The position numbers and the translations under genes are program-made. 64,000 nt of DNA, from assembly GCF_032854445.1 (NCBI RefSeq), contig NC_088300.1, forward strand, positions 59,618,984-59,682,983. Reading direction: 5' to 3'. This document shows positions 1 through 64,000 of the stretch, piece after piece. The stretch's first letter is position 1. Every line of letters begins with the position of its first letter. The stretch is from Liolophura sinensis (taxonomy: Eukaryota; Mollusca; Polyplacophora; Chitonida; Chitonidae). The notes below the pieces were generated by a model. That model saw only the letters and a list, made by a program, of their open reading frames with translations. It had not been told where the DNA came from and made no database searches.

Positions 1-174
1 CTGAATGATTAAGCAAACAGCCATGGTTAGGACGTGGCCAGGCCCTCGTTATGGCCCAATAATCTGAAATAATCACATTCTGTAGTATTCATCTGAAAAG
101 GGTTGAAGGCGCTCGTGAAAAAGGTCGAGAAGGACTCTCCGGGCCTATTAACATAAACCACCTTCGAGCATTGC

Positions 175-545
175 GACGAAGTGGAGGAATGCGAAGGAGC
201 GATGGAACGATGGAAGGGTACAATGGAGCTGTGGAAAGGAACGATGGAGGGATGCAATGGAGTAACGCTATGGAGCGAATGAATGATGCAGCCATAGAAA
301 GATACGTTGGAGCAATGCGATGAAATTATGGGAGTGTTCGATGGAGGAATGGAAAGGAACCGTTGGGCAATGCAATGGAACCAAGGAGGAATGCGAGAGA
401 GAACAATGGAAAGGAACCTTTGGGCAATGCAATGGGACTATGGAGGCATGTGAGAGAGAGCAATGGGAAGGAACCGTGGAGCATTAAAATGATTGAGAGA
501 TGCAAAGGAGCGAATGTGCAAATGTGCAATGCGGTTGAAATATAG
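175..545. repeat. purine-rich degenerate tandem repeat
   Basis: The plus strand is G/A-rich and built from imperfect units around GCAATGGA, GGAGGAATG and GAACGATGG. The clearest pair has a period near 57 bp: GGAACCGTTGGGCAATGC near 357 recurs as GGAACCTTTGGGCAATGC near 414. Short open frames on both strands here follow from the repeat, which is stop-poor, and are not evidence of genes. Confidence 0.6.
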
Positions 546-560
546 AGGAAATATGCAATG

Positions 561-1397
561 AGGCAATCAAGAAATGACGCGTCTGCAATGATTACGCGAT
601 CGTTGGAAGTCAGTCATAATGGATGAATCAACGATCGTGGTTTCACGCCTCTGTGGCAATATTACAGTAATTCAGTGAAGTAAAGAGGGCGTTGCCACGA
701 GTCTATAGGGATTTCATGCTTGAATGAATGCAGTGATAAAAGAGAACATTAGCCAAAACCTGCGAAATATCGTAAAAGTTGTGAAATTATATAAATATTT
801 TAACACTTGTAATATTAGACCTTCTTATGTAAGGGTAATTACTCTGAACGTCGTCCCATAGCTAGCCCCATCGCCTTATCATCTTGTCAGGCAGATCACT
901 GGCATAATTATTAGGTATACAGCTGTACAGCTTTTGGCGTCTTTATGAAGGAGTTCAAAACTGGACCCGTGAGACCTGACCACACATGTCGACCAATGTT
1001 TTTGCCAAGTGGTTTATACCTTTTTGTCTGTGAGATATTGGAGCATGCAGTGCTAGGTGTCAAGACGACCTATATTGAGGTGTAAGAAATGTGTCTTAAT
1101 TTCAGGGTGTATTTTACATTCAAAGCATAACTGTTCAAAGGAATGAGAGAGGTAAGAGATGATGCGATTGTCATTTTTAGGATGATTCGTGTGAGGTTAT
1201 ATTTCGTGACGTTTATGTGACGTCGCAAACTCTGCTGTATGATGTCATAAAGCAAAAGACTATTGTGGCGTCTAGATATGTCGCACAGATAGACCAATGC
1301 AGAGAATGTGAGACAATTAATACAATAGGTTTACTGAAAAGGTTATTATATTTCCAGGCAAAACTATAATAGCGCCCTCTGAAAGAGCTGTGGAGGG
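561..1397. other. unannotated non-coding stretch
   Basis: I see no exon-like frame, transposon motif or clear repeat here. Base composition is ordinary AT-rich intergenic DNA. Confidence 0.5.
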
Positions 1398-1440
1398 ATC
1401 TGCACCATCTCCATCTGCACCATCTCCATCTGCACCATCA
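1398..1440. repeat. 15-bp short tandem repeat
   Basis: About 2.9 copies of a 15-bp unit (ATCTGCACCATCTCC). The next stretch, 1441-1840, shows nothing recognisable. Confidence 0.7.
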
Positions 1441-1844
1441 TATACTTTAGTTCTGCGCGCAGCGTGTCCAGCGGTGGAGATTGAACGTTATATTACTTTT
1501 ACTTGGGTCACAGTTGGGCGTGTCCTTTTTCTAGGACTCCATTATTATTCATAGTCGGCGGTCGATAATACGAGCAAGATCAAAGTCAGTCTGCTTTGTA
1601 CGAATTGGAAATTATTTTCACCACCATACCGATTTCTTTTTAAACAGACTTTAGGGCGGTTGATTACCTTCAGCGAGAGAAAATTGTGACCTTGACTCTC
1701 TTGATATATGGTACGGTTATTTTTGAGCAATCAAATCGCTTCATGTAGACTAATGGCTCTTTATTTGTTCTATATATATAAATTGTTATGAAGATATATG
1801 CCCTTCATCTTGTTCCAATAATCTAGCAATTGTAGTGCTGGAAA

Positions 1845-2035
1845 ATTTAAAAATACACACAAAAACACTTGGGTTGAAATCTAAAGCAACCACTTGTGTT
1901 GTTTCAATGCAGAAATGTGTTAACCCAACACAAAGATGTGTTAAATAAATGTGAAGTACATATGTTTGTGTTATAAAAAAATAAAGCACAAATGAGATCT
2001 TGTGTTAATTCAACACAAGACAGAGCTGTTCAAAT
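1845..2035. repeat. cluster of TGTGTT/AACACA inverted motifs
   Basis: The motifs TGTGTT and AACACA recur in both orientations. They form small palindromes: TGTGTTAACCCAACACA near 1916, and CTTGTGTTAATTCAACACA near 2001, whose arms are about 8 bp. This could be the remnant of a small inverted-repeat element or simple low-complexity DNA. No transposase is visible. The following 2036-3120 holds nothing I can name. Confidence 0.35.
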
Positions 2036-3124
2036 ATGACAAGATTTCTGTTTGGAAAGAACACAATGTACTGATCACAATTTTCACTGTTTTCCTTTTT
2101 AGTGAGACTTGTTTAGTGTCGTCCAGTATTTACCGTGCTGTTTAGAAACCTTTTTTTAAGACCTTCCTCTGAAACCACTGATCGTACCACAGCTTATATG
2201 TAAATGTATGAAAGAAATAGTTAACTGAGTTTTATTTTAGGAATAATGAGATCTCAGTCATGTCACCTGTATGGATTTTTACGTCATTTCGGCGTGTGTG
2301 TTAATTTACATGTACTGTTAACCTGAAGCATTTCATTCAATCAACTGAGTAGCTCTGAAATGTAATTACGACAACTTGTCATATGCAGCTTTGTGGTGGT
2401 GGACAATCTATGTATGTTTGTATATAGGTACACACGTGGGAAAGTTCGTCAGCAACAGCAAAAGATTACTTCCGCTTCTGGTACCCATAAAACTGACTAC
2501 CATGGTAGAGCTGAATATTTCCTGAGTACGGTTTAAAGCAACAATTGAATCAAATTAAAATTTTCATACATTCAAATATTTTCAGACCACTTTTTAAAAC
2601 CTATAAAGTCGAAACTGTATCTGTTGATATATGAAACACATGCCTCCACTGCACAGGGGGTGGAAATATACGTAGATCGTGGCGAATCGTACCGTATAGA
2701 TGGTTTGTTTTGAGTCCAGGTCGAAAACATATTACTAAGAAGGGGATGAAAGCAAAACAGCGACGACGGCCATAACAGTTGTGGTAACACGCTTTTAATT
2801 ACGAGTTATTTAACACGGATTAGACCAAGGGAGGAAGAAATTAGTAAAACCAATCAGCTTAACTAACAATTAGCTTAGCATTTTAACGCAGACCATCGAA
2901 GGCTCCTGGGTTGATGGTATTAAGAGACCACGAGGTGTGTTATTTAGTACAGCTGGTGTGGTTTGCGTACTGTGATACTGTGGTCACCAGTGACGGCTAA
3001 TAAATTGGTATTAACATCAGTCCATGTTTTCAAAATCTGATTGCCTCATGTCATGACGTAAGGGGGTCGAGTGTAAATTAATTGCTACTATTCTAGTATT
3101 CAAGCCTTAACGTCAGCAAGATAA

Positions 3125-3336
3125 AGCACAACAGCTGACATCTATTGTTTATCACCATAGCTGATTCACAGCTGACGTCTATTGCTTGTCACCATAGGCT
3201 GATTCACAGCTGACGTCTATTGTTTATCAACATGGCTGATACACAGCTAGCGTGAATTGCTAATCAACCCTATTATCACATAGGTTGATTAGCAATTCAC
3301 GTTAGCTGTGTATCAGGTATGACCTATTATCACATA
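3125..3336. repeat. degenerate ~40-bp repeats with CAGCTG core and inverted copy
   Basis: Units of about 39 bp built on ACAGCTGACGTCTATTG followed by TTATCACCATAGCTGAT occur three to four times. They match in style the CAGCTG...GCTAATCAAC units at 11.0-11.2 kb and the 41-bp array at 12-13 kb, so they look like older, diverged members of one family. The last unit is followed by an inverted copy of itself (described separately). Confidence 0.65.
3236..3316. repeat. 34-bp inverted repeat (hairpin-forming)
   Basis: The left arm, 3236-3269, begins CTGATACACAGCTAGCG. The right arm, 3283-3316, is its reverse complement with a single mismatch (GCTAGCG against GCTAACG). The spacer is 13 bp. The arms are a unit of the local CAGCTG repeat family, so the structure is an inverted duplication of one repeat unit. 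Confidence 0.85.
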
Positions 3337-3380
3337 TTCTTGAGTACGGCGTAAAACATCAATCAAATAAATAAATAAAA
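3337..3380 (+). mobile_element. SINE-A, tail-only insertion
   Basis: Only the terminal 44 bp of SINE-A is present: TTGAGTACGGCGTAAAAC followed by the AATAAATAAA tail. It is flanked by a perfect 12-bp direct repeat, TATTATCACATA, at 3325-3336 and 3381-3392. That is the expected scar of target-primed reverse transcription stopped very early. A caution is that TATTATCACATA also occurs at 3271-3282 as part of the surrounding repeat. Confidence 0.75.
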
Positions 3381-3429
3381 TATTATCACATACAGCTGAT
3401 ATATATTGCTAATCATCGTGTCTTATGTA

Positions 3430-3661
3430 CATTTATTTTATTTATTTGATTGGTGTTTTACACTACAGTCCGCGTAGTCGTTCTCTTATATAGATGGTGG
3501 GAGGAAAAGCGACAGAGCCCGAGGAGAAACCAACGCAACGCTTCATCACATACGATGAAGTCAACATGAGCTGGACTTGAACTGGTAGCGACCACATTGG
3601 TGAGAGGCTTGTGAGTCATTGTGCTGCAATAGTACTCTAACTACTAGGCCACGGAGGCCCT
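3430..3661 (-). mobile_element. SINE-A, near full-length, diverged
   Basis: Read on the minus strand it has the tRNA-like head at the 3661 end (GCCTCCGTGGCC...), a box-B-like CAAGTCCAGCTCATG, and a tail ending in ATCAAATAAATAAA at the 3430 end. It is well diverged from the younger copies at 35.7, 42.2 and 51.7 kb. Confidence 0.8.
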
Positions 3662-3719
3662 GCTGTGTCACATACATCTGATGTCTACTGCTAATCAACC
3701 TCATCATATATTCAATATA

Positions 3720-5979
3720 TTCATCATACTATTCAAGTCTTTACGAGGGCAGAATAAAGCCCGATGGTTTCTTTTTCCTGTTTGTACTCGCTATATGCTG
3801 TTAAGTCTGTCGCCGCTGTATTAGAGGTAAGCCACAACCAGTCGTTCTGAGACTGATGAACAGTCAGTCTTCACATATTTTGCTGTTCGAGCACTATAGT
3901 GTTGAACTTTGAACACCATAATAAAATATAATGCATTGTATATCCCACATTGGAAAGCTATTCGTAGAAGAACTACGATTTGCAGCTAGACTATATAAAG
4001 TAGGCTTCAGGCATGATAAGAACGGTGCTACCATCACATCACCAGCACGAACAGACGCAGTATGGCTGACCGAAATTCAGACAGAAACTAGCGTAATCAA
4101 GGGCATTTTAGCATCTGTAATGTCGGTCTTCTTTCTGTAGATTGTCACAATTTGTTTCCATTCTGTCCTCCGTATAATTTTGATATTTTTTTTTTCCACC
4201 AGAAGAAATTTTTTTGTTTTATATGACGTCACACATGCATTATTATGGATATTGCCTTCATCAAATCAAAGAAGAAAAATGTCATTTTAATATTTATATA
4301 CGCGTTTAATTTAATACAATTGTTAAAAATCTTGTTTCTTTTCACCGATAAAAGTGGTATTTTAAACTATTTAACATGACATGATTTTGTAATTCTACGT
4401 TTTTTATTACACGGCCGGTTTACACTGGACGTTTACAATATATGTCTTATTTATTGTATTGCAAACAATATACTGTCAAAAATAATAATAAAAAAATATA
4501 GCATCGAATTTAATAGTTTTAAGTCGTACTGAAGACATTTAACTTACATGACATCCTCAGTTTGAGGGTTGAGGAAACCAGAGTTCAGCGGAAGCAAAAA
4601 GTGGATTCGAGCACGCGACGTCAGCGATCAAAGACCCGACAGTTTGAGCAAAGCAGCGCTTTAACCGCCCGAGCTTATATAGTTTAAACATATTTGTGAT
4701 TTGAGAGCCTCACACGAGGTTTATGGAAGTGTTGAAACGTGACTTTGTGTGCGAAGTCAGTAGAAATGAATATTATGCTGTTATGTCATCCAGTTATATC
4801 AACAGATCAGGGATCGACCTGTTAATATTTTTTTTTTACAGCTTGAGCCTTTCCACCATATATAAGTCTAGAATACTGTACTCATGAATTGAGGTAAGCC
4901 ACCGAAGTTCTGCCTCGCTTCATACCAACAGGGATTATTTATTGAGAATACAACTTATGTACCGGTTTATAGCTTTAATGTTTACACATGCCAGTATTTC
5001 GGCACCGTCAACAAAATACTGTGTGTTTTGAGACGGAAGCCAGACTGTCTCCTTCCTAAAATAATGCATCAATTGTGTTTTCTCGCCATGGAACCGCTGC
5101 TAAAGCTTCGTTTGATCCTATCTGTAGCGTTTCTTAAAGTATCACATATATCAAGTGATTTCACTTTATATCAAATAAAATGATTTCACCGCACTTTACT
5201 GCATGGGATAGGGCTGGTTTCAATACTGAAATAAATGCGAAGATATTCTTGTAGAGCCATATATTTATATATATTTATGTGAAGTACAATGCAGTGAAAT
5301 TTAATTATCATATAATTGCTAATTTAAGCAATTCTAACGACAATTGGAACGTATTATCATGGTTAGAAGAACACAACAGCTAACGGTGTTAAAACTCAAG
5401 CGTCTAAAGAAGACCTGTTAATATGCGGAACAGATCATCCATGGAGAATTGTGGTCGGAAACGTTTCGTTTTTAGCAATAGATTTCACCGAATCACCGAA
5501 CAAAATGTCAATACTGCACAAATGGCTTGTGTGAATCGAGGCAGACACCCTGAGAATTTTATCCATTCAAACACGCTGCTACCAGATTGCGCAGCGCAAC
5601 CTGTGACGTAGCCATTACCCATTCACTCCATGAATTGACATATGATAACACAGAAGTACTGTATAAGGCATCATTCTGAGATAGTTTACAACGATTTAGT
5701 TACGTATAGCTGAGGCGTATTTTCTGACAGTGTTGTGGGACAGGTCTATATCATTTACGGACCACCACAGATGTAAAATTAGTTGATGAACAAGCCGTGT
5801 AATATTCAACGACGTCTCGGCCCCAAATCGCATTAATCTCCCCACTAGACCCTAGACCTACTAAGAAAACGCTGTTCAGACTGTACAAATACATTTTTGT
5901 CGTCCATTTTACTGTTTAGTCAGATATTTTATAAGTTAAAATTTTTCATAGTTAAACTGGGCCAATTCCGCTATCCAGC
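3720..5979. other. unannotated AT-rich stretch
   Basis: No supported gene. A 69-codon frame at 3931-4140 and a 62-codon frame at 5423-5611 have no recognisable domain, no clear splice context and no coding-like bias, so I do not call them. Confidence 0.45.
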
Positions 5980-6027
5980 GCATTTCTGCAGCTCCGAGTT
6001 TTCCTGAACTTTATCCATGTCAATGAG

Positions 6028-6480
6028 TCATTGTCTATATACACTGCACACTGAGCTCCCAGAAGTAAGACTGTACTTTTCAGTCAGTGCCCACTTCAAT
6101 GCAACCAATTCAAGTTTCCTGCTAGAATAGGTGTCAATGTTTCTCTCGCTCTTCCATAGCGACCTGCTGGCGTAGCTCAGTACAACACGACCCCCTGATT
6201 GATCTTGAGGTATAACTGCACCAAGGTGACGGTAGCTAGCTTCCACCTCCAAAATATAAGGTCTTCTGTAATGTTGGTATTCAAGAACTGGAGCTTCTGT
6301 GAGTTTATATTTCAGTTCCTAAAAGGCCTTATCACACTCTGCATTTCACGCACCCATCCCCAATGTCTTTGTCTTCCTGGTCTTACAGTAACGTGTTCCA
6401 GGGAGTATTGCATTTAATAGAGTTGCCAGCCCCAGGAACCTACACAAATCAGCCTCTGTGATCGGTGTTGGACAGTCTCG
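6028..6480 (-). pseudogene. gypsy RT end and RNase H remnant
   Basis: In minus-strand frames I read CPTPITEADLCRFLGLA, the usual block just after the RT palm, then LTEAPVLEYQHY, then the RNase H start with ILEVEASYRHLGAVI and the block KLELVALKWALTEKY. The first RNase H catalytic Asp (normally in a V-D-A-S context) is Glu here. The glutamate of the later block (KLELVALKW) is kept. Stops interrupt the frame, for example before the NAECDKAF segment. A conserved fragment, not a working enzyme. Confidence 0.8.
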
Positions 6481-6525
6481 AACTGCGTCTTTTCTTCCTC
6501 AAGAGAAACTCGCCTCTGGAATTTT

Positions 6526-6571
6526 TCATAGAGCTCCAGTTAACCCGAAGGGCAGGCGGGTATACTCGTAA

Positions 6572-6602
<31 letters not shown>

Positions 6603-6810
6603 ACCAAATTCCAACCCTAAAAGCTGTCTTCTCCATATCTGTTTTAGCAACGGGAATCTGGTTAAACCCATGAGTGAGATTCAAGCTACTGAAACACTTC
6701 GGACCCTGGAGAGCATCCAATGCCTCTTCTATTGTGGGTAAGGAGTGTGCGGGAGTTTTCGTTTTAATATTCAGACCTCTGTAGTTATCTTGAGCTTTCT
6801 CGTTTGACAC
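6526..6810 (-). pseudogene. gypsy reverse transcriptase fragment
   Basis: The 94-residue minus frame has the classic RT finger and palm start: HSLPTIEEALDALQGPKCFS, SLNLTHGFNQIPVA, EKTAFRVG and YTRLPFGL. The loop before YEYTRLPFGL is swollen by a G-run and a GT/AC microsatellite (6571-6604), which adds CVCV and poly-Gly in frame. Just after LPFGLTG the sequence jumps to FLGLA-type sequence, so the part of the palm that holds the YxDD catalytic motif is deleted. The enzyme cannot be active. Confidence 0.85.
6571..6604. repeat. C-run plus CA microsatellite inside RT
   Basis: A C homopolymer of about 17-18 bases is followed by a (CA)n run of about eight units on the plus strand. It sits in frame in the dead RT. 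It probably grew after the element was inserted, since Gly-rich and CVCV insertions are foreign to this RT loop. Confidence 0.85.
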
Positions 6811-7045
6811 CCCTATCTAAAGCCTTCCTCAGACACTCCTTCACTTCAGGCCTGCAGCAACGATTCTCGCTGTGTTTCAGTCAATTTGCCTACGTCCATT
6901 CTGCACACCTGAACAAACCGATGGGGGTGCGAGGCTGTATGTAACGCATCAGCTAAAGAGAAATTGGTCTTGCAGAAGTATTCTACCGGTGGACTCAACA
7001 GTCACCAGTGATGGTCGAAGACGATAATGTGCGATAATGAAGTGC

Positions 7046-7654
7046 TCAAAGTGACAGGTTCCACCAATCCTGAAAAATCATCTGCAGGCCGTGCCGAACA
7101 AGTGAGTGTTGTGATCCTGAGGGCTGGAACCAACACTGGTTTATCATTTGCCACTTCCACCATGTGCACTGTATTTTTCTACTAGAGCCTAGACACTCGG
7201 GTTCCTTATAAAGAGCAAGAATGACTTCCCACTGTGCAGGTTTCTGAAGGCTAAGCTTACAGTCTTTTATAATCCTAAAAATGTTTGGTCCAATAATCAC
7301 AGGTACATCCTGCTTTCTCTTTACCATGTCACTTTGAACGTCTTTAGCCACAAGAAAACCCATGCCATCAAACACATGATCGAAAAGCTTTATGTCAGTC
7401 TCAATGCAGCCCACAAAAGGAATATCCTGTCCCTTTGCTCCATAGATACGGATACATGACTCCACATTCATCGAGTCTTTATATACCAAGTGTCTCTTGA
7501 AAAACGATTCTGTCACTGTCGAAACTTGAGCCCGCTTGTCAAGAAGACATGGAACTTCGACATCATATAACACAACCAATGACTCTGGACAATCGCCAAC
7601 TACTTTACGCATAAGTGAGTGAACATTGTGTGCACCTATTGTGTGGCTGTCCAC
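7046..7654 (-). pseudogene. gypsy aspartic protease region
   Basis: A 202-codon minus-strand frame lies between the zinc knuckle and RT, where retropepsin is expected. The segment VEVPCLLDKRAQVSTV aligns with the retropepsin active-site block, which normally reads LLDTGSQVS. The catalytic Asp is kept, but Thr-Gly is replaced by Lys-Arg, so the site is broken. Downstream, VPVIIGPNIFRII matches the usual ILG-type flap and end region (typically ILGxNFL). The frame is long because it has kept few stops, not because it is functional. Confidence 0.7.
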
Positions 7655-7659
7655 AAGAG

Positions 7660-8297
7660 TCTCTACTTGTTTAAAGCTTTCTCTTTTTGACTTAACTTTG
7701 GACAGTTTCTTTTCAGGTGGTCAGGTGAATGGCAATGCCAATATGCCTGAAGATCCGCGAGACTGCTTGATGACTTTCAATAATTCATTTGTCTGCTGCT
7801 ATTGTTGTTTCAGTTGCTGACCTTGAACATCGATGGCTTTCGCAACTGGGCCATTGTCTCATGGCACGCTACTGGATTTCTGCCGGTCCAGCGAATCACG
7901 AAGTTCAAAGAAAGACAACCGTGAAGCTCTTCATTCAGTGGTAAATCGTCCTTTCAGCCATGGCTCCCGACACGCCCTGCTGCAGGGTCCTTCTTAGTAA
8001 TCCTGTCCTAAATGTCCACAAGTTCCAGAGAGCAAGTGAGAAGATCTTCTGGTGTTTGCACCACGATTACTGAGAATCCGGGAAGAGAATTCAGACCGGG
8101 AAAGTTTCCTGGCTTCTTGATTTTTCTGGATGGTCTCTAAACTTCTCAACCTTTTGTTCGGGAAGAATCAAAACATGTTTCCGATCAATTACTGCAGTTC
8201 TTTCACTTAGAATAGCGTTCTGTTCCTGTATCCATGCCTTCAACCTCTCAAGTTCTTCACATAGCTTTGCCATGGCACTGGAGTCACCTTCAGCCAT
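7660..8297 (-). pseudogene. gypsy gag with broken CCHC zinc knuckle
   Basis: The minus frame starting at 8297 begins MAEGDSSAMAKLCEELERLK, a coiled-coil-like gag start, followed by an EKFRDHPEKS block typical of gag capsids. It stops at 8091 and continues in other frames. At about 7705-7750 (minus) the sequence reads YWHCHSPDHLKRNC: spacing fits C-x2-C-x4-H-x4-C, but the first Cys is Tyr. This Cys-to-Tyr change (TGT to TAT would explain it) would abolish the knuckle. Confidence 0.7.
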
Positions 8298-8597
8298 TTT
8301 GTGGATTTACATTTGATAATTAATGAGAGATATGCACATTACAATTTCCGTGAGTGCTTAGAGTATAACGTAGTGCTAATTACCATTCCAGTAACATAAC
8401 ATACTTATAGTGGATCCAGTTATAAACACAAAGGTAAACACTGTACTGTTATAAGCATGTTTTAATTACTTCATCTCCGTTTCAACAACTGAAAATTGTA
8501 CCACCTGCCTCAGCAAAAACATCCTGGGGCCTGGGGGGCCGTCTTCCCATAACAGATTTTGTCTGGTACTCGTCTTGGGAAATCCCACCGGTGCCAC

Positions 8598-9210
8598 CAT
8601 GTAAACGAGGTAGGAATATAAATGAGTGAAGAACCCATCAATTGGAATCAACCTGAGAGCCCTTTATTGTCCAGTGAGAACCAACAAATACACCCAGAAA
8701 TAACCTTTGACAAAATTACTCCTCTGTTAGAAAGTATGTAAATTCACTATGGCATCATGCTATCACCAGTTTTACATGTTCTGTGATATAACATAAACGT
8801 TTAGCATCTTACACCTGCATATCACCAGTTTAACACGTTCTGTGATACAACATATGCTTTTAGCATCTTACGCCTGCATATCACCAGTTTTATACGTTCT
8901 GTGATACAACATATGCTTTTAGCATCTTACACCTGCATATCACCAGTTTTACATGTTCTGTGATACAACATATGCTTTTAGCATCTTACGCCTGCATATC
9001 ACCAGTTTTATACGTTCTGTGATACAACATATGCTTTTAGCATCTTACGCCTGCATATCACCAGTTTTATACGTTCTGTGATACAACATATGCTTTTAGC
9101 ATCTTACGCCTGCATATCACCAGTTTAACACGTTCTGTGATACAACATATGCTTTTAGCATCTTACACCTGCATATCACTACTTTTACACATTCTGTGAT
9201 ATAACAATAA
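8598..9210 (-). repeat. probable 5' LTR of the gypsy element (boundaries open)
   Basis: On the minus strand the sequence ends ...GTTTACA and is followed at once by TGGTGGCACCGGTGGGAT (8597 downward), which has the look of a gypsy primer-binding site after an LTR ending in CA. Upstream on that strand is an AATAAAGG signal near 8660 and then a 59-bp tandem array. The outer LTR edge and the second LTR were not found, so this is inference from position and motif. Confidence 0.4.
8758..9210. repeat. 59-bp tandem array, about 7.5 copies
   Basis: Exact 59-bp period: full units start at 8818, 8877, 8936, 8995, 9054 and 9113, with diverged copies at both ends. Each unit holds CATATCACCAGTTT, GTTCTGTGATACAACATATG and TTTTAGCATCTTA. 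Inner copies differ at only one to four positions, so the array is recent. It probably lies in the LTR U3 region of the adjacent gypsy element. Confidence 0.9.
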
Positions 9211-10765
9211 TTATTTCTTCTCTTTACACACATATATTCCTATCGTCAGTTTTACACTGATTTATAGTTACCCTTTTACTCATGTATGTCATCAGTTTTA
9301 CACCAAAATGGCAATCATATGTTTACTCTTTTTCATATGTTATTTTCATATCCTGGGTTTTCATGGCAGGAATGATATAACACACATACCTCAAGCTTTT
9401 ACTGCTTATACATATACACACATCATTACACATGTATGATATAACATTTCAGGATAAAGTTAATCAGGGGGAATAACCCATTCTCCTATTTTAAGAACAC
9501 GTTTGAACACAAAAACTATGAAAATAGGACTACAGAAGTTCGAATAGAACTACAGGAGTTAGAACAAATTTATCTATAACAATAATGGTATGCCACCCTA
9601 CCCTGATCTGCCAACTGGGTGGGTGTTAACATCATATAGTAATTCTTGTTGGCTAACTAGCGCACCATCTGTAACAAGTGGTATAGCCATCTCAGTAATG
9701 AACTTATCATGGACAGGAGGAATCCCTAACCATATATGTGTGACTTTCAATCCGTACTGTGTACCACAATTACTGTGTTCTATAATACCTTACAAAGAAA
9801 ACAGCAAAGTAACTCACATGATGAATCGTCCAAAGAATCAAAAATCTCTGAAATGAGATAGCTCATCGGTATCTGCAAGATCTGTGTGACATAGCTAAAA
9901 TGGCGGTTTCCGTTCCACAAGAAGGCTCACGCGCCACATAACAGTTTCCTTACGTTTCATCCAAAATTTAAAATATGTCAATATGCAATTAAGAAACTCC
10001 TAATTAATTATAGGTCAGAATACAAATTACGAACGAAGAAAAATATATGCTTGAAAGCAATTCTTGCAGAGTATGAAATGTCGGGTTGATACTAAAATCA
10101 GTACATAAGCCTAAATGGACTTTGCACAAAAATTACGGAAAGGAGCATAATATGTTTCGTTTGAACTACCGAGTAGCAGCCCTCACAAAAGGACTAAAAA
10201 AAGGTATGCAATTATAGGCATCTAACTCGATATCCTATTTGATAAAACGGTTTCAAGGCAAGCATATTGTGGAGAATGCGTTAGAAGGCATGAAATATTA
10301 TGGTGAATGTAGAGTTCCTCTGAACTTGCATATTATATTTTTTTAATCTTATAAAAATATGATTGCGTGAACCAACACTGAGAATACTTCAGTATACCTT
10401 GCTACAACCTAACTAGACACCATTCCCGCAGGAAAAACGCTTTCAAATAGCAAGGCTATCTGCTTTTGATAAAACTTTTTTCTTTTGATAAAACAAATAG
10501 TATAAATCACATGAAGTTTACACATACATGGTCTTCAGTAATTGTACTTCATATTCAAGTAAGTTTTAATTGCTTGCCTGCATGACCAAAAATTATACCT
10601 CCCTGCTGCACCGAAGTGCACGATTTCATATTTAGTTGCAAGGGGTCCTTTTGGCTGTGTTGCTAATCAGTAGTCGATAGTGGATAGATTTTTAAAATCT
10701 AAATACCGTTAAAGTCAATACTCAATTTTAAGGATTTTTAAGAATGATTGCTACAATCATTCGCA
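9211..10765. other. unannotated stretch
   Basis: The start (9211-9470) repeats fragments such as TCAGTTTTACAC and ATATAACA, so it may be the decayed continuation of the 59-bp array or LTR. The 88-codon frame at 9590-9856 has no recognisable domain. The remainder is AT-rich with nothing I can name. Confidence 0.45.
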
Positions 10766-10890
10766 CCCTGCGGATGGTTTTGGGTTTCCCCAGGGCTCTG
10801 GTTTTCCTCCCACGATATTGCTGGCCGCCGTCATATAAGTGAAATATACTTGAGTACGGTGCAAAACACCAATCAAATAAATAAATAAAT
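10766..10890 (+). mobile_element. SINE-A 3' part
   Basis: It begins at the CCTGCGGATGG body block, runs through GGTTTTCCTCCCACGAT and GCTGGCCGCCGTCATATAAG, and ends GAGTACGGTGCAAAACACC plus an AATAAATAAAT tail. The tRNA-like head is absent (5' truncation). Confidence 0.85.
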
Positions 10891-11034
10891 CACATAATCG
10901 ATAATGATTCAAATCTTTTTTTTGTGTTTCAGACCATACAGTCAGGTTCTAATTAACAACTTATTTCATTCTTGTCATAGTGTTATTGGATAAGGACATC
11001 CATCTATTGCCAACCTACCTCCAATTGTGCACAG

Positions 11035-11222
11035 CTCAGATGTCTTTTGATAATCTACCCCTAATCACTCACAGCTGAGGTCTATTGCTAATCTACCTCC
11101 AACCACACACAGATGATATCTATTGCTAATCAACGTGTGTGATACATAGCTAATGTCTATTGCCAATCAACCTCTTATCACATACAATTGATATATACTG
11201 CTAATCAACGTGTATCATATAC
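11035..11222. repeat. diverged CAGCTG/GCTAATCAAC repeats
   Basis: Four to five imperfect units of about 40 bp follow the pattern CACAGCTGAGGTCTATTGC, TAATCTACCTCC or TAATCAACGTGT. These are the same family as the repeats at 3.1-3.4 kb and as the exact array at 12-13 kb, and are probably ancestral to it. Confidence 0.65.
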
Positions 11223-11223
11223 A

Positions 11224-11431
11224 TTTATTTTATTCATTTGACTGGTGCTTTACGCTTCACGCAATGTAGTATTTCACATGCGACGGCTGCCAGCATTATG
11301 ATGGGAGGAAACTCGACAGAACTCGTGGAAAATTCACGACCGTGCACAGGTTGCTGGAAGACCTACTCAGATACGACTGGAAAGGATGCAAGTGAGACCG
11401 GGTTAGGGTCTTAACTAAAAAGGCCACCGGG
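11224..11431 (-). mobile_element. SINE-A, strongly diverged
   Basis: On the minus strand it ends in the ATTTATTTTATTC-type tail at the 11224 side and keeps TTTACGC, GGCTGCCAGCATTATGATGGG and the AGGCCACCGGG-like head edge at 11431. Many substitutions make it an old copy. The following 11432-11994 holds nothing recognisable. Confidence 0.65.
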
Positions 11432-11994
11432 ATGGTCAGCGTCATTTATCTTCCTTCCATGTCTAAGGTAGATAGGAAAACTCTCCAAAGCGTTCTCAGT
11501 TAACAACGGGCATTTATCATACATAACAACATGGGAGTGACCAGACTCTGAGGTACCCTTACAGGTCAACCCCCAAACCCTTTTTCCTTCCTCACTCTGC
11601 TTGAGAAAAAATTTATTTATACTTACAATTGTTTATTTACTTAACTATTAGTAACAGTTGCTGGTTTCAGGTATAAACTTGTTCTTTAATTACAAACACT
11701 TACTGATTAGTCAAATGCACGTGTGGAAAGTTAATCCCCACACTTAATCTACTTAACTATACATGTTAACAAGCTGGACACAGCTGACTACCCAGTTTAT
11801 AGTTTGATGTAACTATTCGTATGACACATGTCCTTTACAACTATTTTACATATACATTACACTTGACGACTACATGTGTGTAAACAGCTAGTCTGTAACT
11901 AGTTTACTAGGAGTGTACACGAATTATTAGGATGATCAGTACATAGCTGGTCATACAAGTATGAGCTGGACATGAGATCTGTCAAATACGGCTC

Positions 11995-13060
11995 CATGAT
12001 GTGCTTCGCTAATCAACGCCTAGCAAATTCAGCTGCATGATGTGTTTTGCTAACAAACGTCCATCAAATACAGCTGCATGATGTGTTTTGCTAACAAACG
12101 TCCATCAAATACAGCTGCATGATGTGTTTTGCTAATCAACGCCTAGCAAATACAGCTGCATGATGTGTTTTGCTAACAAACGTCCATCAAATACAGCTGC
12201 ATGATGTGTTTTGCTAATCAACGCCTAGCAAATACAGCTGCATGATGTGTTTTGCTAACAAACGTCCATCAAATACAGCTGCATGATGTGTTTTGCTAAT
12301 CAACGCCTAGCAAATACAGCTGCATGATGTGTTTTGCTAATCAACGCCTAGCAAATACAGCTGCATGATGTGTTTTGCTAACAAACGTCCATCAAATACA
12401 GCTGCATGATGTGTTTTGCTAATCAACGCCTAGCAAATACAGCTGCATGATGTGTTTTGCTAACAAACGTCCATCAAATACAGCTGCATGATGTGTTTTG
12501 CTAATCAACGCCTAGCAAATACAGCTGCATGATGTGTTTTGCTAACAAACGTCCATCAAATACAGCTGCATGATGTGTTTTGCTAATCAACGCCTAGCAA
12601 ATACAGCTGCATGATGTGTTTTGCTAATCAACGCCTAGCAAATACAGCTGCATGATGTGTTTTGCTAATCAACGCCTAGCAAATACAGCTGCATGGTGTG
12701 TTTTGCTAACAAACGTCCATCAAATACAGCTGCATGATGTGTTTTGCTAATCAACGCCTAGCAAATACAGCTGCATGATGTGTTTTGCTAACAAACGTCC
12801 AGCAAATACAGCTGCATGATGTGTTTTGCTAATCAACGCCTAGCAAATACAGCTGCATGATGTGTTTTGCTAACAAACGTCCAGCAAATACAGCTGCATG
12901 ATGTGTTTTGCTAATCAACGCCTAGCAAATACAGCTGCATGATGTGTTTTGCTAATCAACGCCTAGCAAATACAGCTGCATGATGTGTTTTGCTAATCAA
13001 CGCCTATCAAATTCAGCTGCATGATGTGTTTTGCTAATCAACATCTATTAAATACAGCTG
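11995..13060. repeat. 41-bp minisatellite, 26 exact units, two alternating variants
   Basis: The array spans 1066 bp = 26 x 41 with no indel. Every unit has the frame CATGATGTGTTTTGCTAA, then a variable middle, then AAATACAGCTG. Variant A has CAAACGTCCATC and variant B has TCAACGCCTAGC. The order I read is B A A B A B A B B A B A B A B B B A B A' B A' B B B' B'', with A' carrying CCAGC and the last units decaying. Each unit has a CAGCTG E-box palindrome. The array ends about 630 bp upstream of the guanylate cyclase start codon. Past 13060, diverged units trail on to about 13300. Confidence 0.95.
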
Positions 13061-13310
13061 ATGAATATTATTAATCAAACTCTGCCCAATACAACTGATG
13101 TATTTCGCTAATCAGCATCTGTTATATACAGGTGATGTTTATTTCAGCAAACCTCTACGACATACAGTTGATGCCCACCTCTATTATATCTAGTCAACGT
13201 GTGTTGACTATTGCTGATCAACTTATATCATATACATGAACTTCTATTATATTCAGGTTATCCACTGATGAGCATCTTATATCGTACACGATATATAAGA
13301 TAGTATTTAC
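13061..13310. repeat. decayed continuation of the 41-bp family
   Basis: Pieces such as GCTAATCAGCATCTGTTATA, GATCAACTTATATCATATACA and ATGAGCATCTTATATCGTAC keep the family rhythm with many changes. Confidence 0.5.
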
Positions 13311-13384
13311 CATAGGATGTAACTATTCTTAAATTACAGTTGTTCAGATATAAGAACCTTTGCGAACCTGGTATTGATTTGTCC

Positions 13385-13687
13385 TGTATCTGAAGGCACT
13401 GGTCAGAGCAGCTGACGAATGACCGGCGCACCAATCACAGCGCTGCCTTATACTGTGACTGCTGGCAGGGGTACCCTCCTCTCTATCACTTTCACTCTCT
13501 GTGCCCGCGCGGACGTGGAGTAGTACCAGAATTGATCACAGAAATTGGGTTTCTATGCGGTTTCAACGACTGTGTTGATGAACCAAAATGAAATAGCATC
13601 AAACTTGCACAGCCGAGAAATCAATCCACTCGTCAGGTGATTGGCACTACCATTATTGAAGCAACAGGGTAAATCTTGACACAGAAA
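13385..13687 (+). promoter_or_regulatory. putative promoter and 5' UTR of the guanylate cyclase
   Basis: GC content rises compared with the flanks. A CCAAT box (CCAATCACAG) is at 13431-13440 and a pyrimidine-rich stretch, CCTCCTCTCTATCACTTTC, lies at about 13475. The start ATG at 13688 has A at -3. No TATA box is convincing. An upstream 5'-UTR exon cannot be excluded. The call rests on position and weak motifs. Confidence 0.35.
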
Positions 13688-15084
13688 ATGCCGATGTCAA
13701 CGCGGCCTAAAGATTCCCCGGCAAACCGCTCACGACGCCTCTTTTCAGCCATGTCGTTTGATTTACGACTGAAAATGTATGGTGTCAGGGAGGGGTCAGG
13801 CTTTCAGGCTAAACTACAACAGAGAGTGCAGATGGTGAAGTTGATTTCTGTGATGTTTCTGCCGATTTCTGCCGTGGTCGTCTTCTCGGCCATGAATCTA
13901 TCGCGTTCCCTGCAGACGTTTAACAACGCCGAGTTGGCCCGCCAGACCGTTCTTCTGAGTCTACGAATGGACCATCTTGTCACCTCCCTTCAGCAGGAGC
14001 GGGGCAGGTCCGCCATGTACCTCAGTTCCGGAGGGGTGAACAGCGGGGCACTGGAAGCAGTCCAGAATATCCGCATAGCCACAGACAACATCGTGAAAAC
14101 TTTCCAACCAAGTCTATTTGCTGATATCATCAGTACAGGCGCAGCTGGCGAAACGATAGACTTTATCAAATATCTCACAGACGAGAGGGAAAAGGTTGAT
14201 AACTGTAGTGTGACATTTCAAGAAGCGATCCAAACATACACTCGTATAATAGCGGCAGTGGTCGCTGAACTGGCTTCCGGGCCAGGATTCTCCACCATTA
14301 ACTCGTTACAGCAGATGTTTGTTGCTGCTAATTCCATCCTGCGTACCACAGACGTGTACGGAATACAAAGGGCCCTTGGATCGTCTTTTTACATAAACTG
14401 TGATATGCAGTTATCGGAGTACGAATGGTACACAAGTCTTACAGGTCAATCTACCGCCCTCGTTGCCTTTGTCAATACCTACGACGCTCTGTCCGGTCAT
14501 CAAATTGCCAAAGAAATTAACGCTTTTGATACAGTTTTCGAAGGCATCAAAAGCTGCATGTGGAATGTGTCCTGTAAGGAATCATGTAGTGTCTTGACTA
14601 CGGAGGAAAGATTTGAGAGGAGTTCCCAGTGGTTTGGTAATATAACTATGCTGGTTGATGCTATAGGTCATGTCCGTGCCAGGTTAAGTGACAGAATAGC
14701 AGAGGAATTGAATAATGTAACGTCTGACGCCAGACAAGAGATGATTATCTATGTGGTAGTCATGCTTGTTATCATCGTGGCATGCATCACGCTTAGTATT
14801 TGGTATGCCTCTTGTATTTATTCGCTGACGTCCAGAATACGGAATTATGCGTGGTCTGTGTCTCAGAAAACCCTTCAACTAGACGCTGAAAAGAAGAAGT
14901 CCGAAAAACTTCTGTATCAAATGTTACCTCGTCAAGTGGTGGACCAGTTACGAGTGAACAACTGTGTCCAAGCGGAACATTTCGACCAGGTGACCATTTT
15001 CTTTAGTGATGTAGTTGGTTTCACAGATCTGTCCAGTGTGAGCACGCCGCTCCAGGTGGTCGATCTGCTCAATAACCTCTACAG
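13688..15084 (+). CDS. NIT-domain receptor guanylate cyclase, exon 1
   Basis: This exon (465 codons plus two bases) encodes the sensor half of a single gene continued at 38187, 39967, 40879 and 44262; the whole protein is about 618 residues. Order: cytoplasmic N-tail; TM1 about 48-68 ([15 protein letters not shown]); NIT domain about 80-330 with the hallmark [16 protein letters not shown] at 101-116 and several N-glycosylation sequons; TM2 about 352-374; a coiled linker with [12 protein letters not shown] at 408-418; then the cyclase start [12 protein letters not shown] with metal ligand D441. NIT domains sense nitrate, nitrite or related nitrogen oxides in bacteria; in animals such cyclases have been linked to nitric-oxide signalling. 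There is no kinase-homology domain and no haem-binding HNOB domain, so it is neither an ANP-type receptor nor classical soluble cyclase. I start at ATG 13688; the frame is open slightly upstream but without another ATG. The exon ends at a GTAAGT donor (15085); if the intron is retained the protein stops two codons later, without catalysis. Confidence 0.93.
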
Positions 15085-16066
15085 GTAAGTCATTTCTCAG
15101 GAAGTCGCTACCAGTTTTATTCCAAAACTTAACGAACTGTATTTTGTGACTAAACCTCAATTCTATACAAACGTTCGTTGTAACTCTCTCAGAAAAGGCT
15201 AAAGGCCAATTTCCAATAAATGTGACAATCACGTCTTCAAAACTAAAATGCTATAATTACGCTGTCTTTCAATGCGTGGAAACTGCTCTGTATTGAGTAA
15301 ATTAACGGTCTTGTTAAATGACGTGGCCGTTTGTAATTATGGCTGTGCTGGTTGGTTCTGGTGGAAAGTAACCAGAAGTGTAAACTACAACTCCTTCAAT
15401 ACTCCCAGTAAGACGATGAATAAAATGAGAATACTGAGTAAATGTCTACAGCAGTCTTGGGTGTATTTTAGAGGGTAAATATAGTTCTGACCATTTCCGC
15501 GATTACACGACCTTGCTCTGGCCGTCACCAATGCCCACTCAATTGCCACGCCGAGATAAAAATAAACTTCCACGGGGTGTGCTCCATGATTCCATTCCAC
15601 TAGATAACCAAGAGTTAATCAACCAATGGATAAAATGTAATGAAAGACGTACAGCTTAGAGAGCAAAACCAGAGCACAGACGACAGATAGTTCAAAATGG
15701 TCACACGCAACCGATGAAATACAGCCTCTTGTCAAGTTTAGGGTTTTATTCTAACTGTTTACGTAAATGGTTAAATAGTAGCAGATTACACGCCCCTAGC
15801 ACCAATGCTTAAGGTAAAAAAATGCAGTGGCAATAGGCCTTGGCAAAATATGAATAGCACCCCTTGTCTATTTCTTTTAGAGACTCGCCTACATTCAGCT
15901 GTCTGTAAAATCAGTCATACTCGCTACCAAAATTGCCTTTAGTGAGTGACACCTAACAACCCAAGGTCTACACATCCATATTTTGGAGGTTCGTGTGAAA
16001 AAAATGAAATTAGAGCACTTTTTCTAATTTGTAATGTTAAACTCCAGAAGCCTTGCTTCGGCACCT

Positions 16067-16196
16067 GGGCCCGGTTTCACGTAGCACTCCTAACGTTACA
16101 TTCACTGAACTATCACGCCAAGGAGTACTGTAGGCATTACGTCATCATGGTAGCTGCGAGTTCGTAATGTTAAGAGAGCTTCGTGAAATTGGGCCC
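16067..16196. mobile_element. MITE-like element with ~33-bp terminal inverted repeats
   Basis: The left end begins GGGCCCGGTTTCACGTAGCA and the right end is its imperfect reverse complement, ending GCTTCGTGAAATTGGGCCC. The arms match at about 26 of 33 positions. At 130 bp it has no coding capacity, as expected for a non-autonomous DNA element. The GGGCCCGTTTCAC start is shared with the element at 37018-37552. Confidence 0.6.
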
Positions 16197-18149
16197 TTGA
16201 AGTTATTACCTCGGGTGATGTGATAATTATTCAGAAACAAGTGGTATGCTGGACAATGGACGTGAAGAGTAACTAAAACCTGTAAATAATTCAAATATGG
16301 CCGTGTTAGAAACAGGGTTTAAAGTGAAGTCGATAGGAGTTTAGGTAACTGGTGTGTCCGCCCGTTCCCCAGCATGTCACTCGTTTTTTAATAATTATGA
16401 CGTCACTCGAGGCAATCAGTTCTTGCCGTCGAAACTGTGATTATTAGAAAATGAATTAGAAAAAGTGTTATAATTTCTTTTTTTTTCCAGGATATAAATT
16501 TTCCACATATCGAGGCGTAGAGCTTGTGTTGTTACGTGTCATTGATTAAAAGCACATTTTTGCAGCAGGTATGACTAATTTTACAAAGAGCTGAATATAT
16601 TCGACTCATTAAAAGAAATAGACTATAATTCAGTGAGATTGTCATATACAGGATACTCTTGGTTTGGTGGACAAATTGTGAGCCTTATAAATTATCAATA
16701 GTACCTAATCCACACAGTTTGACGCATGCAGGATCGCCCAAATGTCCACTAATACTCACCAAAACACACCTGAGTTCCATTTCCGGTGTACAACGCAGGT
16801 GATGGCGCCCCTGCCTTCACCGAATCCTACATCGGTTGAGTCGGTGGCGTGTGTTGTAGCGTCTTAGCGCATGCTACTTAGTACGACTTCCTGAAAATTG
16901 GCTGTGACACTGTGTCGCCCGAAGGCCACTAAATCTGCCACCAGCGGCGAACGTATCCACAAATGGAACTCACCCCTTCAGAGCAAGGCGTCGTTTAACT
17001 GCCTGCGCTTATTCTTTAGAAATTATCGAACCCCATATCGTCTTTCAAATTGAAAAATGCAGCCCATTTCTTCCACCGCTTTCAACACATCCGTTTCGTT
17101 TTTCTCTTTGTTCCGATCGGGGTAATTTCAGGGTACCACAGAGAGAGTAAAATGTATCCATTTCCTAGTTTTCTTCAGAGGGAACATCTTCGTTTACTTG
17201 GGCGCCAGAACCGTGCGCAGCGCTATTGCGCACCTTGGCTTCCGGCCGACATAGCAGACGAGATTAAGTCTGTCATTCACTTATCTCAGTTTGTTGAAAG
17301 TTCATAAATTAGATAAAGTCAGTATAAACCCGTTTAGGAGCAATAGAGATGGCTGTGGTCCTTTTTCTTCATAGGGGAAATATAACATAAAAGACTTACA
17401 GCATAGAGATGAAACCAGAGCAGTCACGAAAGCATGATAGCCTCCATGCTCCTCGCGTTACGTGGGGTAGAACAAACTCTGCGAGACTATGTGATCTAAA
17501 TAGAGTCTTTACAGTACAAGCAGCGAGGAATGTCTGTAGATGGCGTGCCACCTGTATGTCTAAGCAATCAATGACCACTTTGGCGCCAGGAACGTATAAA
17601 ACATGTCATCAAAGATGTGAAACTGCAAAGTAAATAGCTTAAATAAAAGCTAAATAGCTAAATAAATAGAGTCAATTCAGAAAGTTGCGGATAGCTCCTC
17701 CCGAAAGGTACAATCACCCAATTTTTTATGAAAGAAAGTGAACATTAGAGCAGCTGTCGCAAGATTATTATTTTGTAATATATTTTTCTGAAGTCATAAC
17801 ACTTTCTAATGTTTTTAAACGAAGCATGGGAAAGTTCCACTTTAAGGGTATATACAGTTGAATTATAAAAAAAAGATTGTTTGAGATATGAGATATCTTT
17901 TTCTAATTGGATAACAGAATTCATGGAATTCTATTGATTTATTTGTTTGATTGGAAGGCTGGTTAATACCACATTATTGTAGGAAAATATTGTCCGAAGC
18001 ATATTCCCATGTGCGACAAGTGTCAGATACACCCACACGAATTTGTTTTGAGACAACGAAGAAAGTTGAAAAATCACGTGACCCATGGATGGCCGCAACT
18101 GCACATGTAGTGAGTGTATAAAAACGTTACACACAGTGTGCTGGACTTG

Positions 18150-19171
18150 CACTGACTAAAAACCACCAAAGTAATTCCTCGATTGACTCCAGAACAACGC
18201 GAGAGGGCCCTGTGACCCATGCCCAGATTGCCAGGACCTTCGGCTGCTCTCGTGTAACTGTGTCAAACTTGATGCAACGTTACAGACACACAGGGCAGAC
18301 ATCAGACAGGCCAAAAACAGGCAGGCCTAGGGTAACTACGCCCAGAGGAGACGGGTACCAGCTCACTTTACACCTGTGAAGCCGCTTCCTGATAGTGGCG
18401 TCATCGTCAATCAAATGCCTTAGGTCACCGGGTCAGTCGGCAGACCATGTCCAGGAGACTCCTGGCTCACGGAATTAGGGCCTATTGACCAATCAGATGG
18501 CATTTGTTGACAGCCAAACATCGTCGCCAGAGGTTTCGATGTGCTTGAATTGTACGCCGTAGGCAGCGACGTGATTGGCAACGTGTTGTTTTCACGGATG
18601 AAAGCCACTTCTGCCTGTTCCGAGCCGATGACGCACAGCGAGTTTATCGTCGCAGAGGCGAACGAACGGCTGCATCATGCGTCCAGGAGGTGGTACCGTT
18701 TGATGGCGGCAGCGTGATGGTGTGGGGTGGGATTTGTGGAGAGGAACGGACACCACTTGTCATCATCTAAGGGAACCTAACAGCTAAACGTTACGTGGAT
18801 GAAATTCTGCGTCCTGTTGTCCTGCCGTTCCTTCAACAGCAGCCATGTGGTGTCCTGAACCAGCATGACAACGCCAGATCCCATTCAGCTCGACTTGTGC
18901 AGAACTTTTTAGACGCCAACGACGTCAACATCTTGCCGTGGCCTGCACGTTCCCCAGATATGCCCCCTATAGAATCCCTTTGGGACATCATGGGTCGTCG
19001 AGTAAGACAACGGCCACACTTTGCAGCCAAATGACAAGAACTGGCGTTCGCTCTACAAGATAAATCGCAACGAATCCCACGTCATCTCATCAGACGACTG
19101 ACTTTTTCTGTACGTCGGAGAGTTTTTGCATTCATTGAAGCAAGGGGTGGCCACACAGGATATTGATAGGT
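18150..19171 (+). pseudogene. Tc1-like (DD34E) transposase pseudogene
   Basis: An N-terminal helix-turn-helix region (AQIARTFGCSRVTVSNLMQR near 18223-18283) is followed by GRPRVTTP-type linker. The catalytic triad is in place: D in VVFTDESHF (codon 18597), D in NQHDNARSH (codon 18867) and E in DMPPIESLW (codon 18972), with 34 residues between the last two, which is the Tc1 signature. The gene is dead: an in-frame TAA at 18768-18770 sits where the family has Gln (VIIxGNLTA), TGA at 19033 interrupts the end, and frameshifts scatter the first half. Terminal inverted repeats were not resolved, so the outer limits are those of the recognisable coding part. Confidence 0.9.
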
Positions 19172-19478
19172 TTTGATATTGACTGATTTTAAAAATAATC
19201 AGTTTTTTGTATACTCTGCCCATTCTTAACCAAGATGGAATGGCTATTTCGCTACCCCTACTCTGTTTGTTCACTATATAAGCTGATACTGTCTCTCTCG
19301 GCATTCTGAGAACCAGTCAGTTAGTGACAAGTCATTTACTATTAGCGTGATTAGCAGCAGTATAAAGATTTACTTGGCCCGTGTCAGGTAGTGCGTGATA
19401 CAGTGGTAATACTAACTTTACAATAAAGAAGCTACGGGTGGGGTTAAGACTTGTATAATTGTCATCCATTTCAGATAA

Positions 19479-19950
19479 AACTATGATCAATACCTTGTAG
19501 AGTGTGATATAATCAGCATCCTGCACATCGTTTTATGATAAGCATTTTACATATTGTGATATGATCAGTGCCCTCTACATTGTTATATGATCAACAGCCT
19601 AGATTGCGATAAGATCGATATCCTATAGATTCTGATATGATCAGCACCATGTAGTTTGCGGTATGATCAACAGTCTGCAGGTTGTGATATGATCAGCACC
19701 CTGTAGATTGTAATATTATCAGCACCCTGTACATTGTGATATGATCAACACCGTGTAGATTGTGATATGATCAATACCCTGTATATTGTGATATGATCAA
19801 TACCCTGTAGATTGCGATATGATCAATACCTTGTAGATTGTGATATGATCAGCACCCTTCAGATTGTAATATGATCAATGCCCTGTAGATTGTGATATGA
19901 TCAATACCTTGTAGACTGTGATATGATCAGCTTCCTGCACATTGTGATAT
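19479..19950. repeat. 26-bp tandem array, about 18 imperfect copies
   Basis: Unit roughly GATTGTGATATGATCAATAC followed by CCTGTA. Most units carry the palindrome TGATCA. Copies on the left are more diverged than those at 19730-19900. No coding sense. Confidence 0.9.
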
Positions 19951-20984
19951 AAATGCAGAGAATAGCACAAAAAGTAAAACCAGAACAGTGACGACAGTGG
20001 GACAGTCGGCAAATGGTCACACTTAACTGATGAAACACGGCCTTGTTTGTATACCGCAGTTTTACTGTGTTATTTATAGGGTATGGGCTCAATACCTTAC
20101 AGATTATGGTATCGGACGCACAGCTGTGTGCTTTGATCAATGCTTTTTTTTTAAGTCAAAGCAATTGCCTTTTGAAGACTATTTGACTTCATGGCGTGAC
20201 GTAAACAAGCAGCATTAATTATCAACCTCGGTGAAATCGGAATAATAGACAGTTGCGGGTTTTCGCTGTTATTCCAAGGTATGCAAATACTAACATATTT
20301 TTTTTTTCTGAAGTATTTGGAAACTGTGACGGATCCTAAATGATGTACACATGTCTATATGTTTAGCAGTGTGAGGACCTGGGAAATCTTGTGTGAGTGG
20401 ATATCCCAAAAAAGCTACTCATTTGCCTTGAACAAACAGGTTATGTGCGAGCGGGAAGGACTGCCACGTTGATAACGGATGGAGATAGGCTATATACAAC
20501 ACAGAGAATCTTAATATGGAATAACTTATTCATAACATAAGCGAAATTGTTCCTTTGAAGCAACCAGGAAGGTGTGTGTTGTTCATTGATTACAACTTAT
20601 TAATAAATCGTGTGTTTGGTTAATGACAACAAATTTACCGCTATATGTGAGCCCTGGCATAATGATTTATTTATTTATTTGATTGTTCCATAACACAATG
20701 GTTTGCGTGCAATGTTCAGTCACTGTTCAATTAAATGCGCGGTGCCGCCATTCTTAAGATCAAAGAGAATAATATGTTTCAACTCTGCTGATATGAGTAA
20801 TGAATTTTCACTATATTCACCATTTGGCACATAGCACTGACGTCTACGGTAGTCTCTTATAAGCCCACGTATGCTAGTCAACAATAAAAATGAAAACTGT
20901 TGAAAAATACCGACACACATAGGTACGGACATCAGGTTGGATATGTCAAAACTATATACTGGATACAGCTTCATGGTATAAAAA
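19951..20984. other. unannotated stretch of intron 1
   Basis: Nothing supported except a short ATTTATTTATTTATTTGATT piece at 20665-20684, which resembles the SINE-A tail on the minus strand. Confidence 0.4.
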
Positions 20985-20998
20985 TCATATAGAGTTGA

Positions 20999-21358
20999 GT
21001 GAGTGAGTGCTTAGGGTTTAACGTCGTACTTAACAATTTTTCAGTCATATGACAACGAAGGAATCCTTACAGTGCATGTAATGCTAATGTGCCTCATTGT
21101 TGCATGACGGATTTCCACCGCTCTTTTATGTAGTGCTACTTCACTGAGACGACTTACCGAAGGCAAGTAAGCCGCCCCGCCCGAGAAATTATGCTGATAT
21201 AGGTCAACCAGTCACTGCACTATCTCTTGAATGCTGAACACCAAGCAAGGAAGCTATAACTTCCTCTTTTAAGGTCAAAGGTGTGACCCGACCTAGGGGT
21301 GACCCTGGATCTACCGCCCCCGAAGCCGACGCTCCACCAGCGGGGTCACCGGGGTTGG
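20999..21358 (-). mobile_element. SINE-B, full-length
   Basis: A perfect 14-bp target-site duplication, TCATATAGAGTTGA, flanks it (20985-20998 and 21359-21372). On the minus strand the order is a tRNA-like head (GCTGGTGGAGCGTCGGCTTC, then GGGTCACCCC), the body GGGCGGGGCGGCTTACTTGC, and the tail GTTAAGTACGACGTTAAACC with CACTCACTCACTC. The 360-bp length and the clean TSD mark a complete retroposed copy. Confidence 0.92.
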
Positions 21359-21372
21359 TCATATAGAGTTGA

Positions 21373-24300
21373 AGGAGTGCATTCACCATAGCAGTGACTG
21401 TGTCCTGAAAGTAACATTTTGGTACTCATTTGTTCCAAAATATCAGGAACGGTGTAGCAATTAATGGACGGAAATGAAATGACTTACATGTACGCATGCA
21501 TATGGCTGGTTTGGAGGTCCGTAGTATTATATTTATGACCGATATGCTGTTACCTTTTCTCTTATTAAACTTTTAACAGAGAAAGCCCAGTGCCCACTTG
21601 GGCAAAGATATCGTACGTACCGATTGTAACCCCTAATATGGATTGTAAACACTGGTAAGGTAACTTTTTGGAGTGGTGATAGTACGTCACACAATAGTGG
21701 TCTCTATAAATGGAAAATTTAGCGCTCAATAACTTTTCTTGCCTTCATTTTCAAAAGTTCTACATCATAATGGTTCAGCAGATAAGGAAAAAATTCATGT
21801 AACATCTTTTTTAAAAAAATAAATAGCACTCTTTCCAAACAGAGTCAATAATTAATAACTAACTGTATACCTAAGCCTAGTATTTGTAGGCCTACTTCAC
21901 GTTAATTTTTGGGCGATTGTACATATTTACAAGTGTCGACCCGATTGTAATTTCTGATTGTAAGCTGGCCAACGACTATCAAATGTATCATACCGTACAA
22001 TGCCTTTGTACAAAAGGGAGCCGAGTTTATTTAGGGCTACGATTATGACCTTAGTTATTTACAGTCAACTTAGGCTTATCCTTTCATGCGAACGGCCCAA
22101 ATTTTTTTTTTTTTAGAAATAACCCCAAATCCCCTATATTTCAACAGACTTTCTATGGATGTGCCACATTCTGCAAGTTTATAGCATGTTGTACATATGA
22201 AAATATTTAGCAAATGACAAGACTTTACTTGTAATCACAACCATGTCAGTACTTTAAGACACGATCTGTTGTCTCGATATCAGCCAACCATTGTCGATTC
22301 TGTATGACGTAGACTTGTATGTCAGAGTTCATAGTTGACTGTTTTTTCTAAAAGCTTCGTCTTCAGTGAGGAGCTGAAGAGTTAAGGGCGAGTGATGAAT
22401 GTAAAAAAAAGTAAAACCCTGTTGGTAGGATTCATTGACTTATTGTTTATGGAGATAAAGGTAATTGTGGGTGACTATTCTTGCGTGGTTGTCATAGCAA
22501 CGACGGCGGTTGGATTCAGCTAGTAGATCCCAGGTGGAGGTATCACGATTAATGACCATCCGATGACGTTTGAGCCTTGACCACATCTAACAAAACTTCA
22601 CTTTGTTGGAAATTGCTTAAAGTAGTCCCCTGGGAGGTGCGCTTTGGATTATCAAATGAACAAATCATGAGTAGATCTGTATGAAAGTACAGTGTTTAGA
22701 GCCACAAGGAAAGCTGCAACAAAGGATAATTATTGGATGCCGCCTTATTCCAGAGGTAATTTTATCAAGGCCTGCTGTTAGCCTGGCGAGGATTCTGTAG
22801 TTTTCTAAAACTGTTTCTGCTGTGAATCATTGCACAAATTTCCGTTCCCTTTGGCTCTTTGGAATATATGTTGGTAACAGAGGAATTAAAAAATAACCTT
22901 GTAGGTGGTATTTTGAAAACAGTGGTAAACATTTTACTAAGGGTCGATTCTTTGATCTTGCATTAACTAAATACGCTCCTAATAAAGAAAGACACATTTT
23001 TTATCCTTTGTGGTATACATATAAATAGGTTTGTTTTTTCCTCAACATCTAAATATGTTTTTATGTTTCTCAGCTAGCTCTTCAGTACTTATGTGTTATT
23101 GGTGTGTCTCCTGTCGAGTTCTAGGTCATCGTTGTCTTGTATTATATTTTGAGCAATGAAATATAGGTTACCTCAGATGTAGTTTGCTAAAGAATGGTTG
23201 GTAGGCTTTGGGTTCTGTTTTCCAGAACCTTTTCTTAAACTAAAGTATATATATATATATTTTTGCATAGGTATTTGATTGCTGTTCAATGCCATACTCA
23301 AACGTTTTTATCCCCCGGCCTACTTCAATTTTGTTTGGACAAAATTCATATTTGGCTTGTTTGCTCGGCGCAAATGACCTTTGACGTACATTATTACGTT
23401 AAAGTTTATATTTTACTTGTTACGCTGTAGTTCCAAAAGTACTCAGCCAAATTCAATGAAATCTTCATACACTTAATGACTTGTAGATCCCCCAGATCAT
23501 GTTTTATGATCACGATGAGTGATCTCTTGGCCAGCTTTCTTCACTCAGAGTTCATAGTTGGCTTGCTATATATCATCTGATGAGACAAAAGCAACGGAAC
23601 TTCGCACAAGGATTCACATTAGAATCAATGCGTTTAACCTTAGACCATCATTCACTTTCGTAGGTGATAAATTTATATTTAGCTCTAGCTCGAATAAACG
23701 CAGTATCTCCAGAATTAACAGTATGCTGGGCAATAGCGTATTCAGTCTTTATGGCTGGGTGACCGTAATGCAAAGAACTGCACAGTCGAACGATGGTAAA
23801 CAGTTTTTGACATCGATGGAAACGTTATCACCTTGGTCATAACATTTTCCATCCAGGTGAAAATGCTCGTGGTACAAAACGTCTCGTTCCTTTTCTCTGG
23901 GGCCAAATACTAAAGATTTAGGATATTAGTTCTTCCAGTATGTCTTTGTTCCAGGTTTCTTGCAGTTTACAACCAGTGCCCAGATGTTATTCAAACGTTC
24001 ATTAGGATTTAAGGCTGATATTAACTTCTATATGGTATATAATGTTTTGATGAGAACAGTATTATAATTTCAGTTGGATTTAACTTGTGTCCACTTTTGA
24101 ACAAATCTTGGAAGATGCTGACAGAACGGTTATCATCTGTGCTATTCTGTTTAACAGCTGTATTTCTTAGGGCTAATTTCTTAGTTTTTCGGTGGTTTGT
24201 GTTGAGAGCTGTTTTGGAAATTGGTCTTGTGGTAAATGACCGGAACTTCCATGTTTGTTGACGGTTGGGATTTGAAAGTCTGTTTAACGCCTATAGATAT

Positions 24301-25015
24301 ACACAGTAATAGTACTCGTTGGCATATTTATGGCTATAGCTGTTTTTTAATTACCATACAAAGCATAAACGGATGTGTTGAATAACTGATTGTTGTTGTT
24401 CCGCATGTCTCAAGCGTAAACACCGATACAAAGCCGCTGTTCATAAAAGTATATGGGTTCTAAAACTGAATAACAAGCACAGCAATAGGGCTGTTGTAGC
24501 AGAAGTTGCCGTGTTGAAGATCATGAAGTCAGTTCATAGAATTTTATTGAACAAAGCACGTCAAACGCGGGGCGCAATGAATGTGTTGCTAAGCGATAGC
24601 TTTTGTAAAAAGTAACAGAAACACATCTCAACGTGAGTCACAGCTAGCGTATTATTCAAACGTAACCAACGAGACAACCACAGTGGCTACCTGAATCTTC
24701 CTCGCTGGATCGTGTAACGTTCCCTCGAAGTATCAATGACCAAAGCAGTCGTTCATTTAACATAGAATTCTGTAGCTAACACACAACTGTCAGTATATAC
24801 CTCTCTTCTACATGGACACAGGCACTGATAAGACACTATTTTAGATTTTGAGCAATCGCGCCGTAGAATTATTGCATTTCTAGTCATGTGGTATTTTCAA
24901 TTAAATACGGGCGCTTTTGTTGCCCGTGAGTGTTCTGTTTTCTGTACCATCCAACTTTGTTGAAACGGAAATGTGCATGTGTATTTTTTGTCAACAAGTT
25001 GAGACAAGTTGAGTG
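21373..25015. other. unannotated stretch of intron 1
   Basis: I find no exon, transposase or array here. A short AT run lies at 23248-23260. The 94-codon frame at 23558 has no recognisable domain. Confidence 0.4.
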
Positions 25016-25019
25016 AATG

Positions 25020-25080
25020 AAGCCAATCAGCAGGCGTGTAGAAATAACGTGACCGTCTTAAGGCACGTGACCCGGGTAAA
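25020..25080 (+). promoter_or_regulatory. promoter-like block before ATG 25081
   Basis: In 60 bp there is a CCAAT box (GCCAATCAGC), a CRE-like AACGTGACCGTC and a CACGTGACC E-box, followed directly by AAAATGGCG, a strong Kozak context. The grouping resembles a proximal promoter, but no transcript evidence exists. Confidence 0.3.
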
Positions 25081-25353
25081 ATGGCGACGTCAAAGGCGAA
25101 AGAGAGAAACTACTCTCACGATGAGACAGTGCCGTTGATACAGGAGTATAGCCACGGCAATTTAACGCAGCCGACAAACCCACGAGACGATGCTTTCCGG
25201 CTGCTCGTGACTGTGTCTCATGTATTGGAGATAAAGATGGAAATTTCCCTCCAATTTATCGAAAGTTTGGTAAAAAAAACGAAAAAAAAAAAAAAAAAAA
25301 AAAAACAGCTCAACACGATTCAACACACAACAGTGTACCTGCGAAGACCGTGG
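25081..25353 (+). CDS. possible first exon of an unknown gene (MADF/Myb-SANT-like start)
   Basis: The frame opens with ATG in a strong context and reads MATSKAKERNYSHDETVPLI, then QEYSHGNLTQPTNPRDDAF. The D-E-x3-LIxEY pattern faintly recalls the start of MADF or Myb/SANT-like DNA-binding domains in harbinger-related proteins, but the expected Trp residues are missing. Near 25271-25304 it runs into a long A-run that would encode poly-Lys, so the real coding part, if any, may end at a GTAAAA donor at 25270. It lies inside intron 1 of the cyclase on the same strand. It could equally be a chance frame or a fragment. Confidence 0.18.
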
Positions 25354-26333
25354 TAGAACAACAGCGTCATTATGTAAGTAGGTTATCGCATTCGCTTGAG
25401 GTGTTTGATCTCGGGTTATACCCTTACAGAGGTTATACAATTCGTAGACGTATATGTGGCTCTCGATGAGATGGTCAGATAGTGATTTGGACAAATGAAA
25501 ACGGTCAAAAATTCACGTGTACCAGGGTTTGTTGAAAAATGTGTTAGCGGACCAAATAGCCAATGCAGTTGTCCACAGGCCAAATATAACAACAGCAGAT
25601 TTAGTTCATATTTAATATAACGTAATATTTAATATACACAAATATTTTTGGGCAAAGTGTAAACTTGAAGCCTTGGCTTAATGTTAAATCTGGTGTTTGG
25701 TCTGAAAGACAGTTTTGCAAAACCCGGCCATGGGCTTGACTACAATTGGTGCCTTGCACCCTGTCACCTTATCTACTCGACTTCACCGAGTTTGTGTGGT
25801 TCTACATGTAGTTATTTTCGGGCATGTTGGATCAAAGCAGAATAATACCAGTGTCTGTCTGAGCTGTCTCTACCATAATGTTCTGTCTTTAGTTTTGGAC
25901 AATGCGGCATGTTGCATACGGCGACGTGAATCGTCAGTTGTAACAAACAAATGTCATTCAATGCATAGCGTGTTTATTTCAATTTTGAATAATCACACAA
26001 TAAATTAGACAATGGCTGTATCAAATCGATATGTGGGTGAAAGCCACAAGATAAACCGGTGAGAAATAACCCCTGAAGTCATTTCTCATATATACATAGA
26101 CAAGTTCGAATAAAATCTAACTAATCTACCACTCCGATTTGAACAATTGGGCTAAAACATCATACATGCATGCATACCGGTTGACTACGTTGTATATCTG
26201 GGTTTTGTCAAGTAGGGACATGCCAGGCAGGACATTCAGGTAAAGAGCTATATAAAATGATGAAAGCGTGTACATGTATAAGGTGATAGTTGTCTCAACA
26301 TTGCTAACACAAGTAAAATTAAGCATCATTGAC

Positions 26334-26605
26334 CTCTTTAGCTCAAACGGTTAAAGCGCTAGCTCGCTGCATTTTTTCCCTGCCCTGTCCAATGGGGTCG
26401 TGTTCAAATCCAGCTCTTGCTGGTTTAATTGCGGCTTTCAGTCATGAGATTTTTAAGACACCTTGCGAACGGCGGTGGGTCATTCCGGACACTCCGGTTT
26501 CCTCCACCCACAAAACTGATCGCTGTGCTACAGTGGGAAATTCCTGAGTATGACAAGCAACACCAGTCAAGTAAATAAATAAATAAACAAATAAATAAAT
26601 GAACG
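26334..26605 (+). mobile_element. SINE-C, full-length
   Basis: It starts CTCTTTAGCTCAAACGGTTA (box A-like), has box B GTGTTCAAATCCAGC near 26401, a body with GGCGGTGGGTCATTCCGG, and ends CTGAGTATGACAAGCAACACC with an AAGTAAATAAATAAA tail. An 11-bp target duplication with one mismatch flanks it: GCATCATTGAC at 26323-26333 and GCATCATTAAC at 26606-26616. The head is derived from a tRNA; it is not a tRNA gene. Confidence 0.85.
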
Positions 26606-26754
26606 GCATCATTAACTAAGTGTTAAATTATTGCGCAGTTTCATTTTGGATGTTTTTCATGTTATCATACACATATGGTTTGTCAGATATTTTCAATGTA
26701 AAGGCATGACCATCCCCAGTCCCTACACAAATATGCCAATGTCATTTGTTCAGC

Positions 26755-27069
26755 ATGATTCACTTAATTGTTTTTCTTCTACCTGTAATACTTATTTGTT
26801 TTTGCTCAGAGGCTCTACTGGGCAGGAATGTTTGCGTTTTGATAATCAACTCAAGTCGCCAGGCATATTTACAACATACGTGGTACATGTATCGCCGTGG
26901 GTTATATGCCCCTGGCATTAGACCAGTAAATGAAGGTAAGGTGCATATTAAATATAACAAAGTAAACTTAACCGTCACATATAATGACGTCCACGGGGAG
27001 GGCTTTGGTGATTGTGAAATACTAAATGATAGATATATGATCTCGTTTATTCCGGAGAAACATCTTTGA
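26755..27069 (+). CDS. possible small secreted protein, unrecognised
   Basis: A 104-codon frame starts with MIHLIVFLLPVILICFCSEA, a good signal-peptide shape (hydrophobic core, small residues at the cut), followed by a mixed, soluble-looking chain with one NLT glycosylation sequon and few Cys. I do not recognise the family. A minus-strand frame of similar length overlaps it, which weakens the coding case, and it lies inside intron 1 of the cyclase. It may be a chance frame, an exon or an intronic gene. Confidence 0.2.
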   Translation: MIHLIVFLLPVILICFCSEALLGRNVCVLIINSSRQAYLQHTWYMYRRGLYAPGIRPVNEGKVHIKYNKVNLTVTYNDVHGEGFGDCEILNDRYMISFIPEKHL

Positions 27070-28288
27070 CAAGCAGTCAGTGCCAAGAAATGGTTCATTC
27101 CTCGCCAGACACCATGGCACTGTGTAATGGCATGATCTTAGCTCTATCTTATTATAGAATAATATGTGTGTATGACGGTGTCAATCATTCTGCTTTGCTT
27201 TGGTTGAGAAGTCAATATTTGAGCGTATCACATGCCTTGAAGATTATGCAGTTTTACGAACTGCTTAATCGGGCGAGCTTCCGGTATTCTCTGAATGCCT
27301 TGTTGACAAATCCTCTGTAAACATATTTGGATAACTGGACATTTGTTCTGACCGTGGCGGTAATGGAATTTTCCATTGGCCTTTTCCATACAGATACATT
27401 GTGTAATGACGACAGCCTGTCTATCAATAAGGTATCACGGAATAGTCTATAAAGAGTTGGATATGATATGATTGAAACTTGACAATATGACTGGCACTAG
27501 ACTGAGAAGGTGACATTAATTTAGGGCACAGTTCGTGGGAGACACGTTGGACAATATGAACGCGGAAGGAGGTTAAACTGTCATGGACTTTCACTAACCA
27601 ATGCGGATGCACGTGTTGCCCTTGATAAAAGGACGGTTCAACTTTTATTTCTTGATGTCGCTCTGTAATTATGTTTATGCCAAGTAACATTTATTGTTCC
27701 TTTTCCGACTTTTGCCGTCTAGTTACCAAAGCGAATTAAAACGAAAGCGATTTATCTGATATATGTGTGATATCCATTTGAAGCAGACACTTCTAGGTCT
27801 TTCCCCATTACCGTTTACAGCTGGAAAATCAATATGTCTATTCTTTTCCCTTAGAATTCCCATAAGCCGTGGATGTGACGTCATTATATGCTACAAGGTT
27901 TTTCGGGCCACATTGTTGATGCGAATATTTTCTCCGTTAATAATCGTTAATATATCTAAGAACGAGATATACGGCAAATAATCCTTTTAATGCTGTTATA
28001 CTTCATTGAGTAAATGAGGATAAATCCTGCTCTTTCCGGTCCTTCTCTGTTCTGCAGACCAAGATCTCCGACCATGGTTTCAGCAGCGGGAACTCAGGCT
28101 GGTGATTTATAACGGGACACTTGTTTTCTTTTTTCTTTTTTTTTTATGGAGAACCGACACTTTTCACTAGCGAAGTTCCAGTCTATATTTGGTTCTCAAA
28201 AGGCGCTATACGTTTCTTTGTCGCACAGCTATTCAGAAGTTGTTCTTAAATGGGCGAATCCAAAAGACCAAAGACTTAATTAAAGATG
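27070..28288. other. unannotated stretch of intron 1
   Basis: No supported gene, transposon or repeat seen. Confidence 0.4.
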
Positions 28289-28550
28289 GATTTGGACTTG
28301 ATAGTGAAGATTTGGACATGGTAGTGGGGGATTTGGACTTAGTGGGGGATTTGGACTTAGTGGGGGATTTGGACATGATAGTGGCGGATTTGGACTTAAT
28401 AGTGGAGGATTTGGACATGATAGTCAACTATTTGGAATTGATAGTGGGGGATTTGACATGATAGGGAATTTATACATGATAGTGGTAGATTTGAACTTGA
28501 TAATGGTGGATTTGGACTTGAAAGTTGTGAATTTGGACTTGATAGTGTTA
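28289..28550. repeat. 21-bp tandem array, about 13 copies
   Basis: Units of mostly 21 bp (some 18 bp) on the pattern GATTTGGACATGATAGTGGG. In one plus frame most units read DLDxIVx, and in the minus frame a Ser/Lys-rich SKSxTIM repeat is open. Unit length in multiples of three keeps the frames open; I see no start, splice or domain evidence for a protein. Confidence 0.9.
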
Positions 28551-29635
28551 TATATTATTACATGTTATTTTACAAGAACATTTCCACCTCCTTTTGATAC
28601 TTTTAATATTGATAATCGAAAATACATTTATATAAATGCGAATGAATACAAAATACATTTGGGTTGTTAATCACGTGTATTGATAATTCTCAACGCATAC
28701 TAATATCGTTCAGGATATGACAAGAATCAGGTAGGGACGGATTCCGAAAATTGCATACTAACTTATCAGCCAGTTTTCATGCCATCATCAATAAAACAAC
28801 AATAAAATCTTGTTCGTATATCGTTTGTTTGCATCGGATGTTTCATTGTTTTTGATGAACTGTTTACTGATGAAATATCGGATGACGAAAATTATATAGG
28901 GACAAATATTTATGTTGAATTAGCGAGTATTTATTTATACTGAATATTTAATAACTGTGACTTTTGTATATATTTACTCTTTTGTATATAATATCTCTTA
29001 CTTTACTGAAACAGTATTTACACAATCTGCTTTTGATACTTGACAAGTTTCGTGCTTAGCGATATTGTAACAGGTGCACAACGTAATGGAGGGTGAAAAA
29101 GAGAAAGTCCGGACAGGATTTTGTCCGCAAACAATCAGAACCAAATTCATCACGGTTTTATTTGGTTTTTCTCAAAGTTATGATCAATGTTCTCCCCAAG
29201 ATGCCTCGTAATTATGACAGTTTTGTTGGAAAACGTCAAGGCTTGACGACTAAATGGCTTCATTAGTTTACCAATTCGTGTGTTGGAGGTCAGACAAAAA
29301 GGAAAAAAATTAAATGGATTTGGCAGCCTAAGTTTTTCAGAATTGGCACTTCTTCAAGAAGACTTAGTTGATAATACATAGCCACATCACGCTCATATTT
29401 CATGTAATAAAGAGAGATGGTCGAATGAAAATTTGATATTAAATGTCTGAGTGTCTAAATCAACCGAAGAACCAGATTACAGTTCTCCTCTGTCAAAATG
29501 ATAAAGCGACTTATAGACTGATTTCCTGTGTAATTCGTAAATGGAATTAAATTGTAAATTATCTGATGGGCCTATGAGAACAATTCTCGCTTTATGTCGC
29601 TTTTACACCAACAGAATTTAAGCTCTTGCTTTAGG
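28551..29635. other. unannotated AT-rich stretch of intron 1
   Basis: No gene, transposon or array found. Confidence 0.4.
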
Positions 29636-30261
29636 ATCGTTCTCCAACGGCCTTGGGTCCTTGACGGCCTCTTTTTGTAAATATATTACGAGACGGCTCT
29701 TCCACAGCCTTGGAAGTTTCAATTGCTCTGTTTGTAGATCGATTTCAAGACGGTTCTTCTACAGCCTTGAAACCTTCACGGGCTTTACCTGTAGATGGAT
29801 TACGAGACGGTTCTTCCAAGCCTTGGAACCTTCACGGGCTCTGTCTATAGATAGATTACGAGGCGGTTATTTTACAGCTTTGAAACCTTCACGGGCTCTG
29901 TTTGTTGATAGATAATAAGACGGTTCTACCACGGCCTTGGGAACTTCATGGGCTCTGTCTGTAGATATACCACTAGACGGTTGTTTCAGAACCCTGGAAA
30001 GGTTACTGGCTCTGTCTGTAGATATACTACAACATGGTTCTTCCACGGGCTTGGAAACTTCATGGGCTCTGTCTGGAGATATATCACAAGACGGTTCTTC
30101 CACAGGCTTGGAACCTTCGCGGGCTCTGTCTGTAGATATACTATAACACGGTTCTTCCACGGCCTTGGAAACTTCATGGGCTCTGTCTGGAGATATACCA
30201 CTAGACGGTTCTTCCACAGCCTTGGAACCTTCGCGGGCTCTGTCTGTAGATTGACTACGAC
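29636..30261. repeat. 57-bp minisatellite, 11 copies, open on both strands
   Basis: Copies start at about 29636, 29693, 29750, 29807, 29863, 29920, 29977, 30034, 30091, 30148 and 30205; one is 56 bp. The unit holds ACGGTTCTTCCACAGCCTTGG, then AACCTTC and GGGCTCTGTCTGTAGATATA. Since 57 = 3 x 19, each frame repeats every 19 residues. The minus strand has a 137-codon frame from 30280 with repeats such as DRAHEVSKAVEEP, and the plus strand has frames with repeats such as SVCRYTTRRFFH. No evidence decides for a protein; as it stands it is an intronic minisatellite. Confidence 0.92.
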
Positions 30262-31782
30262 TTAGATCTGCTAATAACATTATTCATAACATTACCATTA
30301 TCTGCGTATTCAGTTTCATATCAGTCTGAATTTTGATGATGAGTTTGTGACAAAATTAGCCAAATTAATGCACGGAGCTCGATTTTTGGAAACTATTGCT
30401 TCAAGGGATCAAAAAACGGATGTAAACTTTACTAGTGTTTAATTAATGTGCCATTTAATGGGCATTCTATTATACTTTGTATTTTCGTACTGCATACAAC
30501 GTGGAACGTCAACGGGTCTAAAATCAGGGACGCACTCTTCGGAACATACCTGTGCCACGACTCGCGTCACAAACTCTAGCTAGAACGACATCATTTCAAA
30601 CCAGAGGGTTATCACACGTGCTCAGGCGACAAATCCATTAAAGCAGTCGACAAAAAACTCATTCTAATCAAAACATTCATAAGATGCATTACCGTGCATG
30701 TTGTTCGATATGTCCATATATTTAGCCGCATGTATACATCTGCAAGTAAACTGAAACAACTGATTCTTATTATTCCATGTCATGCATGTGGCTTAAGGTA
30801 ACAGAAAGATAACATTGCAATGGTTTCTGTACGACGATGAAGATAATCGACCGTTTCTGCTGATAGGTTTGTTTAAAGAGAAGCAATCCAGCTGCTAATG
30901 TTTTACTGTGCATCGGTTTACAATTATTTACAGTTATGTTGCTGCAAACTCATGCCGTCAGTTAGCATTGATTCGGATTCCCTTAGCTGTGGGCAACGTT
31001 GAAATCGTGCTACCGTGACTTGAGCGTCGGTATTGTTGCCGAGCGGTTCATTTTCGCTGTTGACAAATACTTTACGTATGTTTTATTACGTATATGACTT
31101 CCTTGGTTGATGCTTAGTGTTTACTGAGTGTATCCCTCGACTGCTTGATAAAGCCTCTCCATATACTGTTGAATATATATTTGTCGACTCATTTTTAACA
31201 GGACGGTTTGATCTAAATTTTGCTGTTTTTGTACTCAATTATAGGACACACCCCTCGTGTTATCTCTGAAATAATATTGAAACAGACGCTAAGGAGAAAG
31301 AAACCTCCAATCTGATATAAACATCGCTCATTTGATTTTACCGGAGCTATAGAGCTCTGGCCCACGGGCGATATCCAAATTACACAACGGCTGCTCTGAT
31401 AACTTCCCTTCGCCACGATGTGGCTGAAATACTACCGATGTGACGTAAAACCATAATCTTTCATTCATTCATTTATAGCTTTTCAAGACATGGAATTTTA
31501 TCCCAGTGTTTTTGTAAACACCATCTTTACTTGATACACAAACACAATCCTAGACGCAGGCATCGTTGTATCTTTGAAACACCATTCTCAGTGAAACACC
31601 CGTACATTGTCAACCAGCGTTGCTATCGGCCTGCACGCGCGTCCCTGACTCCCAGGCATACAGAAAAAAATAACTAACGCTTGATGCTGTATTCCTCGTC
31701 TTGTCGACGAATGTGGTAACTTATGAAAGACAGATTGACTAATCAGAAGCCTGGAATTTTTTGTGAATTGTGATAAAGTGTG

Positions 31783-32110
31783 AAAACATGAGGTGGTAAA
31801 TTATAATGGGATAACATGAGGGTCAGTTATAGTGGAATAACATGAGGGCGTCAGTTATAGTAGGATAACATGAGGGCGTCAGTTATAGTGGGATAACATG
31901 AGGGCGTCAGTTATAGTGGGATAACATGAGGGGGTAAATTATAATGGGATAACATGAGGGGTCATTTATAGTGGAATAACATGAGGGCGTGAGTTATAGT
32001 GGGATAAGATTAGGGCGTCAGTTATAGTGAGATAGCATGAGGGCGTCAGTTATAGTGGGATAACATGAGGGGGCTAGTAAATGGGATAACATGAGGGCGT
32101 CGGATAACTC
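31783..32110. repeat. 26-28-bp tandem array, 12 copies
   Basis: Unit ATAACATGAGGGCGTCAGTT followed by ATAGTGGG. Some copies read GGTAAATTATAATGGG in place of GTCAGTTATAGTGGG, so at least two unit variants are mixed. No coding sense. Confidence 0.92.
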
Positions 32111-33433
32111 GAATTTAAAAAAAATCTTTTTTGACATTGTTTCGACGCGTTTATTAGCCATTAGGAGGGAAGTAAGCATAGATGTGTTTGCGTTATCTCG
32201 GTTAGCCGGTGGTATCTACCAGCAATAATAGATAATAGAACAATTACTTGGGGCACAAGCACATTAGTGTGCAAGATAAAAGCAGCTTCAAAACACGAAA
32301 GCAATGTAGTATTATTAAACACTATAAAGAATATCACATGAAATGTTTTCATTAGTTAATCCTGCGGGTTCTTTCAAAGACAAATACTTTGTTGTGACGT
32401 GAGTTGATAACTATAAATTAATTTTTAATTTGGAATTTTAATGAGGCCATGTTAGATAAACGAGAGACACGATTGAGCGTCACTCGTACCCCACGCTCAT
32501 ATTGTTAAAATGCAGACGAAAGCTGGGGTAACGCCAGCGGAAATAGTCTCCCGCTCAGGTTGTAGAAAAAAACGCGTACCTGATTGGTTAGAATTATATT
32601 AAAATATGAAAAAAAAGTTACTTACTTTTAAAACTTTCATGTGGGATACTTTATGGATGCATTTATACATTTGGTCTGTTGTTGTCTTTTCCTTTAAAAG
32701 TTTTGGGTTCATGATTTAGGGTGGGGTTTCTATTGAGAATGGCGAGCATTTCTTTGAATATCAATGTGAGCCAATGTTGCGCTATATCTATGTTGCATTT
32801 AATAGCAATTTTCGGTCTAAACTTCGCCGACAAATCCAGAGCTGCAGCTTAGCGCAAATGAATGTGGTAAATCTTAAAACATCCGTGAATTGAACAGTGC
32901 CATAAGCTGAATGCACATAGCTTTAATGAAATTTACATGGATTTAATTCTGCAGATTTACAAAGTAAAGGCACAGGTAGATACAAGTGCCTTTGGGTTTA
33001 ATTACTTTTGCAACTAATAACCTTGACCGTAAACAGTAAGTTGATCTTGCGCTGCTTGTACATATATACTGCGACTAAGTGAGTTTTCATACAGCCTATA
33101 TCTGGACACATGTAAAAAAGGTTGATTTTTTATCTTAAAACATTTGCATATTGTTTGATTACTCCTCATCTGGGTTGTTTTTAGTACAAAACGGTTCACC
33201 ATCAATTATGCCCATCTGGCAAACTACCGTTATATACAAAATCATTATTTGCGCAGTACGTTTTTGCTCCAGTCATTAGCGACCAACGTCAGCTTAATAT
33301 ATTGATCTATTTAGCTGATGTAAAAACCAAAAATCAAATCGCACTGCCTGTAGAACTATGATTGGTTGAGCTGTTATACTATTGTGTGATATATCTGGAT
33401 GCGTAAGGCCAGGCATTTGGGCATATACTGCCA

Positions 33434-33545
33434 GATTGGTGTTCAACGCCGCATCAAAAGAGTATTTCACTTACACGACGGCGGTTAGTTTCATGAGTAG
33501 GCAAAACGGAGTGTCCGAAGAGTATTCGACGAGTAACTGATGAAC
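33434..33545 (-). mobile_element. SINE-A-related fragment, diverged
   Basis: GATTGGTGTTCAACGCCGCA and TATTTCACTTACACGACGG match the reverse complement of the SINE-A tail. The next block, CGGTTAGTTTCATGAGTAGG, differs from SINE-A and recurs at 34.99 and 53.57 kb, so it is a separate subfamily sharing the tail. Confidence 0.6.
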
Positions 33546-33740
33546 GTGCCCACGTGTGACTCGAAAGACGTTCACTCGAAGGCCGAGCACAGTATTTATG
33601 CCACATTCGTGGAAAGCACGAAATTTCTCATAAATTTCATGTAGGACCAGCTACACAGTCGCATATCGCCACCAAGATTTCAACACCAGTGGGGAAATGA
33701 AAATTCCCGTGTGAGGTGAGCATTGCATCAAGACCTTCTG

Positions 33741-33985
33741 TCATGGCAACGCCGTGTCTTCACTACTCGTAACTATGGTGGCTACGTCCACATGTCTTGC
33801 ATATACTTGTTGCTATGCCAGCTACATGTACGTTACCATCATAGCGACGCCAAGTCTTCACTACAGCTAGTAGTGTGCTAGTTACGGGCACGTCTTCACT
33901 ATTTGTTGCTTTAGTAATTACGTGCAGGTTACCACCGTGGTGACGCCGTTGCTACTGGTTGCTATGGTAGTTACGGGCCCGCTTT
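33741..33985. repeat. degenerate ~58-bp repeats, about four copies
   Basis: Recurring blocks are GTCTTCACTA, TTGTTGCTATG, TAGTTACGGGCAC and GACGCCGT. Copies are well diverged. Confidence 0.5.
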
Positions 33986-34954
33986 GTGACACAGGTCCTA
34001 TGATCTCAAACTCAAGGATCTTACGCTGTACATAGAAAAAGATTTGTGAGTCAACGGCCTTTGGCTATGATGAATGCTTTCATCGGTAAACAAGACGTAT
34101 TGATGATATTAGAATGTTTAATCTGCGGATATATTTACTCTGATGTGCTAATATGGAGGAAGGCATCACAATTTGTAATCATTCATTAATTTTGCCGTGA
34201 CAGTAACTAGATTTGTGTGACCTTCCTGCCTTTGATCTCCTCTTGTGTAGTTTTGAAATGTTTCTATTTAAAATAAGTGGGATTGAAGAAAAAATTAGGG
34301 TGTAAGTGGGTGGTGGTTTCTACAATGGATAGCTTGTTTATGTGGTAGAGTCTATAATGTCTAACCGGATACAGATTGTCAAATTTACTCACACTGACCA
34401 TCCTTTGTCCCATAGTACATTAATGTTTTGATGATTTTCCGTCTAGTCAGCGTTGTCTTCCTCCTCATTTATCCCTCCAGGGTTTTTTGTCATTTTCTGC
34501 CGTTAAAATATTCAGTCAGACCCTAGTTGACGTCTGCCATAAAAAGATGTTTTGAATGTATTCTTGTCAGTCAGTAATGTACCTTGTCTGGTTTCAGCAA
34601 AGGCTAGGCGTCAGACATTGGTCCTCTGTCTGTTTCAATGACTAATTACCCCATGCTCATAAATGACTGAAGCCGTGTGGAGATGCAAAAGAACAATAAT
34701 GGTCCTGGACGTAATTGGTTCGACACAATTGTATAAATCATGAAAAAGAGTAGTTAACGAAAGCACGCCACACCTTAGTGACACACACTTACCAACAGTG
34801 CATAGGCGTCACAAAACCAATATGTAAGTGTCGGTTCTTAAGCCATTGTGAGTTTCTAGTCTCAGAAAGTAATTAAATTTGTTTATATAAGTACTTTGTT
34901 TACCAGCAAACATCATGAAATTCTGGACATTTAATTTAGTTTTTAATCTGGTTG

Positions 34955-35045
34955 ATTGATTGGTGTTTAAGTCTGCATTCAAGAGTATTTTATTAATATA
35001 CAGCCGGTTAGTTTTATGGATAGAGGAAACCGTATTGCCTAAAGT
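34955..35045 (-). mobile_element. SINE-A-related fragment, diverged
   Basis: ATTGATTGGTGTTTAAGTCT and CAAGAGTATTTTATTAATAT recall the SINE-A tail reversed, followed by the CCGGTTAGTTTTATGGATAG block also seen at 33.5 and 53.57 kb. Confidence 0.55.
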
Positions 35046-35659
35046 TAGCTCACCCTGTTATAATCATTAGTATCATAAATTGTCCCTCCCTCCCTTGACC
35101 TACACCTTTTCTCGTCTGAATACGACAATATGCAGAAACCATTAAACAGTAATCCTCTCCAAGGCAGATCTTTCTCAGTCACTAAACCGCACATTGATGA
35201 TCTCCTAACTTTAAACAATATATATCCACATTTCCTGGATTTATAGAAAACCGCAGACCCTAGATGGTACATCTTTTCTGGGCCTATTCAAAGATCAAAA
35301 CGATTTCCTCCCTAGCTGACTTTGCGATAAGAGTGATAGTTTCAGTTGTGACATTATTAGTTAATAACAAATGAGGCTGATGCCTCGCACAATATGAAGG
35401 CTATTGGCGCCATATATTTCCATATCCTACCACTGAGTGAAAATGTAACGAATTTATCCTGCAAAAGATCCATCAGTTCAGCGCAAAAGACTGATATATA
35501 TGCAACTCGCTTTAGTGATGTGATCAAACAAACAAAGGCTCAACAGACACATATGACGTAGCTGAAGGATACGAAATTATACACATGACCGTTGCTGTCA
35601 AATGAAAAGTTCCTGCACGTTGGATATATGAACGGTAGGAATGAAAGCTCGGTTGAGAT

Positions 35660-35932
35660 GGGGCCTCCGTGGCTCAGTCTGTTAGCGCGCTAGCGCAGCG
35701 TAATGGCCCAGGAGTCTCTCACCAATGCGGTCGCTGTGAGTTCAAGTCCAGCTCATGCTGGCTTCCCCTCCGGCCGCACGTGGGAAGGTCTACCAGCAAC
35801 CTGCGGATGGTCGTGGGTTTCCCCCAGGCTCTGCCCGGTTTCCTCCCACCACAATTCTGGCCGCCGTCGTATAAGTGAAATATTCTTGAGTACGGCGTAA
35901 AACACCAATCAAATAATCAAATAAATAAATCA
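35660..35932 (+). mobile_element. SINE-A, full-length reference copy
   Basis: Head: GGCCTCCGTGGCTCAGTCTG with box A, then TTAGCGCGCTAGCGCAGCG. Box B: GTGAGTTCAAGTCCAGCTC. Body: CCTGCGGATGGTCGTGGG and CTGCCCGGTTTCCTCCCACC. Tail: TTGAGTACGGCGTAAAAC, ACCAATCAAATAA and AATAAATAAAT. A perfect 8-bp target duplication, GTTGAGAT, is at 35652-35659 and 35933-35940. Two short plus-strand frames inside it are not genes. Confidence 0.95.
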
Positions 35933-37017
35933 GTTGAGATACATATCTGATTATCGACAACTTATATACTATCATGGTACACGATTTGACTACTGATTTC
36001 ACACAGTCGCCCAGACATTCTTTGTGTCTTTCCAACATCACTAAAAAACTACTGACTGCTTATCTTTGCCCGATTCCACCTTAGTATCGTACTTTATAAA
36101 CTTTTTCAGTTCTGTGGTTAGTTGTGTCGAACATCGTTTTGGAAATTGGCCTTGCAATTATTGACCTGGAACGCCTATTTTATTAGACTGCCGGTATTCT
36201 TCGAGGTATAGATTCACAAATTGTCACATAAGCATTAAAGATCAATATTTGGAGCCAGAAATTTCTGGCTGAACAGTTGAAGAATGTTTTGTCAGCATGG
36301 AAAACAGAAATGGCCTATACTATCATGAATATACCATAAAGAGCTGAATGGGTTTAGCTTATCTCTTGTAAAGAGTTTAGAAGACTAAACAGTCACAGAA
36401 GACACACAGTCGTCGAAATTTCGTGGGGCTACTAATATATTAGGACCTTGTCGGAAGTTTATTTGTCTGTGTCCGTCATCAAGAATTTAAAAATTTCGAC
36501 GTTCGATTTTCGGAAAATTCCCATTTTTCCGATTTAACGATCGTCCCTGATTCCACTTAAGAACACAGTTTCCATGGCAGTGCTCTTAATAACATCTATA
36601 TAATATGACGTGTGTCTTAGAAAATGGACAAACATGTCTATAAGTGGCTTTCAGAACTCTGTTTTTGTTTGCACTGCAAACACACATCACTTCTTAGCGA
36701 TGGCGTAATGCACAGCTCCCTTTTACCAACGAGGATACGATAGCTTTCCTTCCTGTGTGTTTAGAAGAGCTTGTCCGCAGCTCATTCCAGTCGGGATTGC
36801 GGTATTATCATACTCAGGAAGGATTTTACTATGAAAATAAACATTTACACGGGCGGTGTGTATAATCAGCGGTTAAGAGCTCTTATTACGAGATTGACGA
36901 GGCCTGCTGTTCATATAATTTCATATTCCTCATTATTTTGTGTTCATACAAACCTGTTATCAGGCTTGTAGCACTTTCCTTGTGTTGTCGGTTTGGTTCC
37001 GAATGTTTATGTATTTT

Positions 37018-37552
37018 GGAGCCCGTTTCGTAAAAAGCCTAAAGGGTTGGCTTAGACGGCTAATTTGGACTAACAATTTTGTCTAACCTGTTTCAGAAAA
37101 AAACTTTTTGCTTATGGACTAAATTCTTTTGTCTTAAATGTAGAAAGAGAGCCCCAAACCCTCATTCACGCCCGAAGGAATCAAATTCGGCATTTCAAGT
37201 GTTATGAGTGCCTTTCTTGAAGGTTTATTTATTGATTGGAGAAAAATAAGAATAAATCAGCTTCTGTCAGCAAATGAAAATGTTTTTGTTCTTTTTTGCA
37301 TTTTATCCCTTCCTTGGCAGACTTTACTAGAAACTAATATGAAGAAGAAACAATCATCAGGAAATCTACCAATCAGATTGCTTCCAGGCGCCCACATAGC
37401 CGGTTACGGCATTCCTTCCAAGCTTTAGACAGTTTTACGTTTGTGAAACTACCCAGTCAAGTTTTTTCTTAGGCGTCTTACGATAGTCGCCTAATAACCC
37501 TTAGCCTACTGACAGATCTTAGACGGCTACATAAGTTTGGTGAAACGGGCCC
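37018..37552. mobile_element. MITE-like element, GGGCCCGTTTCAC ends
   Basis: The left end GGAGCCCGTTTCGT and right end GGTGAAACGGGCCC are near-reverse complements. Inside, TTAGACGGCTA occurs in the left part and again near the right end. At 535 bp it has no transposase. It shares its termini with the 130-bp element at 16067. Confidence 0.5.
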
Positions 37553-38186
37553 AAGCAGCCAAAGTATTCTGTTATATGTCTCAATAATATACATATTTAA
37601 GATTTGCTGTTATGTGATAACTCAGTAAGAGCAAAATCTAGTACTTCGATTTTTGTGCATATGTATATGGATGTATAAGGATATTTGACCCACTTTTGGC
37701 CAGTAATTAAGTCCATCATGTCTGATTACCGATATCACGTGAGGTTATACTTTATGGCTGCTAGCTTTTGATTGTTCGTATAATGTTTTGTTGGTTAGAA
37801 TTGATTAAATCGTCACAGTGACTCTATATGGCGGCCAAAATAATTCGCAGGCTCTGTTTAAACAGACTTTAGAAAAGCAGAAATCCTTTGAAAAGTAATG
37901 AAACAATTGTTTAGATCAAAATTTTATCCAATCAACAAATCGTATTCAGGATGAAGCCATTCCGCTGGATCAGTCTGGTTTCAATCTTATTCTTCCGGAT
38001 CACTGATCAGGTATTGAAAAATTAATTTCAAATCGGGCGATCAATTAATAATATTTTTGTTTTCCATCAATCAAATCTCGGCACAGGAAAATTTGAATGT
38101 AAGAATTTTCTGACAATTAATCAGTCACCGTCTTTTCATAATCAGGAATGTTGTTGTTTAGTTATTGTCTTTGTGTTTTACTTCAG

Positions 38187-38401
38187 TCTGTTTGACTCTT
38201 GGATTGACCAGTATGACGTGTACAAAGTAGAGACAATCGGGGACGCTTACATGGTGGTCAGCGGACTACCGGAGAGAAACGGAGAACGTCACGTGATCGA
38301 GATCTGCTCCATGTCGCTAGACATTGTACAGTCTGTGCAACACTTTACTATACCTCACCTGCCACAGCAAAAGTTAAGGATTAGGATAGGCATTCATTCA
38401 G
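38187..38401 (+). CDS. NIT guanylate cyclase, exon 2 (catalytic core)
   Basis: 215 bp between a TTCAG acceptor and a GTGAGC donor. It completes Ser466 and reads [20 protein letters not shown], then [15 protein letters not shown], then RIRIGIHS. It supplies the second metal-binding Asp (D485) and E481 of the KVETIGD motif; Glu at this place is the guanine-selecting residue (adenylyl cyclases have Lys). The reading frame is continuous with exon 1, and the exon ends one base into Gly538. Confidence 0.95.
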
Positions 38402-38807
38402 GTGAGCTGTGGTGGATTTCTGGTTTATTAGTCTGTTGATCTTGCATGTGATTTAATCAATATTTTGTAATGCGCTTAGGCCTGTAGTATTGTCACCCTA
38501 TATGATTACGTTCTGTTCCTATGGGTTGTAACAATGGTGAACTCGTCGTTTGTTGTCTGGAGATCTTGTGATTTAATTACTACCTGCTTATACTACCTAC
38601 TGACACTCGCCATGATTGCGTAACTTTTGATGATATCCGTCGCGAACTCGACAGATATTGCAGATCTCGCGATAAAATTGTTACATTATTACGCTCACTA
38701 TTGTCACCTGGCTTGCTTACGTTTCGTTTCCTTAGATAAGCTGTAGTTAATTTCTCCTTTATTGTCTTTTGATGTGATATAGCTTTTGGTATTTAATATA
38801 TCCATAC

Positions 38808-38942
38808 TTGGGACGGTCTTTCAGCAACCTGCGAATGGTCCAGATTTTCTTCCAGACACTGCCACGTTTCCTTTCACCTTAATGGTGGCCGATGTCGTGC
38901 AACTGAAGTATTCGTGAGTGCGGCGTAAAACACCCATAAAAT
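38808..38942 (+). mobile_element. SINE-A 3' part, diverged
   Basis: From GGACGGTCTTTCAGCAACCT through GGTGGCCGATGTCGTGC to GTGAGTGCGGCGTAAAACAC. It lies in intron 2 of the cyclase. The rest of intron 2 (38943-39966) shows nothing recognisable. Confidence 0.75.
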
Positions 38943-39966
38943 TGAATTACTGCAAATGTTATGAAAAACTCTTGCTTCTAGATAATTACAAGAAAGATAT
39001 GTCAAAAGTATGAGAAAAAAAATTTGAGGTATATTTCTTATTTCCTAATCACCCCATTGTTTTATGCATATTAACGTCAATGATCGGAAGTACTCGGAGA
39101 TGACTTTAACGATGAATATATTGGGAACGCAGGACAAGTTTAGCGCCCCAATTCGGGCTCCTCTTCTCCACACACGCAGCGTTGTTTTTACAGCTGTCAC
39201 CGTTAACGTTACCAAAGCAGGCTATTTAATTTCTGACTGACTGCTAGAACCTAAAAAAACTGTGGTTTAAACTAATTTTTTCTCTCTAAAAAGATCTCCA
39301 CAAGCTGATCAAAAAAAAAACAAAAAAACACGGAACCTAATTGACGTCATAATGAAAATTTATATTTCTCATTCTCACATCCGCTTCCATAATTTTGGAA
39401 TGGAACTAGATCTGAGAATATAACAAAAATCGACTGATTAACTCTCAATCTACCCATTTGTGCATATAGATGTGCTCCCCGATAAGCCGTTTGCATTTGT
39501 ACCATTTGTATTCATCAAATTTTATTTTCATGGAAATCAACTTCTCGAAAAGTATGTTTGCACTGCTGTAAATATTGTAAACAGAATAAGCTAGGTACTT
39601 GAATAACCAAATATAAAACAAAGAAGGGTATCATATATAAATACATTGTACTCCATCCGGATTAACTTGTTGACCATGTCATATCTACATGCATTATTGG
39701 TACGTTGCCTGACTGTCTAATGGATGTGTTTGCGCTGTTTGGAGGTAGACACCCGGAAATGTATCCAATTTAATACATTTAGTTTGCTGGAATATGCCGG
39801 TATTTTTCCCCATCTACCCTGAAGAGCAAACGATATCTTAATTGACAAACGAAATGTTAATCAAACCAATCCTCAGCACCTATACATGCCATTTATCGGA
39901 CCTCCAGGGCAGTGCCACCCGTCGTCTCTCTGTTAATGAGCCTTTCATCTCAATCGTCTCTTGCAG

Positions 39967-40066
39967 GTCCGTGTGTGGCTGGGGGTTGTTGGGGTGAAGA
40001 TGCCTAGATACTGTTTGTTTGGTGATACTGTGAACACGGCCTCCAGAATGGAATCCTCAGGTGTCG
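39967..40066 (+). CDS. NIT guanylate cyclase, exon 3, carrying a +1 frameshift
   Basis: 100 bp between CTCTTGCAG and a GTAAGTAGG donor. It begins in the right frame (GPCVAG), then five G at 39981-39985 stand where four would keep the frame, so translation leaves the frame and meets TAG at 40005-40007. With 99 bp it would fit exactly between exons 2 and 4 and carry the expected [17 protein letters not shown] block. That block contains C553 (guanine selection) and N560 and R564 (transition state). Either the extra G is a homopolymer error in the sequence or this allele is a null. I annotate it as a coding exon with a break. Confidence 0.9.
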
Positions 40067-40171
40067 GTAAGTAGGTAGAAACAAAAAGCAAGTGCGTATG
40101 GCTGAAAAACGAGAAAAAAACATAGCCCAGTGTAAGGAAACTTCTTAAGTGTTTTGGATAAGCAACATAGG

Positions 40172-40331
40172 CCGATTCCACAAAGTAGTTTCTGATTTAA
40201 GTCAAAATTGGTGGAAATTTGGAAATGTTGGTGTGGAGATAACCATTGATGAAGTGAGCATTATTTCGAAAGCCCAAAAATAAGCTTGAAATTTTGACTG
40301 ACGGTAAATGAGAAATGGATATGTGAATCGG
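40172..40331. mobile_element. MITE-like element in intron 3
   Basis: Left end CCGATTCCACAAAG and right end ATATGTGAATCGG form terminal inverted repeats. Further in, AAGTCAAAATT (left) pairs with AATTTTGACTG (right), so imperfect arms reach about 40 bp. It is 160 bp and has no coding capacity. Confidence 0.55.
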
Positions 40332-40878
40332 TATACCACACTTGTGTTTGGCTATTTTTGTTTTTCGAGAAACACTTCAAACTGGATAATAATAAAAAGA
40401 GAAAAATAAAATAAAATAAAAAGGCGACTTAAACAATTTAATGAACTGCGTGAAACAAAAACACAGACATTTTTGACCAAATCATTAACTAATTTCTCCA
40501 GGAGAAATGTGTGATGAATGTATAAATCAAAATTCAGCGGGAACATCATTTTTCAAAGGTAGATCTCTGATGCCTAATGGCAATGGTGGATCTCATAATT
40601 ATGAACGAATATTTGTGCTATATCATGCAATATTTACGACTATATCTTTGCCATAGGTGAAAGTGATCCACCCGAGGTGTTCTTGTGATGAAATAATGAT
40701 TTACCCGTGAATAAGACTAACCTAAGTTGTTTATTTGTATCTCCATTCATTTTAATAATGGAAGGATTACGGGATTTCCAGGGAACAGTTTCTTCTGTTC
40801 TCATGATCACTTGTTGTAATACTGCTTAAAGTTCTGAATGAATTTTACATACGTTATAAAACATTCTCTTTGACATAG

Positions 40879-40970
40879 CTCAGCAGATTCATATAAGTGA
40901 AGCAACGAAGACGTTGTTGGATAGTGTGGGTGGATATCAGTGTGTATTAAGAGGGGATGTAAATATAAAG
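40879..40970 (+). CDS. NIT guanylate cyclase, exon 4
   Basis: 92 bp from a TTTGACATAG acceptor to a GTAAGTG donor. With the last base of exon 3 it reads AQQIHISEATKTLLDSVGGY, then QCVLRGDVNIK, matching the end of the cyclase fold (IHxSEAT, then the RGDVxIKGKG run). Phase is one base in and zero out. Confidence 0.93.
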
Positions 40971-41011
40971 GTAAGTGTTCTCAGTAGGATCTGTGCGATA
41001 AGTAACTGTAC

Positions 41012-41281
41012 CTTCGGGGGTCTACGAGGCCGAGTGATTAACTTGCTACTAGAGTACAACGACCTAGGAGGCTTTCACCAATGCGGTTGCTGCAAGTTCA
41101 AGGCCAGCTCATGCTGGCTTCCTCTCCGGTCATGTGTGGTAAGGTCTGCCAGTGACCTGCCTCTGTCCGGTTTCCTCTCTCCTTATTGCTGGTCGCCGTC
41201 ATTTAAGTGAAATGTTCTTGAAAATGACACAAACTAAAATACCCCCCCCCCCCAAAAAGAAACAAAACAAACAAAACCCCC
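41012..41281 (+). mobile_element. SINE-A, diverged, with C/A-rich tail
   Basis: A perfect 10-bp target duplication, GTAACTGTAC, lies at 41002-41011 and 41282-41291. The head is mutated (CTACGAGGCCGAGTGATTAA) but the box B region and body are clear. The tail is a run of C then A-rich sequence instead of AATAAA repeats. It lies in intron 4. Confidence 0.85.
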
Positions 41282-41404
41282 GTAACTGTACGCTCTGAGA
41301 AATATTCTGTTGAAATACGGTGTCTAAATTGTGTGACACAGTGGTCAGACATACGGAATGTGCAGTTATTGCTATTACATACCGTATATGGATCAACTGA
41401 ATCA

Positions 41405-41676
41405 CTCCGTGGCTCAGTCGGTTAGCGCGCTAGCGCAGCGTAGTGACCCAGAAGCCTCTCATCAATGCGGTCGCTGTGAGTTCAAGACCAGCTTATGCAG
41501 TCTACCTCTCCGGCCGTCCCTAGGAAGGTCTGTCAGCAACCTGCGGGTGGCCGTGGGTTTCCCCGGGATCTGCCCGGTTTCCACCCACCACCGTGGGCTG
41601 GCCGCCATCGCATAAGTGAAATATTCTTGAGTACGGCGTAAAACAACAATCCAAAAAAAAAAAACAAAAAAAAAAA
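41405..41676 (+). mobile_element. SINE-A, full-length, A-rich tail
   Basis: Starts CTCCGTGGCTCAGTCGGTTA and runs to GAGTACGGCGTAAAACAACA followed by A-runs. A 13-bp target duplication with one mismatch flanks it: ATCAACTGAATCA at 41392-41404 and ATCAATTGAATCA at 41677-41689. Intron 4 of the cyclase. Confidence 0.92.
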
Positions 41677-42039
41677 ATCAATTGAATCAACGGTATATCG
41701 GCGTCAAAGTAAAACAATTTGTATTTGATACAACTTTCTGGTGGCTTAGCACAAGTCTAATGATGCATACTGATACCATACTGTCACAATGATCCTGATA
41801 TGTTACGACAAACCATTGTAGATAAACTGTTGATGTATTCAGTTCCTTGTAAATTACACGTAGGCCTAAGGTGACCACTCTTTTTTACATCTCCATGATC
41901 ATCTGCGCACAGTGCCATATGAAGCTCTGGCAAGCACGATTTAGCATCAGAGGCAATGGTACGGGGATTTCTAGTATTTTTCAGGGGATTCGCATCTCCG
42001 TCAGCACTCCTTCGCATCTAAAGCACGGGTGCGCTAGTA

Positions 42040-42690
42040 AGGAACTTTTCATCATTATTGGCCCGCCTTTAATCTGAACCACTACCGATTGGATATCCAC
42101 CATTATTAGTGTTTCATCATCTGAAACACTCTTGAGAGGATTTTCATCATTATTAGCATGCCATAGCAATCTGAGGAGATTTTCGTAATTATTATTTATT
42201 TATTTATTTGATTGGTGTTTTACGCCGTACTCAAGAATATTTCACTTATACGACGGCGGCCAGCATTATGGTGTGAGGAAACCGGGCAGAGCCCGGTGGA
42301 ATCCCACGACCATCCGCAGGTTGCTGTCAGACCTTCCCACGTGCGGCCGGAGAGGAAGCCAGCATGAGTTGGATTTGAACTCACAGCGACCGCATTGGGT
42401 GAGAGACTCCTGGGTCATTACGCTGCGCTAGCGCGCTAACCAACTGAGCCACGGAGGCCCTCTCGTAATTATTTGCATGCCATAGCATCTGAAGGGATTT
42501 GCGTCATTCTTAGCTTGCCATAGCATTTGAAGGGATTTGCCTCACTATTAGCATCTGAAGCCCTGGAGATTCCCATCATTATTACCACTCGGTAATAACT
42601 CAGTATGATCGTCGGTGAAGACATTTTCATCGTCCTTAGCACTTTTTGACATCAGAGGGGATTTGCATTAATATTAGACCCCATCCGCAT
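42040..42690. repeat. degenerate ~43-bp repeats, split by a SINE
   Basis: Blocks such as TCATTATTAGCATGCCATAG and ATCTGAAGGGATTTGCGTCA recur on both sides of the SINE at 42194-42462. The array predates that insertion. Unit spacing is irregular. Confidence 0.55.
42194..42462 (-). mobile_element. SINE-A, full-length, inside a repeat array
   Basis: Minus orientation, with head GGGCCTCCGTGGCTCAGTTG at the 42462 end and the TTATTTATTT tail at the 42194 end. A perfect 11-bp target duplication, TCGTAATTATT, lies at 42183-42193 and 42463-42473. Intron 4 of the cyclase, opposite in orientation to the gene. Confidence 0.95.
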
Positions 42691-44261
42691 TCGTAGCACT
42701 GATGACCGTCTTGCAGTTATACTCTTGTGTCTTGATACTATTTATGTTTGCCATAACGTAAATAGTGTTCTATTTTTAAATAGCTTTGTCACTGCCCACA
42801 ATAAATGTCTTTTGGTTGGACTTTAGTGGGCCAACCATAACATCTCTCATGCCGTGAACGCATTTTGACGCACGTTCCCCAAAGCCTAAAGATCTCTCCT
42901 AAGTATGATATTTAACTGCAACTGATCGACTTTAGTCGAGGAGATTATTTTGTATTTATAACGTAAATGCAAAAAAAAAACAAAAAAAATAAAAAAAAAC
43001 AAAACAAAACACAATTTTCCCATTGTGCATTAACATTTTTCAAGCTGTACGAGTAATCCCTCTTTTTCAGGTCAGAATGCCAAACATGTTCAAAACATAA
43101 TCAAAAAGTCTGACTGCAGAAGCAGACGGTCTAGGAATTTCTAAAACGCATAAAATATAAAAAAATATAGACAAATATACGCATATTAAACACGGTTTTT
43201 TCACTGAAGCATTGTGGATTATTTACAAGAGACGTACTCAGGAGGAATATTGTGGTATTGCTACAAAAATTGTAATCTAGCAACTAAGCTGGGTAATTTT
43301 AATGTTTAATCCGCTGGCTAAACAAAAAGACCAAAGGTTTTGTTTTGTGGAACATTTTCCATTCAAGCGAGACTTTTTGTTAAATTCAATCCAATTCAAA
43401 AGCAGCAGTAGCCAATGAGTGAATGCTATCAGTCTCGAATAGTACATATCTTTGTGCCAGGAGGAATATTGGTTCTCACATAAACGTTCGGAGCAAACTG
43501 TGATTCCTTGACCCTTCGAGAAGCAAAGCATCACAAGATGATTGACGAAAGGCTCTTTTCTATGATCTATTGATCTCATCATCCTCGGGGCCAAAATGGG
43601 GTAGTTTTCTTAATTATATTTTTTTGAGGAAGTCTCCCTGGGGGCGAAAAGCGGAGGTGGGGGGTAGGGGTTTTGGTGGCTGGTGAATGTGTGTTGAGGG
43701 AAAGCTACTTTTGGTAAAAGTAGCAATTTACACTAGTATATACTACTGATTAATGGTGGCTTGTGATATGGTTCATGTGTTTAGTGAACAACGCGGTAGG
43801 AAATAACTGTCGTGAATCTTCGCGCATTTAGAACTGCGCTCGTCATTCTGTAGCCCTAGTTGTCTTCCTGGTATGCCCGACTATCGGAGACCGTCCTGAT
43901 TTATAAGATTTCCTAGTCTAATTCAGTTGGTTAGATAAATCCTTTGCGTCAGATTTAGGTTATGATGTGTTTTTTTTTCAGTACATACTACCAATGCATT
44001 AGTGTGGAATCTTTATTCAGAATACCACTTTGATCAAAAGTGGTATTCGTTTATCAAGCAAAAACAGGATACCCAACACAGCGTTGCGCTATCACCATAA
44101 AACTGTTGGTGCATTTGGCATGGAATGAGCATTAGCCTTAATGGGCGGATTGAACTTCTTTACTGACGATCGATGAAGCAGATAAGTGGATTAATGGTGA
44201 TAGTTCATCTAACTTTTTATTGTACTTACTGTACTACATTTCATGTTGTTTTCCTCATCAG
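42691..44261. other. rest of cyclase intron 4
   Basis: A-rich runs near 42970-43010 and a G-rich patch near 43640-43675. No exon, transposon or array supported. It ends in the CTCATCAG acceptor of exon 5. Confidence 0.45.
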
Positions 44262-44315
44262 GGTAAAGGCATCATGCGCACATACTGGCTTACTGGCCGT
44301 TGCGCAAACGGTTGA
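44262..44315 (+). CDS. NIT guanylate cyclase, exon 5 (C-terminus)
   Basis: After CATCAG the frame reads GKGIMRTYWLTGRCANG and stops at TGA 44313-44315. GKGxMxTYWLxG is the near-invariant end of class III guanylate cyclase domains, so the chain ends only a few residues past the catalytic domain. Phase agrees with exon 4 (zero). Confidence 0.93.
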   Translation, partial: GKGIMRTYWLTGRCANG

Positions 44316-44503
44316 CGGCTCAGTGAAGATTCCCGGGCATGTCTCGCTTGACCTGACGGCAGGTTGATGGAATGACGCAGGATTAGGTGTGTGAATTTCA
44401 CCGCTCATGAATCGAATCAGTGAACAGCATGCATACAAGAAGCACAGACGGTTAAAGCGCTGAATTTTTGGAAGGAAACCCTACGAAACATCATCGGAAA
44501 GGC

Positions 44504-44509
44504 AATAAA
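44504..44509 (+). terminator. candidate poly(A) signal of the cyclase gene
   Basis: AATAAA 189 bp after the stop codon, the first canonical signal downstream of exon 5. It gives a short 3' UTR of about 210 bp. Confidence 0.5.
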
Positions 44510-44756
44510 TTAACTCCATTGTAGACTGTCTACTCATCAGCGCTTAAATTGAACACATATCAAATGGAAAATACGCTCCGTCAGGCTCATTAGACCGACT
44601 CCCTGTGGAAAACAGGTACAACGAACGACGGGAACATCGCTCATCATTCCCCGAACAATTCTGCCCAAATCCTTTTTGAACTATAGAGAAATGACCGATA
44701 AATGACTCAGACTAATGACCAGGATTTGATATTCACAAGGATTACTAAACCACTGG

Positions 44757-45355
44757 CAACGTCTCAAATAGGTGTTCATACTGTTTGCTAATATTACCTC
44801 AGTCCGGAGGACGTATTCAGGAAGCAACCTCACAGGTAGGTGTTCATGTTGTTGCTGGTAATGCCTGAGACGTGGACACAAGTTGAAGGCAACAACTTAG
44901 ATAAGTGTTAATGCTGTTGCTAATAATGCATTGGTCCCTGGAGACGTGTTCAAGAGGCAATATAACAAAAAGGTTTTCGTCGCTTTGCTAATAATGAGTT
45001 GGTCCTGGAGACGTGTTCGACAAACAACATCACAGCTAGGTTGATGCTGTTGCTAGTAATGCCTCAGTCCTGAAGACGTTTTCAACACGCAGCATTTCAT
45101 ATATGTGTTCATGTTGTTGCTTGTAATGCCTGAGACGTGGAGAAGAGTTGAAGGCAACATCGCAAATAGGTGTTCATGTTGTTGCTTGTAAAGCCTGAGA
45201 CGTGCAGAAGAGTTGAAGGCAACATCGCAAATAGGTGTTCATGCTGTTGCTTGTAATTGCCTGAGACCATGGAGAAGAGTTGAAGGCCAACATGGCAAAC
45301 AGGTGTTCATGCTGTTGCTAGAAATGCTTCAGTTCTGAGGACTTTATCAACATTC
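44757..45355. repeat. ~65-bp tandem array, about nine imperfect copies
   Basis: Unit AGGTGTTCATGTTGTTGCTT, then GTAATGCCTGAGACGTGGAG, then AAGAGTTGAAGGCAACATCG. Copies at 45110-45290 are close to one another, while those on the left differ (for example GCAACCTCACAG). It starts about 250 bp past the cyclase poly(A) signal. Confidence 0.85.
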
Positions 45356-45494
45356 TGTTTATATCCAGGACCAAAAAGAAACGTCCAAATCATGACTATT
45401 ACTTTATTTTTAGCGTATTTATCAATGAGTCATATTAGAAACTAAGAGAAGGCAAAGATGTATTGCTCTTCTTTTATTCATATTTCAAAGGCCT

Positions 45495-45753
45495 GCCTCG
45501 CTGGGCATTCAGCATGAACGGGATAGGGCATCGACTGGTTGACCCTTATCAGTGTAATGGCTGGGGCGGGGCTGCTTACTTGCCTTCGGTAAGTTGTCTC
45601 AGTGAAGTAGCACTAGATAAAAGAGCGGTGGAAATCCGCCCTGCGACAAGGAGGCACATTACATACACTCTAAGGATTCCTTCGTTGTCATGTGACTGAA
45701 AAATTGTTGAGTACGACGTTAAACCCCAAGCACTCACTCACTCACTCACTCAC
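45495..45753 (+). mobile_element. SINE-B, 5'-truncated
   Basis: From GCCTCGCTGGGCATTCAGC through GGGGCGGGGCTGCTTACTTG to TTGAGTACGACGTTAAACCC and a CACTCACTC tail. A perfect 10-bp target duplication, TCAAAGGCCT, is at 45485-45494 and 45754-45763. The tRNA-like head present at 21.0-21.4 kb is missing. Confidence 0.92.
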
Positions 45754-45859
45754 TCAAAGGCCTTACGAAATCATTTCTTATGGCTTATCTATTAAAACAT
45801 GGCTTATTCTTCTAGTCGCTGATGTGGTAAACCATCAGATAACCATCTTCCATATCCAC

Positions 45860-46170
45860 AGTTTATCCCTATCATAAGCCCTGGTATTTATAGCGTCAAA
45901 ACATTGTTTATACCTTATGTCCATATCACCATCAATGTCCACACGTACTATCATAAATCGTGCCCACTCCTGTCACCAAACCATTGCTCATGCCTGATGT
46001 CCACATGTGCCATCATCATGAGTAAGTTTCACGCGTTCAATCAATAATTTATGAGTCTAGTCGTGTCCCGAGTCATGGCCACTCACATGTTACCTCCAAA
46101 CATTATTCATGACTGATGTCCATCCGTATGCACATTATTACCACAGTATCATTCGTGCTTACATATGCGT
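45860..46170. repeat. very degenerate repeats (ATGTCCAC, CCATCA motifs)
   Basis: Phrases such as CATGCCTGATGTCCACATG, TTATGTCCATATCACC and CATGACTGATGTCCATCCG recur at irregular spacing. Probably an old array. Nothing else is seen here. Confidence 0.35.
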
Positions 46171-46204
46171 ACAAGAGAGCCCACAAAACATTACCTCTCA
46201 GTCA

Positions 46205-46328
46205 TGTTCAAACCCATAACCGAAAGTCCTGCTCATGCTTGCTTCCTCCCAGTTGTATGTGGGAAGGTCTGCCAGCAATCTGCAGATGGTCGTGAATGTC
46301 CAAGGGTGTCCCAAATATATAAATAAAT
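46205..46328 (+). mobile_element. SINE-A internal fragment
   Basis: GTATGTGGGAAGGTCTGCCA and CAATCTGCAGATGGTCGTG match the SINE-A middle. It then breaks off into a short AATATATAAATAAAT end. Confidence 0.65.
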
Positions 46329-47939
46329 CATCATTTGTGCTTTGTAAGAAGTATATGCTTCCTGTCCCGTCAGCATGTGCCTTAAAAGAATAAAGAATAA
46401 AATATGTAATTGTGGATGTGTGCAGTTGATCATTATGCCGTGATACCAGGGAATAGTTATTGCTTACAGGTGGGAAGGCATTTCTAACATTTCTATATGT
46501 TTAGAAATAGTTTGTGGTTAATCATTTTTTTTTGGTAAATAAACCTAACTGGAACATTGTCCGCCTAAAACATGTCGGTTCAAACTGTGTACTCGATTGT
46601 TCTTTTCTGCAGTACGTCACATTTTTTGTGTAGCTCTGCTCGTAAAGCAAAGAAGTAATTAGCCAGCACTGCAACGTAATGGCGGAGAATAATGTGTTTT
46701 TACACAACTTGGAATCGGTTTGTGTAGGTGGGAAATGTTGAGCGATCTCGCCCAATACTTAAATATTTCTGTACCGGACTATACCTGGGCGTTCCACAGA
46801 TTTCGGGATTTAGCAAAAAATTGTAATCCAAATCAAACTTAAATATATTCACGAAATAGACAATAGATTTGAACTCCTAATTCTATGTTGTATAAGTAAA
46901 ATTTCGGCAAAGTTTTAGCACTGAGATTCTGATATTTTAAAAAGATTAAATATGTGGGCCAAAAATGTCTTTTATGAAAGTGACTCAATTATAAGTGTTG
47001 TTTCATAGGAAACAAACCGTTTGTTGAACCTGAACAGAATCACTGTAGTCACTGATTTATCAAAAACAGATATTAATTACAGGATATGTATTATATACTC
47101 AATAGTGGCACGGACAATTTGGTATCCCATCATGCAGTCCTTGACGATGTATCTATGAAACCTGAATAGGATTTCCTCTGGGATAGCTCACTGGCTGAAT
47201 TAATATATTTTAGCGCTTGAATCCTGGGCGTGTTTGTTTGTGTGGTTGGTAGATTGATTTTTGACACCAGTTATATATTTTTGTTAACTTTAATGATAAC
47301 TGACAGCTTCGCTTCTTTGTTGAAGTTGGAACCAATATCGCAGACATGTATATCTATAGACTTAACGTTCCTTGACAAACTAGCATTGTGTTTTGCTAAT
47401 CAAAATTGTGGAAAAAAATGACCATTCAATGCATGAAAAGCTAGATATTTTTTTTATGACGCATTAAGTTAAGTGCGCATTAAACTGACTTATTTACGAA
47501 ACAGTTGTCATAGTAACGGGAAGCACAAAGATTCTCTCAGTGTTCGTTTCACGAAATGCTTTGAATGAAATGTAGAAACTCAACATCCTACAATTCCATA
47601 ATTTGAAGGGCTCAGACCAATATGCTATCTGTACTGCCCGGTGTATATTATAGAAGCTAACATCGGGAATCAACCTTGCATGGGATGGCTGAAATGACAG
47701 CATGTTACGAGAGTCACACAATCCTTCCTCCAGGTTCCGTCTTCCGGATTCTGTCTTCAGGAAACCACAAATGTTTTCCTGAACTAAAGAGAAAAAAGGG
47801 AGGCAAATGAAACAAATTTATCTTCACGGTTTCGCGTGTCCAGTAAAACGGCTCTGGGCGTGAGAAATATCAGACATAGATTAAAGCTTTATTCAGCGTG
47901 ACCTGCAGAAATTAAATATATGAAAATAAACGACATTTA
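46329..47939. other. unannotated stretch
   Basis: No exon, transposon or array that I can support. Confidence 0.4.
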
Positions 47940-48425
47940 ATATAGTGTGACAAGCGGCTATGCACACGTGAAGAACATTTCATATAATCTGACAAGCGGC
48001 AAATATCACACACGTGAACAACATTTCATATAGGTCGACAAGCGGCATATATCACATCACACAGGTGAACAACATTTCATGTTGCCTGACAAGCGGCAAA
48101 TATCACACAGGTGAACATTATGTAACATATTCTGACAAGCGACAAATATCACACACGTGAACAACATTTCATATAGTTTGACAAGAGGCATATATCACAT
48201 CACACAGGTGAACAATATTTCACGTTGTCTGACCAGCGGCAAACATCACACATGTGAACACCATTTCATATAGTCTGAAAAGCGGCAAATAGCACACAGG
48301 TGAACAATATGACACATATTCTGACAAGTGTCAAATATCACACACGTGAACAACATTTCATGAAGTCTGACAAGTGGGAAATACCACACACGTGAACAAC
48401 ATTTCATACAGTTTGACAAGGGAGG
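47940..48425. repeat. 46-51-bp tandem array, ten copies, E-box in each
   Basis: Unit TCTGACAAGCGGCAAATATC, then ACACACGTGAACAACATTTC, then ATATAG. Each copy carries CACGTG or a variant such as CAGGTG. The longer copies (with CATCACACAGG) recur about every third unit, which suggests a higher-order period. No coding sense. Confidence 0.9.
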
Positions 48426-50640
48426 CTTGAATAACGACTGATAAGTTATTAAGTTGGTGTACGGTGTCATGGAGCATAGGCGTAATGCGAAACTTACATT
48501 CAGACTAATCAAAGCAGACAAGAGAAGCCAACAATCTGCGCACATAATAAGTATCCTATAACCGATAGACCTGATAGTCTTGTTTACAGCTGTGTTAATT
48601 TTACGTGTGGGTTAAATTTAGAATTCCTGGGAAATCTGTTATGCTGTATTTTTAGTTAATGTGATACACATATCATGAATGAGCAATCACAGGATCTTTT
48701 TATGACTCAAATGAATTGATGATAGCTTTTTTGATGTCTTCAGGTTTCAATAAATACACTATGTCTCAGGTGACACTAGCGTGAAATATTACCTTAGCTC
48801 AGCCATGGGGCAAAACGTTAGGACAGAGTTGTCGGCTTTGTCCAGAATGTAGTTCACCAGTATGGAATCAATCTTGAGGCTTTAAATATCCGATGATTTG
48901 GACATCTATTATAACTGTTTCAAATGACAAGGATATATTATAGACACTATACTGTAATTAGTGGCTTAATTAGTTGTTGATCGTGTTTATGAAACGTTGT
49001 GTTGCTATACATTCCCGTCACTAATTAAATTACCCGCGAACGAGATACCGTAAACAACACGACGAAAACACTTTGAATTGTTTTATTATTAATGATTTTA
49101 TTTTTGTTAGTAAAACAACCAAGTACAAGGTGCTTTTTCTCTTATTGTTTATAACTAACATTGTAAAATCGATCCATACCCAAAACTACCCTAGATTAAG
49201 GCATATAATCCAGCACAGTGGCAACTCTGGTCAAAACTGGATTGGCCATAAAATTCTCTTGTACTACACATAAGCACTATGTTACGAATTTACCCACAAA
49301 TCGTCATCTGAAATTTGGGAAGGAACAAGAAACTACACAGATTTTACTTTAGTCCGAATTACTTTAAGCAGGAAAGGTTCTTCAATATTGCCGATCTGCT
49401 GGAGTGTGGATTTCTCGGAATGAGGAAGAAAGCAATTTGGCGCATGTCTCCAAGGCGGGAAACGGAAATTTTACTGAAGATTAAACGGTGGCAGAATGTG
49501 ATTAGTCTAATTAGTAGTTTGGAAAAATCATTTTAGTCCAGTAAGGGTTGGTATTTTTTAATATTTTTCCTCTGTTCTTTAAACAAATTACCGTATGATA
49601 CCTACTCCCATGCACAGAAAACAGACAAAACAACCACAGGCAATACTCTTTAGTTATGTTCCTTTGAAGCAAAATATGAACAAACGACATATAATGTTCA
49701 ATATGGACAGGATCAACAAAGCCACCCCTTTTCTCATCCTACATATACACAGTTATATACCACTCTCTGTTCTCATGTCGTAGATAGAAGCTTAAAACGC
49801 AAGATGCAAATCAACATCCTACAGGCATCATTGATGAAAGCCATTTTAAGTGTATCGCACGGTACATGACTCTGGCTAAATTGATCTGACCTTGCTGAGC
49901 TGACGACAAACAACCCAGTCAGCACATGCACGCTATTTTACGATCTTTATTTGAATAACTCAAACTATTCCCCGGTTCTAACGACGACATGGTTGAAAAG
50001 CAGCCAAATGTAGCGTAAAAGCCTAATCACACGCCCATGCATTCATTCATTCGCTCCTAGAGTTCGATTGATTTCAGGCAAACTGTGGTAGACAGGTAAA
50101 CTGTGGTAAACATAAAACAGTGAGTGAACAATGTATGATGTAAAAAACGAAAACCGGGATTACGTTTATGGCCATGTATAGTAAAACATTTTTAGTTTGG
50201 AATTCATAAAAGAAGAATTAGCGCGGATGCCAAAGCAATTTTCTTGAATATTAAACAACTGTCGGTCTATGATAGAGAAGCATTACGGTCTTTGGGTTTG
50301 CATTAAAACTTCACTTTAGGAAAATGACCATACCGACTGTAATTTCCCTTATCAGTGATATGTGAAATTATATAATTTGTCCTGTTACATGTCAAGCAGA
50401 GTCTATTATAATCTTACATGGTTTTGGTTTAACCCAGCTATGTAGTAATTTGACAAAGCCAGTGACAAAGGAAACAATCTGTTCTGACTCGATGTGCTAA
50501 TCAGTACAGTCGTCTGTGAATCGTTAATTAGCTGGAGAATTCCCAGAGGCCCCTGGAGAGGAGTTTACATTTGTGCTGTAAACCGGTATCGATCTCTCTA
50601 GGGAGCTGTTCACCGTAAACAAATCACCTGTTGACTATCA
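48426..50640. other. unannotated stretch between the two genes
   Basis: AT-rich. Several short frames exist (for example at 49315-49536) without any domain I recognise. Confidence 0.4.
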
Positions 50641-50884
50641 ATAATTCACGTCACTGTGACCCGCAGCTTTACGGCTCTCTACTGGTAATGGCGGAGCACT
50701 GCTGCTGAGTCCGTTCTTGTATACGCGACCGTCCTAATTCAAACGGATCGAATCTGAAGCCTAACTCGGCGTGCAGTACAACACGACCGACGGGATAAAT
50801 GAACACGGTTTTAAGCGGTTTAATCTTACAAGCGAAGGTTTGGTATGACTGTGACATAACGGTACTTTAACCAGCTCGGTCAAA
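50641..50884 (+). promoter_or_regulatory. presumed promoter and 5' UTR of the RING gene
   Basis: The base composition becomes GC-richer than the flanks, with several CpGs (CTCGGCGTGC, ACGACCGACGGG). No TATA or CCAAT box is convincing. The call rests on position in front of the RING start codon. Confidence 0.3.
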
Positions 50885-51274
50885 ATGCCCTGTACTACAC
50901 CTGGTACCAAAATGGCGTCAGTCACTCAGGTGTGTTGCTCAGAATGGCTGCTCCCTCTCCGCTGTGGTTTATGTCAGGAACTGTTCCGAAAGCCTCGCAT
51001 CTTACCGTGTGGGCATACTTTCTGTGGCGACTGTCTTAACGAGCTGAGAGACAACTTAATTAGAACCGGTAGACAATCGCCTCTCTTCAAGCCTGTCTAC
51101 AATAGTAGTTTTCCTGACCCTAACGGCGCTTATGGCACCGGCATCACGTTTGAGTGCCCAGATCTGGACTGTCAATACAGTATGAAGCTGATGAACCTGT
51201 CCCGCTGGGCACTGAGGAACCGTACTGTCCAAGACCTGGTGGCCGCCTTCAAACGCCACGGCCGGGAGCAGAGG
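50885..51274 (+). CDS. RING-finger protein, exon 1
   Basis: 130 codons from ATG 50885 (A at -3) to a GTAGGT donor at 51275. Residues 27-50 read CGLCQELFRKPRILPCGHTF then CGDC, a C3HC4 RING with C27, C30, C42, H44, C47 and C50. The last zinc pair is C91 and C96 in FECPDLDC, spaced C-x4-C instead of C-x2-C and reached by a 40-residue loop. After it, RNRTVQDLVAAFKR resembles the NRxLQxLV helix that follows the RING in TRIM proteins. RING-HC proteins are usually E3 ubiquitin ligases that bind an E2 enzyme. No B-box follows in the parts I can see. I cannot name an orthologue. Confidence 0.85.
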
Positions 51275-51717
51275 GTAGGTCGCTGTCATTCTCTAACAAA
51301 TCAATTATGCATACAGTACTACGTCCAATATCAGATTTCCTGCTTTGTCATGGTAATCGGTTGTTTTGAAGCATAAAATCTCATGACAACGTCCAAAGCG
51401 GTGCTAATAGAGTATATTATAAAGTACAGACTGGTTGCAGCGCATGCGCTCCATGTTGTCTAGATCACCGATTAAACACATTGATTTTTTGTCATGTTTT
51501 TCCTGTAAACATAGACAACTTTGACGTCATTTGTAGAATGCATCTACACGTATATATAGTGCTCACGTCTTCGGACACATATATTGGCTACCAAATCAGG
51601 CATGGTCTTGATATAGGCACATTATATAAGTTGATCATTAATCGAATTAATGATTTCATTTCGGTTTTTTTTTACCGCGGATACTTTTGTTGATCCTGTC
51701 AAACCTCTTGCCCAAAC

Positions 51718-51988
51718 CGGGGCATCCGTGGCTCAGTTTGTTAGTGCGCTAGCGCAGCGTAATGACCCAGGAGCCTCTCACCAATGCGGTCGCTGTGAGT
51801 TCAAGTCCAGCTCACACTGGCTTCCTCTCCGGCCGTACGTGGGAAGGTCTGGCAGCAACCTGCGGATGGTCGTGGGTTTTCCCTAGGCTCTGCCCGGTTT
51901 TCTCCCATCATAATACTGGCCGCCGTCTTATAAGTGAATTATTTTTGAGTACGGCGTAAAACACCGATCAAATAAATAAATAAATAAA
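51718..51988 (+). mobile_element. SINE-A, full-length
   Basis: GGGGCATCCGTGGCTCAGTT to GAGTACGGCGTAAAACACCG plus AATAAATAAATAAAT. A 12-bp target duplication with one mismatch: TCTTGCCCAAAC at 51706-51717 and TCTTGTCCAAAC at 51989-52000. Confidence 0.93.
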
Positions 51989-52572
51989 TCTTGTCCAAAC
52001 ACCCTTGTGTACAAAATATTGTCGTCTTGACATTTATTGCTTATTTATATATACGCAGTTTACATTTCCATACACATTTTCATCACCTATTGTTTTATTT
52101 CTTCCAATTTACAGCCCGCTGTAACGCTTTTATTTTTGCTTTCATGGTTAGATTTCCCACAGTGTTTTGCCATTATATGGAAACAAAGCTGTCTTCGTAC
52201 CTCAACAACCACCGTTACGTATGTTTGTTTATATGTTATAACGTCTGTAGTGTCCGTATAAAGCCCCTAAATTTAACCATTGACACTTTCCTTTCACCAT
52301 TTATTAAATGGCCCACAGTTGTTCACGTATACCGGCCAAACAATGTACCGCCGTGTTCAGAATCACGGAAACTAAATCCATGTATATATTGTAATAGAGC
52401 CACATTTGGTGCATAAAGATGGATTACCAAGTATGACTTCTGGCTGTGCTTAAGATCGATTTCAGACATGTAGTCTGTAGTGGACATATTTCAACAGACT
52501 GGTGTTTCGATTCTTGGCACTATGTTCAGGCAACAGGTCTACAAATCGCTGCGGCGTTGTTTATAACTGCGG

Positions 52573-52714
52573 GGTCTTGCGGATGGCCATGGATTTCCCC
52601 CGGGCTCTTCCCGGTTTCTTCCCACCATAATGCTGGCCGCCATCATATAAGTGAAATATTTTTGAGAACGACGTAAAATGCCAATTAAATAAATAAATAA
52701 ATAAATAAATAAAC
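52573..52714 (+). mobile_element. SINE-A, 5'-truncated
   Basis: Begins in the body (TTGCGGATGGCCATGGATTT) and ends with GAGAACGACGTAAAATGCC and an AATAAA tail of about seven units. A perfect 10-bp target duplication, ATAACTGCGG, is at 52563-52572 and 52715-52724, which proves the truncation happened at insertion. Confidence 0.93.
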
Positions 52715-53661
52715 ATAACTGCGGAGACTGATTACATGGCATAACTGATTACAGTCCATATATACATAAACATAACCCAGTTATTACGAATACATAGCAC
52801 ACGTCAGTCCACAGTATAATTTCATTGTATTTATAAGTCGCCCATGCAGCCGAGTACAGTGCAAAGCTACTCGTCATATAGCTGATCGTAGGTGCCCTGT
52901 GCCACAGACAGGATTAGGCGCCATCTGCTGCAGGCTGTGTTGTTGTACACACTTACAGATCTACACTATGCATATTAACAGTTCATTACCACCCAGATCA
53001 ATATTCAGTGCAGAGGACAGGATAACACATGTACATGCAGCAAGCGATGTGCTTATGGCATTAATTCTTTCCCATTACCGGATAACGGTTTCTTATCTGT
53101 ATAGCCCTGATATTCAATCACCTGCTCTCCAATGACTCTTCATGTCCCATGCTGAAGCGACATTAACGTTTGTTGTTCGACGGAAGGGCTTTGTCTCGTC
53201 TATCATTAAGGCATATCTCAAAAAAATAATTTAGATACAGGTGCTTGCGAGCAACTGTCAGACAACAAATAACTGATACTAATAACCTGCTATTGCAGAT
53301 CTTCATTAACAATTAATGTCACCTGTTATTTCAGCGTCAGAACGTTTTGGGGTCGTTATTTTATTAACATTCTCCATATCGTGAAATTTAAAGGAGAATC
53401 CTAATGAAATGTAAAACATTCACACAAAGGAATTTCCAAACGCTGGTTATCAGGAAATTTAAACCGATTAAGTTGTAATCACTTGAGGAACAGAAACATC
53501 CCATGGCGAATGTGACACGATTATAGGAATACGTAAAGTTAAATCTAACTTACTGATTAAGGGCAGCGGTTAGTTTTATGGATGGGTGAAACCCGACCGG
53601 AATTCATTACCCTTTGCCATGCACAACAAAGCTTCAGACATAAAAACTGAAGCGTATTAGC

Positions 53662-53853
53662 CGCTGTGAGTTCAAGTCCATGTCATGCTGGCTTCCTCTC
53701 CGGCCGTACATGGGAAGGTCTTTCAGCAACCTGCGGATGGTCGTGGGTTTCCCCCGGGCTCTGCCCGGTTTCCTCACACCATAATGCTGGCCGCCGTCGT
53801 ATAAGTGAAATATTCTTGAGCACGGCGTAAAACACCAATCAAATAAATAAATC
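53662..53853 (+). mobile_element. SINE-A, 5'-truncated at box B
   Basis: Begins CGCTGTGAGTTCAAGTCCAT and ends GAGCACGGCGTAAAACACC plus AATAAATAAAT. A perfect 12-bp target duplication, AAGCGTATTAGC, is at 53650-53661 and 53854-53865. Just upstream (53.56 kb) lies the GCGGTTAGTTTTATGGATGG block of the diverged subfamily. Confidence 0.93.
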
Positions 53854-54030
53854 AAGCGTATTAGCAGCAGCTAGTGCATTTATCAACAAGTGTACGGTAT
53901 AAATCGTCCTCCGGTTCCCCAAAACATGTTCTCATATTTGGCTTGAAATACACGTCTGTCACATTTTGAAAACTTGTATCTTACACACTGTTAAAAACGT
54001 CTAAGTTTTAAACTCTTTCCTATTCCGCCG

Positions 54031-54202
54031 CTTTGGTGGCCTGATGGTGAGAGCGTCCACCTCGACGTAGGGTGACCCTGGCCAAATCCGGGTCGGCTCA
54101 TACCAAAGACTTTAAAAATGGTACATAATGCTGTCTCCCTTGGCGCTCAGCACTGAGAGGTTAAAGCATGAAAACAAGACTGGTTGGCCCGGTCTCAATA
54201 TA
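54031..54202 (+). mobile_element. SINE-B-type head, interrupted by SINE-A
   Basis: Starts with a tRNA-like head (GGTGGCCTGATGGTGAGAGC, then CCAAATCCGGGTCGGCTC) and runs into GGCGCTCAGCACTGAGAGG and GACTGGTTGGCCCGGTCTC, which align with the SINE-B body at 45.5 kb. The matching tail lies beyond the SINE-A copy, at 54400-54480. Confidence 0.7.
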
Positions 54203-54391
54203 TTTATCTATTTATTTATTTGATTTGTGTTTTACGCCGTACTCAAGAATATTTCACTTATACGACGGCGGCCATTATTATGGTGGGAGAAAACTGGGCA
54301 GAGCCCGAGGGAACCCAGGACCATCCGCAGGTTGCTGGAGGACCTTCCCACGTACGGCCGGAGAGGAAGCCAGCATGAGCTGGACTTGAAT
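54203..54391 (-). mobile_element. SINE-A, partial, nested
   Basis: Minus orientation; the TTATTTATTTGATTTG tail is at the left, the ACTCAAGAATATTTCACTTA block follows, and it stops at the box B region (CAAGTCCAGCTCATGCTGGC reversed) without a head. It lies between the head and the tail of a SINE-B-type element. Confidence 0.85.
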
Positions 54392-54399
54392 GGTACTGA

Positions 54400-54485
54400 A
54401 GAGAGATAGTATATGCGCATACACCTAATGATTCTTTGTTGTCATATGGCTGGAAAATTGTTAAGTACGACGTAAAAGCGAATGC
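54400..54485 (+). mobile_element. SINE-B-type tail
   Basis: GATTCTTTGTTGTCATATGG, then CTGGAAAATTGTTAAGTACG and ACGTAAAAGCG, the end of the SINE-B family. Taken with 54031-54202 it would be one element split by a later insertion. Confidence 0.75.
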
Positions 54486-55832
54486 ATACTTACATACGTA
54501 CTTCCTATTCTGATGATGACTTTAGACCTCTATTGAAGAATTGTCTAAATATCTGTGATTAATGAATGACTGACAAATCCGAAGACTATCATTAGTCTCC
54601 CCATGTCAAAGGGCCTGGTAAGGTAAGCCGGGGAATCGGTCCCAGAGAGGTACGATAAGAAAGTGCAAATTTCAAAATCCCAGCACAATTCTGTAAACTT
54701 TGGAATCAAAAGTATATGACATGGTTGAAACACCCATAAAAGTCACATGGCAATAAAAGAGATGGTTACTTAGTAATACGTCTCGCCGACATCAATTAAA
54801 CTTGATGTTTGTCTTTCCCTTTAGCGATGTATAAATCTTATAAAATACTTGGTATATGTTAATGACAGAGAACGTCAAATCATGTATGATTCACCTGTGT
54901 CACTAAGTGCACAAACTGATGCATAGATTAACACCAATCAATCAGTCAGTTAAGCAATCAATTCAACATTCAAATGTTTCATACACATTCAGTTTTATTA
55001 GTTTGCCCCAAAATACTATAGTGAATCAGTCTGTCTTGAAACAGTTAAAGCACAGTCATCTGAAAACGCCATGAACAGCAAACACATAACTTAAGGGGAC
55101 ATTTGATGTATGTAGTCTTAGCAACATTGTCACGGCAAGGATCTTTGTGGAAATGTTTCACCGCGGTGACAAATTTAAGCAGTTAGTGCGATCTATTATC
55201 GCAGACGAAGTACGTGCAACAGATCAGCTATCTAGGAAGATACAGGTTGTTCAGATCTGGCTAGACTACGTGTCCACGACACCATGGTCTGTATCTCCAG
55301 TCTGGGATCGTCTCATACACATAACTAGACTTTGTGCCGACATTGGAAATCGATCTTATTTGTGATAATGTAACACAGCTGTTGGCTGGATGGACCAAGT
55401 GTTTGTATGTATTTTACCTCCACACACAATATACTGAATACCACGTCTGTCAGCAGTTACCTATATTTAGGTAAATTGCTAAAGTCGATTCACGAATGTA
55501 ATATCGCTGACATAATGAGTATGGTCTAAAGGTGTCACGAAAACCTCTGTTACTGTGGCGATACATTTACAAATAAATACTTCTGTGGGATGAAGATTGC
55601 CTACAGCCATTCGACAAATCATCAAGGGAGTTTCAACAAAGGTAACTCTAATATAAAAGGCCATGGCAATATGAAGCCCTTTTCTTCTCCGTTAGGTTTG
55701 TGGCAATAAGTCGTATATTTTCATGGGACACAGCAAGTGGCGAATTACTAGGCATTACGCCACATGCTGTGCTGCATGTCGCAACCTTATTCAACCCACT
55801 TAGCAGAGCCTTTATTTTTTTTTCTCTAAAAG

Positions 55833-56123
55833 GAATTCTCAACGCAAACGGACATCGGTTTGGACTCGGCTCTCGTCGCTATCCCCAGGAGCCTGATCCC
55901 AACCCTGGCCAGATCGTCCACCATGAAAGCGAAAGACTGTGTGGATAATGGCGGAGAAACGCCCGCAGAGGTGGATCACTCAGTCACCGTCGGCAAGATC
56001 CTGCAGAGGGCGTTCAGCATGGACAGCCTCAATCAGACGTACGTGCCGACGGGAGTCAGGTCGTGGAAATCTTGCGTGGCGCTGTTAGGCGCAAACATCC
56101 TCGAGCAACTTATCCGACTATGA
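55833..56123 (+). CDS. RING gene, probable terminal exon
   Basis: 96 codons and TGA at 56121-56123, after a pyrimidine-rich acceptor. Phase zero at its start agrees with the phase-zero end of the RING exon. It reads EFSTQTDIGLDSALVAIPRS, then LARSSTMKAKDCVDNGGETP, then KILQRAFSMDSLNQTYVPTG and ends LEQLIRL. It is GC-rich and third-position biased against AT-rich flanks, which supports coding. I recognise no domain. The link to the RING exon is inferred from strand, phase and lack of another gene; joined directly they make 226 residues. Confidence 0.55.
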   Translation, partial: EFSTQTDIGLDSALVAIPRSLIPTLARSSTMKAKDCVDNGGETPAEVDHSVTVGKILQRAFSMDSLNQTYVPTGVRSWKSCVALLGANILEQLIRL

Positions 56124-58168
56124 TTTCCAAACAGTGTGGCCATCTGAACAAAACTGTTCCCAGTCCAGAACATACAAAATCCAACATAGCAGACACATGA
56201 TTAACAAACAGGTACATTACCCGTGTTCGTTTGAGGCTTGTAGGGTGGGTTTGCGTCAGTTGATTCTGATGTGGTAGAATTTTATGGAGCTGGATCTAGT
56301 CTAATTCAATCAGGCAGTAATAACTGGTTCTGGGTCTCACGTTCACTTACCCCATCCAACAGGAACAATCTATGGGAGACAAGTCATGTCTGCTCTGTAA
56401 CGGTTTTGTAACCTCATGCGCTTAAGATTTCCATTTTTGCAGTAAAGATCAAGATAACCACATGTCATTTAAATACAGTATCACTTTGCTGTTACTGACC
56501 AAGCCTGTTCCTGCATGGCCAGGATCAATACTGGCTTAATCTGCGTTATTTACATTCGGCACTCACTGGTTTCTCTCAGCGACGTAGGCCTAACTTTTAA
56601 TCGGTAACTATAAACAGAACTGCCAGGTTTTGTTGAACTGACATTCATAGTAATTTTTTCGCCAATGCGCTATACACACTCACAGATGGCCATCTTGCCT
56701 GTAATGAACTGCACCCTGTAAATTTGAATCTTGAAACGCTTACAGCGCCAGTACGTCATAGGTAAGTGCACCAATCCTTAACACCCGCTGTACGGAGTAT
56801 TTTAGGGTGAGAAATCTGTGATCATATTGTTATGTGTACGAAGACAAGGATTATGACATTGTGAACAATTAATATAGAATGATAAACTGTTCATAAATAT
56901 ATTTTAATATTATTTAATAAGTAATAAGTAAATAAGTAATATATTTAATATTATTTAATAAGTAAATCTAAATCTGTGATGTTACACAAAAGTGTAAGTT
57001 TGATTGCCAGAGATATTCATCACCAGTAAGACGCCTCCAAATATTGCTGTAAGACGTTGTTAATTTTATATCTGAGAATTGGCCGCGGTGTTTGTAAAGT
57101 TTTATGATGATTTTATTATAATTCTAGAATAGCATGTCGCTTTCAGGGGGAGTGTATCTGCACCTGGGAATGTATAGGTGCCATTTGGCTGATATACTGT
57201 GTCAGTTCATGTATGTATATGTAATTCAGTTTAGACGTTACTTTCAAGGTGAAAACTGTTTAAGTTGCAGATATAGTGATTCGGGTGATTTATATGGTGC
57301 CGGTGAATGTTAAGCTCGCTTTTATATGGACTATGAACTATGAGTTCAACTGCCATTTGTTCTTCTGTCGTTTATTACCATGTGTCTATGCACGTGGAGC
57401 CATGTGGTCTACACGAGAGTGAAGAGCTCAAAAGTCGCCTTGGCCATACACTAAAAGACAGACAAAGATATAAACTTTCTGAGTTTATTATGGGGTCTTC
57501 ATACAAGCATACCAGTCTTATGGCACCCAGGTCTTTCGTGGAAACTTTCGCATGGGGTACTAAGAGAATATGGTACATGTGACCATATGAAAGGCAGTCC
57601 GGTCCGGTATCAGCTGTTTTGCAATCCTCATTAAACACTGCATTGAAATTAGTCTCTACTATTATAAGAAGGTTACTGCTGTAATGAGAAGAGCGCACCG
57701 TGATTTTCGCAAAAGGGCTGTTTCGTTAAGAATGGACGAATTAATCAATGTGGGTCCCAGCCCAGGATTTTTCGTCACCTGTATGGTCTTGGAGTTGTTA
57801 AGTACACATAAGACTTCATGTAGCTGGACACAATTTATGTTTTGGTTTTTAATTGCACAATACTTAATTGGTACACTTGATATGTTTATTAAATTATATG
57901 AACTCTTTCTCAAGTCAAATGTGCAATAGGAGTATAGATGAGTTCACCGGCTTAAATAATACAGCCTTGAGGAAATGTTTATTAAAAAATATAACGAATT
58001 CGTGTCAAAACTGGTGTTGTGTGTAGCCTTTGTTATGTGATTACAATCTGTACGGAACGACAAAAAAGCAGAAATGTTTTCCAGGTTCCTAATTATACCG
58101 AGAACTTCAAAGCGCAAGAAGAACCTTCAAATACATGGTTTAGTCGCGAATGGATAAATCGCGTTTGA
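56124..58168. other. downstream of the RING gene
   Basis: Presumed 3' UTR, then AT-rich DNA. The phrase TTTAATATTATTTAATAAGT is duplicated at 56906 and 56946 within a TAA-rich patch. I find no canonical AATAAA close to the stop. Frames at 57340-57929 lack domains and overlap on both strands. Confidence 0.4.
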
Positions 58169-58439
58169 TTGATTGATTGATTTATTTGATTTGTGTTTTA
58201 CGCCGTACTCAAGAATATTTCACTTATACGACGGCGGCCAGTATTATGGTGGGAGGAAACCGGGCAGAGCCCGGAGGAAACCCACGACCATCCACAGATT
58301 GCCGGCAGACCTCCCTACTTACGGCCGGAGAGGAAGTTAGCTCGAGCTGGACTTGAACTCACAGCGACCGTATTCGTGAGAGGCTGCTGGGTCATCACGG
58401 TGCGCTCCCGAGCTAACCAACTGAGTCACAGAGGCCCCC
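58169..58439 (-). mobile_element. SINE-A, full-length
   Basis: Tail at the left (TTATTTGATTTGTGTTTTAC), head at the right (GGGCCTCTGTGACTCAGTTG reversed). Possible 9-bp target duplication with one mismatch, CGCGTTTGA and CGCCTTTGA, at 58160-58168 and 58440-58448. Confidence 0.9.
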
Positions 58440-60799
58440 CGCCTTTGACTAATAGGTCTCCGCATTTACTCTTTTAGCAATAGGGACAACTTTGGAAAAG
58501 TACTTTTTTTGTATTCAGTTAATTTGTAAGGTCAATAAGGAAAACTTATTTCTAAATCACATAAAAAGAGCGACATTTGATGAAGGTTCAGATTGAAATC
58601 AAAATAATTAAGCTCAGAATTTCCCCAAGATTCATAGTATTTATTAATTCGATTGGTGTATAATTGTGTTCAAATACCGTCCTGTTCCTTTTTGGGACAA
58701 GAAGTGAGGGAGGCCGGTTACAGAGACAGGAACATCACGTCCTATGGATATGCATCTGGAAAGCGTTTTGTCGTGGCCGCATTTGTCAAGGTCTGCAAAG
58801 TTGAGAGTTTGCAAGCGAAACCCATTAGATGATTTTTACAAAATGTCTGGAATAAATCCTGCAGTGGGCATAAAATAAGTTTGTACTTGCATGGCTCCAG
58901 AATGTGTAGTCTTGGACACTGCACTAAAGGCCTATTAAACCAGTCAGGAGCGCCGTCTGGATGGACATTATGATAATTAGGGTATCGTTGACTTGCCCTT
59001 TCGAGACAATACAATGGTTGTTTAACAGCAAAAGTAAGTGCATCTTAATTTAAATCAAGGCTTCAGAGAGTTGTGATCGAACAGGTGTCACGCACGGAAA
59101 CAAGGAATTTCCAAGGAAAAAAATTTGTATCTGTTGGCCACAAAAGTTTTAGTTACCACTGAGACAGTTACTGTGTCAGTGTGTTAACAAACAAACAGCT
59201 GGATATTGTTCTTGCATACGTGCAAATATCTGTTCATTTTAAACTGAGAAACTGTAAAGTGAACATGAAGTCTGCCACTATATAAATTATATAGGACACA
59301 GTTATCAGAGAAAAATATGTAAAAAATTCTATAAAGCCGATAAGGCAAGTTCAGCATTGGGGATATGGCACTGACGGACAATTCACTCCAAACAGCCATG
59401 TTGCAGAAGCCCTTATGAACTTGGCCAATCACAAGCGCTGAAAGCGTGATGCCATAACTTGCTGTCACGTCAATAGACCTAGTAGCACTCGATTGTCACT
59501 GTGGTTTCTAATAGTGGATAGACAGATACTGATGCAATAAATTGGATTTTGCGGTTATCTTAAGTGTTAAACTGATGCATTTGGACACAGACCCCCATTA
59601 CAACTTCCGATTGCAGTTCTGTGTATTTTAGGGTGTAAAGTCTTTTTTTGCTGCCAGCCTGCCGTTTTTGGTGTACAGGTGCATGCTTGGTATCAAAATG
59701 ATGGAAATTGTCTAAGCTTTGGGCAGGTATGAGTTTTAATGGTGAAAGTTTGAAATTCTGGGCGAGAGGACACAAGGAGACAGGTGGTGATGAGGCTGCG
59801 AGTGACGTCCCCTTGGCGTTGCTAGGCACCCCGCCCAGCTGCCGGCATGGAAAGGTCCAGATTTTGACGGTCAACCTATGTCAAGATTTTTACAGCTTCT
59901 TTCTCACAGGCTGGGCCAGGTATGCACCAAAGCTTATTGGCCTCGGAATGTTTGGGACTGAGCTACAGCGCTAAACGTTAACATTGTCGCTTATGGAAAA
60001 CTAATGGGGGTCTGTGGCTATTTTGGACCACATATTTTTGAGCAGGGAAATGAGAACGGCTGACCATGTCACAAAGCTCACGTGACGGGCAGGATACTGC
60101 AGTGACTTGTCAGAATGAGCTGGCGAGAAAACCGCCTCCGGAGATTATTTTTCTTTAGCAGAGTTAGATTTATTACGAAAATATCTACCCAAAATCTGAA
60201 TGAAAGAGTCTGTTATCAGTCAGAAGGTCCTGCTATGTTCGGTAAACTTCCTGAAGTCGGTACAGCCAGCTAGGCCAAATGCTGACACCCATGCAGGACG
60301 AGGAAGAGCAGGGCCGCTAAAACACGACGCTTGTGTACACAAATAGTCCCAACCAAGCGTCAAACTAAAAGAAACAGCGGCCCTTTGAACACGGAACAGA
60401 GTTGATATATTTGGTTGTGTATCACATGTTTTTGCTTGTATTTTCTCACTCTTTGCATTACAACATGACAAAATGGCGTCACTAAATGAGTGGCTAGGTA
60501 CTGACGATTGTTTGCTTTTATTTTGTTGATAAGCAGTGGAGAATTTTAAAACATTTCTGGAATACTACTTTAATAATTCATTCAGCTTTAGTGGTTTACT
60601 TTATGTTCACTTTAAGATTAAAACATGATTGCCTAGTGCACTCGATTTTTGATGGAAACGAAGAAAGGACAAATAACTTAGGTTGAACACGCTTTTGATG
60701 TATTTCGTAACACATTTATATATAACTAAAAACGATTTAACAATTACAGTCTAACTCCTACTATCGCTCACACAAACCAACAGAAAGCAAAAATTGTGA

Positions 60800-60800
<1 letters not shown>
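58440..60800. other. unannotated stretch
   Basis: A GC-richer patch at 59760-59935 is open in the plus frame (for example ARGHKETGGDEAASDVPLAL) and ends in a donor-like GGCCAGGTATGC, but no domain or acceptor supports an exon. Nothing else was found. Confidence 0.4.

Positions 60801-60801
<1 letters not shown>

Positions 60802-60848
<47 letters not shown>
60802..60848. repeat. (TA)n microsatellite
   Basis: About 23 uninterrupted TA units. Confidence 0.98.
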
Positions 60849-60849
<1 letters not shown>

Positions 60850-61914
60850 GTAAAGATACATACTATTTCAATGATTTAGTTATGTGCAGAAGTATATACA
60901 TATAAAGTTACATACAGACACATATAATCTATCGCATGAAGCTGTTATGACATACAACACGACCATTGGCAGCAGGGTAGTACAAGAGTTAGGTGAGATG
61001 AAGACAGCAAATGCTACATACAAAAATAGACACGAAGGCGCTTTATTAATTTCGCTTTTTGTGCGTTTTGCTTCCGGATCAACGCCATTGGAGTAAAATC
61101 AGACTGCAAGCGATAGATAATTACTAACCAATGGTAAAAAAAAAAAAAAAAAAACATATCAGCAACACCGAGACTTGCATATATTACAGACATCGCTTCA
61201 GTTTAATTGTAAAACAAAGAATTGTTGTGAAAAGACGTGTCTGATCATGAGAGAAACAGAACATTATGTCCGGTAAATTTACACGATGCACTTCCCAACT
61301 CCTTTATGGTTGACTGCACCGGGGTCATCCGACAAACCAACAGCATATATACCTCAGCAGTCTTTTCAGAATTTCTATTGTAAATGTCTTTATAAAGCGG
61401 ACCTAAACAAAATTGAGAATAGCGATGTGCAACATCATTTTTGTCGTGCTACAACCTTTAAACGCAGCAAATCCATTTAAAGGGAAAGGAGACATACATC
61501 CATGTTAATTCAGCTAAAAATATACATAGACTTCTAACTATTCCCTATACAACTGCCCCATACTGTATTTCCTGTGTGCCCGCCAAATCCTGCTTTTCAT
61601 AATTTTTCTCGTAAATCCAGTAACTTTATGTTTATGCGATAAAATCTGCTTCTACAAACACCCTGTTATGATGCAGGGTGTTGAAAAAGTGCAAGCAGCA
61701 GACATACAGCTAAATGAGTGGCTGCCGTCCCCGTAGTCGTCTACTTTGAATATTCTTACTATCTGAGTCAATAGTAATTGTGACATAATTATTTTCAATT
61801 CAGCCGCCTAGTTTTGAACTCTGACCTCCGATTCTGAATGAAAAGCCTGATGATGTCATCACAAGAATGCAAACCCTATCTGGATGTGAGCTATATACCA
61901 GTCATAAAGTCGAC

Positions 61915-62340
61915 GAAAAAAAAAGACAGAATTGAAGAGGGATGCGTCAAGGCAGGAACAGTGAGAGGTCATAAAAGAATGGAAGGAAAATAAAATGTGC
62001 CAGGAAGAGAAATACATGACCGAAATGGAAGAATGGAGTCACAGCGATGTAAAAAAAGGAAAGACATTAAGGAAGGACAAGAAAGAGTGGAAGGCTCAAA
62101 TGGAGAGATAGGGAAAGAAAGGAATCACAATAATGGACAACAGTATATTGAAAGGAGGAAAAGAAATTGTGGAAAGCTCAAATGGAGAGATGATAAGGGA
62201 AGAAGGTGATCACAACAATGGAGTACAGGATAGGCACTAAGAAAGGAAAAGAAACTGTGACAGGCTCAAATGGAGATATAATAAGTGAAGACCGGTGATA
62301 CTGGAAAGCAATAATGCATAGACAGTATGGGAAACGATGA
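61915..62340. repeat. purine-rich degenerate repeat, period ~85 bp
   Basis: The plus strand is strongly G/A-biased. Three copies can be aligned on AGGCTCAAATGGAGAGAT, AAGCTCAAATGGAGAGATGA and AGGCTCAAATGGAGATATAA. The purine bias runs on weakly to about 62620. Frames on both strands are by-products. Confidence 0.65.
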
Positions 62341-62639
62341 ACCATATAAATGGAGGGAAGAGGAATAGAGTAAGGTATGGAGGGACTGGCAAGGAAGTGT
62401 GAGGGGATAGATAGAGATACTGTTTGGATACATAGGGAAGACGATAATGATAAGGAATAGAGTGACACAGTTGGCAAAGTTGTTAACCTAGAGGGAGAAC
62501 GGAAATGAATTAGGAATGAAAATTATATAACAAAGGGAGGACACAGTAATTGGAAGAAAGAATGCAGGACAAAATATTTGTATCCCGATGCAGACGAAGG
62601 AGAAAGAGAGAGACAGTAAAGGGTTATTTCCCGTGTAAT

Positions 62640-64000
62640 GTTATAACCATTTGACTTTATGACACCAGTAAGATGGGAGCATGTTTTCAGACAGGACAAC
62701 GAGATAATATAGCAACAAATATAACATTTGGGAAGAAAAAGTAAAACAGAAACTTAATAGGTCTTATGTACAAGTACAACATTAGTAGAAAATTGTACCG
62801 ATGTACATGTGTTAGTGTGAGGTGCTGCACTTTAAAATTAATGAAATTGCATGAGTAAAATAAATAACAAAATAATTATATTGCATATCTTGTACCAATC
62901 ACCATAAACAATGTAGTAAAAACTGAAATATGTGTATTCCACTGTAGGAAGAGAGACATACTCCTAGTAAAAAGGGATTGAGATTTCACCACAAAAAATA
63001 ACAGTGAAATAAATTAGGATGTACACAACAAATGGTATGTTGACAAAATTGCTGCCTATTACACTGCAAAATGTAAAGCACCAGAAGAGCTCAAATGAAG
63101 TTGTAATAAGTTAAATGAGCAAGTTGAAACATGAATTAAAGGCACTGACTCAATTGACTAGAAAATCAAAAACCTTTGCACAGCAATTTCGCAAAGCCCT
63201 ATTAAGAGAATGGAAGGAAAACCAATGCTCATGTTTACATTAAATAGTGTAATACCAGAAGATAATACACAAGTAACAAAGTAACAAAAGTAAAGCTTTA
63301 TGATATAAACTAAGTGACACGACAAAAATTGTGTAAACAAATCAGCCTAAAGGAGTAGTCGAAGCACTCAACATTCCACAGCAACAACAAGCAAAACTGA
63401 TGTGATGGTCAAAATACATAAAAAAGCAGAATTTCACTTTCCCAAAATTATTCACAAACTGATTTACAGTTCCTAATGCCCAAAAAATAACACACTGTAC
63501 AAGAAAACAGAAACTGAACCATTTGACAATCTATCCCACTCATGCAACTGCAATAACTTTAACCCTAATAAATGCCATTACAAGATGCTATCTAGGTCTT
63601 ACCGGTATTTTTCTGTTACTACTTTATCACATTTACAAGCAGTACTTTAATGGTATAGTAGAAGTATCTCGCCCTGCTTGTATATTACATATGTAGTTAG
63701 TATTTGTATCTGTCTTAAAGTTGTTCTGTCTTAAAGTCAAAAACATTTAAGAAGAAACACCAGATCCAACATTTATTAATTCGAAATAATAGGTGGTAGA
63801 GCTCTTGACTGGTTCAATATAACATGTTATATCTAATTTACACTAAAAATACTACACTTTACACAGAGACTATCACAAAATGGGGCTTACGGCACACAAA
63901 TATAAACTTGTATACCATCATCATTTCGTAACTTGATTAACCTCTAACAGATATCATTTACACTACAATAATATATACTTAATCAAAAATAATCCCCAAG
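62640..64000. other. unannotated end of the window
   Basis: AT-rich, with no exon, transposon or array recognised. Confidence 0.4.

Follow-up and report, generated by a model that had tools for sequence, protein, structure and literature searches.

A probable NIT-domain guanylate cyclase gene with two membrane segments and a receptor-type catalytic domain in Liolophura sinensis

Results

Gene structure at the locus

The window, meaning the whole stretch of DNA that was analysed, comprised 64,000 nt of the Liolophura sinensis genome (assembly GCF_032854445.1, NC_088300.1, positions 59,618,984-59,682,983, forward strand). Five exons separated by four introns were recognised (Table 1). When joined, they gave a product of 618 residues, with an X at one frame step and a TGA stop codon at 44313-44315; an earlier reading of this DNA, made from the sequence only, had likewise arrived at five exons and about 618 residues. 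All four introns had GT-AG borders, and their phases were compatible except for a single additional base within exon 3. Exon 1 was located inside an open frame of 471 codons on the + strand (13673-15088), while the longest open frame in 40 simulated windows (first-order Markov, composition as in the window) was 239 codons.

Table 1. Coordinates of the gene features within the window
Feature	Position	Strand	Content
Exon 1	13688..15084	+	Start codon, basic N-terminus, TM1 (46-72), NIT (97-337), TM2 (346-381), putative signalling helix (378-421), first 39 cyclase residues
Intron 1 (23.1 kb)	15085..38186	+	Donor GTAAGT, acceptor TTTTACTTCAG; one transposon remnant and several tandem arrays
Exon 2	38187..38401	+	Cyclase core including E481, D485
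Exon 3	39967..40066	+	Cyclase including C553, N560, R564; frame break at five-G run 39981-39985
Exon 4	40879..40970	+	Cyclase, C-terminal part
Exon 5	44262..44315	+	Final 17 residues and TGA stop

The splicing of exon 1 to the cyclase exons had been singled out beforehand as a point on which the gene model could fail. This joining is probable: in exon 1 by itself, residues 427-465 match positions 1-39 of the cyclase profile, and the alignment with GC-A is gapless across joints 1/2, 2/3, 3/4 and 4/5. No second copy or gene cluster was found in the window, where tblastn with the joined protein (E <= 1) returned only its own five exons, and no RNA family matched at gathering scores. An AATAAA motif was observed at 44504, 3' of exon 5.

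A dispersed repeat, of which six copies were aligned, was also present in the window, and presumably resembles molluscan repeats. Stretches of this repeat gave no literature match by text search, two further stretches were absent from the accessible part of the paper on the limpet Nin-SINE, and ARAGORN detected no tRNA.

The frame break in exon 3

The reading frame is broken by the one extra base in the five-G run of exon 3, and the unmended joined frame continues for seven shifted residues and then stops. No alternative splice site that would mend exon 3 with a GT-AG border and with the conserved residues kept was found by eye. The frameshift might be real, in which case the locus would be a pseudogene, perhaps a young one: a decayed copy of a NIT-domain cyclase whose protein ends inside the cyclase domain; many NIT-domain genes are present in molluscs, hemichordates and placozoans (PMC7400543), which makes dead copies plausible. 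We regard this as quite improbable, as the break is the only lesion seen in 618 codons (no other stop or frameshift was present), the GT-AG borders are intact at all four introns, and the 70 residues past the break, up to residue 614, align with GC-A without a gap. In addition, the break sits in a single-base run, and such runs are a usual place for read errors. With no other lesion seen, the most likely cause of the frameshift is an error of base calling or of assembly.

Domain organisation of the product

The joined product was compared with Pfam. A NIT domain (PF08376) was matched at residues 97-337 (E 9.6e-19, 69.1 bits, cut-off 24.9), close to the span of about 80-330 at which it had been anticipated, and a Guanylate_cyc domain at residues 427-612 (E 1.6e-72). 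The 19-residue hydropathy rose above 1.6 only within residues 46-72 and 346-381, giving two membrane segments that flank the NIT domain. The order of membrane segment, NIT domain, membrane segment, linker and cyclase that had been read from the sequence was thus recovered. No kinase family, no HNOB haem family and no ANF-type ectodomain was found in the joined product at E <= 1, in agreement with the earlier statement that the kinase-homology and haem domains are both absent.

The last 44 of the 216 positions of HNOBA matched residues 378-421 (E 4e-5; 23.7 bits, barely above the cut-off of 23.4), and three further Pfam families were all below their cut-offs. The same region, 378-421, aligns with both GC-A and the C-terminus of HNOBA. 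The helix preceding the cyclase has been described as a signalling helix with an ERT signature, common to soluble, peptide-receptor and NIT cyclases, in the accessible part of PMC1592074. The signature reads SQKT in the window protein and EERT in GC-A, with the threonine kept.

Two other identities were considered and rejected. A soluble guanylate cyclase would have an HNOB domain, which was not found at E <= 1, and the HNOBA match is limited to its terminal portion; a peptide-receptor guanylate cyclase was rejected on the absence, at E <= 1, of the kinase-homology domain and the ANF-type ectodomain.

Four N-glycosylation sequons (172, 293, 318 and 343) and five cysteines (173, 238, 290, 296 and 300) are all placed between the membrane segments. 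The basic N-terminus and the location of the sequons fit with a NIT domain on the outer side of the membrane.

The catalytic domain

The six catalytic residues named in the sequence-only reading (D441, E481, D485, C553, N560 and R564) were all present at the positions given, and each is identical in GC-A. Across the cyclase, 136 of 214 residues are identical to GC-A. The nearest solved proteins were GC-A (E 2e-88) and GC-C (5.8e-75), followed by membrane adenylate cyclases, whose scores are for the whole protein with two matched stretches; the one-domain soluble cyclase 3et6 (8.8e-49) and sGC alpha-1 (2.4e-46) were more distant. Judged by its residues, the domain is a guanylate-type class III cyclase, given the Guanylate_cyc match and the identity of E481, C553 and the other four residues with those of GC-A. 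The metal, guanine and transition-state residues are all on one chain, so that a homodimer would carry two complete sites, as is usual for class III cyclases in which one chain holds all of these residues.

The protein had been assigned to an animal receptor class outside the textbook groups. This does not hold for the catalytic half, which among solved proteins stands nearest to the membrane receptor cyclases. The catalytic half of the placozoan NIT cyclases is also of the membrane receptor (ANPR) type (PMC7400543).

Fold of the NIT domain

A fold model of residues 46-385, computed from an alignment that included four NIT rows of bacterial or viral-contig origin, was all helical (pLDDT 78.7, pTM 0.69). 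In a Foldseek search of the PDB, its top matches were NasR (4AKK) chains A and B, with E-values of 7.6e-7 and 1.2e-6 and a TM-score of 0.58. Among 461 matches at E <= 10, these two chains were the only ones at E <= 0.001, the third match having an E-value of 0.035. A control fold of the same stretch without the alignment was poor (pLDDT 52.5), so the evidence from the fold depends on the homology that went into the model. By sequence comparison, phmmer with the NIT part against the PDB placed NasR at rank 45 and not significant (E 1.6), and with a 53-residue query around helix 1 NasR was absent among the seven matches at E <= 10.

Pocket residues of the NIT domain

The NIT domain was compared with 44 NIT domains, of which 12 were from plasmids, two from viral contigs and 30 from the genomes of a single phylum. 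The plasmid set represents 12 of 19 records, since three from Thioclava, two from Vibrio and two from Streptomyces belonged to genera already taken. One of the viral-contig sequences, L013, is a fragment of 128 residues and explains gap cells in the later columns. The genomic set consisted of 30 loci, one per genome, where 90 of 200 genomes had a match and the centre genome was Shinella (L015). Left out were L016 and L048, on contigs already used, and L015 and L017, which represent one place, Shinella near L007. A search of genome contigs for bacterial relatives with the NIT part alone gave 30 pattern matches, none of which was confirmed.

The identity of the window NIT domain to the 44 others was only 15-22%. 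R105, in the helix-1 motif LQxERG, and R167 were arginine in 44/44 and R228 in 42/44. Three near-invariant positions differed in the window protein: K288 is a lysine where 40 of the 44 have arginine, Q227 a glutamine where 43 have glutamate (with one gap), and R330 an arginine where 42 have glutamate. There were other departures at near-invariant positions, for example T221 (lysine in 42/44) and S255 (glutamine in 42/44). All of these counts probably exaggerate the conservation in NIT domains generally, as the set favours a single phylum and sequences with high Pfam scores.

In the accessible part of PMC7496416, E175 and R176 of NasR helix 5 are proposed to lie in the nitrate pocket, with binding through arginines, and the E175A substitution is described as abolishing RNA binding. 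In the alignment, Q227-R228 falls where the other NIT domains, including that of an Azospirillum protein (L009) annotated as a nitrate regulatory protein, carry an E-R pair. R228 would thus correspond to NasR R176, Klebsiella NasR itself being outside the alignment. R105 and K288 probably correspond to NasR R49 and R236.

The kept arginines point to a small-anion ligand, and the anion pocket looks to be kept, with its coupling perhaps altered. Since Q227 and R330 replace glutamates, and since E175A in NasR lost RNA binding, the ligand or the coupling may differ from that of the bacterial domains. This might indicate a pocket re-tuned at Q227, K288 and R330 while the arginines stay, for a different anion or a different coupling movement, a proposal that we make tentatively and consider rather doubtful. 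Critical bacterial residues have been described as present in placozoan NIT domains (PMC7400543).

A related alternative is an active cyclase in which the NIT domain senses another small ligand, or serves only to dimerise the protein or to anchor it in the membrane. The changes at Q227, K288 and R330, the low identity to bacterial NIT domains, and the five cysteines and four sequons between the membrane segments are consistent with this, but R105, R167 and R228 are kept over a great distance, the fold is NasR-like, and a related annelid protein has been linked with nitric-oxide signalling (PMC10584369); this alternative is thus considered unlikely.

Discussion

We consider it probable that the gene encodes an oxyanion-sensing, cGMP-making NIT-domain guanylate cyclase (NIT-GC) whose frameshift is a likely error. 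The domain order, the NIT fold, the kept arginines and the complete catalytic residues were computed, and the domain scan showed neither a kinase-homology nor a haem domain. The protein is predicted to cross the membrane twice, with the all-helical NIT domain facing the cell exterior or a corresponding lumen. Its ligand would be one of the small oxyanions of nitrogen, either nitrite or nitrate, probably derived in animals from NO. Binding of the oxyanion to the conserved arginines may shift the long membrane-spanning helices, and this movement, carried by TM2 and the signalling helix, would switch on the paired catalytic domains, presumably in a homodimer, and so cGMP synthesis. The ligand step draws on homology and on annelid work and not on the window sequence.

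The annelid work concerns Platynereis NIT-GC1, for which the primary paper is reportedly that of Jokura et al. 2023. According to a commentary (PMC10584369), the ciliary photoreceptors receive a retrograde NO signal that requires NIT-GC1, in line with the tie of such cyclases to nitric-oxide signalling given in the sequence-only reading. The need for NIT-GC1 in Platynereis NO signalling could also mean that the protein binds NO itself, and direct binding of NO was left open in PMC7400543. Direct reception of NO is nevertheless very unlikely, as no HNOB haem domain was found in the Pfam scan and NasR, in the accessible part of PMC7496416, is proposed to bind nitrate in its NIT pocket via arginines. 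An oxyanion-sensing NIT-GC is the reading that we retain.

The class was said to be known from a few marine invertebrates; it is already described from many invertebrates, and its range is wider. NIT cyclases were described in 2006 in insects and sea urchins, in the accessible part of PMC1592074, and in 2020 in placozoans, molluscs, annelids and others (PMC7400543). From what is accessible of PMC11412693, Platynereis NIT-GC2 is a marker for the cilia of ciliary photoreceptors, and pelagophyte algae have NIT domains with flanking membrane segments or kinases (accessible part of PMC9481584). The class itself, already published by 2006 (PMC1592074), is not new; the gene is a clean further example.

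NIT-GCs are little studied animal cyclases and offer a second possible route for NO signals besides the soluble cyclase. The gene reported here is a compact and nearly complete example, in which R105, R228, Q227 and K288 are testable positions for what an animal NIT domain binds. The changed pocket neighbour, Q227, is one point of possible specialist interest.

Comparison with known systems

The likeness to GC-A (ANPR1) is in the catalytic region, with the 136/214 identical residues; GC-A has a peptide-binding ectodomain, one membrane segment and a kinase-homology domain, unlike the window protein. Klebsiella NasR (4AKK), a NIT-ANTAR antiterminator, shares the NIT fold and, judged by alignment with other NIT domains, the helix-1 and helix-5 arginines. 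However, NasR is an RNA-binding protein that lacks a cyclase, whereas the NIT domain in the window is placed between membrane helices and upstream of a cyclase; NasR also has a glutamate before the helix-5 arginine where the window protein has a glutamine. The NIT chemoreceptor of Roseateles sp. XES5 (L001) is likewise a NIT sensor and had the best plasmid tblastn E-value (4e-9, 24.9% identity), but it is annotated as a methyl-accepting chemotaxis protein and not a cyclase. No difference in layout was found from the metazoan NIT-GCs. These have a NIT domain flanked by membrane segments and followed by an ANPR-type cyclase (PMC7400543), with a signalling helix before the cyclase (accessible part of PMC1592074), where the window protein has a putative one. 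The key bacterial residues are said to be kept in the metazoan proteins, and R105, R167 and R228 are kept here too.

Repeats and open frames around NIT-GC

The array of the 41-base repeat lay upstream of NIT-GC, the NIT-domain guanylate cyclase gene, with about 620 bases between the end of the array and the gene's start codon. The open frame with the RING finger is perhaps an exon of a gene other than NIT-GC, and no Pfam family was matched by the minus-strand open frame at E <= 0.01. A SINE-like dispersed repeat was present in the window in six copies, which had the 3' half in common; a tRNA-like head was observed in three of the six stretches, and an A+T-rich tail in five.

Window positions of the features
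Feature	Position	Strand	Detail
Open frame	7049-7720	-	224 codons
Tandem array	11983-13064		41-base repeat, ~26 copies
Transposon remnant, NIT-GC intron 1	18122-19031	+	helix-turn-helix and DDE_3 pieces
SINE-like copy	35780-36060		
SINE-like copy	41390-41650		
SINE-like copy	42190-42470		
Open frame, RING finger	50855-51373	+	zf-RING_UBOX, E 5.7e-10 (Pfam)
SINE-like copy	53580-53880		
SINE-like copy	54180-54480		
SINE-like copy	58150-58450		

The two pieces of the intronic transposon remnant were split over separate open frames, the DDE_3 piece with a Pfam E-value of 1.9e-8 and the helix-turn-helix piece with scores below the Pfam cut-offs. We read this remnant as Tc1/mariner-like.
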